From Limnanthes douglasii subsp. nivea (taxonomy: Eukaryota > Streptophyta > Magnoliopsida > Brassicales > Limnanthaceae): a DNA stretch of 64,000 nt. The translations under genes and the position numbers were made by a program. Shown piece after piece: positions 1 through 64,000 of the stretch (its first letter is position 1; each line of letters begins with the position of its first letter). The notes under the pieces were generated by a model. That model made no database searches and was not told where the DNA came from. It saw only the letters and a program-made list of their open reading frames with translations. Location: contig JAUPFV010000004.1 of NCBI GenBank assembly GCA_036936605.1, forward strand, positions 179,818,807 through 179,882,806, read 5' to 3'.

Positions 1-1111
1 AAGAAAGATATCCCGTTATAGGTGGCGCAACGGATGAAGAATTTTGTGCATGGGTTAGGTTCAGGCTCGACGTTAGTGAATGTTGTGGTACCTGAGGATC
101 CACTTGTGCAAAAATCAAGTGGAGCAGGGAAAAGAGTCCATGTAACTGAGCTTATCCCATCGTTGAGACTGGTGATTCCCACGGCCTCACTATGATGATT
201 GATAAGTTGCATCACGGCTCGGACTTATATTTTTATGATACAATGTCGATGATCGAGATCGTGCAAAGGCAACTGGAGTTGACGATGAAGGCACCCCTAG
301 ATTTATATCCATTTTTCAATATGATGTGTTTTGTTTTAATCGTTGGGAATTGGGATCATACTAAATTTGTCTACCTTGCTTTTATTTTGGGGCAGATACA
401 ATATAATTTGCATGCGCTCGCATATCATCGGATGTCCTCTGCTGATATCAGAATGATGGAGAAGTGGAAGTCGGAGCCCTTGTTCTTTGGCTCGGTTCGG
501 GGGTTGGCCACTGAACTAACCCTTTTTAAGAATGCATACGGCTCGGAAAAACAACGTGCGGACAAGGTCGTGAAGGAGAATGAAGAGCTTCACATACAAT
601 TTCTCAAGGATTGTGAGAAGAGGGATGTTGTGAGCAACCGCAACTTAGAAGTAGTAAGTAGTACAATCTTGTTGTCAGCACAGAATAATGATTTGGTGAA
701 GAAGAATGATACTCTGATAACTTAAAATTCGAAGTTGCTGGACCAGAATATGAGTCAGGTTGGTAGGGTGGAGGAGCAAGCTGCTAAGATAGCGGATTTA
801 ACTATGGAGATGGCAGAGCGGAAAATACAGATGACTAAGATCCAGAAGGAAAATGAGGGGAGCGCACGGCGATGAAGAGGCAGACAACATCGGATTTGGA
901 GGCTAGCGAGCGACAAGTGATGCAGGTGGCCATGGGCATGATTCATAAGGATAAGATGAAACTCATGGATGATTTATTGGCGTTGAATCCACAAATGGAC
1001 CTTAGTCGACATCAAAAATTGCTCGCTGCTTTGGAAAAAGGGAAGACCGATGTCGTTGGTATGGAAAATGTAGCCAATATGGAGGTTGTGGAGAAATTTG
1101 TTGATCTGTAG
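1..1111 (+). pseudogene. Antisense coiled-coil ORF of a Tat-like gypsy element (broken)
   Basis: Three plus-strand pieces make one degraded protein: about 38-194, 192-725 and, after a TAA at 723-725, on to about 868; then a shifted frame at 872-1111. From roughly residue 115 of the 192 frame the protein is rich in K, E, Q and N with long heptad-like stretches (motifs KENEELHIQF, EEQAAKIADL), suggesting a coiled coil. The last piece (LLALNPQMDLSRHQKLLAAL) looks like a short helical tail. It lies just beyond the 3' end of a minus-strand gypsy pol and points the opposite way. Antisense extra ORFs between pol and the 3' LTR are known for Tat-lineage elements (Ogre/Retand type), and that is my reading. 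It could instead be an unrelated host pseudogene. No catalytic motif is visible and I assign no function. The left end is cut by the window. Confidence 0.5.
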
Positions 1112-1690
1112 TAATATTTTATTTTATATATACTTTATAGTTTTTGTGGCCATGATTTTTTTTTGTTCTGTACGTTTATACTTATTGCTGGAGAAACAAG
1201 TTGTTTGAGATATGTATGGAATGATGTGTTGTGTTGGAGGTGTGTGTTTATACTTATAATTATTAACACTTAAACTTTTTCTGCAAGATCGAGCACAGTG
1301 GGGCTCATTGAGTGACTAAGACGAGGTAAATTAGTCGTAACCGGCTTCGCAGAGTGACCGGTTCGGCTAATTGTGTAACCCAGTGGGCTTGGAGTGTTTC
1401 GCATACATAATTCTGTAGTGTGGGATTGAGCACGGTATGGCCCGTTAACATAGACAAAAAAGGCATGGCCAATTAGCGTGTTTGTCACGTTTTAGATCAT
1501 GTCTAAGTACGACACAGTACGACCCCGATTACGTAGCCCTTAAGCGTGGTTATCGACCCTACCGCGGAGTTACCAAAAATAAGTATAAACAAACACATTT
1601 GTATGGGAAAAGCAAGAAATTTTTCATTTAAGTATTTCATATAGGTGGATGTCTCATTAAAAAAATCCAATGCACCATCAGAAGGGAAAA
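1112..1690. other. Non-coding 3' region of the left gypsy element
   Basis: No coding frame is credible here. On the minus strand the part nearest pol (about 1640-1710) reads as a T-rich tract after CTCTTTTTCCCTTC and then AATGAGACA, a pattern often seen just after pol in plant LTR elements. The segment 1270-1560 is less AT-rich and has no recognisable content. Confidence 0.5.
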
Positions 1691-1699
1691 AGAGCGCAT

Positions 1700-2575
1700 C
1701 ACTTACTTACATTGCTGGATGATATAATTTAAGGTGACTGATATTCCAAGGGGTCCTAAGAGCGATACCCTCCGGATCGGCGAGGTGAAATGCTCCTTGT
1801 TGACCTTTAGAGATGATTGTGTAGGTTCCTTCCCATGTGGGGCCCAATTTCATATTTTTTGGTCACCAACTCTTTGGAAGACCTTTTTCATGACAAGGTC
1901 ACCAGCTTGTAATGTCTGTGGTCGAAGTTTAGAGTTAAAATGCCTGCGCATTAAACTTTGGTAACGCTCAGCCCATACACGTGCTTAATCTCGCCTTTTA
2001 TCAATCAAGTCGATGTACATTGCTCGGTTAGCCTCGTTATCTTTCCCTGAGTAGTTTGTAATGCGGTGAGTTACAATTAGCATTTCTGCCGGTACAACAG
2101 TCTCAAATCCATATACGAGGGCGAATGGTGTTTCACCTGTGGTGGCGCGGGGGATTGTACGGTAAGCCAATAAAACCTCGGCTATTTTGTCCGGTCATTT
2201 GCTTTTTGCCCCTTCTTATTTCTTTTTTATACCATCAAGTATAGTACGTTTGGTGACTTCTACTTGGCCATTTGATTGCAGGTAATATGGTGTGAAGAAG
2301 TTTTGGGTGATGCCAAAGTGTTTGCAAAAAGTGGATAGCACAGAGTTCTGGAATTGAGTCCCATTGTCCGCCATTAGAACTTGAGGAATTCCAAAATGTG
2401 TTAAGATGTATGAAGTCGCATATCTCTTGAGATCGGGTTCGGAACAATGCCTTGGCCTCTACCCACTTGGTGAAGTAATCAACCATGACCACGAAAATTT
2501 TCTTTTTCCAGTGGCCATTGGTAAAGGTCCTACGAGGTCGATCCCCTATTTTTCGAAAGGAAAAGGTACTGGGTT
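1700..2575 (-). pseudogene. Ty3/gypsy integrase and pol C-terminus, broken
   Basis: Reading leftwards on the minus strand, the integrase core starts with VMVDYFTKWVEAKAL (first catalytic Asp). It continues, in shifted frames, through a second-Asp region (MADNG) and a third-acid region (NGQVEVTKRTILDG), then AYRTIPRATTGETPF and LVYGFETVVPAEM. The C-terminal part (HFNSKLRPQTLQAGDLV, then LGPTWEGTY, then PWNISHL) matches the usual gypsy integrase tail. At least two frameshifts and in-frame stops (for example near 2210-2230) make it dead. Integrase would insert element cDNA into host DNA in the nucleus. RT, RNase H and protease, which should precede it, are missing. The stretch AKALFRTRSQEICDFIH closely resembles the element at the right end of the window. 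Confidence 0.9.
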
Positions 2576-3182
2576 TCCATTGTCGGACGCGCGTGATCAT
2601 AATGCTCCACCACCTCTTCTTTGTCATCTTTTGGGGATGCCTCCTTTTGGCGTTTCTGCCCACTACTTTTTCCAATTCCTTCACCATTCTTGTCTCGCTT
2701 AGAAAACCCTTCACCCATAGTCGTTCGGCTAGCCTCGATTGTGGACCTAGGCGGCTAATGCCCATCATTCACAGCTTCATAGTTAAAGCGTTAATCGCAT
2801 CATTTAGTTCCACCATGGTCGCTTTGGTTCCTTGGTCTCTGACCTCCTGGTCTCGATCGGCCTTACCTTGAGCCATTTGCATCGCCAGGATTTGTTGTTC
2901 CAGCCTCCTAACCTTAGTTGCTTCCTTTGGGCGGTTGGATCTAATAGGTTGATCCACGAGATTAGCAATAACCTCTGCGTTGGTCGGTGCTACTGGAGAA
3001 TCTACCGCGACCGAAGAATTCCTTGGCGGACTCTCCACCCTATCATACGGCGACTGAATCTCCTCACTAGCAGGCAATGGGATGGTTGGTCCCTCGACTT
3101 GCTCCACCACTTGATTTGGGTTAGCCATGGGGATGCGTCCTTCCGTAGGTCCTATATCAATCTCTAATATGGTTACTACCAT
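2576..3182 (-). pseudogene. Ty3/gypsy gag N-terminus, fused to integrase by internal deletion
   Basis: The likely start is the Met at about 3129 (MANPNQVVEQVEG); an upstream in-frame Met lies at 3182. The N-terminal 115 residues are polar with a predicted coiled coil (VRRLEQQILAMQMAQGKADRDQEVRDQ), followed by a stop near 2769. A further basic stretch (about 2576-2760, KRQKEASPKDDKEEVVEHYD in one frame) also reads like gag. It then runs directly into the integrase core near 2545-2575. The gag capsid and zinc-knuckle regions, protease, RT and RNase H are absent, so several kb of a normal element were deleted here. Position just inside the primer site supports gag. Confidence 0.7.
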
Positions 3183-3212
3183 TGGTGTCTAGACATGAGG
3201 AAGGGTTTTTCG

Positions 3213-3232
3213 GCTCCCACAGACGCCGCCAA
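3213..3232 (-). other. Gypsy primer-binding-site region
   Basis: The minus strand reads TTGGCGGCGTCTGTGGGAG, one base from the TGGCGCCGTCTGTGGGA signature found next to the 5' LTR of many plant Tat-like gypsy elements. It sits between the presumed LTR edge at 3236 and the gag start. I do not assign the primer tRNA. Confidence 0.7.
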
Positions 3233-3235
3233 AAA

Positions 3236-3344
3236 TGTTAACGGGAAAACCCTAACACTGATATGCCAAGATAGTGAATATTACCGATTTGGGAAGAAGA
3301 AGAACATAAACTTATTACATCACTCTCAATCCTTATTTATACTA
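3236..3344 (-). repeat. 5' LTR, R-U5 edge of the left gypsy element
   Basis: On the plus strand the LTR begins TGTTAACGGG at 3236, so on the element's own strand it ends CCCGTTAACA next to the primer site. Only this edge is secure. The outer end of the LTR (U3) lies somewhere to the right and cannot be placed without the partner LTR, which would be left of the window. Confidence 0.6.
3331..3343 (-). promoter_or_regulatory. Candidate LTR promoter TATA box
   Basis: The minus strand reads AGTATAAATAAGG, a good plant TATA box, about 95-105 bp from the U5 edge and in the element's orientation. Transcription would start near 3300-3315 and run leftwards into gag. Confidence 0.5.
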
Positions 3345-4060
3345 CTTTTAGCAGTTACTATCTTATTTACTACACAGGATCATTTATGATATACAAAGAT
3401 CCTCCCCCCCTCCCCTCCCGTGCTTGTTGACGCTAGTTTCAAATGTGGTAGTATACCCATGGTTTGCAATATCTTTTCTTTTTTTGTTACCGCTGTTATA
3501 GCAGTATGTATTTTGTAAGACTCTTGTTTTTTTTTTGAATTATTTTTTAGAAGGACATGGTTCTTTGCTTGGATTTTTTCAGAATTTGTTAAGTTTAATC
3601 AGGGTGCATGACTCTATGGTTGGGGTTTTCCTTATTTTAAGCACATGTAGCATTCTATTACGGATTAACTCCTATATATCTGTCTTTTGTTATTATTATT
3701 TATTAGAATTGATGAAATTTGTTCATTATTTTTGTCATCCATTTTAGGATTGATGATTCTTTATCATTTGAAGCATAATTATCTTTCTATGGTATTTATA
3801 TTCCTCTTTAAGAACTTGGTTGTTTTTTTATTTTTATTTATAAAAACAATTGTGTATACTTATTTTTGTCTAAGTTATTTGAGGTATATTTTCCCTTCAT
3901 CATATTCTTTGGCATTTATAATTTTGTAATGTATTTTTTCTTTACCATTATTTTTATTATTGTGCGCTTTGTTATTCTTCGAATGTTTATTTCGCTTCAG
4001 TATTTCTATTTTCCAGCACTGTGAGTTATTTATGTTATAGCAAACAAGAAATTAACCTTA
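3345..4060. other. AT-rich non-coding stretch, probably U3 and flank
   Basis: Short T-rich open frames here have no family-like motifs. A pyrimidine run (CCTCCCCCCCTCCCCTCCC, about 3401-3419) is the only distinctive feature. Some or all may be the U3 of the adjacent LTR. Confidence 0.4.
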
Positions 4061-4069
4061 TTTTTGGAA

Positions 4070-5281
4070 CAAAAGTTTTTTATAAATATCAAATGCCTCA
4101 TTAAAACCTTCTAGCACCACCGATGGGGGAAATAACGCATCCTCGTAGTTTAATTAATATGATTTATACGAGTACAAAATTACAATATTTTTTAGTCTGC
4201 ATGACTATGAAAGAGTTTCAAATGCTTTATGTTTCAGGAGTACCATATTTTGTTTTCATCTTCATCCAACGACATGTAGGTACCTAACTTTGTTTTTATG
4301 TTTCGACCTTAAATTGTTCTTCCCACATTAAGTTTAGTTTTCCAATTCTTTTTTCTTGTGTATGTTGAAATACTCGTCTCATCAGTTTATCCTCTAGTTC
4401 AACACTCCTGAGCTAAACTTTGGAATTATATCTACTCCTCATTAGTGTCTTATAGTGCTCTGATCAAAGGTGGGCATTGTACCTTTTTTCTTCGATTAAG
4501 CCAACTATCACTCTTTTATTTTGATCATTATTTTATTTATTGTAAGTTGCGATGCTAAAGTATGGCATAGATATATCTATTAGTACTATTGATTGCATAT
4601 TATAGACCATATAAATAGTGTTTTTTTCTAGCAATTATTGATGTTATTTGGTATGACCGTAGAACATCTTGTCGGGTCTCAGTACAATTTTTTGTTGCTT
4701 CATTCAACATCTTCTTGATTCCCTCAATTATCGTGCTACTAGTCAGCTCGACTTTCCTGTTTTCTTGAGGGTGAAAATGAGAAGATAATATATGTTTAAT
4801 TTAATTCTTTCCACTATATTGTATGACACTATCATTTTGGAACTATGTTTAATTATTAGCGGTTATGAATCTCGGGGTACCATAATTGCAACATATACTC
4901 GTTTTTAAATAGGAAATTACTTTTTTCCATTATGTGTTATACTGATATTCTTCTATTGATTTGGAGAAGTAGTTTTGGTGAAAATTAGGTATTTTCTTTC
5001 TCCAAAAGCAACCAGGAATGGTCATACCCCATCTTTTGAATGGGATGGCTTTTGTTATTCTTTCCACTAATAGTACACGGACTTAGATTAAAATTCTAAA
5101 TCTTTGGCATGCATCATATATCCTCACCAACTATTTTCTTTTTCTACTATCATATCCCTGCGTCGTGACCGTTGAAGAAAATAGTTTGACAAAGTACTTG
5201 GTATTTTTTCTTGTAGTATTATTTATGGTGTTGATGATTTACAGGCTAAAGTGCATCGACGGTTGTATTTTGTACCTTCAG
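4070..5281 (-). pseudogene. Very old Ty3/gypsy pol relic (integrase and end of RNase H)
   Basis: Reading right to left on the minus strand one meets QVLKVQNTTVDAL (about 5250-5300), matching the end of the second RNase H. Next come a degraded integrase core (GMTIPGCFWRKK, QNYFSKSIEEY, YGTPRFITANN), then HPQENRKVELTSSTIIEGIK at about 4690-4773, then a C-terminal piece (LMRRVFQHTQE, GKLNLMWEEQFKVE) at 4270-4400, and a post-pol tract near 4090-4160. Of the three catalytic acids, the first reads Asn and the second Ala, while the Glu remains. Stops and frameshifts are frequent. It is more diverged than the left-end gypsy and of a different family. Its right end is continuous with the first module A of the satellite. 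Confidence 0.8.
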
Positions 5282-5756
5282 CACCTGTTTGAATTCGATA
5301 TGCTCGAATTAAGAGATTAAGCATTAAAGCTCCTTTAAGTATTGAATAATATTTTTTTATTTTTTGTGAACTTTGACTTGACTTTTCATTTAGTTAAATA
5401 CTAGTTAGGAGTCAGTTAGAAGTAATACCTTATTGCTCCACATATTTTTTTCCAAGCAGAGTCATGATATAAAGTTTTATATTATTTTATCTTCCTCTCT
5501 AATTAATACCACATTTACTTTGTAATCTGATACTGTCGTATTCAGGTACCAACCTACTCCTTGTTGTGGCTTCGTATTTATATATGGCGATGCCAAGAAA
5601 TTTTTGATGTTGTTGAGTGCATCTTTGCACTTTAGAGTCCACTAAAACTTTCATGTTCCTTTCAATACTTCGAAAGGAGGTCAATATTTGTCTGGGCATT
5701 GGACACAAACTTGTCTCGCTTACCATTTATCCTAGAAATTTCACTGACTGAACGCC
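5282..5756 (-). pseudogene. Module A1: founder gypsy RT/RNase H fragment
   Basis: The minus strand encodes the join between reverse transcriptase and RNase H: VQSVKFLG and RDKFVSNA at the right end, then F-stop-WT, CKDALNNIKNFLASPY and TVSDYKVNVVLIREED, the last three in one frame. The glutamate codon of the usual FEWT is a TAG stop. This copy is contiguous with the rest of the retroelement to its left (ACCTTCAGCACCTG), whereas most later copies have tetranucleotide DNA and CTCGGCACCTG there. At 5582 it has A, keeping a TAT codon; the later copies compared have T, giving TAA. Both facts make A1 the ancestral copy. It is the first of 19 full A modules. Confidence 0.9.
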
Positions 5757-6030
5757 AACCAACCAATTCAACCAACCAACCAACCAACCACCCAACCAAC
5801 CAACCAACCACCCACCCAACCAACCACCCAACCACCCACCCACCCAACCAACCAGCCACCCACCCACCCACCCACCCAACCAACCAACCACCCACCCACC
5901 CACCCAACCAACCAACCAACCACCCACCCAACCAACCAACCAACCAACCAATTCAACCAACCAACCACCCAACCAACCAACAAACCACTCAACCAATTCA
6001 ACCAACCAACCACCCAACCAACCACCCACC

Positions 6031-6624
6031 TAGAGATGTCAAATGGGACGCGACACGGCGGGATTTAGTGTGTGTACGGTAATCTGTCACGGTACGCACA
6101 TTATTTTATAACGGCAGAACACGGTAGAGCACGACGTGACTCACTAACACGATTGTCATGGTATAAGCCGTCACGATTACGGTAGACACGGCACACGGCA
6201 GACACGGCACACGTAGACATTGTAAAATTATTGTCACGGCAGTACACCATATAGATTAGTAATATAATTTTATTTTTTATTATACTTTAATCATTAATAC
6301 GTTTAATTAAAATGTATACACACGTCATATTAGTATTTTAACAAATATTAAATAATAAATAAAGTTAATGCTTGATAAACTAATTATTAATTATTATATT
6401 TTAAAAAAATTTATTTATAGTGTCGTGATATTTTTTTTATTTATTACTAATTTAATTTATTAGCGGTAAAAAATTTATGAGATTGAATTATTGAAGAATA
6501 AAAAATAAATTTTATTTATTTTAGCCGTTCACAGTTTATACTCTTGCGGGCCAGGAGTTATACAAACGGGGTGGTCAAATATTTTGTCATTTCATTATCA
6601 GCTTGTGGACTTTCTGTTGACACC
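6031..6624 (+). repeat. Module B1: hAT-like terminus plus AT-rich body
   Basis: Type copy of module B. It begins TAGAGATGTCAAATGGG, a hAT-superfamily-type terminal sequence, followed by about 200 bp rich in CG with recurring CACGGCACACG and CACGGCAGACACGG motifs like hAT subterminal repeats. The rest is AT-rich, and the end is CTGTTGACACC running into the tetranucleotide tract. No matching inverted terminus is present at the right end and no transposase is encoded, so it looks like a one-ended hAT fragment. The hAT assignment is by terminal motif only. This copy has TTTTAAAAAAATT where most have TTTTGAATTTTT. Confidence 0.85.
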
Positions 6625-6903
6625 CAACCAACCACCAACCAACCAACCAACCAACCAACCAACCAACCAACCAACCAACCAACCAACCAACCACCCAACC
6701 AACCAATTCAACCAACCAACCAACCAACCACCCAACCAACCAACCACCCAACCACCCACCCAACCAACCAACCACCCAACCAACCAATTCAACCAACCAC
6801 CCAACCAACCAACCACCCAACCAACCAATTCAACCAACCAACCAACCACCCAACCAACCAACCAACCACTCAACCAATTCAACCAACCAACCAACCACCC
6901 ACC

Positions 6904-7500
6904 TAGAGATGTCAAATGGGACGCGACACGGCGGGATTTAGCGTGTGTACGGTAATCTGTCACGGTACGCACGTTATTTTATAACGGCAGAACACGGTAA
7001 AGCACGGCGTGACTCACTAACACGATTGTCATGGTATAAGCCGTCACGATTACGGTAGACACGGCACACGGCAGACACGGCACACGTAGACATCGTAAAA
7101 TTATTGTCACGCCAGTACACTATATAGATTATTAATATAATTTTATTTTTTATTATACTTTAATCATTAATACGTTTAATTAAAATGTATACACACGTAA
7201 TATATTAGTATTTTAACAAATATTAAATAATAAATAAAGTTATTGCTTGATAAACTAATTATTAATTATTATATTTTGAATTTTTTTATTTATAGTGCGG
7301 TGATATTTTTTTTATTTATTATTAATTTAGTTTATTAGCGGTAAAAAAATTTATGAGATTGAATTATTGAAGAATAAAAAATAAATTTTATTTATTTTAG
7401 CCGTTCAGAGTTTATACTCTTGCGGGCCATGAGTTATACAAACGGGGTGGTCAAATATTTTGTCATTTCATTATCAGCTTGTGGACTTTCTATTGACACC
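6904..7500 (+). repeat. Module B2
   Basis: Full-length copy; carries GTTCAGAG near its right end and ends TCTATTGACACC. Confidence 0.9.
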
Positions 7501-7751
7501 CAACCAACCACCCACCCAACCAACCACCCACCAACCAACCAACCAACCAACCAACCAACCAACCAACCAACCAACCAATCAACCAACCAATTCAACCAAC
7601 CAACCAACCACCCAACCACTCAACCAATTAATCCAACCAACCAACCAACCACCCACCCAACCAACCAACCACCCAACCAACCAATTCAACCAACCAACCA
7701 ACCACCCAACCAACCAACCAACCAATTCAACCAACCAACCAACCACCCACC

Positions 7752-8347
7752 TAGAGATGTCAAATGGGACGCGACACGGCGGGATTTAGCTTGTGCACGG
7801 TAATCTGTCACGGTACGCACGTTATTTTATAACGGCAGAACACGGTAAAGCACGGCGTGACTCACTAACACGATTGTCATGGTATAAGCCGTCACGATTA
7901 CGGTAGACACGGCACACGGCAGACACGGCACACGTAGACATGGTAAAATTATTGTCACGACAGTACACCATATAGATTATTAATATAATTTTATTTTTTA
8001 TTATACTTTAATCATTAATACGTTTAATTAAAATGTATACACACGTAATATATTAGTATTTTAACAAATATTAAATAATAAATAAAGTTATTGCTTGATA
8101 AACTAATTATTAATTATTATATTTTGAATTTTTTTATTTATAGTGCGGTGATATTTTTTTTATTTATTATTAATTTAGTTTATTAGCGGTAAAAAATTTA
8201 TGAGATTGAATTATTGAAGAATAAAAAATAAATTTTATTTATTTTAGCCGTTCACAGTTTATACTCTTGCGGGCCAGGAGTTATACAAACGGGGTGGTCA
8301 AATATTTTGTCATTTCATTATCAGCTTGTGGACTTTCTGTTGACACC
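7752..8347 (+). repeat. Module B3
   Basis: Full-length copy; GCTTGTGCACGG precedes it in its left flank-derived start, and it ends CTGTTGACACC. Confidence 0.9.
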
Positions 8348-8461
8348 CAACCAACCACCCACCCAACCAACCAACCAACCACCCAACCAACCAATTCAAC
8401 CAACCAACCAACCACCCAACCAACCAACCAACCACTCAACCAATTCAACCAACCACCCACC

Positions 8462-8990
8462 TAGAGATGTCAAATGGGACGCGACACGGCGGGATTTAGC
8501 GTGTGTACGATAATCTGTCACGGTACGCACGTTATTTTATAACGGCAGAACACAGTAGAGCACGGCGTAACTCACTAACACGATTGTCATGGTATAAGCC
8601 GTCATGATTACGGCAGACACGGCACACGTAGACATGGTAAAATTATTGTCACGGCAGTAGACCATATAGATTATTAATATAATTTTATTTTTTATTATAC
8701 TTTAATCATTAATACGTTTAATTAAAATGTATACACACTTGATAAACTAATTATTAATTATTATATTTTGAGTTTTTTTATTTATAGTGCGGTGATATTT
8801 TTTTATTTATTATTAATTTAGTTTATTAGCGGTAAAAAATTTATGAGATTGAATTATTGAAGAATAAAAAATAAATTTTATTTATTTTAGCCGTTCAGAG
8901 TTTATACTCTTGCGGGCCAGGAGTTATACAAACGGGGTGGTCAAATATTTTGTCATTTCATTATGAGCTTGTGGACTTTCTGTTGACACC
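8462..8990 (+). repeat. Module B4, short form
   Basis: Lacks the 50-bp segment that normally lies between ACACAC and TTGATAAAC, and one CACGGCAGACACGG motif. Confidence 0.9.
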
Positions 8991-9128
8991 CAACCAACCA
9001 CCCACCCAACCAACCAACCAACCAACCAACCACCCACCCAACCAACCAATTCAACCAACCAACCAACCAACCACTCAACCAATTCAACCAACCAACCACC
9101 CAACCAACCACCCAACCAACCACCCACC

Positions 9129-9706
9129 TAGAGATGTCAAATGGGACGCGACACGGCGGGATTTAGCGTGTGTACGGTAATCTGTCACGGTACGCACGTT
9201 ATTTTATAACGGCAGAACACGGTAGAGCACGGCGTGACTCACTAACACGATTGTCATGGTATAAGCCGTCACGATTACGGTAGACACGGCACACGTAGAC
9301 ATGGTAAAATTATTGTCACGGCAGTACACCATATAGATTATTAATATAATTTTATTTTTTATTATACTTTAATTATTAATACGTTTAAGTAAAATGTATA
9401 CACACGTAATATATTAGTATTTTAACAAATATTAAATAATAAATAAAGTTATTGCTTGATAAACTAATTATTAATTATTATATTTTGAATTTTTTTATTT
9501 ATAGTGCGGTGATTTTTTTTATTTATTATTAATTTAGTTTATTAGCAGTAAAAAATTTATGAGATTGAATTATTGAAGAATAAAAAATAAATTTTATTTA
9601 TTTTAGCCGTTCACAGTTTATACTCTTGCGGGCCAGGAGTTATACAAACGGGGTGGTAAAATATTTTGTCATTTCATTATCAGCTTGTGGACTTTTGGTT
9701 GACACC
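9129..9706 (+). repeat. Module B5
   Basis: Has the 50-bp segment but a shortened subterminal region; ends in the TTGGTTGACACCG variant that usually precedes a B' copy. Confidence 0.9.
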
Positions 9707-9859
9707 GAACCAACCACCCACCCAACCAACCAATTACCCACCCAACCACCCACCCAACCAACCAACCAACCAACCAACCAACCACCCAACCAACCAATTC
9801 AACCAACCAACCACCCAACCAACCAATTCAACCACCCACCCACCCAACCAACCAACCAA

Positions 9860-10059
9860 TTTATGTGATTTTTTTTTTTTATTAATTTAGTTTATTAGCA
9901 GTAAAAAATTTATGAGATTGAATTATTGAAGAATAAAAAATAAATTTTATTCATTTTAGCTGTTCACAGTTTATACTCTTGCGGGCCAGGAGTTATACAA
10001 ACGGGGTGGTCAAATTTTTTGTCATTTCATTATCAGCTTGTGGACTTTTGGTTGACACC
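9860..10059 (+). repeat. Module B'1, 5'-truncated B
   Basis: Only the right third of B. The tetranucleotide tract joins it at CCAATTTATGTGATTTTT; the hAT-like end is absent. Ends TTGGTTGACACC. Confidence 0.9.
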
Positions 10060-10066
10060 GAACCAA

Positions 10067-10097
<31 letters not shown>

Positions 10098-10187
10098 CCC
10101 AACCAACCAACCACCCACCCACCCAACCAACCAACCAACCACCCACCCACCCACCCAACCAACCAATCACCCACCCAACCAACCAAT

Positions 10188-10218
<31 letters not shown>

Positions 10219-10750
10219 CCACCCACACAACCAACCAACCAACCAACCAACCAACCAACCAACCAACCACCCAATTCAACCAACCAACCACCCAACCAAC
10301 CAATTCAACCAACCACCCACCCAACCAACCAATTCAACCAACCACCCAACCAACCACTCACCCACCCAACCAACCAACCAACCAATTCAAACAACCACTC
10401 AACCAACCAATTCAACCAACCAACCAACCAACCACCCACCCAACCAATCAACCACCCAACCAACCAACCAACCAACCACCCACACACACAACCAACCAAC
10501 CACCCAACCAACCAACCAACCAACCACCCACCCAACCAACCAACCAACCACCCACCCACCCACCCACCCAACCAACCAACCAACCACCCACCCACCCACC
10601 CACCCAACCAACCAACCACCCACCCACCCACACACCCAACCACCCAACCAACCAACCAACCACCCAACCAACCACCCAACCAATCAACCAACCAACCAAC
10701 CACCCAACCAACCAATTCAACCAACCAACCAACCAACCACCCAACCTCGG
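10060..10750. repeat. Large tetranucleotide block before A2
   Basis: CCAA/CCCA tract with a CCCACACACACAACC interruption near 10480 and TTCAAACAACC near 10386; both recur in other large blocks. Confidence 0.95.
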
Positions 10751-11225
10751 CACCTGTTTGAATTCGATATGCTCGAATTAAGAGATTAAGCATTAAAGCT
10801 CCTTTAAGTATTGAATAATATTTTTTTATTTTTTGTGAACTTTGACTTGACTTTTCATTTAGTTAAATACTAGTTAGGAGTCAGTTAGAAGTAATACCTT
10901 ATTGCTCCACATATTTTTTTCCAAGCAGAGTCATGATATAAAGTTTTATATTATTTTATCTTCCTCTCTAATTAATACCACACTTACTTTGTAATCTGAT
11001 ACTGTCGTATTCAGGTACCAACCTACTCCTTGTTGTGGCTTCGTATTTATTTATGGCGATGCCAAGAAATTTTTGATGTTGTTGAGTGCATCTTTGCACT
11101 TTAGAGTCCACTAAAACTTTCATGTTCCTTTCAATACTTCGAAAGGAGGTCAATATTTATCTGGGCATTGGACACAAACTTGTCTCGCTTACCATTTATC
11201 CTAGAAATTTCACTGACTGAACGTC
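10751..11225 (-). repeat. Module A2
   Basis: Full copy; shares ATATTTATCTGGG and the GAACGTC end with A5, its counterpart in repeat P. Confidence 0.93.
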
Positions 11226-11365
11226 AACCAACCAATTCAACCAACCAACCAACCAACCACCCAACCAACCAACCAACCAACCACCCACCCACCCAACCAA
11301 CCAACCAACCAACCAACCATCCACCCACCCACCCAACCAATCACCCACCCACCCACCCAACCAAT

Positions 11366-11396
<31 letters not shown>

Positions 11397-11935
11397 CCAA
11401 CCAACCAACCACCCAATTCAACCAACCAACCACCCAACCAACCAATTCAACCGACCACCCACCCAACCAACCAATTCAACCAACCACCCAACCGACCACC
11501 CACCCACCCAACCAACCAACCAACCAATTCAAACAACCACTCAACCAACCAATTCAACCAACCAACCAACCACCCACCCAACCAATTCAACCAACCAACC
11601 AACCAACCACCAACCCAACCAACCAACCAACCAACCACCCACCCAACCAACCAACCAAACAACCAACCAACCAACCACCCACCCAACCAATCAACCACTC
11701 AACCAACCAACTAACCAACCAACCACCCACACACAACCAACCAACCACCCAACCAACCAACCAACCAACCACCCACCCAACCAACCAACCAACCAACCAC
11801 CCACCCACCCACCCAACCAACCAACCAACCACCCACCCAACCAACCACCCAACCAATCAACCAACCAACCAACCAACCACCCAACCAACTAATTCAACCA
11901 ACCAACCAACCCACCAACCAACCACCCAACCTCGG
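11226..11935. repeat. Large tetranucleotide block between A2 and A3
   Basis: Contains CAACCGACC interruptions (about 11450 and 11493) and CCAACTAACC; the same set is seen at 17679-18346. Confidence 0.95.
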
Positions 11936-12410
11936 CACCTGTTTGAATTCGATATGCTCGAATTAAGAGATTAAGCATTAAAGCTCCTTTAAGTATTGAA
12001 TAATATTTTTTTATTTTTTGTGAACTTTGACTTGACTTTTCATTTAGTTAAATACTAGTTAGGAGTCAGTTAGAAGTAATACATTATTGCTCCACATATT
12101 TTTTTCCAAGCAGAGTCATGATATAAAGTTTTATATTATTTTATCTTCCTCTCTAATTAATACCACACTTACTTTGTAATCTGATATTGTCGTATTCAGT
12201 TACCAACCTACTCCTTGTTGTGGCTTCGTATTTATTTATGGCGATGCCAAGAAATTTTTGATGTTGTTGAGTGCATCTTTGCACTTTAGAGTCCACTAAA
12301 ACTTTCATGTTCCTTTCAATACTTCGAAAGGATGTCAATATTTGTCTAGGCATTGGACACAAACTTGTCTCGCTTACCATTTATCCTAGAAATTTCACTG
12401 ACTGAACGCC
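11936..12410 (-). repeat. Module A3
   Basis: Variants TACATTATTGC, TTCAGTTACC and GGATGTCAATATTTGTCTAGG are shared with A6 only, as far as I compared. Confidence 0.93.
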
Positions 12411-12683
12411 AACCAACCAATTCAACCAACCAACCAACCAACCAACCACCCAACCAACCAACCAACCACCCAACCACCCACCCAACCACCCACCCACCCA
12501 ACCAACCAACCAACCACCCACCCACCCACCCACTCAACCAACCAACCACCCACCCACCCAACCAACCAACCAACCAACCAACCACCCACCCACCCACCCA
12601 CCCAACCAACCAACCACCCACCCAACCACCCAACCACCCACCCAACCAACCAACCAACCAATTCAACCAACCAACCACCCACC

Positions 12684-13212
12684 TAGAGACGTCAAATGGG
12701 ACGCGACACGGCGGGATTTAGCGTCTGTACGGTAATCTGTCACGGTACGCACATTATTTTATAACGGCAGAACACGGTAGAGCACGACGTGACTCACTAA
12801 CACGATTGTCATGGTATAAGCCGTCACGATTACGGCAGACACGGCACACGTAGACATGGTAAAATTATTGTCACGGCAGTACACCATATAGATTATTAAT
12901 ATAATTTTATTTCTTATTATACTTTAATCATTAATACGTTTAATTAAAATGTATACACACTTGATAAACTAATTATTAATTATTATATTTTGAATTTCTT
13001 TATTTATAGTGCGGTGATATTTTTTTATTTATTATTAATTTAGTTTATTAGCGGTAAAAAATTTATGAGATTGAATTATTGAAGAATAAAAAATAAATTT
13101 TATTTATTTTAGCCGTTCACAGTTTATACTCTTGCGGGCCAGGAGTTATACAAACGGGGTGGTCAAATATTTTGTCATTTCATTATCAGCTTGTGGACTT
13201 TCTGTTGACACC
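12684..13212 (+). repeat. Module B6, short form
   Basis: Starts TAGAGACGTC (CG instead of TG), has the 50-bp deletion and GCGTCTGTACGG; counterpart of B9 and B15. Confidence 0.93.
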
Positions 13213-13394
13213 CAACCAACCACCCACACAACCCACCAACCAACCAACCAACCAACCAACCAACCAACCAACCACCCACCCAACCAACCACCCACCGAAC
13301 CAACCAATTCAACCAACCAACCAACCAACCACCCAACCAACCAACCAACCACTCAACCAATTCAACCAACCAACCACCTAACCAACCACCCACC

Positions 13395-13988
13395 TAGAGA
13401 TGTCAAATGGGACGCGACACGGCGGGATTTAGCGTGTGTACGGTAATCTGTCACGGTACGCACGTTATTTTATAACGGCAGAACACGGTAGAGCACGGCG
13501 TGACTCACTAACACGATTGTCATGGTATAAGCCGTCACGATTACGGTAGACACGGCACACGGCAGACATGACACACGTAGACATGGTAAAATTATTGTCA
13601 CGGCAGTACACCATATAGATTATTAATATAATTTTATTTTTTATTATACTTTAATCATTAATACGTTTAATTAAAATGTATACACACGTAATATATTAGT
13701 ATTTTAACAAATATTAAATAATAAATAAAGTTATTGCTTGATAAACTAATTATTAATTATTATATTTTGAATTTTTTTATTTATAGTGTGGTGATTTTTT
13801 TTTATTATTATTAATTTAGTTTATTAGCAGTAAAAAATTTATGAGATTGAATTATTGAAGAATAAAAAATAAATTTTATTTATTTTAGCCGTTCACAGTT
13901 TATACTCTTGCGGGCCAGGAGTTATACAAACGGGGTGGTCAAATATTTTGTCATTTCATTATCAGCTTGTGGACTTTTGGTTGACACC
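13395..13988 (+). repeat. Module B7
   Basis: Has GGCAGACATGACACACG and a TTATTATTATT tract; counterpart of B10 and B16; ends TTGGTTGACACCG. Confidence 0.93.
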
Positions 13989-14137
13989 GAACCAACCACC
14001 CACCCAACCAACCAATCACCCACCCAACCAACCAACCAACCAACCAACCAACCAACCAACCACCCAACCAACCAATTCAACCAACCAACCACCCAACCAA
14101 CCAATTCAACCACCCACCCACCCAACCAACCAACCAA

Positions 14138-14340
14138 TTTATGTGATTTTTTTTTATTATTATTAATTTAGTTTATTAGCAGTAAAAAATTTATGAGATT
14201 GAATTATTGAAGAATAAAAAATAAATTTTATTTATTTTAGCTGTTCACAGTTTATACTCTTGCGGGCCAGGAGTTATACAAACGGGGTGGTCAAATATTT
14301 TGTCATTTCATTATCAGCTTGTGGACTTTTGGTTGACACC
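14138..14340 (+). repeat. Module B'2, truncated B
   Basis: Same TTTATGTGATTTTT breakpoint as B'1. Confidence 0.93.
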
Positions 14341-14412
14341 GAACCAACCACCCACCCAACCAACCAACCAACCACCCACCCACCCACCCAACCAACCACT
14401 CACCCACCCAAT

Positions 14413-14443
<31 letters not shown>

Positions 14444-14814
14444 CCAACCAACCAACCAACCAACCAACCACCCAATTCAACCAACCAACCACCCAACCAA
14501 CCAATTCAACCAACCACCCACCCAACCAACCAATTCAACCAACCACCCAACCAACCACTCACCCACCCAACCAACCAACCAACCAATTCAAACAACCACT
14601 CAACCAACCAATTCAACCAACCAACCAACCAACCACCCACCCAACCAATCAACCACCCAACCAACCAACCAACCAACCAACCAACCACCCACACACACAA
14701 CCAACCAACCACCCAACCAACCAACCAACCAACCACCCACCCAACCAACCAACCAACCACCCACCCACCAACCCAACCAACCAACCAACCAACCAACCAA
14801 CCACCCACCCTCGG
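14341..14814. repeat. Large tetranucleotide block before A4
   Basis: Carries the CCACACACACAACC and TTCAAACAACC interruptions; ends CCACCCTCGG, unlike the usual CCAACCTCGG. Confidence 0.95.
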
Positions 14815-15290
14815 CACCTGTTTGAATTCGATATGCTCGAATTAAGAGATTAAGCATTAAAGCTCCTTTAAGTATTGAATAATATTTTTTTATTTTTTGT
14901 GAACTTTGACTTGACTTTTCATTTAGTTAAATACTAGTTAGGAGTCAGTTAGAAGTAATACCTTATTGCTCCACATACTTTTTTTCCAAGCAGAGTCATG
15001 ATATAAAGTTTTATATTATTTTATCTTCCTCTCTAATTAATACCACACTTACTTTGTAATCTGATACTGTCGTATTCAGGTACCAACCTACTCCTTGTTG
15101 TGGCTTCGTATTTATTTATGGCGATGCCAAGAAATTTTTGATGTTGTTGAGTGCATCTTTGCACTTTAGAGTCCACTAAAACTTTCATGTTCCTTTCAAT
15201 ACTTCGAAAGGAGGTCAATATTTGTCTGGGCATTGGACACAAACTTGTCTCGCTTACCATTTATCCTAGAAATTTCACTGACTGAACGCC
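14815..15290 (-). repeat. Module A4
   Basis: Has CACATACTTTTTTTCC, shared with A7, A9, A10 and A11. Confidence 0.93.
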
Positions 15291-15596
15291 AACCAACCAA
15301 TTCAACCAACCAACTAACCAACCAATTCAACCAACCAACCAACCACCCACCAACCAACTAACCAACCAATTCAACCAACCAACCAACCACCCACCCACCC
15401 ACCCAACCACCCACCCACCCACCCAACCACCCACCCAACCAACCAACCAACCAACCAACCAACCAACCAACCAACCAACCAACCACCCACCCACCAAACC
15501 AACCAACCAACCACCCACCCACCCAACCAACCTCCCAACCAACCAACCAACCACTTAACCAATTCAACCAACCAACCACCCAACCAACCACCCACC

Positions 15597-16198
15597 TAGA
15601 GATGTCAAATGGGACGCGACACGGCGGGATTTAGCGTGTGTACGGTAATCTGTCACGGTACGCACATTATTTTATAACGGCAAAACACGGTAGAGCACGA
15701 CGTGACTCACTAACACGATTGTCATGGTATAAGCCGTCACGATTACGGTAGACACGGCACGGCACACGGCAAACACGGCACACGTAGACATTGTAAAATT
15801 ATTGTCACGGCAGTACACCATATAGATTATTAATATAATTTTATTTTTTATTATACTTTAATCATTAATACGTTTAATTAAAATGTATACACACGTAATA
15901 TATTTGTATTTTAACAAATATTAAATAATAAATAAAGTTATTGCTTGATAAACTAATTATTAATTATTATATTTTGAATTTTTTTATTTATAGTGCGCTG
16001 ATATTTTTTTTTATTTATTATTAATTTAGTTTATTAGCGGTAAAAAATTTATGAGATTGAATTATTGAAGAATAAAAAATAAATTTTATTTATTTTAGCC
16101 GTTCACAGTTTATACTCTTGCGGGCCAGGAGTTATACAAACGGGGTGGTCAAATATTTTGTCATTTCATTATCAGCTTGTGGACTTTCTGTTGACACC
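15597..16198 (+). repeat. Module B8
   Basis: Variants CACGGCACGGCACACGGC, GCAAAACACGG and GTGCGCTGATA match B11 and B17. Confidence 0.93.
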
Positions 16199-16354
16199 CA
16201 ACCAACCAACCAATTACCCACCCAACCAACCAATTACCCACCAACCAACCACCCAACCAACCAACCAACCAACCAACCACCCAACCAACCAATTCAACCA
16301 ACCAACCACCCAACCAACCAATTCAACCACCCACCCACCCAACCAACCAACCAA

Positions 16355-16552
16355 TTTATGTGATTTTTTTTTTATTAATTTAGTTTATTAGCAGTAAAAA
16401 ATTTATGAGATTGAATTATTGAAGAATAAAAAATAAATTTTATTTATTTTAGCTGTTCACAGTTTATACTCTTGCGGGCCAGGAGTTATACAAACGGGGT
16501 GGTCAAATATTTTGTCATTTCATTATCAGCTTGTGGACTTTTGGTTGACACC
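16355..16552 (+). repeat. Module B'3, truncated B
   Basis: Standard B' breakpoint; preceded by a tract with CCAATTACCC interruptions. Confidence 0.93.
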
Positions 16553-16559
16553 GAACCAA

Positions 16560-16590
<31 letters not shown>

Positions 16591-16680
16591 CCCAACCAAC
16601 CAACCACCCACCCACCCAACCAACCAACCAACCACCCACCCACCCACCCAACCAACCAATCACCCACCCAACCAACCAAT

Positions 16681-16727
<47 letters not shown>

Positions 16728-17203
16728 CCAACCAACCAACCAACCAACCAACCAACCACCCAATTCAACCAACCAACCACCCAACCAACCAATTCAACCA
16801 ACCACCCACCCAACCAACCAATTCAACCAACCACCCAACCAACCACTCACCCACCCAACCAATCAACCAACCAACCAATTCAAACAACCACTCAACCAAC
16901 CAATTCAACCAACCAACCAACCAACCACCCACCCAACCAATCAACCACCCAACCAACCAACCAACCAACCACCCACACACACAACCAACCAACCACCCAA
17001 CCAACCAACCAACCAACCACCCACCCAACCAACCAACCAACCACCCACCCACCCACCCACCCAACCAACCAACCACCCACCCACCCACCCACACACCCAA
17101 CCAACCAACCAACCAACCAACCACCCAACCAACCACCCAACCAATCAACCAACCAACCAACCAACCAATTCAACCAACCAACCAACCAACCACCCAACCT
17201 CGG
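16553..17203. repeat. Large tetranucleotide block before A5
   Basis: Same interruption order as 10060-10750, its counterpart upstream of A2. Confidence 0.95.
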
Positions 17204-17678
17204 CACCTGTTTGAATTCGATATGCTCGAATTAAGAGATTAAGCATTAAAGCTCCTTTAAGTATTGAATAATATTTTTTTATTTTTTGTGAACTTTGACT
17301 TGACTTTTCATTTAGTTAAATACTAGTTAGGAGTCAGTTAGAAGTAATACCTTATTGCTCCACATATTTTTTTCCAAGCAGAGTCATGATATAAAGTTTT
17401 ATATTATTTTATCTTCCTCTCTAATTAATACCACACTTACTTTGTAATCTGATACTGTCGTATTCAGGTACCAACCTACTCCTTGTTGTGGCTTCGTATT
17501 TATTTATGGCGATGCCAAGAAATTTTTGATGTTGTTGAGTGCATCTTTGCACTTTAGAGTCCACTAAAACTTTCATGTTCCTTTCAATACTTCGAAAGGA
17601 GGTCAATATTTATCTGGGCATTGGACACAAACTTGTCTCGCTTACCATTTATCCTAGAAATTTCACTGACTCAACGTC
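17204..17678 (-). repeat. Module A5
   Basis: Like A2 but with GACTCAACGTC at its end. Confidence 0.93.
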
Positions 17679-17826
17679 AACCAACCAATTCAACCAACCA
17701 ACCAACCAACCACCCAACCAACCAACCAACCAACCACCCACCCACCCAACCAACCAACCAACCAACCAACCAACCATCCACCCACCCACCCAACCAACCA
17801 ATCACCCACCCACCCACCCAACCAAT

Positions 17827-17857
<31 letters not shown>

Positions 17858-18346
17858 CCAACCAACCAACCACCCAATTCACCCAACCAACCAATTCAAC
17901 CGACCACCCACCCAACCAACCAATTCAACCAACCACCCAACCGACCACCCACCCACCCACCCAACCAACCAACCAATTCAAACAACCACTCAACCAACCA
18001 ATTCAACCAACCAACCAACCACCCACCCAACCAATTCAACCAACCAACCAACCAACCACCAACCCAACCAACCAACCAACCAACCACCCACCCACCCAAC
18101 CAACCAACCAACCAACCAACCACCCACCCAACCAATCAACCACTCAACCAACCAACTAACCAACCAACCACCCACACACACAACCAACCAACCACCCAAC
18201 CAACCACCCACCCACCCACCCAACCAACCAACCAACCAACCACCCACCCAACCAACCACCCAACCAATCAACCAACCAACCAACCAACCACCCAACCAAC
18301 TAATTCAACCAACCAACCAACCAACCAACCAACCACCCAACCTCGG
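17679..18346. repeat. Large tetranucleotide block between A5 and A6
   Basis: Counterpart of 11226-11935 with the same CAACCGACC interruptions but somewhat shorter. Confidence 0.95.
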
Positions 18347-18821
18347 CACCTGTTTGAATTCGATATGCTCGAATTAAGAGATTAAGCATTAAAGCTCCTT
18401 TAAGTATTGAATAATATTTTTTTATTTTTTGTGAACTTTGACTTGACTTTTCATTTAGTTAAATACTAGTTAGGAGTCAGTTAGAAGTAATACATTATTG
18501 CTCCACATATTTTTTTCCAAGCAGAGTCATGATATAAAGTTTTATATTATTTTATCTTCCTCTCTAATTAATACCACACTTACTTTGTAATCTGATACTG
18601 TCGTATTCAGTTACCAACCTACTCCTTGTTGTGGCTTCGTATTTATTTATGGCGATGCCAAGAAATTTTTGATGTTGTTGAGTGCATCTTTGCACTTTAG
18701 AGTCCACTAAAACTTTCATGTTCCTTTCAATACTTCGAAAGGATGTCAATATTTGTCTAGGCATTGGACACAAACTTGTCTCGCTTACCATTTATCCTAG
18801 AAATTTCACTGACTGAACGCC
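18347..18821 (-). repeat. Module A6
   Basis: Shares TTCAGTTACC and GGATGTC with A3. Confidence 0.93.
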
Positions 18822-19126
18822 AACCAACCAATTCAACCAACCAACCAACCAACCAACCACCCAACCAACCAACCACCCACCCAACCACCCACCCACCCAA
18901 CCACCCACCCACCCACCCAACCACCCACCCACCCAACCACCCACCCACCCAACCAACCAACCAACCACCCACCCACCCACCCACCCAACCACCCACCCAC
19001 CCAACCAACCAACCAACCAACCAACCACCCACCCACCCACCCACCCAACCAACCAACCACCCACCCAACCACCCAACCACCCACCCAACCAACCAACCAA
19101 CCAATTCAACCAACCAACCACCCACC

Positions 19127-19655
19127 TAGAGACGTCAAATGGGACGCGACACGGCGGGATTTAGCGTCTGTACGGTAATCTGTCACGGTACGCACATTAT
19201 TTTATAACGGCAGAACACGGTAGAGCACGACGTGACTCACTAACACGATTGTCATGGTATAAGCCGTCACGATTACGGCAGACACGGCACACGTAGACAT
19301 GGTAAAATTATTGTCACGGCAGTACACCATATAGATTATTAATATAATTTTATTTCTTATTATACTTTAATCATTAATACGTTTAATTAAAATGTATACA
19401 CACTTGATAAACTAATTATTAATTATTATATTTTGAATTTCTTTATTTATAGTGCGGTGATATTTTTTTATTTATTATTAATTTAGTTTATTAGCGGTAA
19501 AAAATTTATGAGATTGAATTATTGAAGAATAAAAAATAAATTTTATTTATTTTAGCCGTTCACAGTTTATACTCTTGCGGGCCAGGAGTTATACAAACGG
19601 GGTGGTCAAATATTTTGTCATTTCATTATCAGCTTGTGGACTTTCTGTTGACACC
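19127..19655 (+). repeat. Module B9, short form
   Basis: TAGAGACGTC start and 50-bp deletion, as B6. Confidence 0.93.
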
Positions 19656-19817
19656 CAACCAACCACCCACACAACCCACCAACCAACCAACCAACCAACC
19701 AACCACCCAACCAACCACCCACCGAACCAACCAATTCAACCAACCAACCAACCAACCACCCAACCAACCAACCACTCAACCAATTCAACCAACCAACCAC
19801 CTAACCAACCACCCACC

Positions 19818-20411
19818 TAGAGATGTCAAATGGGACGCGACACGGCGGGATTTAGCGTGTGTACGGTAATCTGTCACGGTACGCACGTTATTTTATAACG
19901 GTAGAACACGGTAGAGCACGGCGTGACTCACTAACACGATTGTCATGGTATAAGCCGTCACGATTACGGTAGACACGGCACACGGCAGACATGACACACG
20001 TAGACATGGTAAAATTATTGTCACGGCAGTACACCATATAGATTATTAATATAATTTTATTTTTTATTATACTTTAATCATTAATACGTTTAATTAAAAT
20101 GTATACACACGTAATATATTAGTATTTTAACAAATATTAAATAATAAATAAAGTTATTGCTTGATAAACTAATTATTAATTATTATATTTTGAATTTTTT
20201 TATTTATAGTGTGGTGATTTTTTTTTATTATTATTAATTTAGTTTATTAGCAGTAAAAAATTTATGAGATTGAATTATTGAAGAATAAAAAATAAATTTT
20301 ATTTATTTTAGCCGTTTACAGTTTATACTCTTGCGGGCCAGGAGTTATACAAACGGGGTGGTCAAATATTTTGTCATTTCATTATCAGCTTGTGGACTTT
20401 TGGTTGACACC
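19818..20411 (+). repeat. Module B10
   Basis: As B7, with a private GCCGTTTACAG change. Confidence 0.93.
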
Positions 20412-20568
20412 GAACCAACCACCCACCCAACCAACCAATCACCCACCCAACCAACCAACCAACCAACCAACCAACCAACCAACCAACCAACCACCCAACC
20501 AACCAATTCAACCAACCAACCACCCAACCAACCAATTCAACCACCCACCCACCCAACCAACCAACCAA

Positions 20569-20771
20569 TTTATGTGATTTTTTTTTATTATTATTAATTT
20601 AGTTTATTAGCAGTAAAAAATTTATGAGATTGAATTATTGAAGAATAAAAAATAAATTTTATTTATTTTAGCTGTTCACAGTTTATACTCTTGCGGGCCA
20701 GGAGTTATACAAACGGGGTGGTCAAATATTTTGTCATTTCATTATCAGCTTGTGGACTTTTGGTTGACACC
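20569..20771 (+). repeat. Module B'4, truncated B
   Basis: Standard B' breakpoint. Confidence 0.93.
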
Positions 20772-20883
20772 GAACCAACCACCCACCCAACCAACCAACC
20801 AACCAACCACCCACCCACCCAACCAACCAACCAACCAACCAACCACCCACCCACCCACCCAACCAACCACTCACCCACCCAAT

Positions 20884-20914
<31 letters not shown>

Positions 20915-21277
20915 CCAACCAACCAACCACCCAATTCAACCAACCAACCACCCAACCAACCAATTCAACCAACCACCCACCCAACCAACCAATTCAACCA
21001 ACCACCCAACCAACCACTCACCCACCCAACCAACCAACCAATTCAAACAACCACTCAACCAACCAATTCAACCAACCAACCAACCAACCACCCACCCAAC
21101 CAATCAACCACCCAACCAATCAACCACCCAACCAACCAACCAACCAACCACCCACACACACAACCAACCAACCACCCAACCAACCAACCAACCAACCACC
21201 CACCCAACCAACCAACCAACCACCCACCCACCAACCCAACCAACCAACCAACCAACCAACCAACCACCCACCCTCGG
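20772..21277. repeat. Large tetranucleotide block before A7
   Basis: As 14341-14814, including the CCACCCTCGG end. Confidence 0.95.
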
Positions 21278-21753
21278 CACATGTTTGAATTCGATATGCT
21301 CGAATTAAGAGATTAAGCATTAAAGCTCCTTTAAGTATTGAATAATATTTTTTTATTTTTTGTGAACTTTGACTTGACTTTTCATTTAGTTAAATACTAG
21401 TTAGGAGTCAGTTAGAAGTAATACCTTATTGCTCCACATACTTTTTTTCCAAGCAGAGTCATGATATAAAGTTTTATATTATTTTATCTTCCTCTCTAAT
21501 TAATACCACACTTACTTTGTAATCTGATACTGTCGTATTCAGGTACCAACCTACTCCTTGTTGTGGCTTCGTATTTATTTATGGCGATGCCAAGAAATTT
21601 TTGATGTTGTTGAGTGCATCTTTGCACTTTAGAGTCCACTAAAACTTTCATGTTCCTTTCAATACTTCAAAAGGAGGTCAATATTTGTCTGGGCATTGGA
21701 CACAAACTTGTCTCGCTTACCATTTATCCTAGAAATTTCACTGACTGAACGCC
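21278..21753 (-). repeat. Module A7
   Basis: Private variants GGCACATGTTTG and ACTTCAAAAGG. Confidence 0.93.
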
Positions 21754-22007
21754 AACCAACCAATTCAACCAACCAACTAACCAACCAATTCAACCAACCA
21801 ACCAACCACCCACCCACCCACCCAACCACCCACCCACCCACCCACCCACCCAACCAACCAACCAACCAACCAACCAACCAACCAACCAACCACCCACCCA
21901 CCAAACCAACCAACCAACCAACCACCCACCCACCCAACCAACCTCCCAACCAACCAACCAACCACTCAACCAATTCAACCAACCAACCACCCAACCAACC
22001 ACCCACC

Positions 22008-22609
22008 TAGAGATGTCAAATGGGACGCGACACGGCGGGATTTAGCGTGTGTACGGTAATCTGTCACGGTACGCACATTATTTTATAACGGCAAAACACG
22101 GTAGAGCACGACGTGACTCACTAACACGATTGTCATGGTATAAGCCGTCACGATTACGGTAGACACGGCACGGCACACGGCAAACACGGCACACGTAGAC
22201 ATTGTAAAATTATTGTCACGGCAGTACACCATATAGATTATTAATATAATTTTATTTTTTATTATACTTTAATCATTAATACGTTTAATTAAAATGTATA
22301 CACACGTAATATATTTGTATTTTAACAAATATTAAATAATAAATAAAGTTATTGCTTGATAAACTAATTATTAATTATTATATTTTGAATTTTTTTATTT
22401 ATAGTGCGCTGATATTTTTTTTTATTTATTATTAATTTAGTTTATTAGCGGTAAAAAATTTATGAGATTGAATTATTGAAGAATAAAAAATAAATTTTAT
22501 TTATTTTAGCCGTTCACAGTTTATACTCTTGCGGGCCAGGAGTTATACAAACGGGGTGGTCAAATATTTTGTCATTTCATTATCAGCTTGTGGACTTTCT
22601 GTTGACACC
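22008..22609 (+). repeat. Module B11
   Basis: Counterpart of B8 and B17 (GCACGGCACACGGC, GCGCTGATA). Confidence 0.93.
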
Positions 22610-22665
22610 CAACCAACCACCCACCCAACCAACCAACCAACCAACCAACCAACCAACCACCCACC

Positions 22666-23194
22666 TAGAGATGTCAAATGGGACGCGACACGGCGGGATT
22701 TAGCGTGTGTACGGTAATCTGTCACGGTACGCACGTTATTTTATAACGGCAGAACACGGTAGAGCACGGCGTGACTCACTAACACGATTGTCATGGTATA
22801 AGCCGTCACGATTACGGCAGACACGACACACGTAGACATGGTAAAATTATTGTCACGGCAGTACACCATATAGATTATTAATATAATTTTATTTCTTATT
22901 ATACTTTAATCATTAATACGTTTAATTAAAATGTATACACACTTGATAAACTAATTATTAATTATTATATTTTGAATTTTTTTATTTATAGTGCGGTGAT
23001 ATTTTTTTATTTATTATTAATTTAGTTTATTAGCGGTAAAAAAATTATGAGATTGAATTATTGAAGAATAAAAAATAAATTTTATTTATTTTAGCCGTTC
23101 ACAGTTTATACTCTTGCGGGCCAGGAGTTATACAAATGGGGTGGTCAAATATTTTGTCATTTCATTATCAGCTTGTGGACTTTCTGTTGACACC
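22666..23194 (+). repeat. Module B12, short form
   Basis: 50-bp deletion; GGCAGACACGACACACG; ACAAATGGGGTGG near the right end. Counterpart of B18, B23 and B27. Confidence 0.93.
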
Positions 23195-23336
23195 CAACCA
23201 ACCACCCACCCAACCAACCAACCAACCAACCACCCACCGAACCAACCAATTCAACCAACCAACCAACCAACCACCCAACCAACCAACCAACCACTCAACC
23301 AATTCAACCAACCAACCACCCAACCAACCACCCACC

Positions 23337-23926
23337 TAGAGATGTCAAATGGGACGCGACACGGCGGGATTTAGCGTGTGTACGGTAATCTATCACGGTA
23401 CGCACGTTATTTTATAACGGCAGAACACGGTAGAGCACGGCGTGACTCACTAACACGATTGTCATGGTATAAGCCGTCACGATTACGGTAGACACGGCAC
23501 ACGGCAGACACGGCACACGTAGACATGGTAAAATTATTGTCACGGCAGTACACCATATAGATTATTAATATAATTTTATTTTTTATTATACTTTAATCAT
23601 TAATACGTTTAATTAAAATGTATACACACGTAATATATTATTAGTATTTTAACAAATATTAAATAATAAATAAAGTTATTGCTTGATAAACTAATTATTA
23701 ATTATTATATTTTGAATTTTTTTATTTATAGTGCGGTGATATTTTTTTATTTATTATTAATTTAGTTTATTAGCGGTAAAAAATTTATAAGATTGAATTA
23801 CTTAAGAATAAAAAATAAATTTTATTTATTTTAGCCGTTCACAGTTTATACTCTTGCGGGCCAGGAGTTATACAAACGGGGTGGTCAAATATTTTGTTAT
23901 CAGCTTGTGGACTTTCTATTGACACC
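23337..23926 (+). repeat. Module B13
   Basis: Variants TCTATCACGG, ATATTATTAGT and TTTTGTTATCAGC (CATTTCAT lost); counterpart of B19. Confidence 0.93.
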
Positions 23927-24121
23927 CAACCAACCACCCACCCAACCAACCAACCAACCAACCAACCAACCACCCAACCACACAACCAACCAACCAATTC
24001 AACCAACCAACCAACCACCAAATTCAACCAACCAACCAACCACCCAACCAACCAACCAACCAACCAACCACCCAACCAACCAACCAACCACTCAACCAAT
24101 TTAACCAACCAACCACCCACC

Positions 24122-24715
24122 TAGAGATGTCAAATGGGACGCGACACCGCGGGATTTAGCGTGTGTACGGTAATCTGTCACGATACGCACGTTATTTTAT
24201 AACGGCAGAACACGGTAGAACACGGCGTGACTCACTAACACGATTGTCATGGTATAAGCCGTCACGATTACGGTAGACACGGCACACGGCAGACACGGCA
24301 CACGTAGACATGGTCAAATTATTGTCACGGCAGTACACCATATAGATTATTAATATAATTTTAATTTTTATTATACTTTAATCATTAATACGTTTAATTA
24401 AAATGTATACACACGTAATATATTAGTATTTTAACAAATATTAAATAATAAATAAAGTTATTGCTTGATAAACTAATTATTAATTATTATATTTTGAATT
24501 TTTTTATTTATGGTGCGGTGATTTTTTTTATTTATTATTAATTTAGTTTATTAGCAGTAAAAAATTTATGAGATTGAATTATTGAAGAATAAAAAATAAA
24601 TTTTATTTATTTTAGCCGTTCACAGTTTATACTCTTGCGGGCCAGGAGTTATACAAACGGGGTGGTCAAATATTTTGTCATTTCATTATCAGCTTGTGGA
24701 CTTTTGGTTGACACC
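24122..24715 (+). repeat. Module B14
   Basis: Variants GACACCGCGGG and GTAGAACACGG, shared with B21, B25 and B29; ends TTGGTTGACACCG. Confidence 0.93.
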
Positions 24716-24836
24716 GAACCAACCAATCACCCACCCACCCAACCAACCAACCAATTCAACCAACCACCCACCCAACTAACCAATTCAACCAACCACCCAA
24801 CCAACCAACCACCCACCCACCCAACCAACCAACCAA

Positions 24837-25037
24837 TTTATGTGATTTTTTTTTTATTATTAATTTAGTTTATTAGCAGTAAAAAATTTATGAGATTGAA
24901 TTATTGAAGAATAAAAAATAAATTTTATTTATTTTAGCTGTTCACAGTTTATACTCTTGCGGGCCAGGAATTATACAAACGGGGTGGTCAAATATTTTGT
25001 CATTTTATTATCAGCTTGTGGACTTTTGGTTGACACC
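24837..25037 (+). repeat. Module B'5, truncated B
   Basis: Standard breakpoint; CAGGAATTATAC variant shared with B'7 and B'8. Confidence 0.93.
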
Positions 25038-25688
25038 GAACCAACCACCCACCCAACCAACCAACCAACCACCCACACACCCAACCAACCACCCACCCAC
25101 CCAACCAATCAATCACCCACCCACCCAACCAATCACCCACCCAACCAACCACCCAACCAACCACCCACCCAACCAACCAACCAACCAACCAACCAACCAC
25201 CCAATTCAACCAACCAACCAATTCAACCAACCACCCACCCAACCAACCAATTCAACCAACCACCCAACCAACCACCCACCCACCCAACCAACCAACTAAT
25301 TCAAACAACCACTCAACCAACCAACCAACCACCCACCCAACCAATTCAACCAACCAACCAACCAACCAACCAAACCACCCACCCAACCAACCAACCACCC
25401 AACCAACCACCCAACCACCCACCCACCCACCCAACCAACCAACCAACCACACACAATCAACCAACCACCCAACCAACCAACCAACCAACCAACCAACCAC
25501 CCAACCAACCAACCAACCACCCACCCACCCAACCAACCAACCAACCAACCAAACCAACCACCCACCCACCCACCCAACCAACCAACCAACCAACCACCCA
25601 CCCAACCAACCACCCAACCAATCAACCAACCAACCACCCAACCAACCAATTCAACCAACCAACCAACCAACCAACCACCCAACCTCGG
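25038..25688. repeat. Large tetranucleotide block before A8
   Basis: Has CCAACTAATTCAAACAACC and CAAACCAACC interruptions. Confidence 0.95.
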
Positions 25689-26164
25689 CACCTGTTTGAA
25701 TTCGATATGCTCGAATTAAGAGATTAAGCATTAAAGCTCCTTTAAGTATTGAATAATATTTTTTTATTTTTTGTGAACTTTGACTTGACTTTTCATTTAG
25801 TTAAATACTAGTTAGGAGTCAGTTAGAAGTAATACCTTATTGCTCCACATATTTTTTTTCCAAGCAGAGTCATGATATAAAGTTTTATATTATTTTATCT
25901 TCCTCTCTAATTAATACCACACTTACTTTGTAATCTGATACTGTCGTATTCAGGTACCAACCTACTCCTTGTTGTGGCTTCGTATTTATTTATGGCGATG
26001 CCAAGAAATTTTTGATGTTGTTGAGTGCATCTTTGCACTTTAGAGTCCACTAAAACTTTCATGTTCCTTTCAATACTTCGAAAGGAGGTCAATATTTGTC
26101 TGGGCATTGGACACAAACTTGTCTCGCTTACCATTTATCCTAGAAATTTCACTGACTGAACGCC
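25689..26164 (-). repeat. Module A8
   Basis: Eight-T run in CACATATTTTTTTTCC; otherwise consensus. Confidence 0.93.
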
Positions 26165-26437
26165 AACCAACCAATTCAACCAACCAACCAACCAACCAAC
26201 CACCCAACCAACCAACCAACCACCCAACCACCCACCCAACCACCCACCCACCCAACCAACCAACCACCCACCCACCCACCCACCCACCCAACCAACCAAC
26301 CACCCACCCACCCAACCAACCAACCAACCAACCAACCACCCACCCACCCACCCACCCAACCAACCAACCACCCACCCAACCACCCAACCACCCACCCAAC
26401 CAACCAACCAACCAATTCAACCAACCAACCACCCACC

Positions 26438-26966
26438 TAGAGACGTCAAATGGGACGCGACACGGCGGGATTTAGCGTCTGTACGGTAATCTGTCACGGT
26501 ACGCACATTATTTTATAACGGCAGAACACGGTAGAGCACGACGTGACTCACTAACACGATTGTCATGGTATAAGCCGTCACGATTACGGCAGACACGGCA
26601 CACGTAGACATGGTAAAATTATTGTCACGGCAGTACACCATATAGATTATTAATATAATTTTATTTCTTATTATACTTTAATCATTAATACGTTTAATTA
26701 AAATGTATACACACTTTATAAACTAATTATTAATTATTATATTTTGAATTTCTTTATTTATAGTGCGGTGATATTTTTTTATTTATTATTAATTTAGTTT
26801 ATTAGCGGTAAAAAATTTATGAGATTGAATTATTGAAGAATAAAAAATAAATTTTATTTATTTTAGCCGTTCACAGTTTATACTCTTGCGGGCCAGGAGT
26901 TATACAAACGGGGTGGTCAAATATTTTGTCATTTCATTATCAGCTTGTGGACTTTCTGTTGACACC
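26438..26966 (+). repeat. Module B15, short form
   Basis: As B6 and B9 but ACACACTTTATAAAC. Confidence 0.93.
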
Positions 26967-27021
26967 CAACCAACCACCCACACAACCCACCAACCAACCA
27001 ACCAACCAACCAACCAACCAA

Positions 27022-27053
<32 letters not shown>

Positions 27054-27144
27054 CCAATTCAACCAACCAACCAACCAACCACCCAACCAACCAACCAACC
27101 ACTCAACCAATTCAACCAACCAACCACCTAACCAACCACCCACC

Positions 27145-27738
27145 TAGAGATGTCAAATGGGACGCGACACGGCGGGATTTAGCGTGTGTACGGTAATCTG
27201 TCACGGTACGCACGTTATTTTATAACGGCAGAACACGGTAGAGCACGGCGTGACTCACTAACACGATTGTCATGGTATAAGCCGTCACGATTACGGTAGA
27301 CATGGCACACGGCAGACATGACACACGTAGACATGGTAAAATTATTGTCACGGCAGTACACCATATAGATTATTAATATAATTTTATTTTTTATTATACT
27401 TTAATCATTAATACGTTTAATTAAAATGTATACACAAGTAATATATTAGTATTTTAACAAATATTAAATAATAAATAAAGTTATTGCTTGATAAACTAAT
27501 TATTAATTATTATATTTTGAATTTTTTTATTTATAGTGTGGTGATTTTTTTTTATTATTATTAATTTAGTTTATTAGCAGTAAAAAATTTATGAGATTGA
27601 ATTATTGAAGAATAAAAAATAAATTTTATTTATTTTAGCCGTTCACAGTTTATACTCTTGCGGGCCAGGAGTTATACAAACGGGGTGGTCAAATATTTTG
27701 TCATTTCATTATCAGCTTGTGGACTTTTGGTTGACACC
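27145..27738 (+). repeat. Module B16
   Basis: As B7 and B10 with private GTAGACATGGC and ACACAAGTAAT. Confidence 0.93.
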
Positions 27739-27887
27739 GAACCAACCACCCACCCAACCAACCAATCACCCACCCAACCAACCAACCAACCAACCAACCA
27801 ACCAACCAACCACCCAACCAACCAATTCAACCAACCAACCACCCAACCAACCAATTCAACCACCCACCCACCCAACCAACCAACCAA

Positions 27888-28090
27888 TTTATGTGATTTT
27901 TTTTTTTTATTATTAATTTAGTTTATTAGCAGTAAAAAATTTATGAGATTGAATTATTGAAGAATAAAAAATAAATTTTATTTATTTTAGCTGTTCACAG
28001 TTTATACTCTTGCGGGCCAGGAGTTATACAAACGGGGTGGTCAAATATTTTGTCATTTCATTATCAGCTTGTGGACTTTTGGTTGACACC
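27888..28090 (+). repeat. Module B'6, truncated B
   Basis: Standard B' breakpoint. Confidence 0.93.
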
Positions 28091-28194
28091 GAACCAACCA
28101 CCCACCCAACAAACCAACCAACCACCCACCCACCCAACCAACCAACCAACCAACCACCCACCCACCCACCCAACCAACCACTCACCCACCCAAT

Positions 28195-28225
<31 letters not shown>

Positions 28226-28612
28226 CCAACCAACCAACCAACCAACCACCCAATTCAACCAACCAACCACCCAACCAACCAATTCAACCAACCACCCACC
28301 CAACCAACCAATTCAACCAACCACCCAACCAACCACTCACCCACCCAACCAACCAACCAACCAATTCAAACAACCACTCAACCAACCAATTCAACCAACC
28401 AACCAACCAACCACCCACCCAACCAATCAACCACCCAACCAATCAACCACCCAACCAACCAACCAACCAACCAACCACCCACACACACAACCAACCAACC
28501 ACCCAACCAACCAACCAACCAACCAACCAACCACCCACCCAACCAACCAACCAACCAACCACCCACCCACCAACCCAACCAACCAACCAACCAACCAACC
28601 ACCCACCCTCGG
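28091..28612. repeat. Large tetranucleotide block before A9
   Basis: As the blocks before A4 and A7, ending CCACCCTCGG. Confidence 0.95.
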
Positions 28613-29081
28613 CACCTATTTGAATTCGATATGCTCGAATTAAGAGATTAAGCATTAAAGCTCCTTTAAGTATTGAATAATATTTTTTTATTTTTTGTGA
28701 ACTTTGACTTGACTTTTCATTTAGTTAAATACTAGTTAGGAGTCAGTTAGAAGTAATACCTTATTGCTCCACATACTTTTTTTCCAAGCAGAGTCATGAT
28801 ATAAAGTTTTATATTATTTTATCTTCCTCTCTAATTAATACCACACTTACTTTGTAATCTGATACTGTCGTATTCAGGTACCAACCTACTCCTTGTTGTG
28901 GCTTCGTATTTATTTATGGCGATGCCAAGAAATTTTTGATGTTGTTGAGTGCATCTTTGCACTTTAGAGTCCACTAAAACTTTCATGTTCCTTTCAATAC
29001 TTCGAAAGGAGGTCAATATTTGTCTGGGCATTGGACACAAACTTGTCTCGCTTACCATTTATCCTAGAAATTTCACTGACT
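28613..29081 (-). repeat. Module A9, first of a head-to-tail triplet
   Basis: Starts CACCTATTTG and joins the next copy with no tetranucleotide DNA between them. Confidence 0.95.
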
Positions 29082-29526
29082 GAATTAAGAGATTAAGCAT
29101 TAAAGCTCCTTTAAGTATTGAATAATATTTTTTTATTTTTTGTGAACTTTGACTTGACTTTTCATTTAGTTAAATACTAGTTAGGAGTCAGTTAGAAGTA
29201 ATACCTTATTGCTCCACATACTTTTTTTCCAAGCAGAGTCATGATATAAAGTTTTATATTATTTTATCTTCCTCTCTAATTAATACCACACTTACTTTGT
29301 AATCTGATACTGTCGTATTCAGGTACCAACCTACTCCTTGTTGTGGCTTCGTATTTATTTATGGCGATGCCAAGAAATTTTTGATGTTGTTGAGTGCATC
29401 TTTGCACTTTAGAGTCCACTAAAACTTTCATGTTCCTTTCAATACTTCGAAAGGAGGTCAATATTTGTCTGGGCATTGGACACAAACTTGTCTCGCTTAC
29501 CATTTATCCTAGAAATTTCACTGACT
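29082..29526 (-). repeat. Module A10, second of the triplet
   Basis: A 445-bp copy starting GAATTAAGAG; the first 25 or so bases of A and the GAACGCC end are lost at the join CTGACTGAATTAAGAG. Confidence 0.95.
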
Positions 29527-29978
29527 GAATTAAGAGATTAAGCATTAAAGCTCCTTTAAGTATTGAATAATATTTTTTTATTTTTTGTGAACTTTGACTT
29601 GACTTTTCATTTAGTTAAATACTAGTTAGGAGTCAGTTAGAAGTAATACCTTATTGCTCCACATACTTTTTTTCCAAGCAGAGTCATGATATAAAGTTTT
29701 ATATTATTTTATCTTCCTCTCTAATTAATACCACACTTACTTTGTAATCTGATACTGTCGTATTCAGGTACCAACCTACTCCTTGTTGTGGCTTCGTATT
29801 TATTTATGGCGATGCCAAGAAATTTTTGATGTTGTTGAGTGCATCTTTGCACTTTAGAGTCCACTAAAACTTTCATGTTCCTTTCAATACTTCGAAAGGA
29901 GGTCAATATTTGTCTGGGCATTGGACACAAACTTGTCTCGCTTACCATTTATCCTAGAAATTTCACTGACTGAACGTC
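29527..29978 (-). repeat. Module A11, third of the triplet
   Basis: Same join on its left; normal GAACGTC end into the tract on its right. Confidence 0.95.
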
Positions 29979-30216
29979 AACCAACCAATTCAACCAACCA
30001 ACTAACCAACCAATTCAACCAACCAACCAACCACCCACCCACCCACCCAACCACCCACCCACCCACCCACCCACCCAACCAACCAACCAACCAACCAACC
30101 AACCACCCACCCACCAAACCAACCAACCAACCACCCACCCACCCAACCAACCTCCCAACCAACCAACCAACCACTCAACCAATTCAACCAACCAACCACC
30201 CAACCAACCACCCACC

Positions 30217-30817
30217 TAGAGATGTCAAATGGGACGCGACACGGCGGGATTTAGCGTGTGTACGGTAATCTGTCACGATACGCACATTATTTTATAACGG
30301 CAAAACACGGTAGAGCACGACGTGACTCACTAACACGATTGTCATGGTATAAGCCGTCACGATTACGGTAGACACGGCACGGCACACGGCAAACACGGCA
30401 CACGTAGACATTGTAAAATTATTGTCACGGCAGTACACCATATAGATTATTAATATAATTTTATTTTTTATTATACTTTAATCATTAATACGTTTAATTA
30501 AAATGTATACACACGTAATATATTTGTATTTTAACAAATATTAAATAATAAATAAAGTTATTGCTTGATAAACTAATTATTAATTATTATATTTTGAATT
30601 TTTTTATTTATAGTGCGCTGATATTTTTTTTATTTATTATTAATTTAGTTTATTAGCGGTAAAAAATTTATGAGATTGAATTATTGAAGAATAAAAAATA
30701 AATTTTATTTATTTTAGCCGTTCACAGTTTATACTCTTGCGGGCCAGGAGTTATACAAACGGGGTGGTCAAATATTTTGTCATTTCATTATCAGCTTATG
30801 GACTTTCTGTTGACACC
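30217..30817 (+). repeat. Module B17
   Basis: As B8 and B11; private CAGCTTATGG. Confidence 0.93.
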
Positions 30818-30865
30818 CAACCAACCACCCACCCACCCAACCAACCAACCAACCAACCACCCACC

Positions 30866-31393
30866 TAGAGATGTCAAATGGGACGCGACACGGCGGGATT
30901 TAGCGTGTGTACGGTAATCTGTCACGGTACGCACGTTATTTTATAACGGCAGAACACGGTAGAGCACGGCGTGACTCACTAACACGATTGTCATGGTATA
31001 AGCCGTCACGATTACGGCAGACACGACACACGTAGACATGGTAAAATTATTGTCACGGCAGTACACCATATAGATTATTAATATAATTTTATTTCTTATT
31101 ATACTTTAATCATTAATACGTTTAATTAAAATGTATACACACTTGATAAACTAATTATTAATTATTATATTTTGAATTTTTTTATTTATAGTGCGGTGAT
31201 ATTTTTTATTTATTATTAATTTAGTTTATTAGCGGTAAAAAAATTATGAGATTGAATTATTGAAGAATAAAAAATAAATTTTATTTATTTTAGCCGTTCA
31301 CAGTTTATACTCTTGCGGACCAGGAGTTATACAAATGGGGTGGTCAAATATTTTGTCATTTCATTATCAGCTTGTGGACTTTCTGTTGACACC
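30866..31393 (+). repeat. Module B18, short form
   Basis: As B12; private CTTGCGGACCAGG. Confidence 0.93.
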
Positions 31394-31547
31394 CAACCAA
31401 CCACCCACCCAACCAACCAACCAACCAACCAACCAACCAACCACCCACCGAACCAACCAATTCAACCAACCAACCAACCAACCACCCAACCAACCAACCA
31501 ACCACTCAACCAATTCAACCAACCAACCACCCAACCAACCACCCACC

Positions 31548-32137
31548 TAGAGATGTCAAATGGGACGCGACACGGCGGGATTTAGCGTGTGTACGGTAAT
31601 CTATCACGGTACGCACGTTATTTTATAACGGCAGAACACGGTAGAGCACGGCGTGACTCACTAACACGATTGTCATGGTATAAGCCGTCACGATTACGGT
31701 AGACACGGCACACGGCAGACACGGCACACGTAGACATGGTAAAATTATTGTCACGGCAGTACACCATATAGATTATTAATATAATTTTATTTTTTATTAT
31801 ACTTTAATCATTAATACGTTTAATTAAAATGTATACACACGTAATATATTATTAGTATTTTAACAAATATTAAATAATAAATAAAGTTATTGCTTGATAA
31901 ACTAATTATTAATTATTATATTTTGAATTTTTTTATTTATAGTGCGGTGATATTTTTTTATTTATTATTAATTTAGTTTATTAGCGGTAAAAAATTTATA
32001 AGATTGAATTACTTAAGAATAAAAAATAAATTTTATTTATTTTAGCCGTTCACAGTTTATACTCTTGCGGGCCAGGAGTTATACAAACGGGGTGGTCAAA
32101 TATTTTGTTATCAGCTTGTGGACTTTCTATTGACACC
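31548..32137 (+). repeat. Module B19
   Basis: As B13 (TCTATCACGG, TTTTGTTATCAGC). B17-B18-B19 repeats B11-B12-B13 at an offset of about 8.2 kb. Confidence 0.93.
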
Positions 32138-32426
32138 CAACCAACCACCCACCCAACCAACCAACCAACCAACCAACCAACCAACCACACACAATCAACC
32201 AACCACCCAACCAACCAACCAACCAACCACCCAACCAACCAACCAACCACCCACCCACCCAACCAACCAACCAACCAACCAACCAAACCAACCACCCACC
32301 CACCCACCCAACCAACCAACCAACCAACCAACCACCCACCCAACCAACCACCCAACCAATCAACCAACCAACCACCCAACCAACCAATTCAACCAACCAA
32401 CCAACCAACCAACCACCCAACCTCGG

Positions 32427-32903
32427 CACCTGTTTGAATTCGATATGCTCGAATTAAGAGATTAAGCATTAAAGCTCCTTTAAGTATTGAATAATATTTT
32501 TTTTATTTTTTGTGAACTTTGACTTGACTTTTCATTTAGTTAAATACTAGTTAGGAGTCAGTTATAAGTAATACCTTATTGCTCCACATATTTTTTTTCC
32601 AAGCAGAGTCATGATATAAAGTTTTATATTATTTTATCTTCCTCTCTAATTAATACCACACTTACTTTGTAATCTGATACTGTCGTATTCAGGTACCAAC
32701 CTACTCCTTGTTGTGGCTTCGTATTTATTTATGGCGATGCCAAGAAATTTTTGATGTTGTTGAGTGCATCTTTGCACTTTAGAGTCCACTAAAACTTTCA
32801 TGTTCCTTTCAATACTTCGAAAGGAGGTCAATATTTGTCTGGGCATTGGACACAAACTTGTCTCGCTTACCATTTATCCTAGAAATTTCACTGACTGAAC
32901 GCC
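32427..32903 (-). repeat. Module A12
   Basis: Private CAGTTATAAGTAA variant. Confidence 0.93.
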
Positions 32904-33238
32904 AACCAACCAATTCAACCAACCAACCAACCAACCAACCAACCACCCAACCAACCAACCACCCAACCACCCACCCACCCAACCAACCAACCAACCAACC
33001 AACCACCCACACACACAATCAACCAACCACCCAACCAACCAACCAACCAACCACCCACCCAACCAACCAACTAACCAACCAACCAACCAAACCAACCACC
33101 CACCCACCCACCCACCCACCCAACCAACCAACCAACAAACCACCCACCCAACCAACCACCCAACCAATCAACCAACCAACCAACCAACCACTCAACCAAC
33201 CAATTCAACCAACCAACCAACCAACCACCCAACCTCGG

Positions 33239-33715
33239 CACCTGTTTGAATTCGATATGCTCGAATTAAGAGATTAAGCATTAAAGCTCCTTTTAAGTAT
33301 TGAATAATATTTTTTTATTTTTTGTGAACTTTGACTTGACTTTTCATTTAGTTAAATACTAGTTAGGAGTCAGTTAGAAGTAATACCTTATTGCTCCACA
33401 TATTTTTTTTCCAAGCAGAGTCATGATATAAAGTTTTATATTATTTTATCTTCCTCTCTAATTAATACCACACTTACTTTGTAATCTGATACTGTCGTAT
33501 TCAGGTACCAACCTACTCCTTGTTGTGGCTTCGTATTTATTTATGGCGATGCCAAGAAATTTTTGATGTTGTTGAGTGCATCTTTGCAATTTAGAGTCCA
33601 CTAAAACTTTCATGTTCCTTTCAATACTTCGAAAGGAGGTTAATATTTGTCTGGGCATTGGACACAAACTTGTCTCGCTTACCATTTATCCTAGAAATTT
33701 CACTGACTGAACGCC
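33239..33715 (-). repeat. Module A13
   Basis: Variants TTTGCAATTTAGAG and GGAGGTTAATA shared with A17; private CCTTTTAAGTATT. Confidence 0.93.
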
Positions 33716-34272
33716 AACCAACCAATTCAACCAACCAACCAACCAACCACCCACCCAACCAACCAACCAACCACCCACCCAACCAACCAATTCAACCAAC
33801 CACCCAACCAACCACCCACCCACCCAACCAACCAACTAATTCAAACAACCACTCAACCAACCAACCAACCAACCACCCACCCAACCAATTCAACCAACCA
33901 ACCAACCAACCAACCACCCACCCACCCAACCAACCAACCAACCAACCATCCACCCACCCAACCAACCAATCACCCACCCACCCACCCACCCAACCAACCA
34001 ATCACCCACCCAACCAACCACCCTCCCAACCACCCTCCCAACCAACCAACCAACCAACCAACCAACCAACCAACCACCCACCCAACCAACCAACCAACCA
34101 ACCAACCACCCACCCACCCAACCAACCAACCACCCACCCACCCACCCACCAAACCAACCAACCAACCAACCACCCACCCAACCAACCACCCAACCAATCA
34201 ACCAACCAACCAACCAACCACCCAACCAACCAATTCAACCAACCAACCAACCAACCAACCACCCAACCTCGG
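33716..34272. repeat. Large tetranucleotide block between A13 and A14
   Basis: Contains two CCACCCTCCC interruptions near 34020; the counterpart at 40548-41092 has one. Confidence 0.95.
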
Positions 34273-34747
34273 CACCTGTTTGAATTCGATATGCTCGAAT
34301 TAAGAGATTAAGCATTAAAGCTCCTTTAAGTATTGAATAATATTTTTTTATTTTTTGTGAACTTTGACTTGACTTTTCATTTAGTTAAATACTAGTTAGG
34401 AGTCAGTTAAAAGTAATACCTTATTGCTCCACATATTTTTTTCCAAGCAGAGTCATGATATAAAGTTTTATATTATTTTATCTTCCTCTCTAATTAATAC
34501 CACACTTACTTTGTAATCTGATACTGTCGTATTCAGGTACCAACCTACTCCTTGTTGTGGCTTCGTATTTATTTATGGCGATGCCAAGAAATTTTTGATG
34601 TTGTTGAGTGCATCTTTGCACTTTAGAGTCCACTAAAACTTTCATGTTCCTTTCAATACTTCGAAAGGAGGTCAATATTTGTCTAGGCATTGGACACAAA
34701 CTTGTCTCGCTTACCATTTATCCTAGAAATTTCACTGACTGAACGCC
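34273..34747 (-). repeat. Module A14
   Basis: Variants CAGTTAAAAGTAA and TTGTCTAGGC, shared with A15, A18 and A19. Confidence 0.93.
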
Positions 34748-34864
34748 AACCAACAAATTCAACCAACCAACCAACCAACCAACCACCCAACCAACCAACC
34801 AACCACCCAACCACCCACCCACCCAACCAACCAACCAACCAATTCAACCAACCAACCACCCACC

Positions 34865-35455
34865 TAGAGACGTCAAATGGGACGCGACACGGCGGGATTT
34901 AGCGTGTGTACGGTAATCTGTCACGGTACGCACATTATTTTATAACGGCAGAACACGGTAGAGCACGACGTGACTCACTAACACGATTGTCATGGTATAA
35001 GCCGTCACGATTACGGTAGACACGGCACACGGCAGACACGGCACACGTAGACATGGTAAAATTATTGTCATGGCAGTACACCATATAGATTATTAATATA
35101 ATTTTATTTTTTATTATACTTTAATCATTAATACATTTAATTAAAATATATACACACGTAATATATTATTAGTATTTTAACAAATATTAAATAATAAATA
35201 AAGTTATTGCTTGATAAACTAATTATTAATTATTATATTTTGAATTTTTTTATTTATAGTGCGCTGATATTTTTTTTATTTATTATTAATTTAGTTTATT
35301 AGCGGTAAAAAATTTATGAGATTGAATTATTGAAGAATAAAAAATAAATTTTATTTATTTTAGCCGTTCACAGTTTATACTCTTGCGGGCCAGGAGTTAT
35401 ACAAACGGGGTGGTCAAATATTTTGTTATCAGCTTGTGGACTTTCTATTGACACC
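34865..35455 (+). repeat. Module B20
   Basis: TAGAGACGTC start, ATTGTCATGGC, GCGCTGATA, TTTTGTTATCAGC; counterpart of B24. Confidence 0.93.
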
Positions 35456-35637
35456 CAACCAACCACCCACCCACCCACCCAACCAACCAACCAACCAACC
35501 AACCAACCAACCAACCAACCAACCAACCACCCAACCAACCAACCAATTTAACCAACTAACCAACCAACCAACCACCCAACCAACCAACCAACCAACCAAC
35601 CAACCACTCAACCAATTCAACCAACCAACCACCCACT

Positions 35638-36231
35638 TAGAGATGTCAAATGGGACGCGACACCGCGGGATTTAGCGTGTGTACGGTAATCTGTCACGAT
35701 ACGCACATTATTTTATAACGGCAGAACACGGTAGAACACGGCGTGACTCACTAACACGATTGTCATGGTATAAGCCGTCACGATTACGGTAGACACGGCA
35801 CACGGCAGACACGGCACACGTAGACATGGTAAAATTATTGTCACGGCAGTACACCATATAGATTATTAATATAATTTTAATTTTTATTATACTTTAATCA
35901 TTAATACGTTTAATTAAAATGTATACACACGTAATATATTAGTATTTTAACAAATATTAAATAATAAATAAAGTTATTGCTTGATAAACTAATTATTAAT
36001 TATTATATTTTGAATTTTTTTATTTATAGTGCGGTGATTTTTTTTATTTATTATTAATTTAGTTTATTAGCAGTAAAAAAATTATGAGATTGAATTATTG
36101 AAGAATAAAAAATAAATTTTATTTATTTTAGCCGTTCACAGTTTATACTCTTGCGGGCCAGGAGTTATACAAACGGGGTGGTCAAATATTTTGTCATTTC
36201 ATTATCAGCTTGTGGACTTTCTGTTGACACC
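35638..36231 (+). repeat. Module B21
   Basis: CCCACTTAGAG start (C to T at the junction) and CACCGCGGG; counterpart of B25. Confidence 0.93.
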
Positions 36232-36388
36232 CAACCAACCACCCACCCAACCAACCAACCAACCAACCAACCAACCAACCACCCACCGAACCAACCAACC
36301 AACCAATTCAACCAACCACCCACCCAACCAACCAATTCAACCAACCACCCAAACAACCAACCACCCACCCACCCAACCAACCAACCAA

Positions 36389-36587
36389 TTTATGTGATTT
36401 TTTTTATTGTTAATTTAGTTTATTAGCAGTAAAAAATTTATGAGATTGAATTATTGAAGAATAAAAAATAAATTTTATTTATTTTAGCTGTTCACAGTTT
36501 ATACTCTTGCGGGCTAGGAATTATACAAACGGGGTGGTCAAATATTTTGTCATTTTATTATCAGCTTGTGGACTTTTGGTTGACACC
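36389..36587 (+). repeat. Module B'7, truncated B
   Basis: Standard breakpoint with TTTATTGTTAATT; private GCGGGCTAGG. Confidence 0.93.
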
Positions 36588-37072
36588 GAACCAACCACCC
36601 ACCCAACCAACCAACCAACCACCCACCCAACCAATCAATCACCCACCCACCCAACCAATCACCCACCCAACCAACCACCCAACCAACCACCCACCCAACC
36701 AACCAACCAACCAACCAACCAACCACCCAATTCAACCAACCAACCAATTCAACCAACCACCCACCCAACCAACCAATTCAACCAACCACCCAACCAACCA
36801 CCCACCCACCCAACCAACCAACTAATTCAAACAACCACTCAACCAACCAACCAACCAACCACCCACCCAACCAATTCAACCAACCAACCAACCAACCACC
36901 CACCCAACCAACCAACCAACCACCCACCCAACCAACCAACCAACCACCCAACCAACCAACCACCCACCCAACCAACCAACCAACCACCCACCCAACCAAC
37001 CAACCAACCACCCACACACACAATCAACCAACCACCCAACCAACCACCCAACCAACCAACCAATTCAACCAA

Positions 37073-37104
<32 letters not shown>

Positions 37105-37463
37105 CCAACCAACCAACCAACCAACCACCCACCCACCCAACCAACCAACCAACCAACCATCCACCCACCCAACCAACCAATCACCCACCCACCCACCCAC
37201 CCAACCAACCAATCACCCACCCAACCAACCACCCTCCCAACCAACCAACCAACCAACCAACCAACCAACCAACCACCCACCCAACCAACCAACCAACCAA
37301 CCACCCACCCACCCAACCAACCACCCACCCACCCACCCACCAAACCAACCAACCAACCAACCACCCACCCAACCAACCACCCAACCAATCAACCAACCAA
37401 CCAACCAACCACCCAACCAACCAATTCAACCAACCAACCAACCAACCAACCACCCAACCTCGG
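36588..37463. repeat. Longest tetranucleotide block
   Basis: About 875 bp before A15. It gives one of the longest spurious open frames of the window. Confidence 0.95.
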
Positions 37464-37938
37464 CACCTGTTTGAATTCGATATGCTCGAATTAAGAGATT
37501 AAGCATTAAAGCTCCTTTAAGTATTGAATAATATTTTTTTATTTTTTGTGAACTTTGACTTGACTTTTCATTTAGTTAAATACTAGTTAGGAGTCAGTTA
37601 AAAGTAATACCTTATTGCTCCACATATTTTTTTCCAAGCAGAGTCATGATATAAAGTTTTATATTATTTTATCTTCCTCTCTAATTAATACCACACTTAC
37701 TTTGTAATCTGATACTGTCGTATTCAGGTACCAACCTACTCCTTGTTGTGGCTTCGTTTTTATTTATGGCGATGCCAAGAAATTTTTGATGTTGTTGAGT
37801 GCATCTTTGCACTTTAGAGTCCACTAAAACTTTCATGTTCCTTTCAATACTTCGAAAGGAGGTCAATATTTGTCTAGGCATTGGACACAAACTTGTCTCG
37901 CTTACCATTTATCCTAGAAATTTCACTGACTGAACGCC
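37464..37938 (-). repeat. Module A15
   Basis: Private CTTCGTTTTTATTT. Confidence 0.93.
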
Positions 37939-38037
37939 AACCAACAAATTCAACCAACCAACCAACCAACCAACCACCCAACCAACCAACCAACCACCCA
38001 ACCACCCACCCAACCACCCACCCAACCAACCAACCAA

Positions 38038-38068
<31 letters not shown>

Positions 38069-38135
38069 CCCAACCACCCAACCACCCACCCACCCAACCA
38101 ACCAACCAACCAATTCAACCAACCAACCACCCACC

Positions 38136-38731
38136 TAGAGACGTCAAATGGGACGCGACACGGCGGGATTTAGCGTGTGTACGGTAATCTGTCACGGTAC
38201 GCACATTATTTTATAACGGCAGAACACGGTAGAGCACGACGTGACTCACTAACACGATTGTCATGGTATAAGCCGTCACGATTACGGTAGACACGGCACA
38301 CGGCAGACACGGCACACGTAGACATGGTAAAATTATTGTCACGGCAGTACACCATATAGATTATTAATATAATTTTATTTTTTATTATACTTTAATCATT
38401 AATACGTTTAATTAAAATGTATACACACGTAATATATTAGTATTTTAACAAATATTAAATAATAAATAAAGTTATTGCTTGATAAACCAATTATTAATTA
38501 TTATATTTTGAATTTTTTTATTTATAGTGCGCTGATATTTTTTTTATTTATTATTAATTTAGTTTATTAGCGGTAAAAAATTTATGAGATTGAATTATTG
38601 AAGAATAAAAAATAAATTTTATTTATTTTAGCCGTTCACAGTTTATACTCTTGCGGGCCAGGAGTTATACAAACGGGGTGGTCAAATATTTTGTCATTTC
38701 ATTATCAGCTTGTGGACTTTCTGTCGACACC
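38136..38731 (+). repeat. Module B22
   Basis: TAGAGACGTC start, GATAAACCAATT, and a CTGTCGACACC end; counterpart of B26. Confidence 0.93.
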
Positions 38732-38873
38732 CAACCAACCACCCACCCAACCAACCAACCAACCAACCACCCAACCAACCAATTCAACCAACCAACCAAC
38801 CAACCACCCAACCAACCAACCAACCAACCACTCAACCAATTCAACCAACCAACCACCCAACCAACCACCCACC

Positions 38874-39402
38874 TAGAGATGTCAAATGGGACGCGACACG
38901 GCGGGATTTAGCGTGTGTACGGTAATCTGTCACGGTACGCACGTTATTTTATAACGGCAGAACACGGTAGAGCACGGCGTGACTCACTAACACGATTGTC
39001 ATGGTATAAGCCGTCACGATTACGGCAGACACGACACACGTAGACATGGTAAAATTATTGTCACGGCAGTACACCATATAGATTATTAATATAATTTTAT
39101 TTCTTATTATACTTTAATCATTAATACGTTTAATTAAAATGTATACACACTTGATAAACTAATTATTAATTATTATATTTTGAATTTTTTTATTTATAGT
39201 GCGGTGATATTTTTTTATTTATTATTAATTTAGTTTATTAGCGGTAAAAAAATTATGAGATTGAATTATTGAAGAATAAAAAATAAATTTTATTTATTTT
39301 AGCCGTTCACAGTTTATACTCTTGCGGGCCAGGAGTTATACAAATGGGGTGGTCAAATATTTTGTCATTTCATTATCAGCTTGTGGACTTTCTGTTGACA
39401 CC
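38874..39402 (+). repeat. Module B23, short form
   Basis: As B12 with the 50-bp deletion and ACAAATGGGG. Confidence 0.93.
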
Positions 39403-39573
39403 CAACCAACCACCCACCCAACCAACCAACCAACCAACCAACCAACCAACCACCCACCGAACCAACCAATTCAACCAACCAACCAACCACCCAACCAACC
39501 AACCAACCACTCAACCAATTCAACCAACCAACCACCCAACCAACCACCCACTCACCCAACCAACCAACCAACC

Positions 39574-39663
39574 ACTTCGAAAGGAGGTCAATATTTATCT
39601 GGGCATTGGACACAAACTTGTCTCGCTTACCATTTATCCTAGAAATTTCACTGACTGAACGTC
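39574..39663 (-). repeat. Partial module A16 (right 90 bp)
   Basis: Joins the tract at ACTTCGAAAGG, identical in breakpoint to the partial copy at 46450. Confidence 0.92.
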
Positions 39664-40071
39664 AACCAACCAATTCAACCAACCAACCAACCAACCACCC
39701 AACCAACCAACCAACCAACCACCCACCCACCCAACCAACCAACCAACCAACCAACCATCCACCCACCCACCCAACCAACCAATCACCCACCCACCCACCC
39801 ACCCACCCACCCACCCACCCACCCACCCAACCAATCACCCACCCAACCAACCACCCACCCAATCAACCAACCAACCAACCAACCAACCAACCACCCAATT
39901 CAACCAACCAACCACCCAACCAACCAATTCAACCGACCACCCACCCAACCAACCAACCAACCAACCAACCACCCACCCAACCAATCAACCACCCAACCAA
40001 TCAACCAACCAACCAACCAACCACTCAACCAACCAATTCAACCAACCAACCAACCAACCACCCAACCTCGG

Positions 40072-40547
40072 CACCTGTTTGAATTCGATATGCTCGAATT
40101 AAGAGATTAAGCATTAAAGCTCCTTTAAGTATTGAATAATATTTTTTTATTTTTTGTGAACTTTGACTTGACTTTTCATTTAGTTAAATACTAGTTAGGA
40201 GTCAGTTAGAAGTAATACCTTATTGCTCCACATATTTTTTTTCCAAGCAGAGTCATGATATAAAGTTTTATATTATTTTATCTTCCTCTCTAATTAATAC
40301 CACACTTACTTTGTAATCTGATACTGTCGTATTCAGGTACCAACCTACTCCTTGTTGTGGCTTCGTATTTATTTATGGCGATGCCAAGAAATTTTTGATG
40401 TTGTTGAGTGCATCTTTGCAATTTAGAGTCCACTAAAACTTTCATGTTCCTTTCAATACTTCGAAAGGAGGTTAATATTTGTCTGGGCATTGGACACAAA
40501 CTTGTCTCGCTTACCATTTATCCTAGAAATTTCACTGACTGAACGCC
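40072..40547 (-). repeat. Module A17
   Basis: TTTGCAATTTAGAG and GGAGGTTAATA as in A13. Confidence 0.93.
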
Positions 40548-41092
40548 AACCAACCAATTCAACCAACCAACCAACCAACCACCCACCCAACCAACCAACC
40601 AACCACCCACCCAACCAACCAATTCAACCAACCACCCAACCAACCACCCACCCACCCAACCAACCAACTAATTCAAACAACCACTCAACCAACCAACCAA
40701 CCAACCACCCACCCAACCAATTCAACCAACCAACCAACCAACCAACCACCCACCCACCCAACCAACCAACCAACCAACCATCCACCCACCCAACCAACCA
40801 ATCACCCACCCACCCACCCACCCAACCAACCAATCACCCACCCAACCAACCACCCTCCCAACCAACCAACCAACCAACCAAGCAACCAACCAACCACCCA
40901 CCCAACCAACCAACCAACCAACCAACCACCCACCCACCCAACCAACCAACCACCCACCCACCCACCCACCAAACCAACCAACCAACCAACCACCCACCCA
41001 ACCAACCACCCAACCAATCAACCAACCAACCAACCAACCACCCAACCAACCAATTCAACCAACCAACCAACCAACCAACCACCCAACCTCGG
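40548..41092. repeat. Large tetranucleotide block between A17 and A18
   Basis: Has a private CCAAGCAACC interruption near 40880. Confidence 0.95.
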
Positions 41093-41567
41093 CACCTGTT
41101 TGAATTCGATATGCTCGAATTAAGAGATTAAGCATTAAAGCTCCTTTAAGTATTGAATAATATTTTTTTATTTTTTGTGAACTTTGACTTGACTTTTCAT
41201 TTAGTTAAATACTAGTTAGGAGTCAGTTAAAAGTAATACCTTATTGCTCCACATATTTTTTTCCAAGCAGAGTCATGATATAAAGTTTTATATTATTTTA
41301 TCTTCCTCTCTAATTAATACCACACTTACTTTGTAATCTGATACTGTCGTATTCAGGTACCAACCTACTCCTTGTTGTGGCTTCGTATTTATTTATGGCG
41401 ATGCCAAGAAATTTTTGATGTTGTTGAGTGCATCTTTGCACTTTAGAGTCCACTAAAACTTTCATGTTCCTTTCAATACTTCGAAAGGAGGTCAATATTT
41501 GTCTAGGCATTGGACACAAACTTGTCTCGCTTACCATTTATCCTAGAAATTTCACTGACTGAACGCC
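41093..41567 (-). repeat. Module A18
   Basis: As A14. Confidence 0.93.
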
Positions 41568-41670
41568 AACCAACAAATTCAACCAACCAACCAACCAACC
41601 AACCACCCAACCAACCAACCAACCACCCAACCACCCACCCAACCACCCACCCACCCAACCAACCAACCAA

Positions 41671-41701
<31 letters not shown>

Positions 41702-41776
41702 CCCAACCACCCACCCACCCAACCACCCACCCACCCAACCAACCAACCAACCAATTCAACCAACCAACCACCCACC

Positions 41777-42367
41777 TAGAGACGTCAAATGGGACGCGAC
41801 ACGGCGGGATTTAGCGTGTGTACGGTAATCTGTCACGGTACGCACATTATTTTATAACGGCAGAACACGGTAGAGCACGACGTGACTCACTAACACGATT
41901 GTCATGGTATAAGCCGTCACGATTACGGTAGACACGGCACACGGCAGACACGGCACACGTAGACATGGTAAAATTATTGTCATGGCAGTACACCATATAG
42001 ATTATTAATATAATTTTATTTTTTATTATACTTTAATCATTAATACGTTTAATTAAAATATATACACACGTAATATATTATTAGTATTTTAACAAATATT
42101 AAATAATAAATAAAGTTATTGCTTGATAAACTAATTATTAATTATTATATTTTGAATTTTTTTATTTATAGTGCGCTGATATTTTTTTTATTTATTATTA
42201 ATTTAGTTTATTAGCGGTAAAAAATTTATGAGATTGAATTATTGAAGAATAAAAAATAAATTTTATTTATTTTAGCCGTTCACAGTTTATACTCTTGCGG
42301 GCCAGGAGTTATACAAACGGGGTGGTCAAATATTTTGTTATCAGCTTGTGGACTTTCTATTGACACC
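41777..42367 (+). repeat. Module B24
   Basis: As B20 (ATTGTCATGGC, TTTTGTTATCAGC). Confidence 0.93.
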
Positions 42368-42565
42368 CAACCAACCACCCACCCACCCACCCAACCAACC
42401 ACCCACCCACCCACCCAACCAACCAACCAACCAACCAACCAACCAACCAACCAACCAACCAACCAACCACCCAACCAACCAACCAATTTAACCAACCAAC
42501 CAACCAACCAACCACCCAACCAACCAACCAACCACTCAACCAATTCAACCAACCAACCACCCACT

Positions 42566-43159
42566 TAGAGATGTCAAATGGGACGCGACACCGCGGGATT
42601 TAGCGTGTGTACGGTAATCTGTCACGATACGCACGTTATTTTATAACGGCAGAACACGGTAGAACACGGCGTGACTCACTAACACGATTGTCATGGTATA
42701 AGCCGTCACGATTACGGTAGACACGGCACACGGCAGACACGGCACACGTAGACATGGTAAAATTATTGTCACGGCAGTACACCATATAGATTATTAATAT
42801 AATTTTAATTTTTATTATACTTTAATCATTAATACGTTTAATTAAAATGTATACACACGTAATATATTAGTATTTTAACAAATATTAAATAATAAATAAA
42901 GTTATTGCTTGATAAACTAATTATTAATTATTATATTTTGAATTTTTTTATTTATAGTGCGGTGATTTTTTTTATTTATTATTAATTTAGTTTATTAGCA
43001 GTAAAAAATTTATGAGATTGAATTATTGAAGAATAAAAAATAAATTTTATTTATTTTAGCCGTTCACAGTTTATACTCTTGCGGGCCAGGAGTTATACAA
43101 ACGGGGTGGTCAAATATTTTGTCATTTCATTATCAGCTTGTGGACTTTCTGTTGACACC
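42566..43159 (+). repeat. Module B25
   Basis: As B21, with the CCCACTTAGAG start. Confidence 0.93.
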
Positions 43160-43300
43160 CAACCAACCACCCACCCAACCAACCAACCAACCACCCACCG
43201 AACCAACCAACCAACCAATTCAACCAACCACCCACCCAACCAACCAATTCAACCAACCACCCAAACAACCAACCACCCACCCACCCAACCAACCAACCAA

Positions 43301-43499
43301 TTTATGTGATTTTTTTTATTGTTAATTTAGTTTATTAGCAGTAAAAAATTTATGAGATTGAATTATTGAAGAATAAAAAATAAATTTTATTTATTTTAGC
43401 TGTTCACAGTTTATACTCTTGCGGGCCAGGAATTATACAAACGGGGTGGTCAAATATTTTGTCATTTTATTATCAGCTTGTGGACTTTTGGTTGACACC
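43301..43499 (+). repeat. Module B'8, truncated B
   Basis: As B'7. Confidence 0.93.
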
Positions 43500-43948
43500 G
43501 AACCAACCACCCACCCAACCAACCAACCAACCACCCACCCAACCAATCAATCACCCACCCACCCAACCAATCACCCACCCAACCAACCACCCAACCAACC
43601 ACCCACCCAACCAACCAACCAACCAACCAACCAACCACCCAATTCAACCAACCAACCAATTCAACCAACCACCCACCCAACCAACCAATTCAACCAACCA
43701 CCCACCCACCCAACCAACCAACTAATTCAAACAACCACTCAACCAACCAACCAACCAACCACCCACCCAACCAATTCAACCAACCAACCAACCAACCACC
43801 CACCCAACCAACCAACCAACTACCCACCCAACCAACCAACCAACCACCCAACCAACCAACCACCCAACCAACCAACCAACCAACCACCCACACACACAAT
43901 CAACCAACCACCCAACCAACCACCCAACCAACCAACCAATTCAACCAA

Positions 43949-43980
<32 letters not shown>

Positions 43981-44339
43981 CCAACCAACCAACCAACCAA
44001 CCACCCACCCACCCAACCAACCAACCAACCAACCATCCACCCACCCAACCAACCAATCACCCACCCACCCACCCACCCAACCAACCAATCACCCACCCAA
44101 CCAACCACCCTCCCAACCAACCAACCAACCAACCAACCAACCAACCAACCACCCACCCAACCAACCAACCAACCAACCACCCACCCACCCAACCAACCAC
44201 CCACCCACCCACCCACCAAACCAACCAACCAACCAACCACCCACCCAACCAACCACCCAACCAATCAACCAACCAACCAACCAACCACCCAACCAACCAA
44301 TTCAACCAACCAACCAACCAACCAACCACCCAACCTCGG
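43500..44339. repeat. Large tetranucleotide block before A19
   Basis: Counterpart of 36588-37463, slightly shorter, with a CCAACTACCC interruption near 43818. Confidence 0.95.
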
Positions 44340-44814
44340 CACCTGTTTGAATTCGATATGCTCGAATTAAGAGATTAAGCATTAAAGCTCCTTTAAGTAT
44401 TGAATAATATTTTTTTATTTTTTGTGAACTTTGACTTGACTTTTCATTTAGTTAAATACTAGTTAGGAGTCAGTTAAAAGTAATACCTTATTGCTCCACA
44501 TATTTTTTTCCAAGCAGAGTCATGATATAAAGTTTTATATTATTTTATCTTCCTCTCTAATTAATACCACACTTACTTTGTAATCTGATACTGTCGTATT
44601 CAGGTACCAACCTACTCCTTGTTGTGGCTTCGTATTTATTTATGGCGATGCCAAGAAATTTTTGATGTTGTTGAGTGCATCTTTGCACTTTAGAGTCCAC
44701 TAAAACTTTCATGTTCCTTTCAATACTTCGAAAGGAGGTCAATATTTGTCTAGGCATTGGACACAAACTTGTCTCGCTTACCATTTATCCTAGAAATTTC
44801 ACTGACTGAACGCC
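44340..44814 (-). repeat. Module A19
   Basis: As A15 but without its private change. Confidence 0.93.
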
Positions 44815-44917
44815 AACCAACAAATTCAACCAACCAACCAACCAACCAACCACCCAACCAACCAACCAACCACCCAACCACCCACCCAACCACCCACCCA
44901 CCCAACCAACCAACCAA

Positions 44918-44948
<31 letters not shown>

Positions 44949-45007
44949 CCCAACCACCCACCCACCCAACCAACCAACCAACCAATTCAACCAACCAACC
45001 ACCCACC

Positions 45008-45603
45008 TAGAGACGTCAAATGGGACGCGACACGGCGGGATTTAGCGTGTGTACGGTAATCTGTCACGGTACGCACATTATTTTATAACGGCAGAACACG
45101 GTAGAGCACGACGTGACTCACTAACACGATTGTCATGGTATAAGCCGTCACGATTACGGTAGACACGGCACACGGCAGACACGGCACACGTAGACATGGT
45201 AAAATTATTGTCACGGCAGTACACCATATAGATTATTAATATAATTTTATTTTTTATTATACTTTAATCATTAATACGTTTAATTAAAATGTATACACAC
45301 GTAATATATTAGTATTTTAACAAATATTAAATAATAAATAAAGTTATTGCTTGATAAACCAATTATTAATTATTATATTTTGAATTTTTTTATTTATAGT
45401 GCGCTGATATTTTTTTTATTTATTATTAATTTAGTTTATTAGCGGTAAAAAATTTATGAGATTGAATTATTGAAGAATAAAAAATAAATTTTATTTATTT
45501 TAGCCGTTCACAGTTTATACTCTTGCGGGCCAGGAGTTATACAAACGGGGTGGTCAAATATTTTGTCATTTCATTATCAGCTTGTGGACTTTCTGTCGAC
45601 ACC
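45008..45603 (+). repeat. Module B26
   Basis: As B22, including the CTGTCGACACC end. Confidence 0.93.
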
Positions 45604-45745
45604 CAACCAACCACCCACCCAACCAACCAACCAACCAACCACCCAACCAACCAATTCAACCAACCAACCAACCAACCACCCAACCAACCAACCAACCAAC
45701 CACTCAACCAATTCAACCAACCAACCACCCAACCAACCACCCACC

Positions 45746-46274
45746 TAGAGATGTCAAATGGGACGCGACACGGCGGGATTTAGCGTGTGTACGGTAATCT
45801 GTCACGGTACGCACGTTATTTTATAACGGCAGAACACGGTAGAGCACGGCGTGACTCACTAACACGATTGTCATGGTATAAGCCGTCACGATTACGGCAG
45901 ACACGACACACGTAGACATGGTAAAATTATTGTCACGGCAGTACACCATATAGATTATTAATATAATTTTATTTCTTATTATACTTTAATCATTAATACG
46001 TTTAATTAAAATGTATACACACTTGATAAACTAATTATTAATTATTATATTTTGACTTTTTTTATTTATAGTGCGGTGATATTTTTTTATTTATTATTAA
46101 TTTAGTTTATTAGCGGTAAAAAAATTATGAGATTGAATTATTGAAGAATAAAAAATAAATTTTATTTATTTTAGCCGTTCACAGTTTATACTCTTGCGGG
46201 CCAGGAGTTATACAAATGGGGTGGTCAAATATTTTGTCATTTCATTATCAGCTTGTGGACTTTCTGTTGACACC
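45746..46274 (+). repeat. Module B27, short form
   Basis: As B23; private TTTTGACTTTTTT. Confidence 0.93.
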
Positions 46275-46449
46275 CAACCAACCACCCACCCAACCAACCA
46301 ACCAACCAACCAACCAACCAACCACCCACCGAACCAACCAATTCAACCAACCAACCAACCAACCACCCAACCAACCAACCAACCACTCAACCAATTCAAC
46401 CAACCAACCACCCAACCAACCACCCACCCACCCAACCAACCAACCAACC

Positions 46450-46539
46450 ACTTCGAAAGGAGGTCAATATTTATCTGGGCATTGGACACAAACTTGTCTC
46501 GCTTACCATTTATCCTAGAAATTTCACTGACTGAACGTC
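46450..46539 (-). repeat. Partial module A20 (right 90 bp)
   Basis: Same ACTTCGAAAGG breakpoint as A16. Confidence 0.92.
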
Positions 46540-46675
46540 AACCAACCAATTCAACCAACCAACCAACCAACCACCCAACCAACCAACCAACCAACCACCC
46601 ACCCACCCAACCAACCAACCAACCAACCAACCATCCACCCACCCACCCAACCAACCACCCACCCACCCACCCACC

Positions 46676-46706
<31 letters not shown>

Positions 46707-46915
46707 TCAACCAACCAACCAACCAACCAACCAACCACCCAATTCAACCAACCAACCACCCAACCAACCAATTCAACCGACCACCCACCCAACCAACCAA
46801 CCAACCAACCAACCACCCACCCAACCAATCAACCACCCAACCAATCAACCAACCAACCAACCAACCACTCAACCAACCAATTCAACCAACCAACCAACCA
46901 ACCACCCAACCTCGG

Positions 46916-47391
46916 CACCTGTTTGAATTCGATATGCTCGAATTAAGAGATTAAGCATTAAAGCTCCTTTAAGTATTGAATAATATTTTTTTATTTTTTG
47001 TGAACTTTGACTTGACTTTTCATTTAGTTAAATACTAGTTAGGAGTCAGTTAGAAGTAATACCTTATTGCTCCACAAATTTTTTTTCCAAGCAGAGTCAT
47101 GATATAAAGTTTTATATTATTTTATCTTCCTCTCTAATTAATACCACACTTACTTTGTAATCTGATACTGTCGTATTCAGGTACCAACCTACTCCTTGTT
47201 GTGGCTTCGTATTTATTTATGGCGATGCCAAGAAATTTTTGATGTTGTTGAGTGCATCTTTGCACTTTAGAGTCCACTAAAACTTTCATGTTCCTTTCAA
47301 AACTTCGAAAGGAGGTTAATATTTATCTGGGCATTGGACACAAACTTGTCTCGCTTACCATTTATCCTAGAAATTTCACTTACTGAACACC
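46916..47391 (-). repeat. Module A21, last A copy
   Basis: Private variants CCACAAATTTT, CAAAACTTCGAAAGG and CTTACTGAACACC. Confidence 0.93.
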
Positions 47392-47665
47392 AACCAACCA
47401 ATTCAACCACCCAACCAACCAACCACCCAACCAACCACCCAACCACCCACCCACCCACCCACCCAACCCAACCAACCAACCAACCAATCAACCACCCACC
47501 CACCCAACCAACCAACCAACCAACCACCCACCCACCCACCCACCCACCCACCCACCCAACCAACCAACCAACCAACCACCCACCCACCCACCCACCCAAC
47601 CAACCAACCAACCAACCAACCACTCAACCAATTCAACCAACCAACCACCCAACCAACCACCCACC

Positions 47666-48261
47666 TAGAGATGTCAAATGGGACGCGACACGGCGGGATT
47701 TAGCGTGTGTACGGTAATCTGTCACGGTACGCACATTATTTTATAACGGCAGAACACGGTAGAGCACGACGTGACTCACTAACACGATTGTCATGGTATA
47801 AGCCGTCACGATTACGGTAGACACGGCACACGGCAGACACGGCACACGTAGACATGGTAAAATTATTGTCACGGCAGTACACCATATAGATTATTAATAT
47901 AATTTTATTTTTTATTATACTTTAATCATTAATACGTTTAATTAAAATGTATACACACGTAATATATTTGTATTTTAACAAATATTAAATAATAAATAAA
48001 GTTATTGCTTGATAAACTAATTATTAATTATTATATTTTAAAAAAAATTATTTATAGTGCGGTGATATTTTTTTTATTTATTAATAATTTAGTTTATTAG
48101 CGGTAAAAAATTTATGAGATTGAATTATTGAAGAATAAAAAATAAATTTTATTTATTTTAGCCGTTCATAGTTTATACTCTTGCGGGCCAGGAGTTATAC
48201 AAACGGGATGGTCAAATATTTTGTCATTTCATTATCAACTTGTGGACTTTCTGTTGACACC
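47666..48261 (+). repeat. Module B28
   Basis: TTTTAAAAAAAATT in place of TTTTGAATTTTT, as in B1 and B30; private GGGATGGTC and CAACTTGTGG. Confidence 0.93.
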
Positions 48262-48423
48262 CAACCAACCACCCACCCAACCAACCAACCAACCAACCAC
48301 CCACCCAACCAACCAACCAACCAACCAACCACCCAACCAACCAACCAATTCAATCAACCAACCAACCAACCACCCAACAAACCAACCAACCACTCAACCA
48401 ATTCAACCAACCAACCACCCACC

Positions 48424-49016
48424 TAGAGATGTCAAATGGGACGCGACACCGCGGGATTTAGCGTGTGTACGGTAATCTGTCACGATATGCACGTTATTTT
48501 ATAACTGCAGAACACGGTAGAACACGGCGTGACTCACTAACACGATTGTCATGGTATAAGCCGTCACGATTACGGTAGACACGGCACACGTAGACATGGC
48601 ACACGTAGACATGGTAAAATTATTGTCACGGTAGTACACCATATAGATTATTAATATAATTTTATTTTTTATTATACTTTAATCATTAATACGTTTAATT
48701 AAAATGTATACACACGTAATATATTAGTATTTTAACAAATATTAAATAATAAATAAAGTTATTGCTTGATAAACTAATTATTAATTATTATATTTTGAAT
48801 TTTTTTATTTATAGTGCGGTGATTTTTTTTTATTATTATTAATTTAGTTTATTAGCAGTAAAAAATTTATGAGATTGAATTATTGAAGAATAAAAAATAA
48901 ATTTTATTTATTTTAGCCGTTCACAGTTTATACTCTTGCGGGCCAGGAGTTATACAAACGGGGTGGTCAAATATTTTGTCATTTCATTATCAGCTTGTGG
49001 ACTTTTGGTTGACACC
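48424..49016 (+). repeat. Module B29
   Basis: CACCGCGGG as in B14; subterminal motif ACGTAGACATGGC duplicated; ends TTGGTTGACACCG. Confidence 0.93.
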
Positions 49017-49072
49017 GAACCAACCAATCACCCACCCACCCAACCAACCAACCAACCAACCAACCAACCAAC

Positions 49073-49103
<31 letters not shown>

Positions 49104-49214
49104 TTCAACCAACCAACCACCCAACCAACCAATTCAACCAACCACCCACCCAACCAACCAATTCAACCAACCACCCAACCAACCAACCACCCACCCACCC
49201 AACCAACCAACCAA

Positions 49215-49416
49215 TTTATGTGATTTTATTTTTATTATTAATTTAGTTTATTAGTAGTAAAAAAATTTATGAGATTGAATTATTGAAGAATAAAAAATAA
49301 ATTTTATTTATTTTAGCTGTTCACAGTTTATACTCTTGCGGGCCAGGAGTTATACAAACGGGGTGGTCAAATATTTTGTCATTTTATTATCAGCTTGTGG
49401 ACTTTTGGTCGACACC
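49215..49416 (+). repeat. Module B'9, truncated B
   Basis: Standard breakpoint; ends TTGGTCGACACCG. Confidence 0.93.
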
Positions 49417-49886
49417 GAACCAACCACCCACCCAACCAACCAACCAACCAACCACCCACACACCCAACCAACCAACCAACCACCCACCCACCCAACCAAC
49501 CAACCAACCAACCACCCACCCAACCAACCAACCACCCAACCAATCACCCACCCAACCAACCACCCAACCAACCACCCACCCAACCAACCAACCAACCAAC
49601 CACCCAATTCAACCAACCAACCAATTCAACCAACCACCCACCCAACCAACCAATTCAACCAACCACCCAACCAACCACCCACCCACCCAACCAACCAACT
49701 AATTCAAACAACCACTCAACCAACCAACCAACCAACCACCCAACCATCCAATTCAACCAACCAACCAACCACCCACCCACCCAACCAACCACCCACCCAC
49801 CCACCCACCCAACCAACCAACCACCCAACCAACCAACCAACCACTCAACCAATTCAACCAACCAACCACCCAACCAACCACCCACC
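49417..49886. repeat. Tetranucleotide block between B'9 and B30
   Basis: Unlike other blocks after a B', this one leads to a B module rather than an A. Confidence 0.95.
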
Positions 49887-50483
49887 TAGAGATGTCAAAT
49901 GGGACGCGACACGGTGGGATTTAGCGTGTGTACGGTAATCTGTCACGGTACGCACATTATTTTATAACGGCAGAACACGGTAGAGCACGACGTGACTCAC
50001 TAACACGATTGTCATGGTATAAGCCGTCACGATTACGGTAGACACGGCACACGGCAGACACGGCACACGTATACATGGTAAAATTATTGTCACGGCAGTA
50101 CACCATATAGATTATTAATATAATTTTATTTTTTATTATACTTTAATCATTAATACGTTTAATTAAAATGTATACACACGTAATATATTTGTATTTTAAC
50201 AAATATTAAATAATAAATAAAGTTATTGCTTGATAAACTAATTATTAATTATTATATTTTAAAAAAAAATTATTTATAGTGCGGTGATATTTTTTTTATT
50301 TATTACTAATTTAGTTTATTAGCGGTAAAAAATTTATGAGATTGAATTATTGAAGAATAAAAAATAAATTTTATTTATTTTAGCCGTTCACAGTTTATAC
50401 TCTTGCGGGCCAGGAGTTATACAAACGGGGTGGTCAAATATTTTGTCATTTCATTATCAGCTTGTGGACTTTCTGTTGACACC
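49887..50483 (+). repeat. Module B30
   Basis: Variants CACGGTGGG and ACGTATACATGG. Confidence 0.93.
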
Positions 50484-50746
50484 CAACCAACCACCCATCC
50501 AACCAACCACCCACCAACCAACCAACCAACCAACCACCCACCCAACCAACCAACCACCCAACCAACCAATTCAACCAACCAACCAACCACTCAACCAATT
50601 CAACCAACCAACCACCCAACCACCCATCCAACAAACCAACCACCCACCCAACCAACCAACCAACCACCCACCCAACCAATTCAACCAACCAACCACCCAA
50701 CCAACCAACCACTCAACCAATTCAACCAACCAACCAACCACCCACC

Positions 50747-51342
50747 TAGAGATGTCAAATGGGACGCGACACGGCGGGATTTAGCGTGTGTACGGTAATC
50801 TGTCACGGTACGCACGTTATTTTATAACGGCAGAACACGGTAAAGCACGGCGTGACTCACTAACACGATTGTCATGGTATAAGCCGTCACGATTACGGTA
50901 GACACGGCACACGGCAGACACGGCACACGTAGACATGGTAAAATTATTGTCACGGCAGTACACCATATAGATTATTAATATAATTTTATTTTTTATTATA
51001 CTTTAATCATTAATACGTTTAATTAAAATGTATACACACGTAATATATTAGTATTTTAACAAATATTAAATAATAAATAAAGTTATTGCTTGATAAACTA
51101 ATTATTAATTATTATATTTTGAATTTTTTTATTTATAGTGCGGTAATATTTTTTTTATTTATTATTAATTTAGTTTATTAGCGGTAAAAAATTTATGAGA
51201 TTGAATTATTGAAGAATAAAAAATAAATTTTATTTATTTTAGCCGTTCACAGTTTATACTCTTGCGGGCCAGGAGTTATACAAACGGGGTGGTCAAATAT
51301 TTTGTCATTTCATTATCAGCTTGTGGACTTTCTATTGACACC
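50747..51342 (+). repeat. Module B31, last B copy
   Basis: Private GCGGTAATAT; ends CTATTGACACCG. Confidence 0.93.
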
Positions 51343-52073
51343 GAACCACCCACCCACCCAACCAACCAACCAACCAACCAACCACCCACACACCCAACCA
51401 ACCAACCACCCACCCACCCAACCACCCAACCAATCACCCACCCACCCACCCAACCACCCAACCAATCACCCACCCAACCAACCACCCAATTCAACCAACC
51501 AACCACCCAACCAACCAATTCAACCAACCACCCACCCAACCAACCAATTCAACCAACCACCCAACCAACCAACCAATTCAACCAACCACCCACCCGCCCA
51601 ACCAACCAACCAATTCAAACAACCACCCAACCAACCAATTCAACCAACCAACCAACCACCCACCCAACCAATTCAACCACCCACCCAACCAACCAACCAC
51701 CCACCCAACCAACCAACCAACCAATCAACCACCCAACCAACCAACCAACCACCCACACACAACCAACCAACCACCCAACCAACCAACCAACCAACCACCC
51801 ACCCAACCAACCAACCAACCAATCAAACACCCACCCACCCAACCAACCAACCAACCAACCAACCAACCAACCAACCAACCAACCACCCACCCAACCACCC
51901 AACCAACCAACCAATCAACCACCCAACCAATCAACCAACCACCCAACCACCCAACCACCCAACCAACCAACCAACCACCCACCCGCCCAACCAACCAACC
52001 AACCAACCAACCACCCAACCAACCAACCAACCAACCAACCAACCAACCAACCAACCAACCAACCAACCAACCA
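51343..52073. repeat. Terminal tetranucleotide block of the satellite
   Basis: About 730 bp; the last 60 bp are a near-pure CCAA run ending at CCAATAAATAATAA. Confidence 0.95.
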
Positions 52074-52110
52074 ATAAATAATAATAATAATTATTATTAT
52101 TATTATTTGT
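52074..52110. repeat. (AAT)n/(ATT)n inverted microsatellite at the satellite edge
   Basis: AAT units run straight into ATT units, so the strand can fold on itself. It marks the exact right border of the array. Confidence 0.85.
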
Positions 52111-52560
52111 TTAATATTCAATATGTTATATCGATATTTATTTAATGAAAAAATAAATATTTACAATTATTTTAATTATTTTTAAATTTTTAGATAAAAG
52201 TTATTCAACTTTCATAAAAAACAATTATTGTTTTTAATTCTTAAAACACGACTAGTTCTAAATTACTAACCGATAAACATATAACGTTAAATTATATAGC
52301 TAACTAATGCCAAAAAAGATTAAATTTAATAAATTCGAATAAAGTAGGATCAAAACTAATTACAAATACAACTAATGTCAAAAACAAAAATATAAATAAA
52401 ATAAATAAATATTAATAATATCAAAACAAAAATAAAAAGTATAATTACACGTATATTGATATAAAAAGTTCCAGTCCAAAAACCTAGATTAATTAAACTA
52501 TTTCGTAGATTGTATTTGTTACATCAAAATATTCATCTCAACTATTATCAACAAAAAAAA
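52111..52560. other. AT-rich non-coding stretch
   Basis: No coding frame or repeat recognised. It may be decayed sequence of the gypsy element whose RNase H lies just to the right, but I cannot show that. Confidence 0.4.
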
Positions 52561-52589
52561 TTGTGACGATCAATTTTTTTTAGCTTTAT

Positions 52590-52704
52590 CTTATTTTCTA
52601 CTACTATTATTTTCTGCCAACCTAAATCTTTAAAATATTCGTGATTTGTATAACTAACTAAATTCTTTAAACAATAATTAATGTTTTCATGCTTCTCGTG
52701 ATCT
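52590..52704 (-). pseudogene. Chromovirus-like gypsy RNase H, piece beyond the copia insertion
   Basis: The minus strand, read in shifted frames, gives KH-stop-LLFKEF and then LVIQITNILKI, which fits the gypsy RNase H motif that follows YALVRAL (HYL..KEFV..SDHE.LKYL). The preceding part is at 58386 onward, across the copia element. The reading is short and degraded. Confidence 0.6.
52700..52704. other. Target-site duplication GATCT, left copy
   Basis: GATCT directly abuts the left LTR and recurs at 58386-58390 next to the right LTR. Confidence 0.75.
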
Positions 52705-53126
52705 TGTAAAAAATATTTTCGATCACTTCATGTGTATTTTAAAAAATAATATGAATACAATAATGAAAGTGGAAGCGATAAACGAGATAGAATATGTGTA
52801 CCTATAGCCATTGCAATTTGCGTGATTAAATTGTCTTTATGTGTGCTTCATCAAATTATCGTTTTGAATTTTGATTCCAAACTCTCATTTCACCTTTAGA
52901 TGGTGTATATAACTTATATGAGAGTGAATTTGGTGATCATTTTCAAATTGATCCTATCATTATTTATACTACTCCCATCATAGAATGAGTTATTATATAG
53001 AATAAGTGGGTGGTTACCTAAATAGTTGGTGGTTACCTAAATAATAGGAGGTTACCTAATGGGTAGTTATCTTGATCATTGATAACTGCTCATTAAATTG
53101 ATCACATATGTAAAATACGGCTTACA
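52705..53126 (-). repeat. Copia 3' LTR (left)
   Basis: Bounded by TG and CA on the plus strand (TGTAAAAAATATTTT to CGGCTTACA). Internal landmarks GGAAGCGATAAACGAG, GATGGTGTATATAACTT and TAGTTATCTTGATCATTG recur in the right LTR. Confidence 0.9.
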
Positions 53127-53140
53127 TTCTCCCACTTGAT
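53127..53140 (-). other. Copia polypurine tract
   Basis: The minus strand reads TCAAGTGGGAGAA immediately before the 3' LTR, the usual copia form. It would prime plus-strand DNA synthesis. Confidence 0.85.
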
Positions 53141-53389
53141 CCATTTATCGAGAGAGGCTTCATATACGAATCACGGAGAGTAATCCCTTTTTTAAAGCAA
53201 GAATCAATCTTCCATGTATCACAATATATTTAGTCTTTCACCACTCACACTTAATGAGTAAACCATATTTTTACTCTATGTCAAACTTTAATGATATTTC
53301 TCCATAAAATAACGAGAGTATGTACGTACATAATTTCAAATGAGAAATAATCGAACTAAATGAAAGTTTCAAAAAACATACTGAATGTA

Positions 53390-53980
53390 CTACATAATGG
53401 AACCAAGTCTCATCATTTCTGCATGATCCTTGAATCCTTTAATATGCATGCCTTTAGTCATGGGGTCAGCTATCACCAATTCAGTTCTAATATGTTTAAT
53501 GAGCACTTTACTTTCCTGCACACGTTCTTTCACGGCTAGATACTTTATGTGGATGTGTTTACTTTGACTTTCACTCTTATGATTCTTAGCCATAAAAACA
53601 GCAGCCAAATTGTCATAATACATTCTTATTGGTAGGCTAATATAGTCAACAACTCTTAGCGCAGATATAAATCATTTCAACTATACACCATGTGAAATAG
53701 CCTCAAAACAAGAAACGAACCCATCCTCTATTGTAGAAGTGGCCATCAAGCTTTGTTTGGCACTTCTCCATGATATTGAACCGTCAGCTAGCATAAACAC
53801 ATATCTTGATATGGATTTTTCGTGAATCATTACAGCCTCCAAAGTTAGAATCGGAGTAGCCTACCACTTCAAGATTTTACGTCCGTTTATGCATAAGTAT
53901 GTAATCTTTAGTACCCTTAAGGTACCTCAACACTTTCTTCGTAGTCTTCTAGTGATTGATGCCTGGATTATTCTGATATC
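53390..53980 (-). pseudogene. Copia RNase H, broken
   Basis: The best piece (53390-53623) has YYDNLAAVFMAKN, then SKHIHIKYLAVKERV and TELVIADPMTKGMHIKGF, matching the RNase H C-terminus of copia elements (DN...A...KN, SKHI.I.YH, LADP.TK). The upstream part to about 53980 is interrupted by stops. RNase H would remove the RNA strand after reverse transcription. Confidence 0.85.
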
Positions 53981-53983
53981 TTC

Positions 53984-54960
53984 CTAATACTCCAACAACA
54001 TATGAAATGTCAGTTCTGGTAAAGACCTACCAACAACTGAAGCATATGGAATATTTTGCATTTGTTCCCTTTCAGTGTCATTCATGAGGCATTGGTCTAA
54101 GTTGAACCAATCATCTTTCACAATGGGTGCTACGCTTGGCGAAAAATATTTCATACCAAATCTTTCTAATACTTTGTATAGGATTCTTGAGACAAACCCA
54201 AAATACATTGAGATCTATCTCTATGGATCTTTATGCCAATGACATAAGATGCTTCTCCCATATCTTTAATATCAAAGTTACTTGAAAAAAATTGTTTAAC
54301 CTCATATAATAATCCGTTATCATCCGTTGCTAGCAAAATATCATCCACATATAATACAAAGAAAATAAATATGCTCCTACTGACCTTAAGGTATATACAT
54401 TGATCCATAATATTTTCTTCGAATCCAAATGAAGTAATAATTTTACAAAATTTTATATATCATTGTCGAGAAGCTTGTTTCAACCCGTATATGGATTTAT
54501 TAAGTCTATAAACTAAATGTTCACCCTCTTTAGAGAATAATCCTTTAGTTGTTTCATGCAAACCTCTTCCTCTAAATCACCATTTATAAATGTCGTTTTT
54601 ACATCAATTTGGTGTAGCTCAAAATTAAAATGAGCTACTAATGCCATCACAACTCAGAAAGAATCTTTATTTGATACAGGAGAGAAAGTTTAGGTGTAGT
54701 CGACTCCTTCCCTTTGAGTGAACCCTTTGGCAACGACTCTAGCCTTATATCTCTTGATGTTTCCATGCGAGTCTTTCTTTGTTTTAAAGACGCACTTGCA
54801 TCCAATAGATTTTACACAATTGGGTAACCCTACAAGATCTCAAACTCGATTTGATGTCATTGAGTCCATGTCATCTTTTATGGCATTCATCCATAAGTTT
54901 GAATTCATACAACTTATGTCTTGTGAGAATGGCATGTGATCATTATCGACTCTAGTATTA
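53984..54960 (-). pseudogene. Copia reverse transcriptase, broken
   Basis: In order on the minus strand: GCKCVFKTKKDSHGNIKRYK and ARVVAKGFTQREGVDYT, then LHQIDVKTTFINGDLEEEV, IYGLKQASRQ near 54468-54497, and the catalytic LYVDDILLA (YVDD at about 54342-54353). DIKDMGEASYVIGIKI follows, then VLERFGMKYFSPSVAPI and IPYASVVG. Stops occur at several points, for example after VDYT. The catalytic Asp pair is intact although the frame is not. Confidence 0.9.
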
Positions 54961-55105
54961 TAATATAATTCTTGTAAATACATTAAATAGTCACTAAAAT
55001 AGTTGATTTCCTTGCTCTAGTAGATCTCCTCAATTGAACTTGTTCATCTGTATGATGAACAATTTGTTCCTCATTATCATCATGATCTATTAGATTATTG
55101 TTAAC

Positions 55106-55880
55106 TTATGAAATTTTAATAGTTGGTTGTGTAACACACAATATAGCTTGAGGTGCGTGAATGACAATTAACTTGTCACTTGAAACAACATGTGGAATTT
55201 GATATTCTTTATTTTCAGGAACAATATCCTGAAATTGATCACTCTCACTTATCAAGTCATTTTCAAGAAATTTTGCATTTCTTGATTCCATAATTCTAGT
55301 GCTATGAGACGGACAATAGAATCTGTAATACTTATACTTTCCAGCATATCCAATGAAGTGTTCACTAATGGTCCTTGGTTCTAGCTTCTTATCTTGTGGG
55401 TTGTACACTCTCACCTCAGATGGGCATCCCCAAATACGTATATATTGGAAACTCGGTTTTTATCTTTTAAATAACTCAAAATGAGTTTTTGAGACGACTT
55501 TGGAAGGAACCCAGTTTAATATGTATGATGTCGTCTTAAGAGCTTCTACCCATAAAAATTATGGAAGTTTAATATGACTTCTCACCATGTCTATTAAAGT
55601 TTGATTTCTTTTTTTTGCCATATCATTCAGGTCTGGAGAACCATGTATAGTGTATTGGGCAACAATCCTATGGTCTTGAAGAAATCTTGCAAATGGACCT
55701 GGTGTTTGTCCATTCTTGGTGTATCTACCATAGTATTCTCCATCTTTATCTGATCTCACAATCTTAATGTGCTTATCACATTGTTTCTCTACTTCAGCCT
55801 TAAACAATTTAAAACCGTCTAAAGCTTCATTTTTAGAATGAAGTAAGTAAAGATACATATATCGTGAATAATCATCTATG
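55106..55880 (-). pseudogene. Copia integrase core and C-terminus, broken
   Basis: The core begins FITFIDDYSRYMYLYLLHSK (first Asp present) and continues to IVRSDKDGEYYGRY (second Asp present). Where elements normally have GVAERRNRTL, this copy has MAKKRNQTL, so the catalytic Glu is Lys. The C-terminal piece (MRVYNPQDKKLEPRTISEHF, GYAGKYKYYRFY) matches the copia-type tail. A frame break at 55430-55560 separates them. Even with a mended frame the enzyme would lack its third acidic residue. Confidence 0.88.
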
Positions 55881-56124
55881 AAGGTGATAAACTATTTCGG
55901 ATCATTAACATTCATGTCGGGAAAACAAATGTGAATATGTTTGAACTTCTTTTCGCACCAATTTTGTGTTTGTTAGTTTGCTTTCCCTTAATGCAACCAA
56001 CACAAGTATCCAAATCAGTAAAGTCTATAGTACCAAGTACCTCATCATTTAACAATCTCTGAACTCTATCAATGGAGATATGTCCCAATCTCTGGTGCCA
56101 CAAAAGTGAAGAATCCTTATTCAT
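55881..56124 (-). pseudogene. Copia GAG-pre-integrase zinc-binding domain
   Basis: LLWHQRLGHISIDRVQRL followed by DLDTCVGCIKGKQTNKHK gives the His-His-Cys-Cys pattern of the domain at the integrase N-terminus. The zinc ligands look intact in this piece. Confidence 0.88.
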
Positions 56125-56144
56125 AATACATCTTTAACCCATTA

Positions 56145-56585
56145 TTAACATGCATCGAACGATGAGTGATATTGTTTTGCAAAGAAAAACGATATAAACC
56201 ATCTGACAAAATAACATAACCAATAAGTTCTGAGTTTCTCAAAAATATTAAAACTAGAATCCGAAAAATTAAAAGAAATTTCTAAAGGTAGAAGTCTTGA
56301 AACTGAAATCAAGTTTCTAGTGAAATATGGTACATAAAATATCTTTTCTAAATGCAAATTAAAACCACTACTTAAATTTAAGATGCATGTCCCAATATCT
56401 TCCACATGTGAACCCATCTGGCATCCTGGATAGATGTAGTGCTCACTCCCCATTGGTTTCCTTAGGTTTTTCATGCCCTGCAAGGTATTCTAAACATGGA
56501 TTGTAGTACCAAAATCAATCAATCATGTATTATGATTAATATTAACCATATTAGATTCATAAACAAGCACTAGAAAATTACCTTT
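56145..56585 (-). pseudogene. Copia protease region, active-site motif altered
   Basis: At about 56508-56519 the minus strand reads DFGTT where copia proteases have DSGAT, so the Ser beside the catalytic Asp is Phe. A stop follows soon after. Downstream, ILNLSSGFNLHLEKIFYVPY and TRNLISVSRL match the usual protease-to-integrase linker. Confidence 0.8.
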
Positions 56586-57270
56586 CTTCTCAAGACAAGT
56601 ATTAAACTTAATGTAGTCTTTCTTCATGTGTTATTTATTTTTACAAAAGAAATACATAGACTCATTCATTATGCCTTGGGCAGATGAAAGCTTTCCATTT
56701 ATCTTAATGTGATCCATTTTCTTCTTCGAAGAAGAAGTTGTAGTGAGATTTACTTGTTTGCCTTCTTCCATCTTCAATATCCCCTCCTCTTGAACACACA
56801 TGATCATAAGTACATTAATTGACCATTTATCCTTATGTGTGTCATAATATATCTGAAAGAGGTCATATTTTGGAGGAAGAGTGCACAAAATGAAATGTAC
56901 TAGCAAAGATTCTGACATGGTAACTTCCAAACTCTTAAGTTGGGCCGAAATATCTCTCATGCGCATGATATAATCATGAACACCTTTAAACCCATTGTCC
57001 CTAGAGGATTAAAGTTGCAAAATTAAAGTGCGACAAAGAGTATTGTCAACATTGACAAATTGTTCATCAATGGATTTAAGGATATCATTAACACTAGTAT
57101 GTTGATTGATAGAACACTGAATGCTAGAAAATATTTTGGTCTTTATGAACATAATTGAGAGACGATTAGATCGTTCCCACTTTTCATAAAGATCAACTGA
57201 ATCAAGACTACTAGCCTCAGGTATGCTAGGTGGTTCGTCTTTCCGAAAATCCTTAAAAAATTCCAGTTAA
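56586..57270 (-). pseudogene. Copia gag, broken
   Basis: The N-terminal part (VDLYEKWERSNRLSIMFIKT, then DEQFVNVDNTL) and the C-terminal part (MSESLLVHFILCTLPPKYD, then KDKWSINVLMIMCVQEEG) fit the gag of copia elements. The zinc knuckle reads YFFCKNK-stop-HMKKDY, so its first and last Cys are Tyr. A stop near 57010 divides the frame. Confidence 0.85.
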
Positions 57271-57963
57271 AATTGCTGCAATATATATATATATACATAC
57301 ATGCTTATAAACTAAAATTTGAGACTTCACTTTAATCACAATTTAACAATTCAAACTATGCATAAAATATGAATCTAGCGACATAAAACCTGTTTGTGGG
57401 CTAAACTTCTACTCAAATTATATTCAAATTTATATGCTAAAATTACTAAATCATATATATTTCTTAATTCATGTGGGTACGTTAAGACACATGATTTAAT
57501 ATTTCAACCTAATTAATCATACAAGTATAACAAAAAGTACATATGGGTATATTTCATTATATTACATATGATTAATTACAAATTTATATCTAGTTTCAAC
57601 ATGTGATTTCTCAAGAAATTTTAAATAACTAGAAATGTTGTGGCTACTTTTCAATTCCTAAAAATATTAAATCACTTGAAATATATCTTTGATCATTGTT
57701 CATGTAAAATCCTTATGGTCATAATTTGTTTTAATTAATTATTATAATCTTTGTACATGTCAATAAATAAAGCAAATAAGCATTTGATAATCATACTTTT
57801 TATGCCTCCACCAATATGAAACACAAATAACATATTAGACCCAAAATTCAGAACCACAAGTATTCATATAACATAGAATTATGCATTATGACCATATAAA
57901 CATACTGTATTTTAAATATAAAGAATAAGTATTCATATAACAAGCAAGATAGAGGAAATTACA
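57271..57963. other. Copia untranslated leader
   Basis: AT-rich with no coding frame, between primer site and gag. Contains an (AT)7 microsatellite at about 57281-57294. Confidence 0.7.
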
Positions 57964-57976
57964 GGCTCTGATACCA
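57964..57976 (-). other. Copia primer-binding site
   Basis: The minus strand reads TGGTATCAGAGCC, complementary to the 3' end of plant initiator methionine tRNA and the commonest copia primer site. Confidence 0.92.
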
Positions 57977-57978
57977 AA

Positions 57979-58385
57979 AGTACAAATATTTTGATTACTT
58001 CATGTATATTCTAACAATAATATGAATATACAATAATGAAAGCGGAAGCGATAAATGAGATAGAATATGTGTACCTCCAGTCATTGCAATTTGAGTGATT
58101 AAATTGTATTTCTGTATGCTTAATCAAATGATCGTTCTGAATTTTGATTCCAAATTCTCCTTTCACCTTTGGATGGTGTATATAACTTATATGAGAGTGA
58201 ATTTGGTGACCATTTTCAGATTTATCATATCCTTATTTTACTACTCTAGCCATCATAGAAGTGGTGATTAGATAAAATAAGTGGGTGGTTACCTAAATGA
58301 TATGAAGTAACCTAATGGTTAGTTATCTTGATCATTGGTAACTTCCCATTGAATGGATCACAATTGTAAAACACATCTTACTCAC
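57979..58385 (-). repeat. Copia 5' LTR (right)
   Basis: Aligned along its length with the left LTR, about 15 bp shorter. The outer terminus reads TTACTCAC rather than a clean CA, probably mutated. Confidence 0.88.
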
Positions 58386-58390
58386 GATCT
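58386..58390. other. Target-site duplication GATCT, right copy
   Basis: Partner of 52700-52704. Confidence 0.75.
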
Positions 58391-59605
58391 CACCAATGCA
58401 TAGAGTTTGTTATCGTAGGTTGGATAGTTAATTGATGTTCACCGAATTTCTCATTAAAATAGGCTATGTAATGTTCTATTTGAGTCAATATATCTCCAAT
58501 AACCATACCTGAAGTATCAACTCCACTTTAAATGTTTGTCAAAATAAGGAAGAACTAAAACTAGTGCTTAAGAGACTCTCCTTAATGGCTTGAAAATTCT
58601 TCTTGTGTGCTTCTTCCGACTTCAAATCTACGTTTTACTTAATCACAGCAGTGAGAGGAGCTCCTAAGGTTCTGATATCTTTCATAAATCTGTTACTAGA
58701 ACTATCCAATCTATGGAAACTTCGCACATGTCCAATTGTCGTTAGTGTTGGCCATTCTTGGATTTCTTTTATTTTTACACTATCAACGTATTCGCCTTTA
58801 AAAACTCACAATAAAGCTAATGAATACAAGTCAATCAATACATAATGTAAACTTCTTGAGATTAGCATAAAGATCTTCTTGTCGTGAGTTTGCAAAACCA
58901 TCTCAATTTTCTCTAAATGCTTTCTCAAACTCTTAATGTTAATTGGTATGTCATCAAAGTATACCACAACAAACTTACAAATATATACTCTTAGAACATG
59001 ATTCATAAGTCTCGTAAATTTACTTTGATCATTAGTAATCCCAAATAGAATAATTACCATTCATATAATCATTGCTTGATTTTGAAGGTTGTCTTCCGTT
59101 CATATCTTTCTTGCATTTTGATTTGGTGATAAACAATCTTTAAATAAATATTAGAAAAGATTGTGGCATCACTAAGTTCATTTAACATGTCATAAAGTAT
59201 TGGAATTGGATAGTCGTGTTTGATGATGATATTGTTAATGGCGCAAAATTCCATACATATTCTTTAACTAAAATCTTTTTTTGGTACCAATAGAACTAGT
59301 ATAACACATGGGCTAAGTCTCGCTCTGATGTATCATTTAGCCATCAATTCTTGCATTTATTCATATAACTCATTAGTTTCTCTCGAGTTCATGCGGTAGG
59401 CTAGCTTTTTTGGTAATGCAAAACCATGAACAATATAAATTTGATATTAAATCTCGAAGAGGGGGAAAACTAAGAGGTATCTCTTATGGAAAAATATCTT
59501 GATACTTTTTCAAAAACTTTTTCACTTCATTTGGTAGTTCCAACATGCTAACTCCTAAATTATGTTGTTGCTCAGTAGTCTGCCTAAGGGATCCATTCAT
59601 GATTT
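58386..59605 (-). pseudogene. Chromovirus-like gypsy RT and RNase H, broken
   Basis: Reading right to left: LPNEVKKFLKKYQDIFP, then FPPLRDLISN, then MEFCAINNIIIKHDYPIPIL, DATIFSNIYLKIVYHQIKM, FGITNDQSKFTRLMNHVL and KFVVVYFDDI (YFDD at 58951-58962). After that come IQEWPTLTTIGHVRSFHRL and GAPLTA, and KLYALVRS at 58386-58420. These are, in order, the pre-RT, fingers/palm, catalytic, thumb and RNase H start motifs of gypsy elements of the Reina/CRM kind. Stops are frequent. The frame halts at the copia target site and resumes at 52704. Confidence 0.88.
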
Positions 59606-60390
59606 CGTAAGCTTAAGAAAGCCTTTACAGAAAGATTTATGGGCAACAAAGAGCTCAAGCGCGAGCGAGACTCGATTATGGACTTTTATCAGAAGTGAGG
59701 TGAGTCTATAAAAAGTTATATTAAGTGTTTTGTTCATGCCATGAATGTTTTTCCAAATCTATAGGATAATATGGGTGTAGCCTCACTCAAGAGAGGCATC
59801 GACCGTAGAGGGGAGTTGTATGATGATCTTGTTAGATTCCAAACGGAGGTGATGGGAGACCTGCTCGCCAGCATGGATTCGTTCATCCGAGTAGACGATG
59901 CCTGAAAAGGAGAATCGCCTGATAGATATGTCTCTGACCCAAAAAAAAGGTTATCTGACCGGAGAAAGATTGACGATGCACCTCGTTGGGATACTGGACG
60001 ATGACCACTGCACTATGAAAATCCATACATGCGATTTACCCCACTCAATGAGTCCATATCGGTTATTCATGATTGAACGAAAGGGAAGTATGAAGTATCA
60101 AATGCCATGGGTAATGAGCGCTCCTGGTTTCAAACGATTGATCAAGTATTTTGGCTCATATCACAATGATCATGGCCACACAACTGATGAGTGCTGCCAA
60201 CTCCGAGAAGGAATTTAGAGACTGATAGACATCGGGGAACTCGTCTAATTCATCAAAGAACAAATTCACCACCGTCAGCTTTATCAGAGGGAAGAAACGC
60301 ACTCACTTAATGAAGATAAGCCTGACGATGATGCCCGGGCAGACAAAGGAAAACAACAATGCTTGTTAATCATTGTCGGGGGGTCATTCT
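59606..60390 (+). pseudogene. Tat-like gypsy gag, 5'-truncated and broken
   Basis: Starts inside the retrotransposon gag domain (KLKKAFTERFMGNKELKRER, DSIMDFYQK-stop-GESIKSY, then GIDRRGELYDDLVRF), with no LTR or primer site to the left. A second piece (59898-60218) ends SYHNDHGHTTDECCQLREGI, like the short zinc-binding stretch near the end of this gag family. The truncation point touches the chromovirus-like element in the opposite orientation, near 59605. Confidence 0.85.
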
Positions 60391-60620
60391 GACAACATAA
60401 AAAAGGGTGCCCAATCTCACTCTAGCAAAGGGAGGCAATCCAAGGTGGCCAGCAACACAGTCTCAAATGCAGGGGACAATTTCCTATCCCTCTTCACTAT
60501 TGTTGGCAAAAACTCCAAGGTGACCAAGGGCCAAAAACCAACAAAAAGTCACGAACCGATCAGAAGGTATGTGAAGTTGACGCCTCCTTATATCATAACT
60601 ATCAGGACCTGATAAAAGAT
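60391..60620 (+). pseudogene. Gag-protease linker of the right gypsy element
   Basis: A polar, low-complexity stretch (SHSSKGRQSKVASNTVSNAG) in an open frame of 79 codons. Position between gag and protease is its only identifier. Confidence 0.5.
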
Positions 60621-61110
60621 CTCATGTTCAACGATATCGACTTCAGAGGTGTCGGTACGCCTCATGAGGATGCACTAACGATAATCTGGATATCGGGGGA
60701 GTAATGGTCACTCGAGTCTTAGTAGATGAGGGTAGCTCGGCTAATATCATTTTTAAAGATAACTATGATCGAATGCATAAAATTCAACCCTACAAGCCCA
60801 CCCAATAAACTTCGGTTGGATATGAAGGTAAGGCGTCCCAATGTATGGGAGAAGTCGAGCTGATGGTTATAGTAGGATACTAACTTACTAAGCAAAAGGT
60901 TAAAACATTGTTCAGGATCTCCGATGCCCCAAGTTCTTATCATGCGATAATCGACAGACCCTGGTTGTTATGGAGGCCACACCATGCACGTTCACACAAT
61001 GCATCAAATACCCTGTAGGGAGCACCACGGAATCATCTGGAGGATTCATCGTACTACAAGCACATGTTATGCAGTCGCCATCGACCCCGCCAAGCCTCTC
61101 AGATAGAAAT
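60621..61110 (+). pseudogene. Tat-like gypsy protease, broken
   Basis: The active-site motif reads RVLVDEGSSANII near 60712-60752, in the usual place of VDNGSSADI; the catalytic Asp is present. Further on, FRISDAPSSYHAIIDRPWL matches the protease C-terminal motif. Frameshifts and stops lie between the two parts. Confidence 0.82.
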
Positions 61111-62179
61111 TAACTGGGGAGAGAAGCAATACCCAACCCTCGCTTAAACTAGTTGATGACCCAAAAGAAATAGAGTAGCCAGAAGAGGACCTTCCAGACT
61201 CAGTCCAGAAAGTAGTAGCCAAAGGCCGTACTTTGCGATTGGATAATAATCTAACCCCTATATATAATCGATCATTAGTTGAACTGTCAAAACAAAATTT
61301 GGATGTGTTTGCATGGGATGGAAATGTTTCAGGGGTTAACCCGTCAGTTATCTACCACGAGTTAGCTATCAAATCATATGCCAAACCTATACGACAGAAG
61401 CGATGGTCTTTCTCTATTGAGAAGTATGAGGTCATGTCTGCTGAAATGATGAAACTATCCAGGCTAGGACATATTAGGTGAGCTCGGTATCCCGTCTGAA
61501 TTGGAAACCTGGTTTTAGTTAAGAAAAAATATGGTCAATGGCGCATGTGTGTTGATTTCACCGACCTGCACCAAACATGCCCCAAAGATGCATTCCACAT
61601 GCCCCGCATCGACCAACTGGTAGATTCGGCTTCAGGATGCGAATTTCTATCGTTCATTGACGCATACTCCGGCTACAATCAGATTTGGCTCAACCCGTTA
61701 GACGAAGAGCATACAACGTTCAAACTGAGTGAGGCTTGTATAGTTACATGGTGATGCCATTCGGATTAAAGAATGTCGAGTCGACATACCAGCACCAAGT
61801 TAACCACATCTTTAGCAAACACTTGGGTAAGCACATGGAAGCATATATTGATGATATGATCATCAAAATACATACGGAAGACAGCAAACTTGAGACGCTC
61901 CAAACGGTGTTCAACCTATTGTGCTAGTTCAATTTAAAGCTTACCCCAATCAAGTGCTCCTTTGAAGTAAGAAGTGGCAAATTCTTATATTACATAATCA
62001 GCAAAAAAATAAATGAGGCCAACCCCGCCCAACTACAAGCAGTTATACAGATGGCACCACCCTGGAATATCAAAGAGGTACAATGTCTCACAGGATGCCT
62101 TGCGGCACTTTCCCGCTTCATTTCCAGAGCCTCATATAAGAGCCTCTCATTTTTCAAGATTCTCCGAGGGGCCAAGAAA
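61111..62179 (+). pseudogene. Tat-like gypsy reverse transcriptase, broken
   Basis: Recognisable in order: LVELSKQNLDVFAWDGNVSG, then IEKYEVMSAEMMKL, LVLVKKKYGQWRMCVDFTDL, CPKDAFHMPRIDQLVDSASG, SFIDAYSGYNQIWL, MVMPFGLKN and the catalytic AYIDDMIIK (YIDD at 61844-61855). The thumb follows with EVQCLTGCLAALSRFIS. Frames change at about 61490 and 61740, and a stop lies at 61925. Of all the gypsy RT copies in the window this is the best preserved. Confidence 0.92.
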
Positions 62180-62695
62180 TTATAATGGATGAAATAATGC
62201 AATAAGGCATTTACTGAATTAAAGAGCTACCTAACCTCACCAGAAATTTTATTCGCCCCCCTCGTCGATGAGCTTTTATTTTTGTATTTATCTATTTTTC
62301 CCTTTTATGTTAGTGTAGTCCTGGTCAGAGAACTAGCCCAGTGACCCATCTACTATACCAGCAAAACTCTAGTCGATGCTGAAACTAGATACCTCAACCT
62401 TGAGAAGCTTGCATTGGGTCTAGTCACCGCTACCCGGAAAATTCGCCCATACTTCCAAGGGCACACAATTATAGTCCGCACGTCGTTTTCCCTTAAAACT
62501 GTGCTGCAAAAACCTGCTGCCTCCAGAAGATAAACTAAGTGGAGCACGAGCTCGGGGAATACGATATCCAATTCGAACCACGCACTGTAATTAAGGGGCA
62601 AGTTGTAGCTGACTTCCTGACCGAGTTCTCCTCACCTATGGACACATATCAACCAGCCACCACTACACCGACCATCAAGCAACTAAGAATGGATT
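62180..62695 (+). pseudogene. Tat-like gypsy RNase H, broken
   Basis: CNKAFTELKSYLTSPEIL opens the domain; then VVLVRELAQ-stop-PIYYTSKTL, DAETRYLNLEKLALGLV and ATRKIRPYFQGHTI. This is the same protein region that module A of the satellite was cut from, in another family. Confidence 0.88.
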
Positions 62696-63095
62696 ATTGA
62701 GACTGAAGTCTGACACATCTGGCAGAGGCGCAAGGGTCGTTCTCCACTTAACTACAAGAGAAGACGTCTGACACACGATCCAATTTAAATTTCCGGTGAC
62801 TAATAACGTTGCAGAAAATGAAACAGTCATTTTCGCTATGAAGTTGGCTTTAATATGTGGGGCTCGTCTCCTGCGAATCCGATTAGACTCTCAGTTGGTC
62901 ATAAATCAAGCTAGGAATACTTATGATGTAAAGAAATAATAAATATGGGGCTGCCTAACAGCACTCAAGGAATGCGAGTCCAAATTTGCCATGGTACTAT
63001 ATAAACAAGTCTCACGCCAAACAAACTTCGTCCTTGACGCACTGGCCAAGGCCGCAGTTTTGGGTGAGCACCCTCTCGTCATTACACGGTAATTT
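62696..63095 (+). pseudogene. Second (archaeal-type) RNase H of the right gypsy element
   Basis: FPVTNNVAENETVIFAMKL, then LLRIRLDSQLVINQARN (DSQLV motif) and VLDALAKAAVLG at its end. A second RNase H between RNase H and integrase is the hallmark of Tat-lineage gypsy elements. A double stop interrupts it near 62936. Confidence 0.85.
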
Positions 63096-64000
63096 CCGAC
63101 TACAAAACTAGTTAATTAGAGTGAAACCATTCATGCGATCGACAACACTATTGATTACAGGCAACCATACCTCATATACCTAAATTCAGCTGTGCTACCA
63201 CCGATAAGACAGCCACTAGGGCTCTCCAGCTACAGGCTGCCAAATATTGCATGCTAGACAGCATCTTATACCAAAAACGTGCAACCCGACTCCTACTATG
63301 CTGCCTCAACCAAGAATAAGCTATCTCAGTTCTGCATGACCTACACAATGGACAAGTCGGGGAACATTGTGGGTACCGGACTCTAATTTGACATTTTTTG
63401 CTAGTAGGTTACTACTGGCCAGAGCTGGCCACCGATGCGGAGAGACTTGTCCAGCAATACCACCAATGTCAACAGTTCACTGATACTGGGAATTTCCCAA
63501 ATGAGCCGATTTAGCTTGTAGTTATCCCTTTCCCTTTTGATAAGTGAGGCATCGATCTTGTATGGCCAGTTCCTATGGAAACTGGCAAGAAACAACTCTT
63601 GATCATCGCAGTGGATTACTTTTCAAAGTGGGTAGAGGCTAAAGCCCTTTATAGAACCAGAGATCAGGATATATGTGACTTCATCCACAATCAAATACTC
63701 ATTAGGTTTGGCATACCCCAAATCTAGATGACAAACAATGGTCCACAATTTCAAAATGTCGGGGTAACAATGTTTTACAAACGTTATGGGATAAGTCAGC
63801 ATTTCCCCACACCTTACTACCCGCAAGAAAACGGCCAGGTAAAGTCATCAACCGCACCATTCTGGAAGGCATTAAAAAGAAACTTGAAAGAGTTAAGGGC
63901 AAGTGGCCAGATAAGTTTCCTGAGGTCTTATGGCGTACCGGACTACCCCTTGAATAGCTACAAGCAATACCTATTTTGCACTTATTTATGGCAACAAAGT
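63096..64000 (+). pseudogene. Tat-like gypsy integrase, broken and cut by the window end
   Basis: The zinc-binding part is LHDLHNGQVGEHCGYRTL and VGYYWPELATDAERLVQQYH, then QCQQF, with the first Cys of the pair read as Tyr. The core begins IIAVDYFSKWVEAKALYRTR (first Asp present). The second-Asp motif reads MTNNGPQF, so Asp is Asn, and a one-base loss at about 63840 removes the Glu codon and shifts the frame into VINRTILEGIKKKLERVKG. The element continues beyond the window. Confidence 0.9.

What the first reader, a model, noticed from the sequence alone, without database searches (positions are those of the whole stretch)
5757..52073. A 46-kb compound satellite made of A/C-only tetranucleotide tracts and two TE-derived modules
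Long CCAA/CCCA tracts alternate with fixed-orientation modules A and B at nearly constant breakpoints (21 A pieces, 40 B pieces by eye). I know of no described plant satellite family with this composition, though I cannot search. It combines microsatellite slippage with segment duplication of retroelement and hAT fragments.
Basis: partly seen in the sequence, partly recalled or inferred. Interest (0 to 1): 0.88.

Follow-up and report, generated by a model that had tools for sequence, protein, structure and literature searches.

The report
Compound satellite built from transposon joints
A 46-kb stretch of repeated DNA, made of a simple four-letter repeat alternating with broken pieces of two jumping genes, turns out to be one of several related arrays on at least four very large contigs of the same genome, and its joints show how such repeats can be born.

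Summary
In detail: 5756-52074 holds 40 B pieces and 20 A pieces (21 with the flank copy), all on one strand, between 59 CCAA/CCCA tracts (18.1 kb, 96% A+C). The modules are now identified. B is the 5' end of a hAT transposon with about 0.42 kb deleted. A is antisense Ty3/gypsy reverse transcriptase-RNase H sequence, and it continues into the left flank.

The array is not alone. The window's own genome (1.78 Gb) has related arrays on three other contigs of 293-405 Mb; one read end to end is 73.6 kb with about 108 units. Elsewhere the unit is hAT end - gypsy piece - 114-bp module C - tract. Four such arrays share one hAT|gypsy joint, which the window lacks. One C441 array abuts a longer hAT; the window array abuts the gypsy.

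Best explanation: one mixed locus (gypsy - C - tract - hAT) was tandemly duplicated through microhomology joins, spread, and diverged by tract slippage and unequal exchange. This is a new variant of a known kind (composite, TE-derived satellite; nearest plant case Cuscuta CUS-TR24). Function, chromatin, species and read support are untested. Many whole-genome searches did not complete.

The parts
4600..5273 (-). Left flank: old gypsy-like sequence continuing leftward from A0 (integrase-like piece 4600-4800, resemblance recalled)
   Evidence: Minus-strand frames; the integrase-like piece gave no rve hit in Pfam; A0 (the query itself) is the only one of 75 listed matches to reach query 1-74, the stretch left of A (40 of 397 candidates scored)
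5274..5755 (-). A0, founder-like copy of module A: Ty3/gypsy RT-RNase H, coding sense on minus strand
   Evidence: PF17919 E 1.7e-4 for 5477-5641 minus; right-hand continuation in L048 matches RVT_1 E 7.4e-4; both below cut-off
5756..52074 (+). Whole compound array
6031..6620 (+). B (first full copy): hAT 5' end 1-536 joined to transposase piece 533-590
6904..7496 (+). B full
7752..8343 (+). B full (nearest window copy to the C1 array's B piece)
8462..8986 (+). Bd: B with 48-bp internal deletion
9129..9702 (+). B full
9869..10055 (+). b: 5'-truncated B (joint CCAATTTATG just upstream)
10744..11223 (+). A
11929..12409 (+). A
12684..13208 (+). Bd
13395..13984 (+). B full
14143..14336 (+). b
14807..15289 (+). 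A
15597..16194 (+). B full
16364..16548 (+). b
17197..17676 (+). A
18340..18820 (+). A
19127..19651 (+). Bd
19818..20407 (+). B full
20574..20767 (+). b
21270..21752 (+). A
22008..22605 (+). B full
22666..23190 (+). Bd
23337..23922 (+). B full
24122..24711 (+). B full
24846..25033 (+). b
25682..26163 (+). A
26438..26962 (+). Bd
27145..27734 (+). B full
27893..28086 (+). b
28605..29976 (+). A followed by two directly abutting A copies, period 445, no tract between (joint microhomology GAA)
30217..30813 (+). B full
30866..31389 (+). Bd
31548..32133 (+). B full
32420..32902 (+). A
33232..33714 (+). A
34266..34746 (+). A; start of higher-order copy 34266-40546
34865..35451 (+). B full
35638..36227 (+). 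B full
36398..36583 (+). b
37457..37937 (+). A
38136..38724 (+). B full
38874..39398 (+). Bd
39574..39661 (+). a: 88-bp truncated A
40065..40546 (+). A
41086..41566 (+). A; start of second higher-order copy 41086-47388
41777..42363 (+). B full
42566..43155 (+). B full
43310..43495 (+). b
44333..44813 (+). A
45008..45596 (+). B full
45746..46270 (+). Bd
46450..46537 (+). a: 88-bp truncated A
46909..47388 (+). A
47666..48257 (+). B full
48424..49012 (+). B full
49224..49405 (+). b
49887..50479 (+). B full (nearest relative of the first B, 6031)
50747..51338 (+). B full (nearest relative of B 6904)
51339..52074 (+). Terminal CCAA/CCCA tract, then (TAA)n-type flank

Best explanation
This is a composite satellite family, born by tandem duplication of one mixed locus. 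Inferred ancestral order: degenerate Ty3/gypsy RNase H-RT (module A and its continuation G) - a 114-bp AT-rich module C of unknown origin - a (CCAA/CCCA)n tract - the 5' end of a hAT transposon (module B). Shown: the units of the arrays read elsewhere are this order cut at hAT position 536 and gypsy position 405, so their recurring hAT|gypsy joint can be read as the duplication breakpoint. The window array is a second amplification form without that joint: G and C are absent (gypsy joined to tract at CGCCAA), about 0.42 kb of hAT is lost at CAAA, and hAT is joined to tract at CACC(C). Inferred: joins arose by microhomology-mediated repair or template switching, perhaps favoured by the G-rich TTGG/TGGG strand. 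Tracts then lengthened and shortened by 4-bp slippage, blocks of 2-7 kb were copied by unequal exchange, and arrays reached other chromosomes by an unidentified route.
For: hAT: a longer hAT continues from the B end beside the C441 array (L048), PF05699 E 1.9e-20 and PF14372 E 1.7e-7; a tract-free copy exists (L055). Gypsy: PF17919 E 1.7e-4, PF00078 E 7.4e-4. The exact hAT|gypsy joint string occurs 89 times in the C1 array and in each of the seven other array stretches read (1, 5, 3, 1, 2, 3, 4 times in L048-L053, L057), which sample three further arrays. C1 unit order B-A-C 108 times. Microhomology of 4, 2, 3, 3 and 1 bp at the five joins scored (P 0.0007 with equal bases; 0.002 at the real base composition). 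Between copies of higher-order blocks, tract indels are multiples of 4 bp in 45 of 52 cases over seven overlapping pairs. Only A0 of 75 listed matches continues left into gypsy.
Against: No locus with the whole ancestral order was seen. The window has 0 copies of the hAT|gypsy joint, so its link to the other arrays rests on shared A, B and tract only. The search for the gypsy flank elsewhere and that for G+C (111, 115, 120, 125, 131, 133, 136) did not complete. The genome searches scored only 40 of 305 and 40 of 397 candidates. Joints into or out of tracts, and G|C, were not scored for microhomology; by eye tract|A and tract|B335 show none that is clean. 16 of 59 modules have halves with different nearest relatives, so exchange is not confined to tracts. 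Oldest-at-the-edges is weak (P 0.025 with edges chosen after looking; copy 50747 is among the least diverged). RT and RNase H hits are below the Pfam cut-off.
Confidence: 0.68

Rival explanations
1. Each array arose separately: hAT elements insert preferentially beside CCAA tracts and gypsy pieces were captured again and again.
For: The hAT 5' terminus TAGAGATG abuts a tract in the window (CCACC before it in most copies) and in L048-L053 (CAAC before it); the window lacks the hAT|gypsy joint of the other arrays; the older hAT copies L055 and L056 are not in tracts.
Against: Four other arrays share one hAT|gypsy joint. The same gypsy stretch, including the motif around its in-frame stop (CCATTTATCC), occurs in the window (22 times), the C1 array (96), L048-L050 and L057 (stop seen in translation in window and L048). 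C1's A piece equals A0 from 405 through 535.
Confidence: 0.12
2. Assembly artefact: collapsed or chimeric repeats.
For: No reads were available; the 445-bp A triplet (28605-29976) is perfect.
Against: Copies differ by up to 4.9% (B) and 2.1% (A); both flanks are different sequence; a related array on another contig was read end to end with sharp edges in unrelated DNA.
Confidence: 0.05
3. Arrays spread as circular DNA that was reinserted, rather than by chromosomal exchange (a variant of the best explanation, not an alternative to it).
For: The C1 array starts inside B (497) and ends inside A (514), straight into unrelated DNA. Extrachromosomal circles from plant satellites have been surveyed (PMC2543021; title and start of abstract seen).
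Against: The two ends are not adjacent in the unit, so one simple circle opening does not explain them; no circles were tested.
Confidence: 0.3
4. The tracts are unusual telomere-like or centromere sequence (TTGG/TGGG), and the modules are passengers.
For: G-rich strand with G4 motifs in 33 of 59 tracts; one array at 1.456-1.502 Mb of a 293-Mb contig.
Against: The other places found are interstitial (for example 179.8 of 298 Mb, 123.8 of 405 Mb); no chromatin data; contig ends were not examined.
Confidence: 0.05

Closest known systems
CUS-TR24 loci of Cuscuta europaea (PMC8091179; passages and section 3.4 read)
   Same: Plant satellite loci mixed with simple-repeat arrays and transposable-element sequence; truncated units at tract edges; segment duplication.
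   Different: There an existing satellite gave rise to (TAA)n tracts and was hit by LINE insertions from several source elements, with inversions. Here the unit itself is hAT + gypsy + tract, in one orientation within each array read, with shared joints.
Rye B-chromosome repeats E3900 and D1100 (PMC6210368 passages; table passage of PMC9659126)
   Same: Long satellite units assembled from fragments of mobile elements (the table of PMC9659126 names Crwydryn and a Tnr1 MITE).
   Different: No simple-repeat tract is mentioned in the passages seen; described as B-chromosome specific. Here four large contigs carry arrays, and a longer stretch of each parent element is still attached to one array.
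Composite satDNA monomers from 'TE graveyards' (PMC12628747; passages)
   Same: Monomer with successive stretches of different TEs.
   Different: That is a hypothesis for shuffled, degraded remnants. Here two large identifiable pieces keep their joints, and a tetranucleotide tract is a major part of the unit.
Retrotransposon-derived satellites of Lathyrus sativus (PMC7004042; title, start of abstract and a word search)
   Same: Satellite from LTR-retrotransposon sequence.
   Different: By its title the source there is tandem repeats inside the retroelement; here an antisense RT-RNase H piece next to a tract.

Membership tests
Satellite DNA | Long head-to-tail tandem arrays in fixed orientation | tested here: met
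Satellite DNA | Related arrays at several loci of one genome | tested here: met
Satellite DNA | Homogenisation / higher-order repeats | tested here: met
Satellite DNA | Heterochromatic location | not testable with these tools
   no chromatin or FISH data
Composite TE-derived satellite | Unit contains pieces of more than one transposable element | tested here: met
   hAT; gypsy (scores below cut-off)
CUS-TR24-like loci | Pre-existing satellite monomer from which simple-repeat tracts grew | tested here: inconclusive
   modules in the loci read are TE pieces and C, whose origin is unknown; the search for C elsewhere did not complete
CUS-TR24-like loci | Recurrent LINE insertions at a target site in the monomer | not tested
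   no LINE search was run
hAT transposon (source of B) | hAT transposase with C-terminal dimerisation domain | tested here: met
   PF05699 E 1.9e-20, PF14372 E 1.7e-7 on L048
hAT transposon (source of B) | Terminal inverted repeats and 8-bp target duplication | tested here: inconclusive
   5' end TAGAGATG repeated exactly; other end not reached (L058); no TTGACATCTCTA right of 52030 in the window at up to 2 mismatches
Ty3/gypsy retrotransposon (source of A) | RT followed by RNase H | tested here: inconclusive
   PF00078 E 7.4e-4 and PF17919 E 1.7e-4, in that order on one strand, but both below the curated cut-off
Telomere-type repeat | Array at chromosome ends | tested here: inconclusive
   places found are mostly interstitial; contig ends were not examined

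The most novel reading that the evidence does not exclude
The CCAA/CCCA tract is itself the engine: a G-quadruplex-prone microsatellite that breaks and restarts replication, so that whatever DNA lies beside it (a gypsy remnant on one side, a hAT on the other) is captured, duplicated and sent to other chromosomes, again and again with new breakpoints. This would be a 'capture-and-amplify' microsatellite, caught with parent sequence still attached at one end of two different arrays.
Probability: 0.22. Interest if true: 0.78.

Novelty: new variant of a known kind. Interest (0 to 1): 0.55.

Why it matters
Many satellites are too homogenised to show how they began. Here longer stretches of the hAT and of the gypsy sequence, a candidate duplication breakpoint and a nested series of later truncations can be read in one genome. 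That makes the birth, branching and spread between chromosomes of a plant-type satellite directly testable, including whether a simple-repeat tract drives it.

Tried and rejected
I first took the TTGACA at the end of B for a 3' terminal repeat of a small hAT element. The longer copies L048 and L055 showed it to lie in transposase coding sequence, so this was dropped. A purely local array was dropped once related arrays were found elsewhere. Tract-only recombination was considered and not upheld: 16 of 59 modules look mixed. The idea that AATTC interruptions mark lost C modules (CCAATTCAACC: 161 in the window array, 0 in the C1 array, where CCAATT and ATTCAACC border modules) remains a lead only. 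Rfam: 0 matches in the window. A motif search of papers listed 30 of 78 papers; none of those titles concerns satellite DNA (one concerns tetranucleotide microsatellite markers in a toad).

Searches made for a description in print. Judged by the listed titles and abstract openings, none shows a satellite of this make-up. They cover only the open-licence library and only the listed part of each result; repeat databases were not searched.

Changes: microhomology P from 0.0007 to 0.002 at the real base composition; the hAT|gypsy joint is absent from the window; the loci read represent four arrays, not eight. Confidence in the best explanation went from 0.70 to 0.68 for that reason.
Full report
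CHECK OF THE OBSERVATION. Tracts number 59, total 18,082 bp, median 211 bp, 96.4% A+C. Modules add 28.8 kb, including the 556-bp flank copy. The two largest internal repeats are 6.7 kb at 93.8% and 6.1 kb at 97.1%.

INTERNAL HISTORY. Divergence among 31 B copies averages 2.2% (max 4.9), among 19 A copies 0.84% (max 2.1); the two 88-bp A pieces were left out and the 9 short B were scored apart (mean 1.8%). Joints are shared: one left joint in 16 of 16 long A, one in 9 of 9 short B, one in both 88-bp A and one in both steps of the 445-bp A tandem. The simplest reading is one event each, followed by copying. Of 60 neighbouring module pairs, 44 have a collinear partner pair elsewhere and 16 do not. 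The first two B copies (6031, 6904) are nearest to 49887 and 50747 near the other end. Edge copies are somewhat more diverged, P 0.025, but the edge set was chosen after looking and copy 50747 goes against it.

TRACTS. In seven aligned block pairs, tract indels are multiples of 4 bp in 8/8, 15/18, 3/3, 4/4, 6/6, 1/5 and 8/8 cases. The 1/5 is the old pair at the two array ends. The pairs are not independent: one is nested in the 18-indel pair, and three compare the same three copies. Tract substitutions exceed module substitutions in 7 of 7 pairs (for example 1.05% against 0.27%), though tract alignments are uncertain. The minus strand carries G-quadruplex motifs with G runs of three or more in 33 of 59 tracts; mean G4Hunter score is 1.24 against 0.05 (A) and -0.12 (B). 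This is motif evidence only.

WHAT THE MODULES ARE. A lies antisense in Ty3/gypsy pol: RNase H (PF17919, E 1.7e-4, below cut-off). In arrays elsewhere A continues to the right into sequence (G) that with the end of A matches the last part of RVT_1 (E 7.4e-4, below cut-off). The window's left flank continues A leftward; an integrase-like piece there is my recollection of the family and gave no Pfam rve hit. B matches the 5' end of a hAT. In L048 (C441, 45.1988 Mb) and L055 (C441, 278.716 Mb) the same sequence runs on through about 0.42 kb absent from B, then through B's last 58 bp. In L048 this lies in a transposase (PF05699, E 1.9e-20; PF14372, E 1.7e-7); L055 was not scored against Pfam. L056 is an older split copy at 77-89%.

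RELATED ARRAYS. The window is G000:C334:179818807-179882806 of a 1.78-Gb genome in 633 contigs. (CCAA)6 occurs at 4127 + 1324 overlapping places; the window holds 194 and the C1 array 258 of these 5451. The C1 array, read whole, spans 123800721-123874361: 109 B, 109 A and 147 C pieces, all +, with order B-A-C 108 times. It begins inside B and ends inside A, straight in unrelated DNA. Searches with B (65 matches, 40 of 305 candidates scored) and A (75 matches, 40 of 397 scored) add C441 1.456-1.502 Mb, C441 45.147-45.199 Mb, C441 151.197 Mb, C112 214.52 Mb, C1 places between 124.39 and 124.56 Mb and C1 203.617-203.682 Mb (minus). Of these I hold only L048 and L050-L053 (C441, 45 Mb), L049 (C112), L057 (C441, 151 Mb) and 701 bp further right (L058).

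A NESTED SERIES. C441 45-Mb units: B (1-536, 335-536 or 491-536) - A 405-556 - G - C - tract. The units of L057 and some of those in L049 lack the end of A and all of G, and in the C1 array 94 of 109 A pieces stop at 542 by BLAST while 1 reaches 556. That form is explained by a 124-bp loss between two CTA. The exact hAT|gypsy joint string occurs 89 times in the C1 array and in 7 of 7 other array stretches, but 0 times in the window. The window has long A (75-556), B with the 0.42-kb loss, and no clear C (best hit 33 bp, 85%, E 3e-4); its A pieces end before G. The C1 consensus equals A0 from 405 through 535 and differs from the nearest window B (7752) by 4 substitutions.

MECHANISM. Shown: shared joints, unit order, 4-bp tract changes, block copying, and microhomology of 4, 2, 3, 3 and 1 bp at the five joins scored (P 0.002 at real base composition). 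Joints with tracts, and G|C, were not scored; tract|A and tract|B335 show no clean microhomology by eye. Inferred: the ancestral order gypsy - G - C - tract - hAT, duplication at hAT536|gypsy405, and spread between contigs by an unknown route. No locus with the full order was seen. The search for the gypsy flank elsewhere was requested 10 times and that for G+C 7 times without an answer.

COMPARISON. The nearest plant case found is CUS-TR24 of Cuscuta (passages and section 3.4 read). It shares simple-repeat tracts and TE sequence but starts from an existing satellite with separate LINE insertions. Rye E3900/D1100 are assembled from mobile-element fragments (passages). PMC12628747 proposes composite satellites from TE remnants (passages). 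The nine paper searches named under Tried and rejected listed no family of this make-up.

VERDICT. An apparently real, multi-contig composite satellite whose origin can be partly read; long reads remain to confirm it. New variant of a known kind; interest 0.55. No function is shown.

Noticed in passing
52711-58381: A copia-type LTR retrotransposon on the minus strand lies just right of the array; LTR-like pieces 52711-53023/57984-58298 (88%) and 53044-53125/58300-58381 (83%); Pfam SH3_retrovirus and Pol_BBD above cut-off, copia gag just below.
   Followed up: partly
28605-29976: Three A copies abut with a perfect 445-bp period and no tract between; very recent duplication or assembly effect.
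   Followed up: partly
5756-52074 and C1 array (L010-L014, L022-L024): CCAATTCAACC occurs 161 times in the window array and 0 times in the C1 array, where CCAATT and ATTCAACC instead border the modules; the interruptions may be scars of lost modules or empty sites.
   Followed up: partly
C441:1456237-1502501: One related array lies within about 1.5 Mb of the start of a 293-Mb contig; whether this is near a chromosome end is unknown.
   Followed up: no
59041-59340 and 61380-61980: Further gypsy-like reverse transcriptase sequence, on the minus and plus strand respectively, in the right flank (read by eye, recalled motifs).
   Followed up: no
L055, C441:278715000-278717800: A longer hAT copy outside any tract; the sequence before its 5' end looks, by eye only, like a gene's upstream region. 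Its other end was not read.
   Followed up: no
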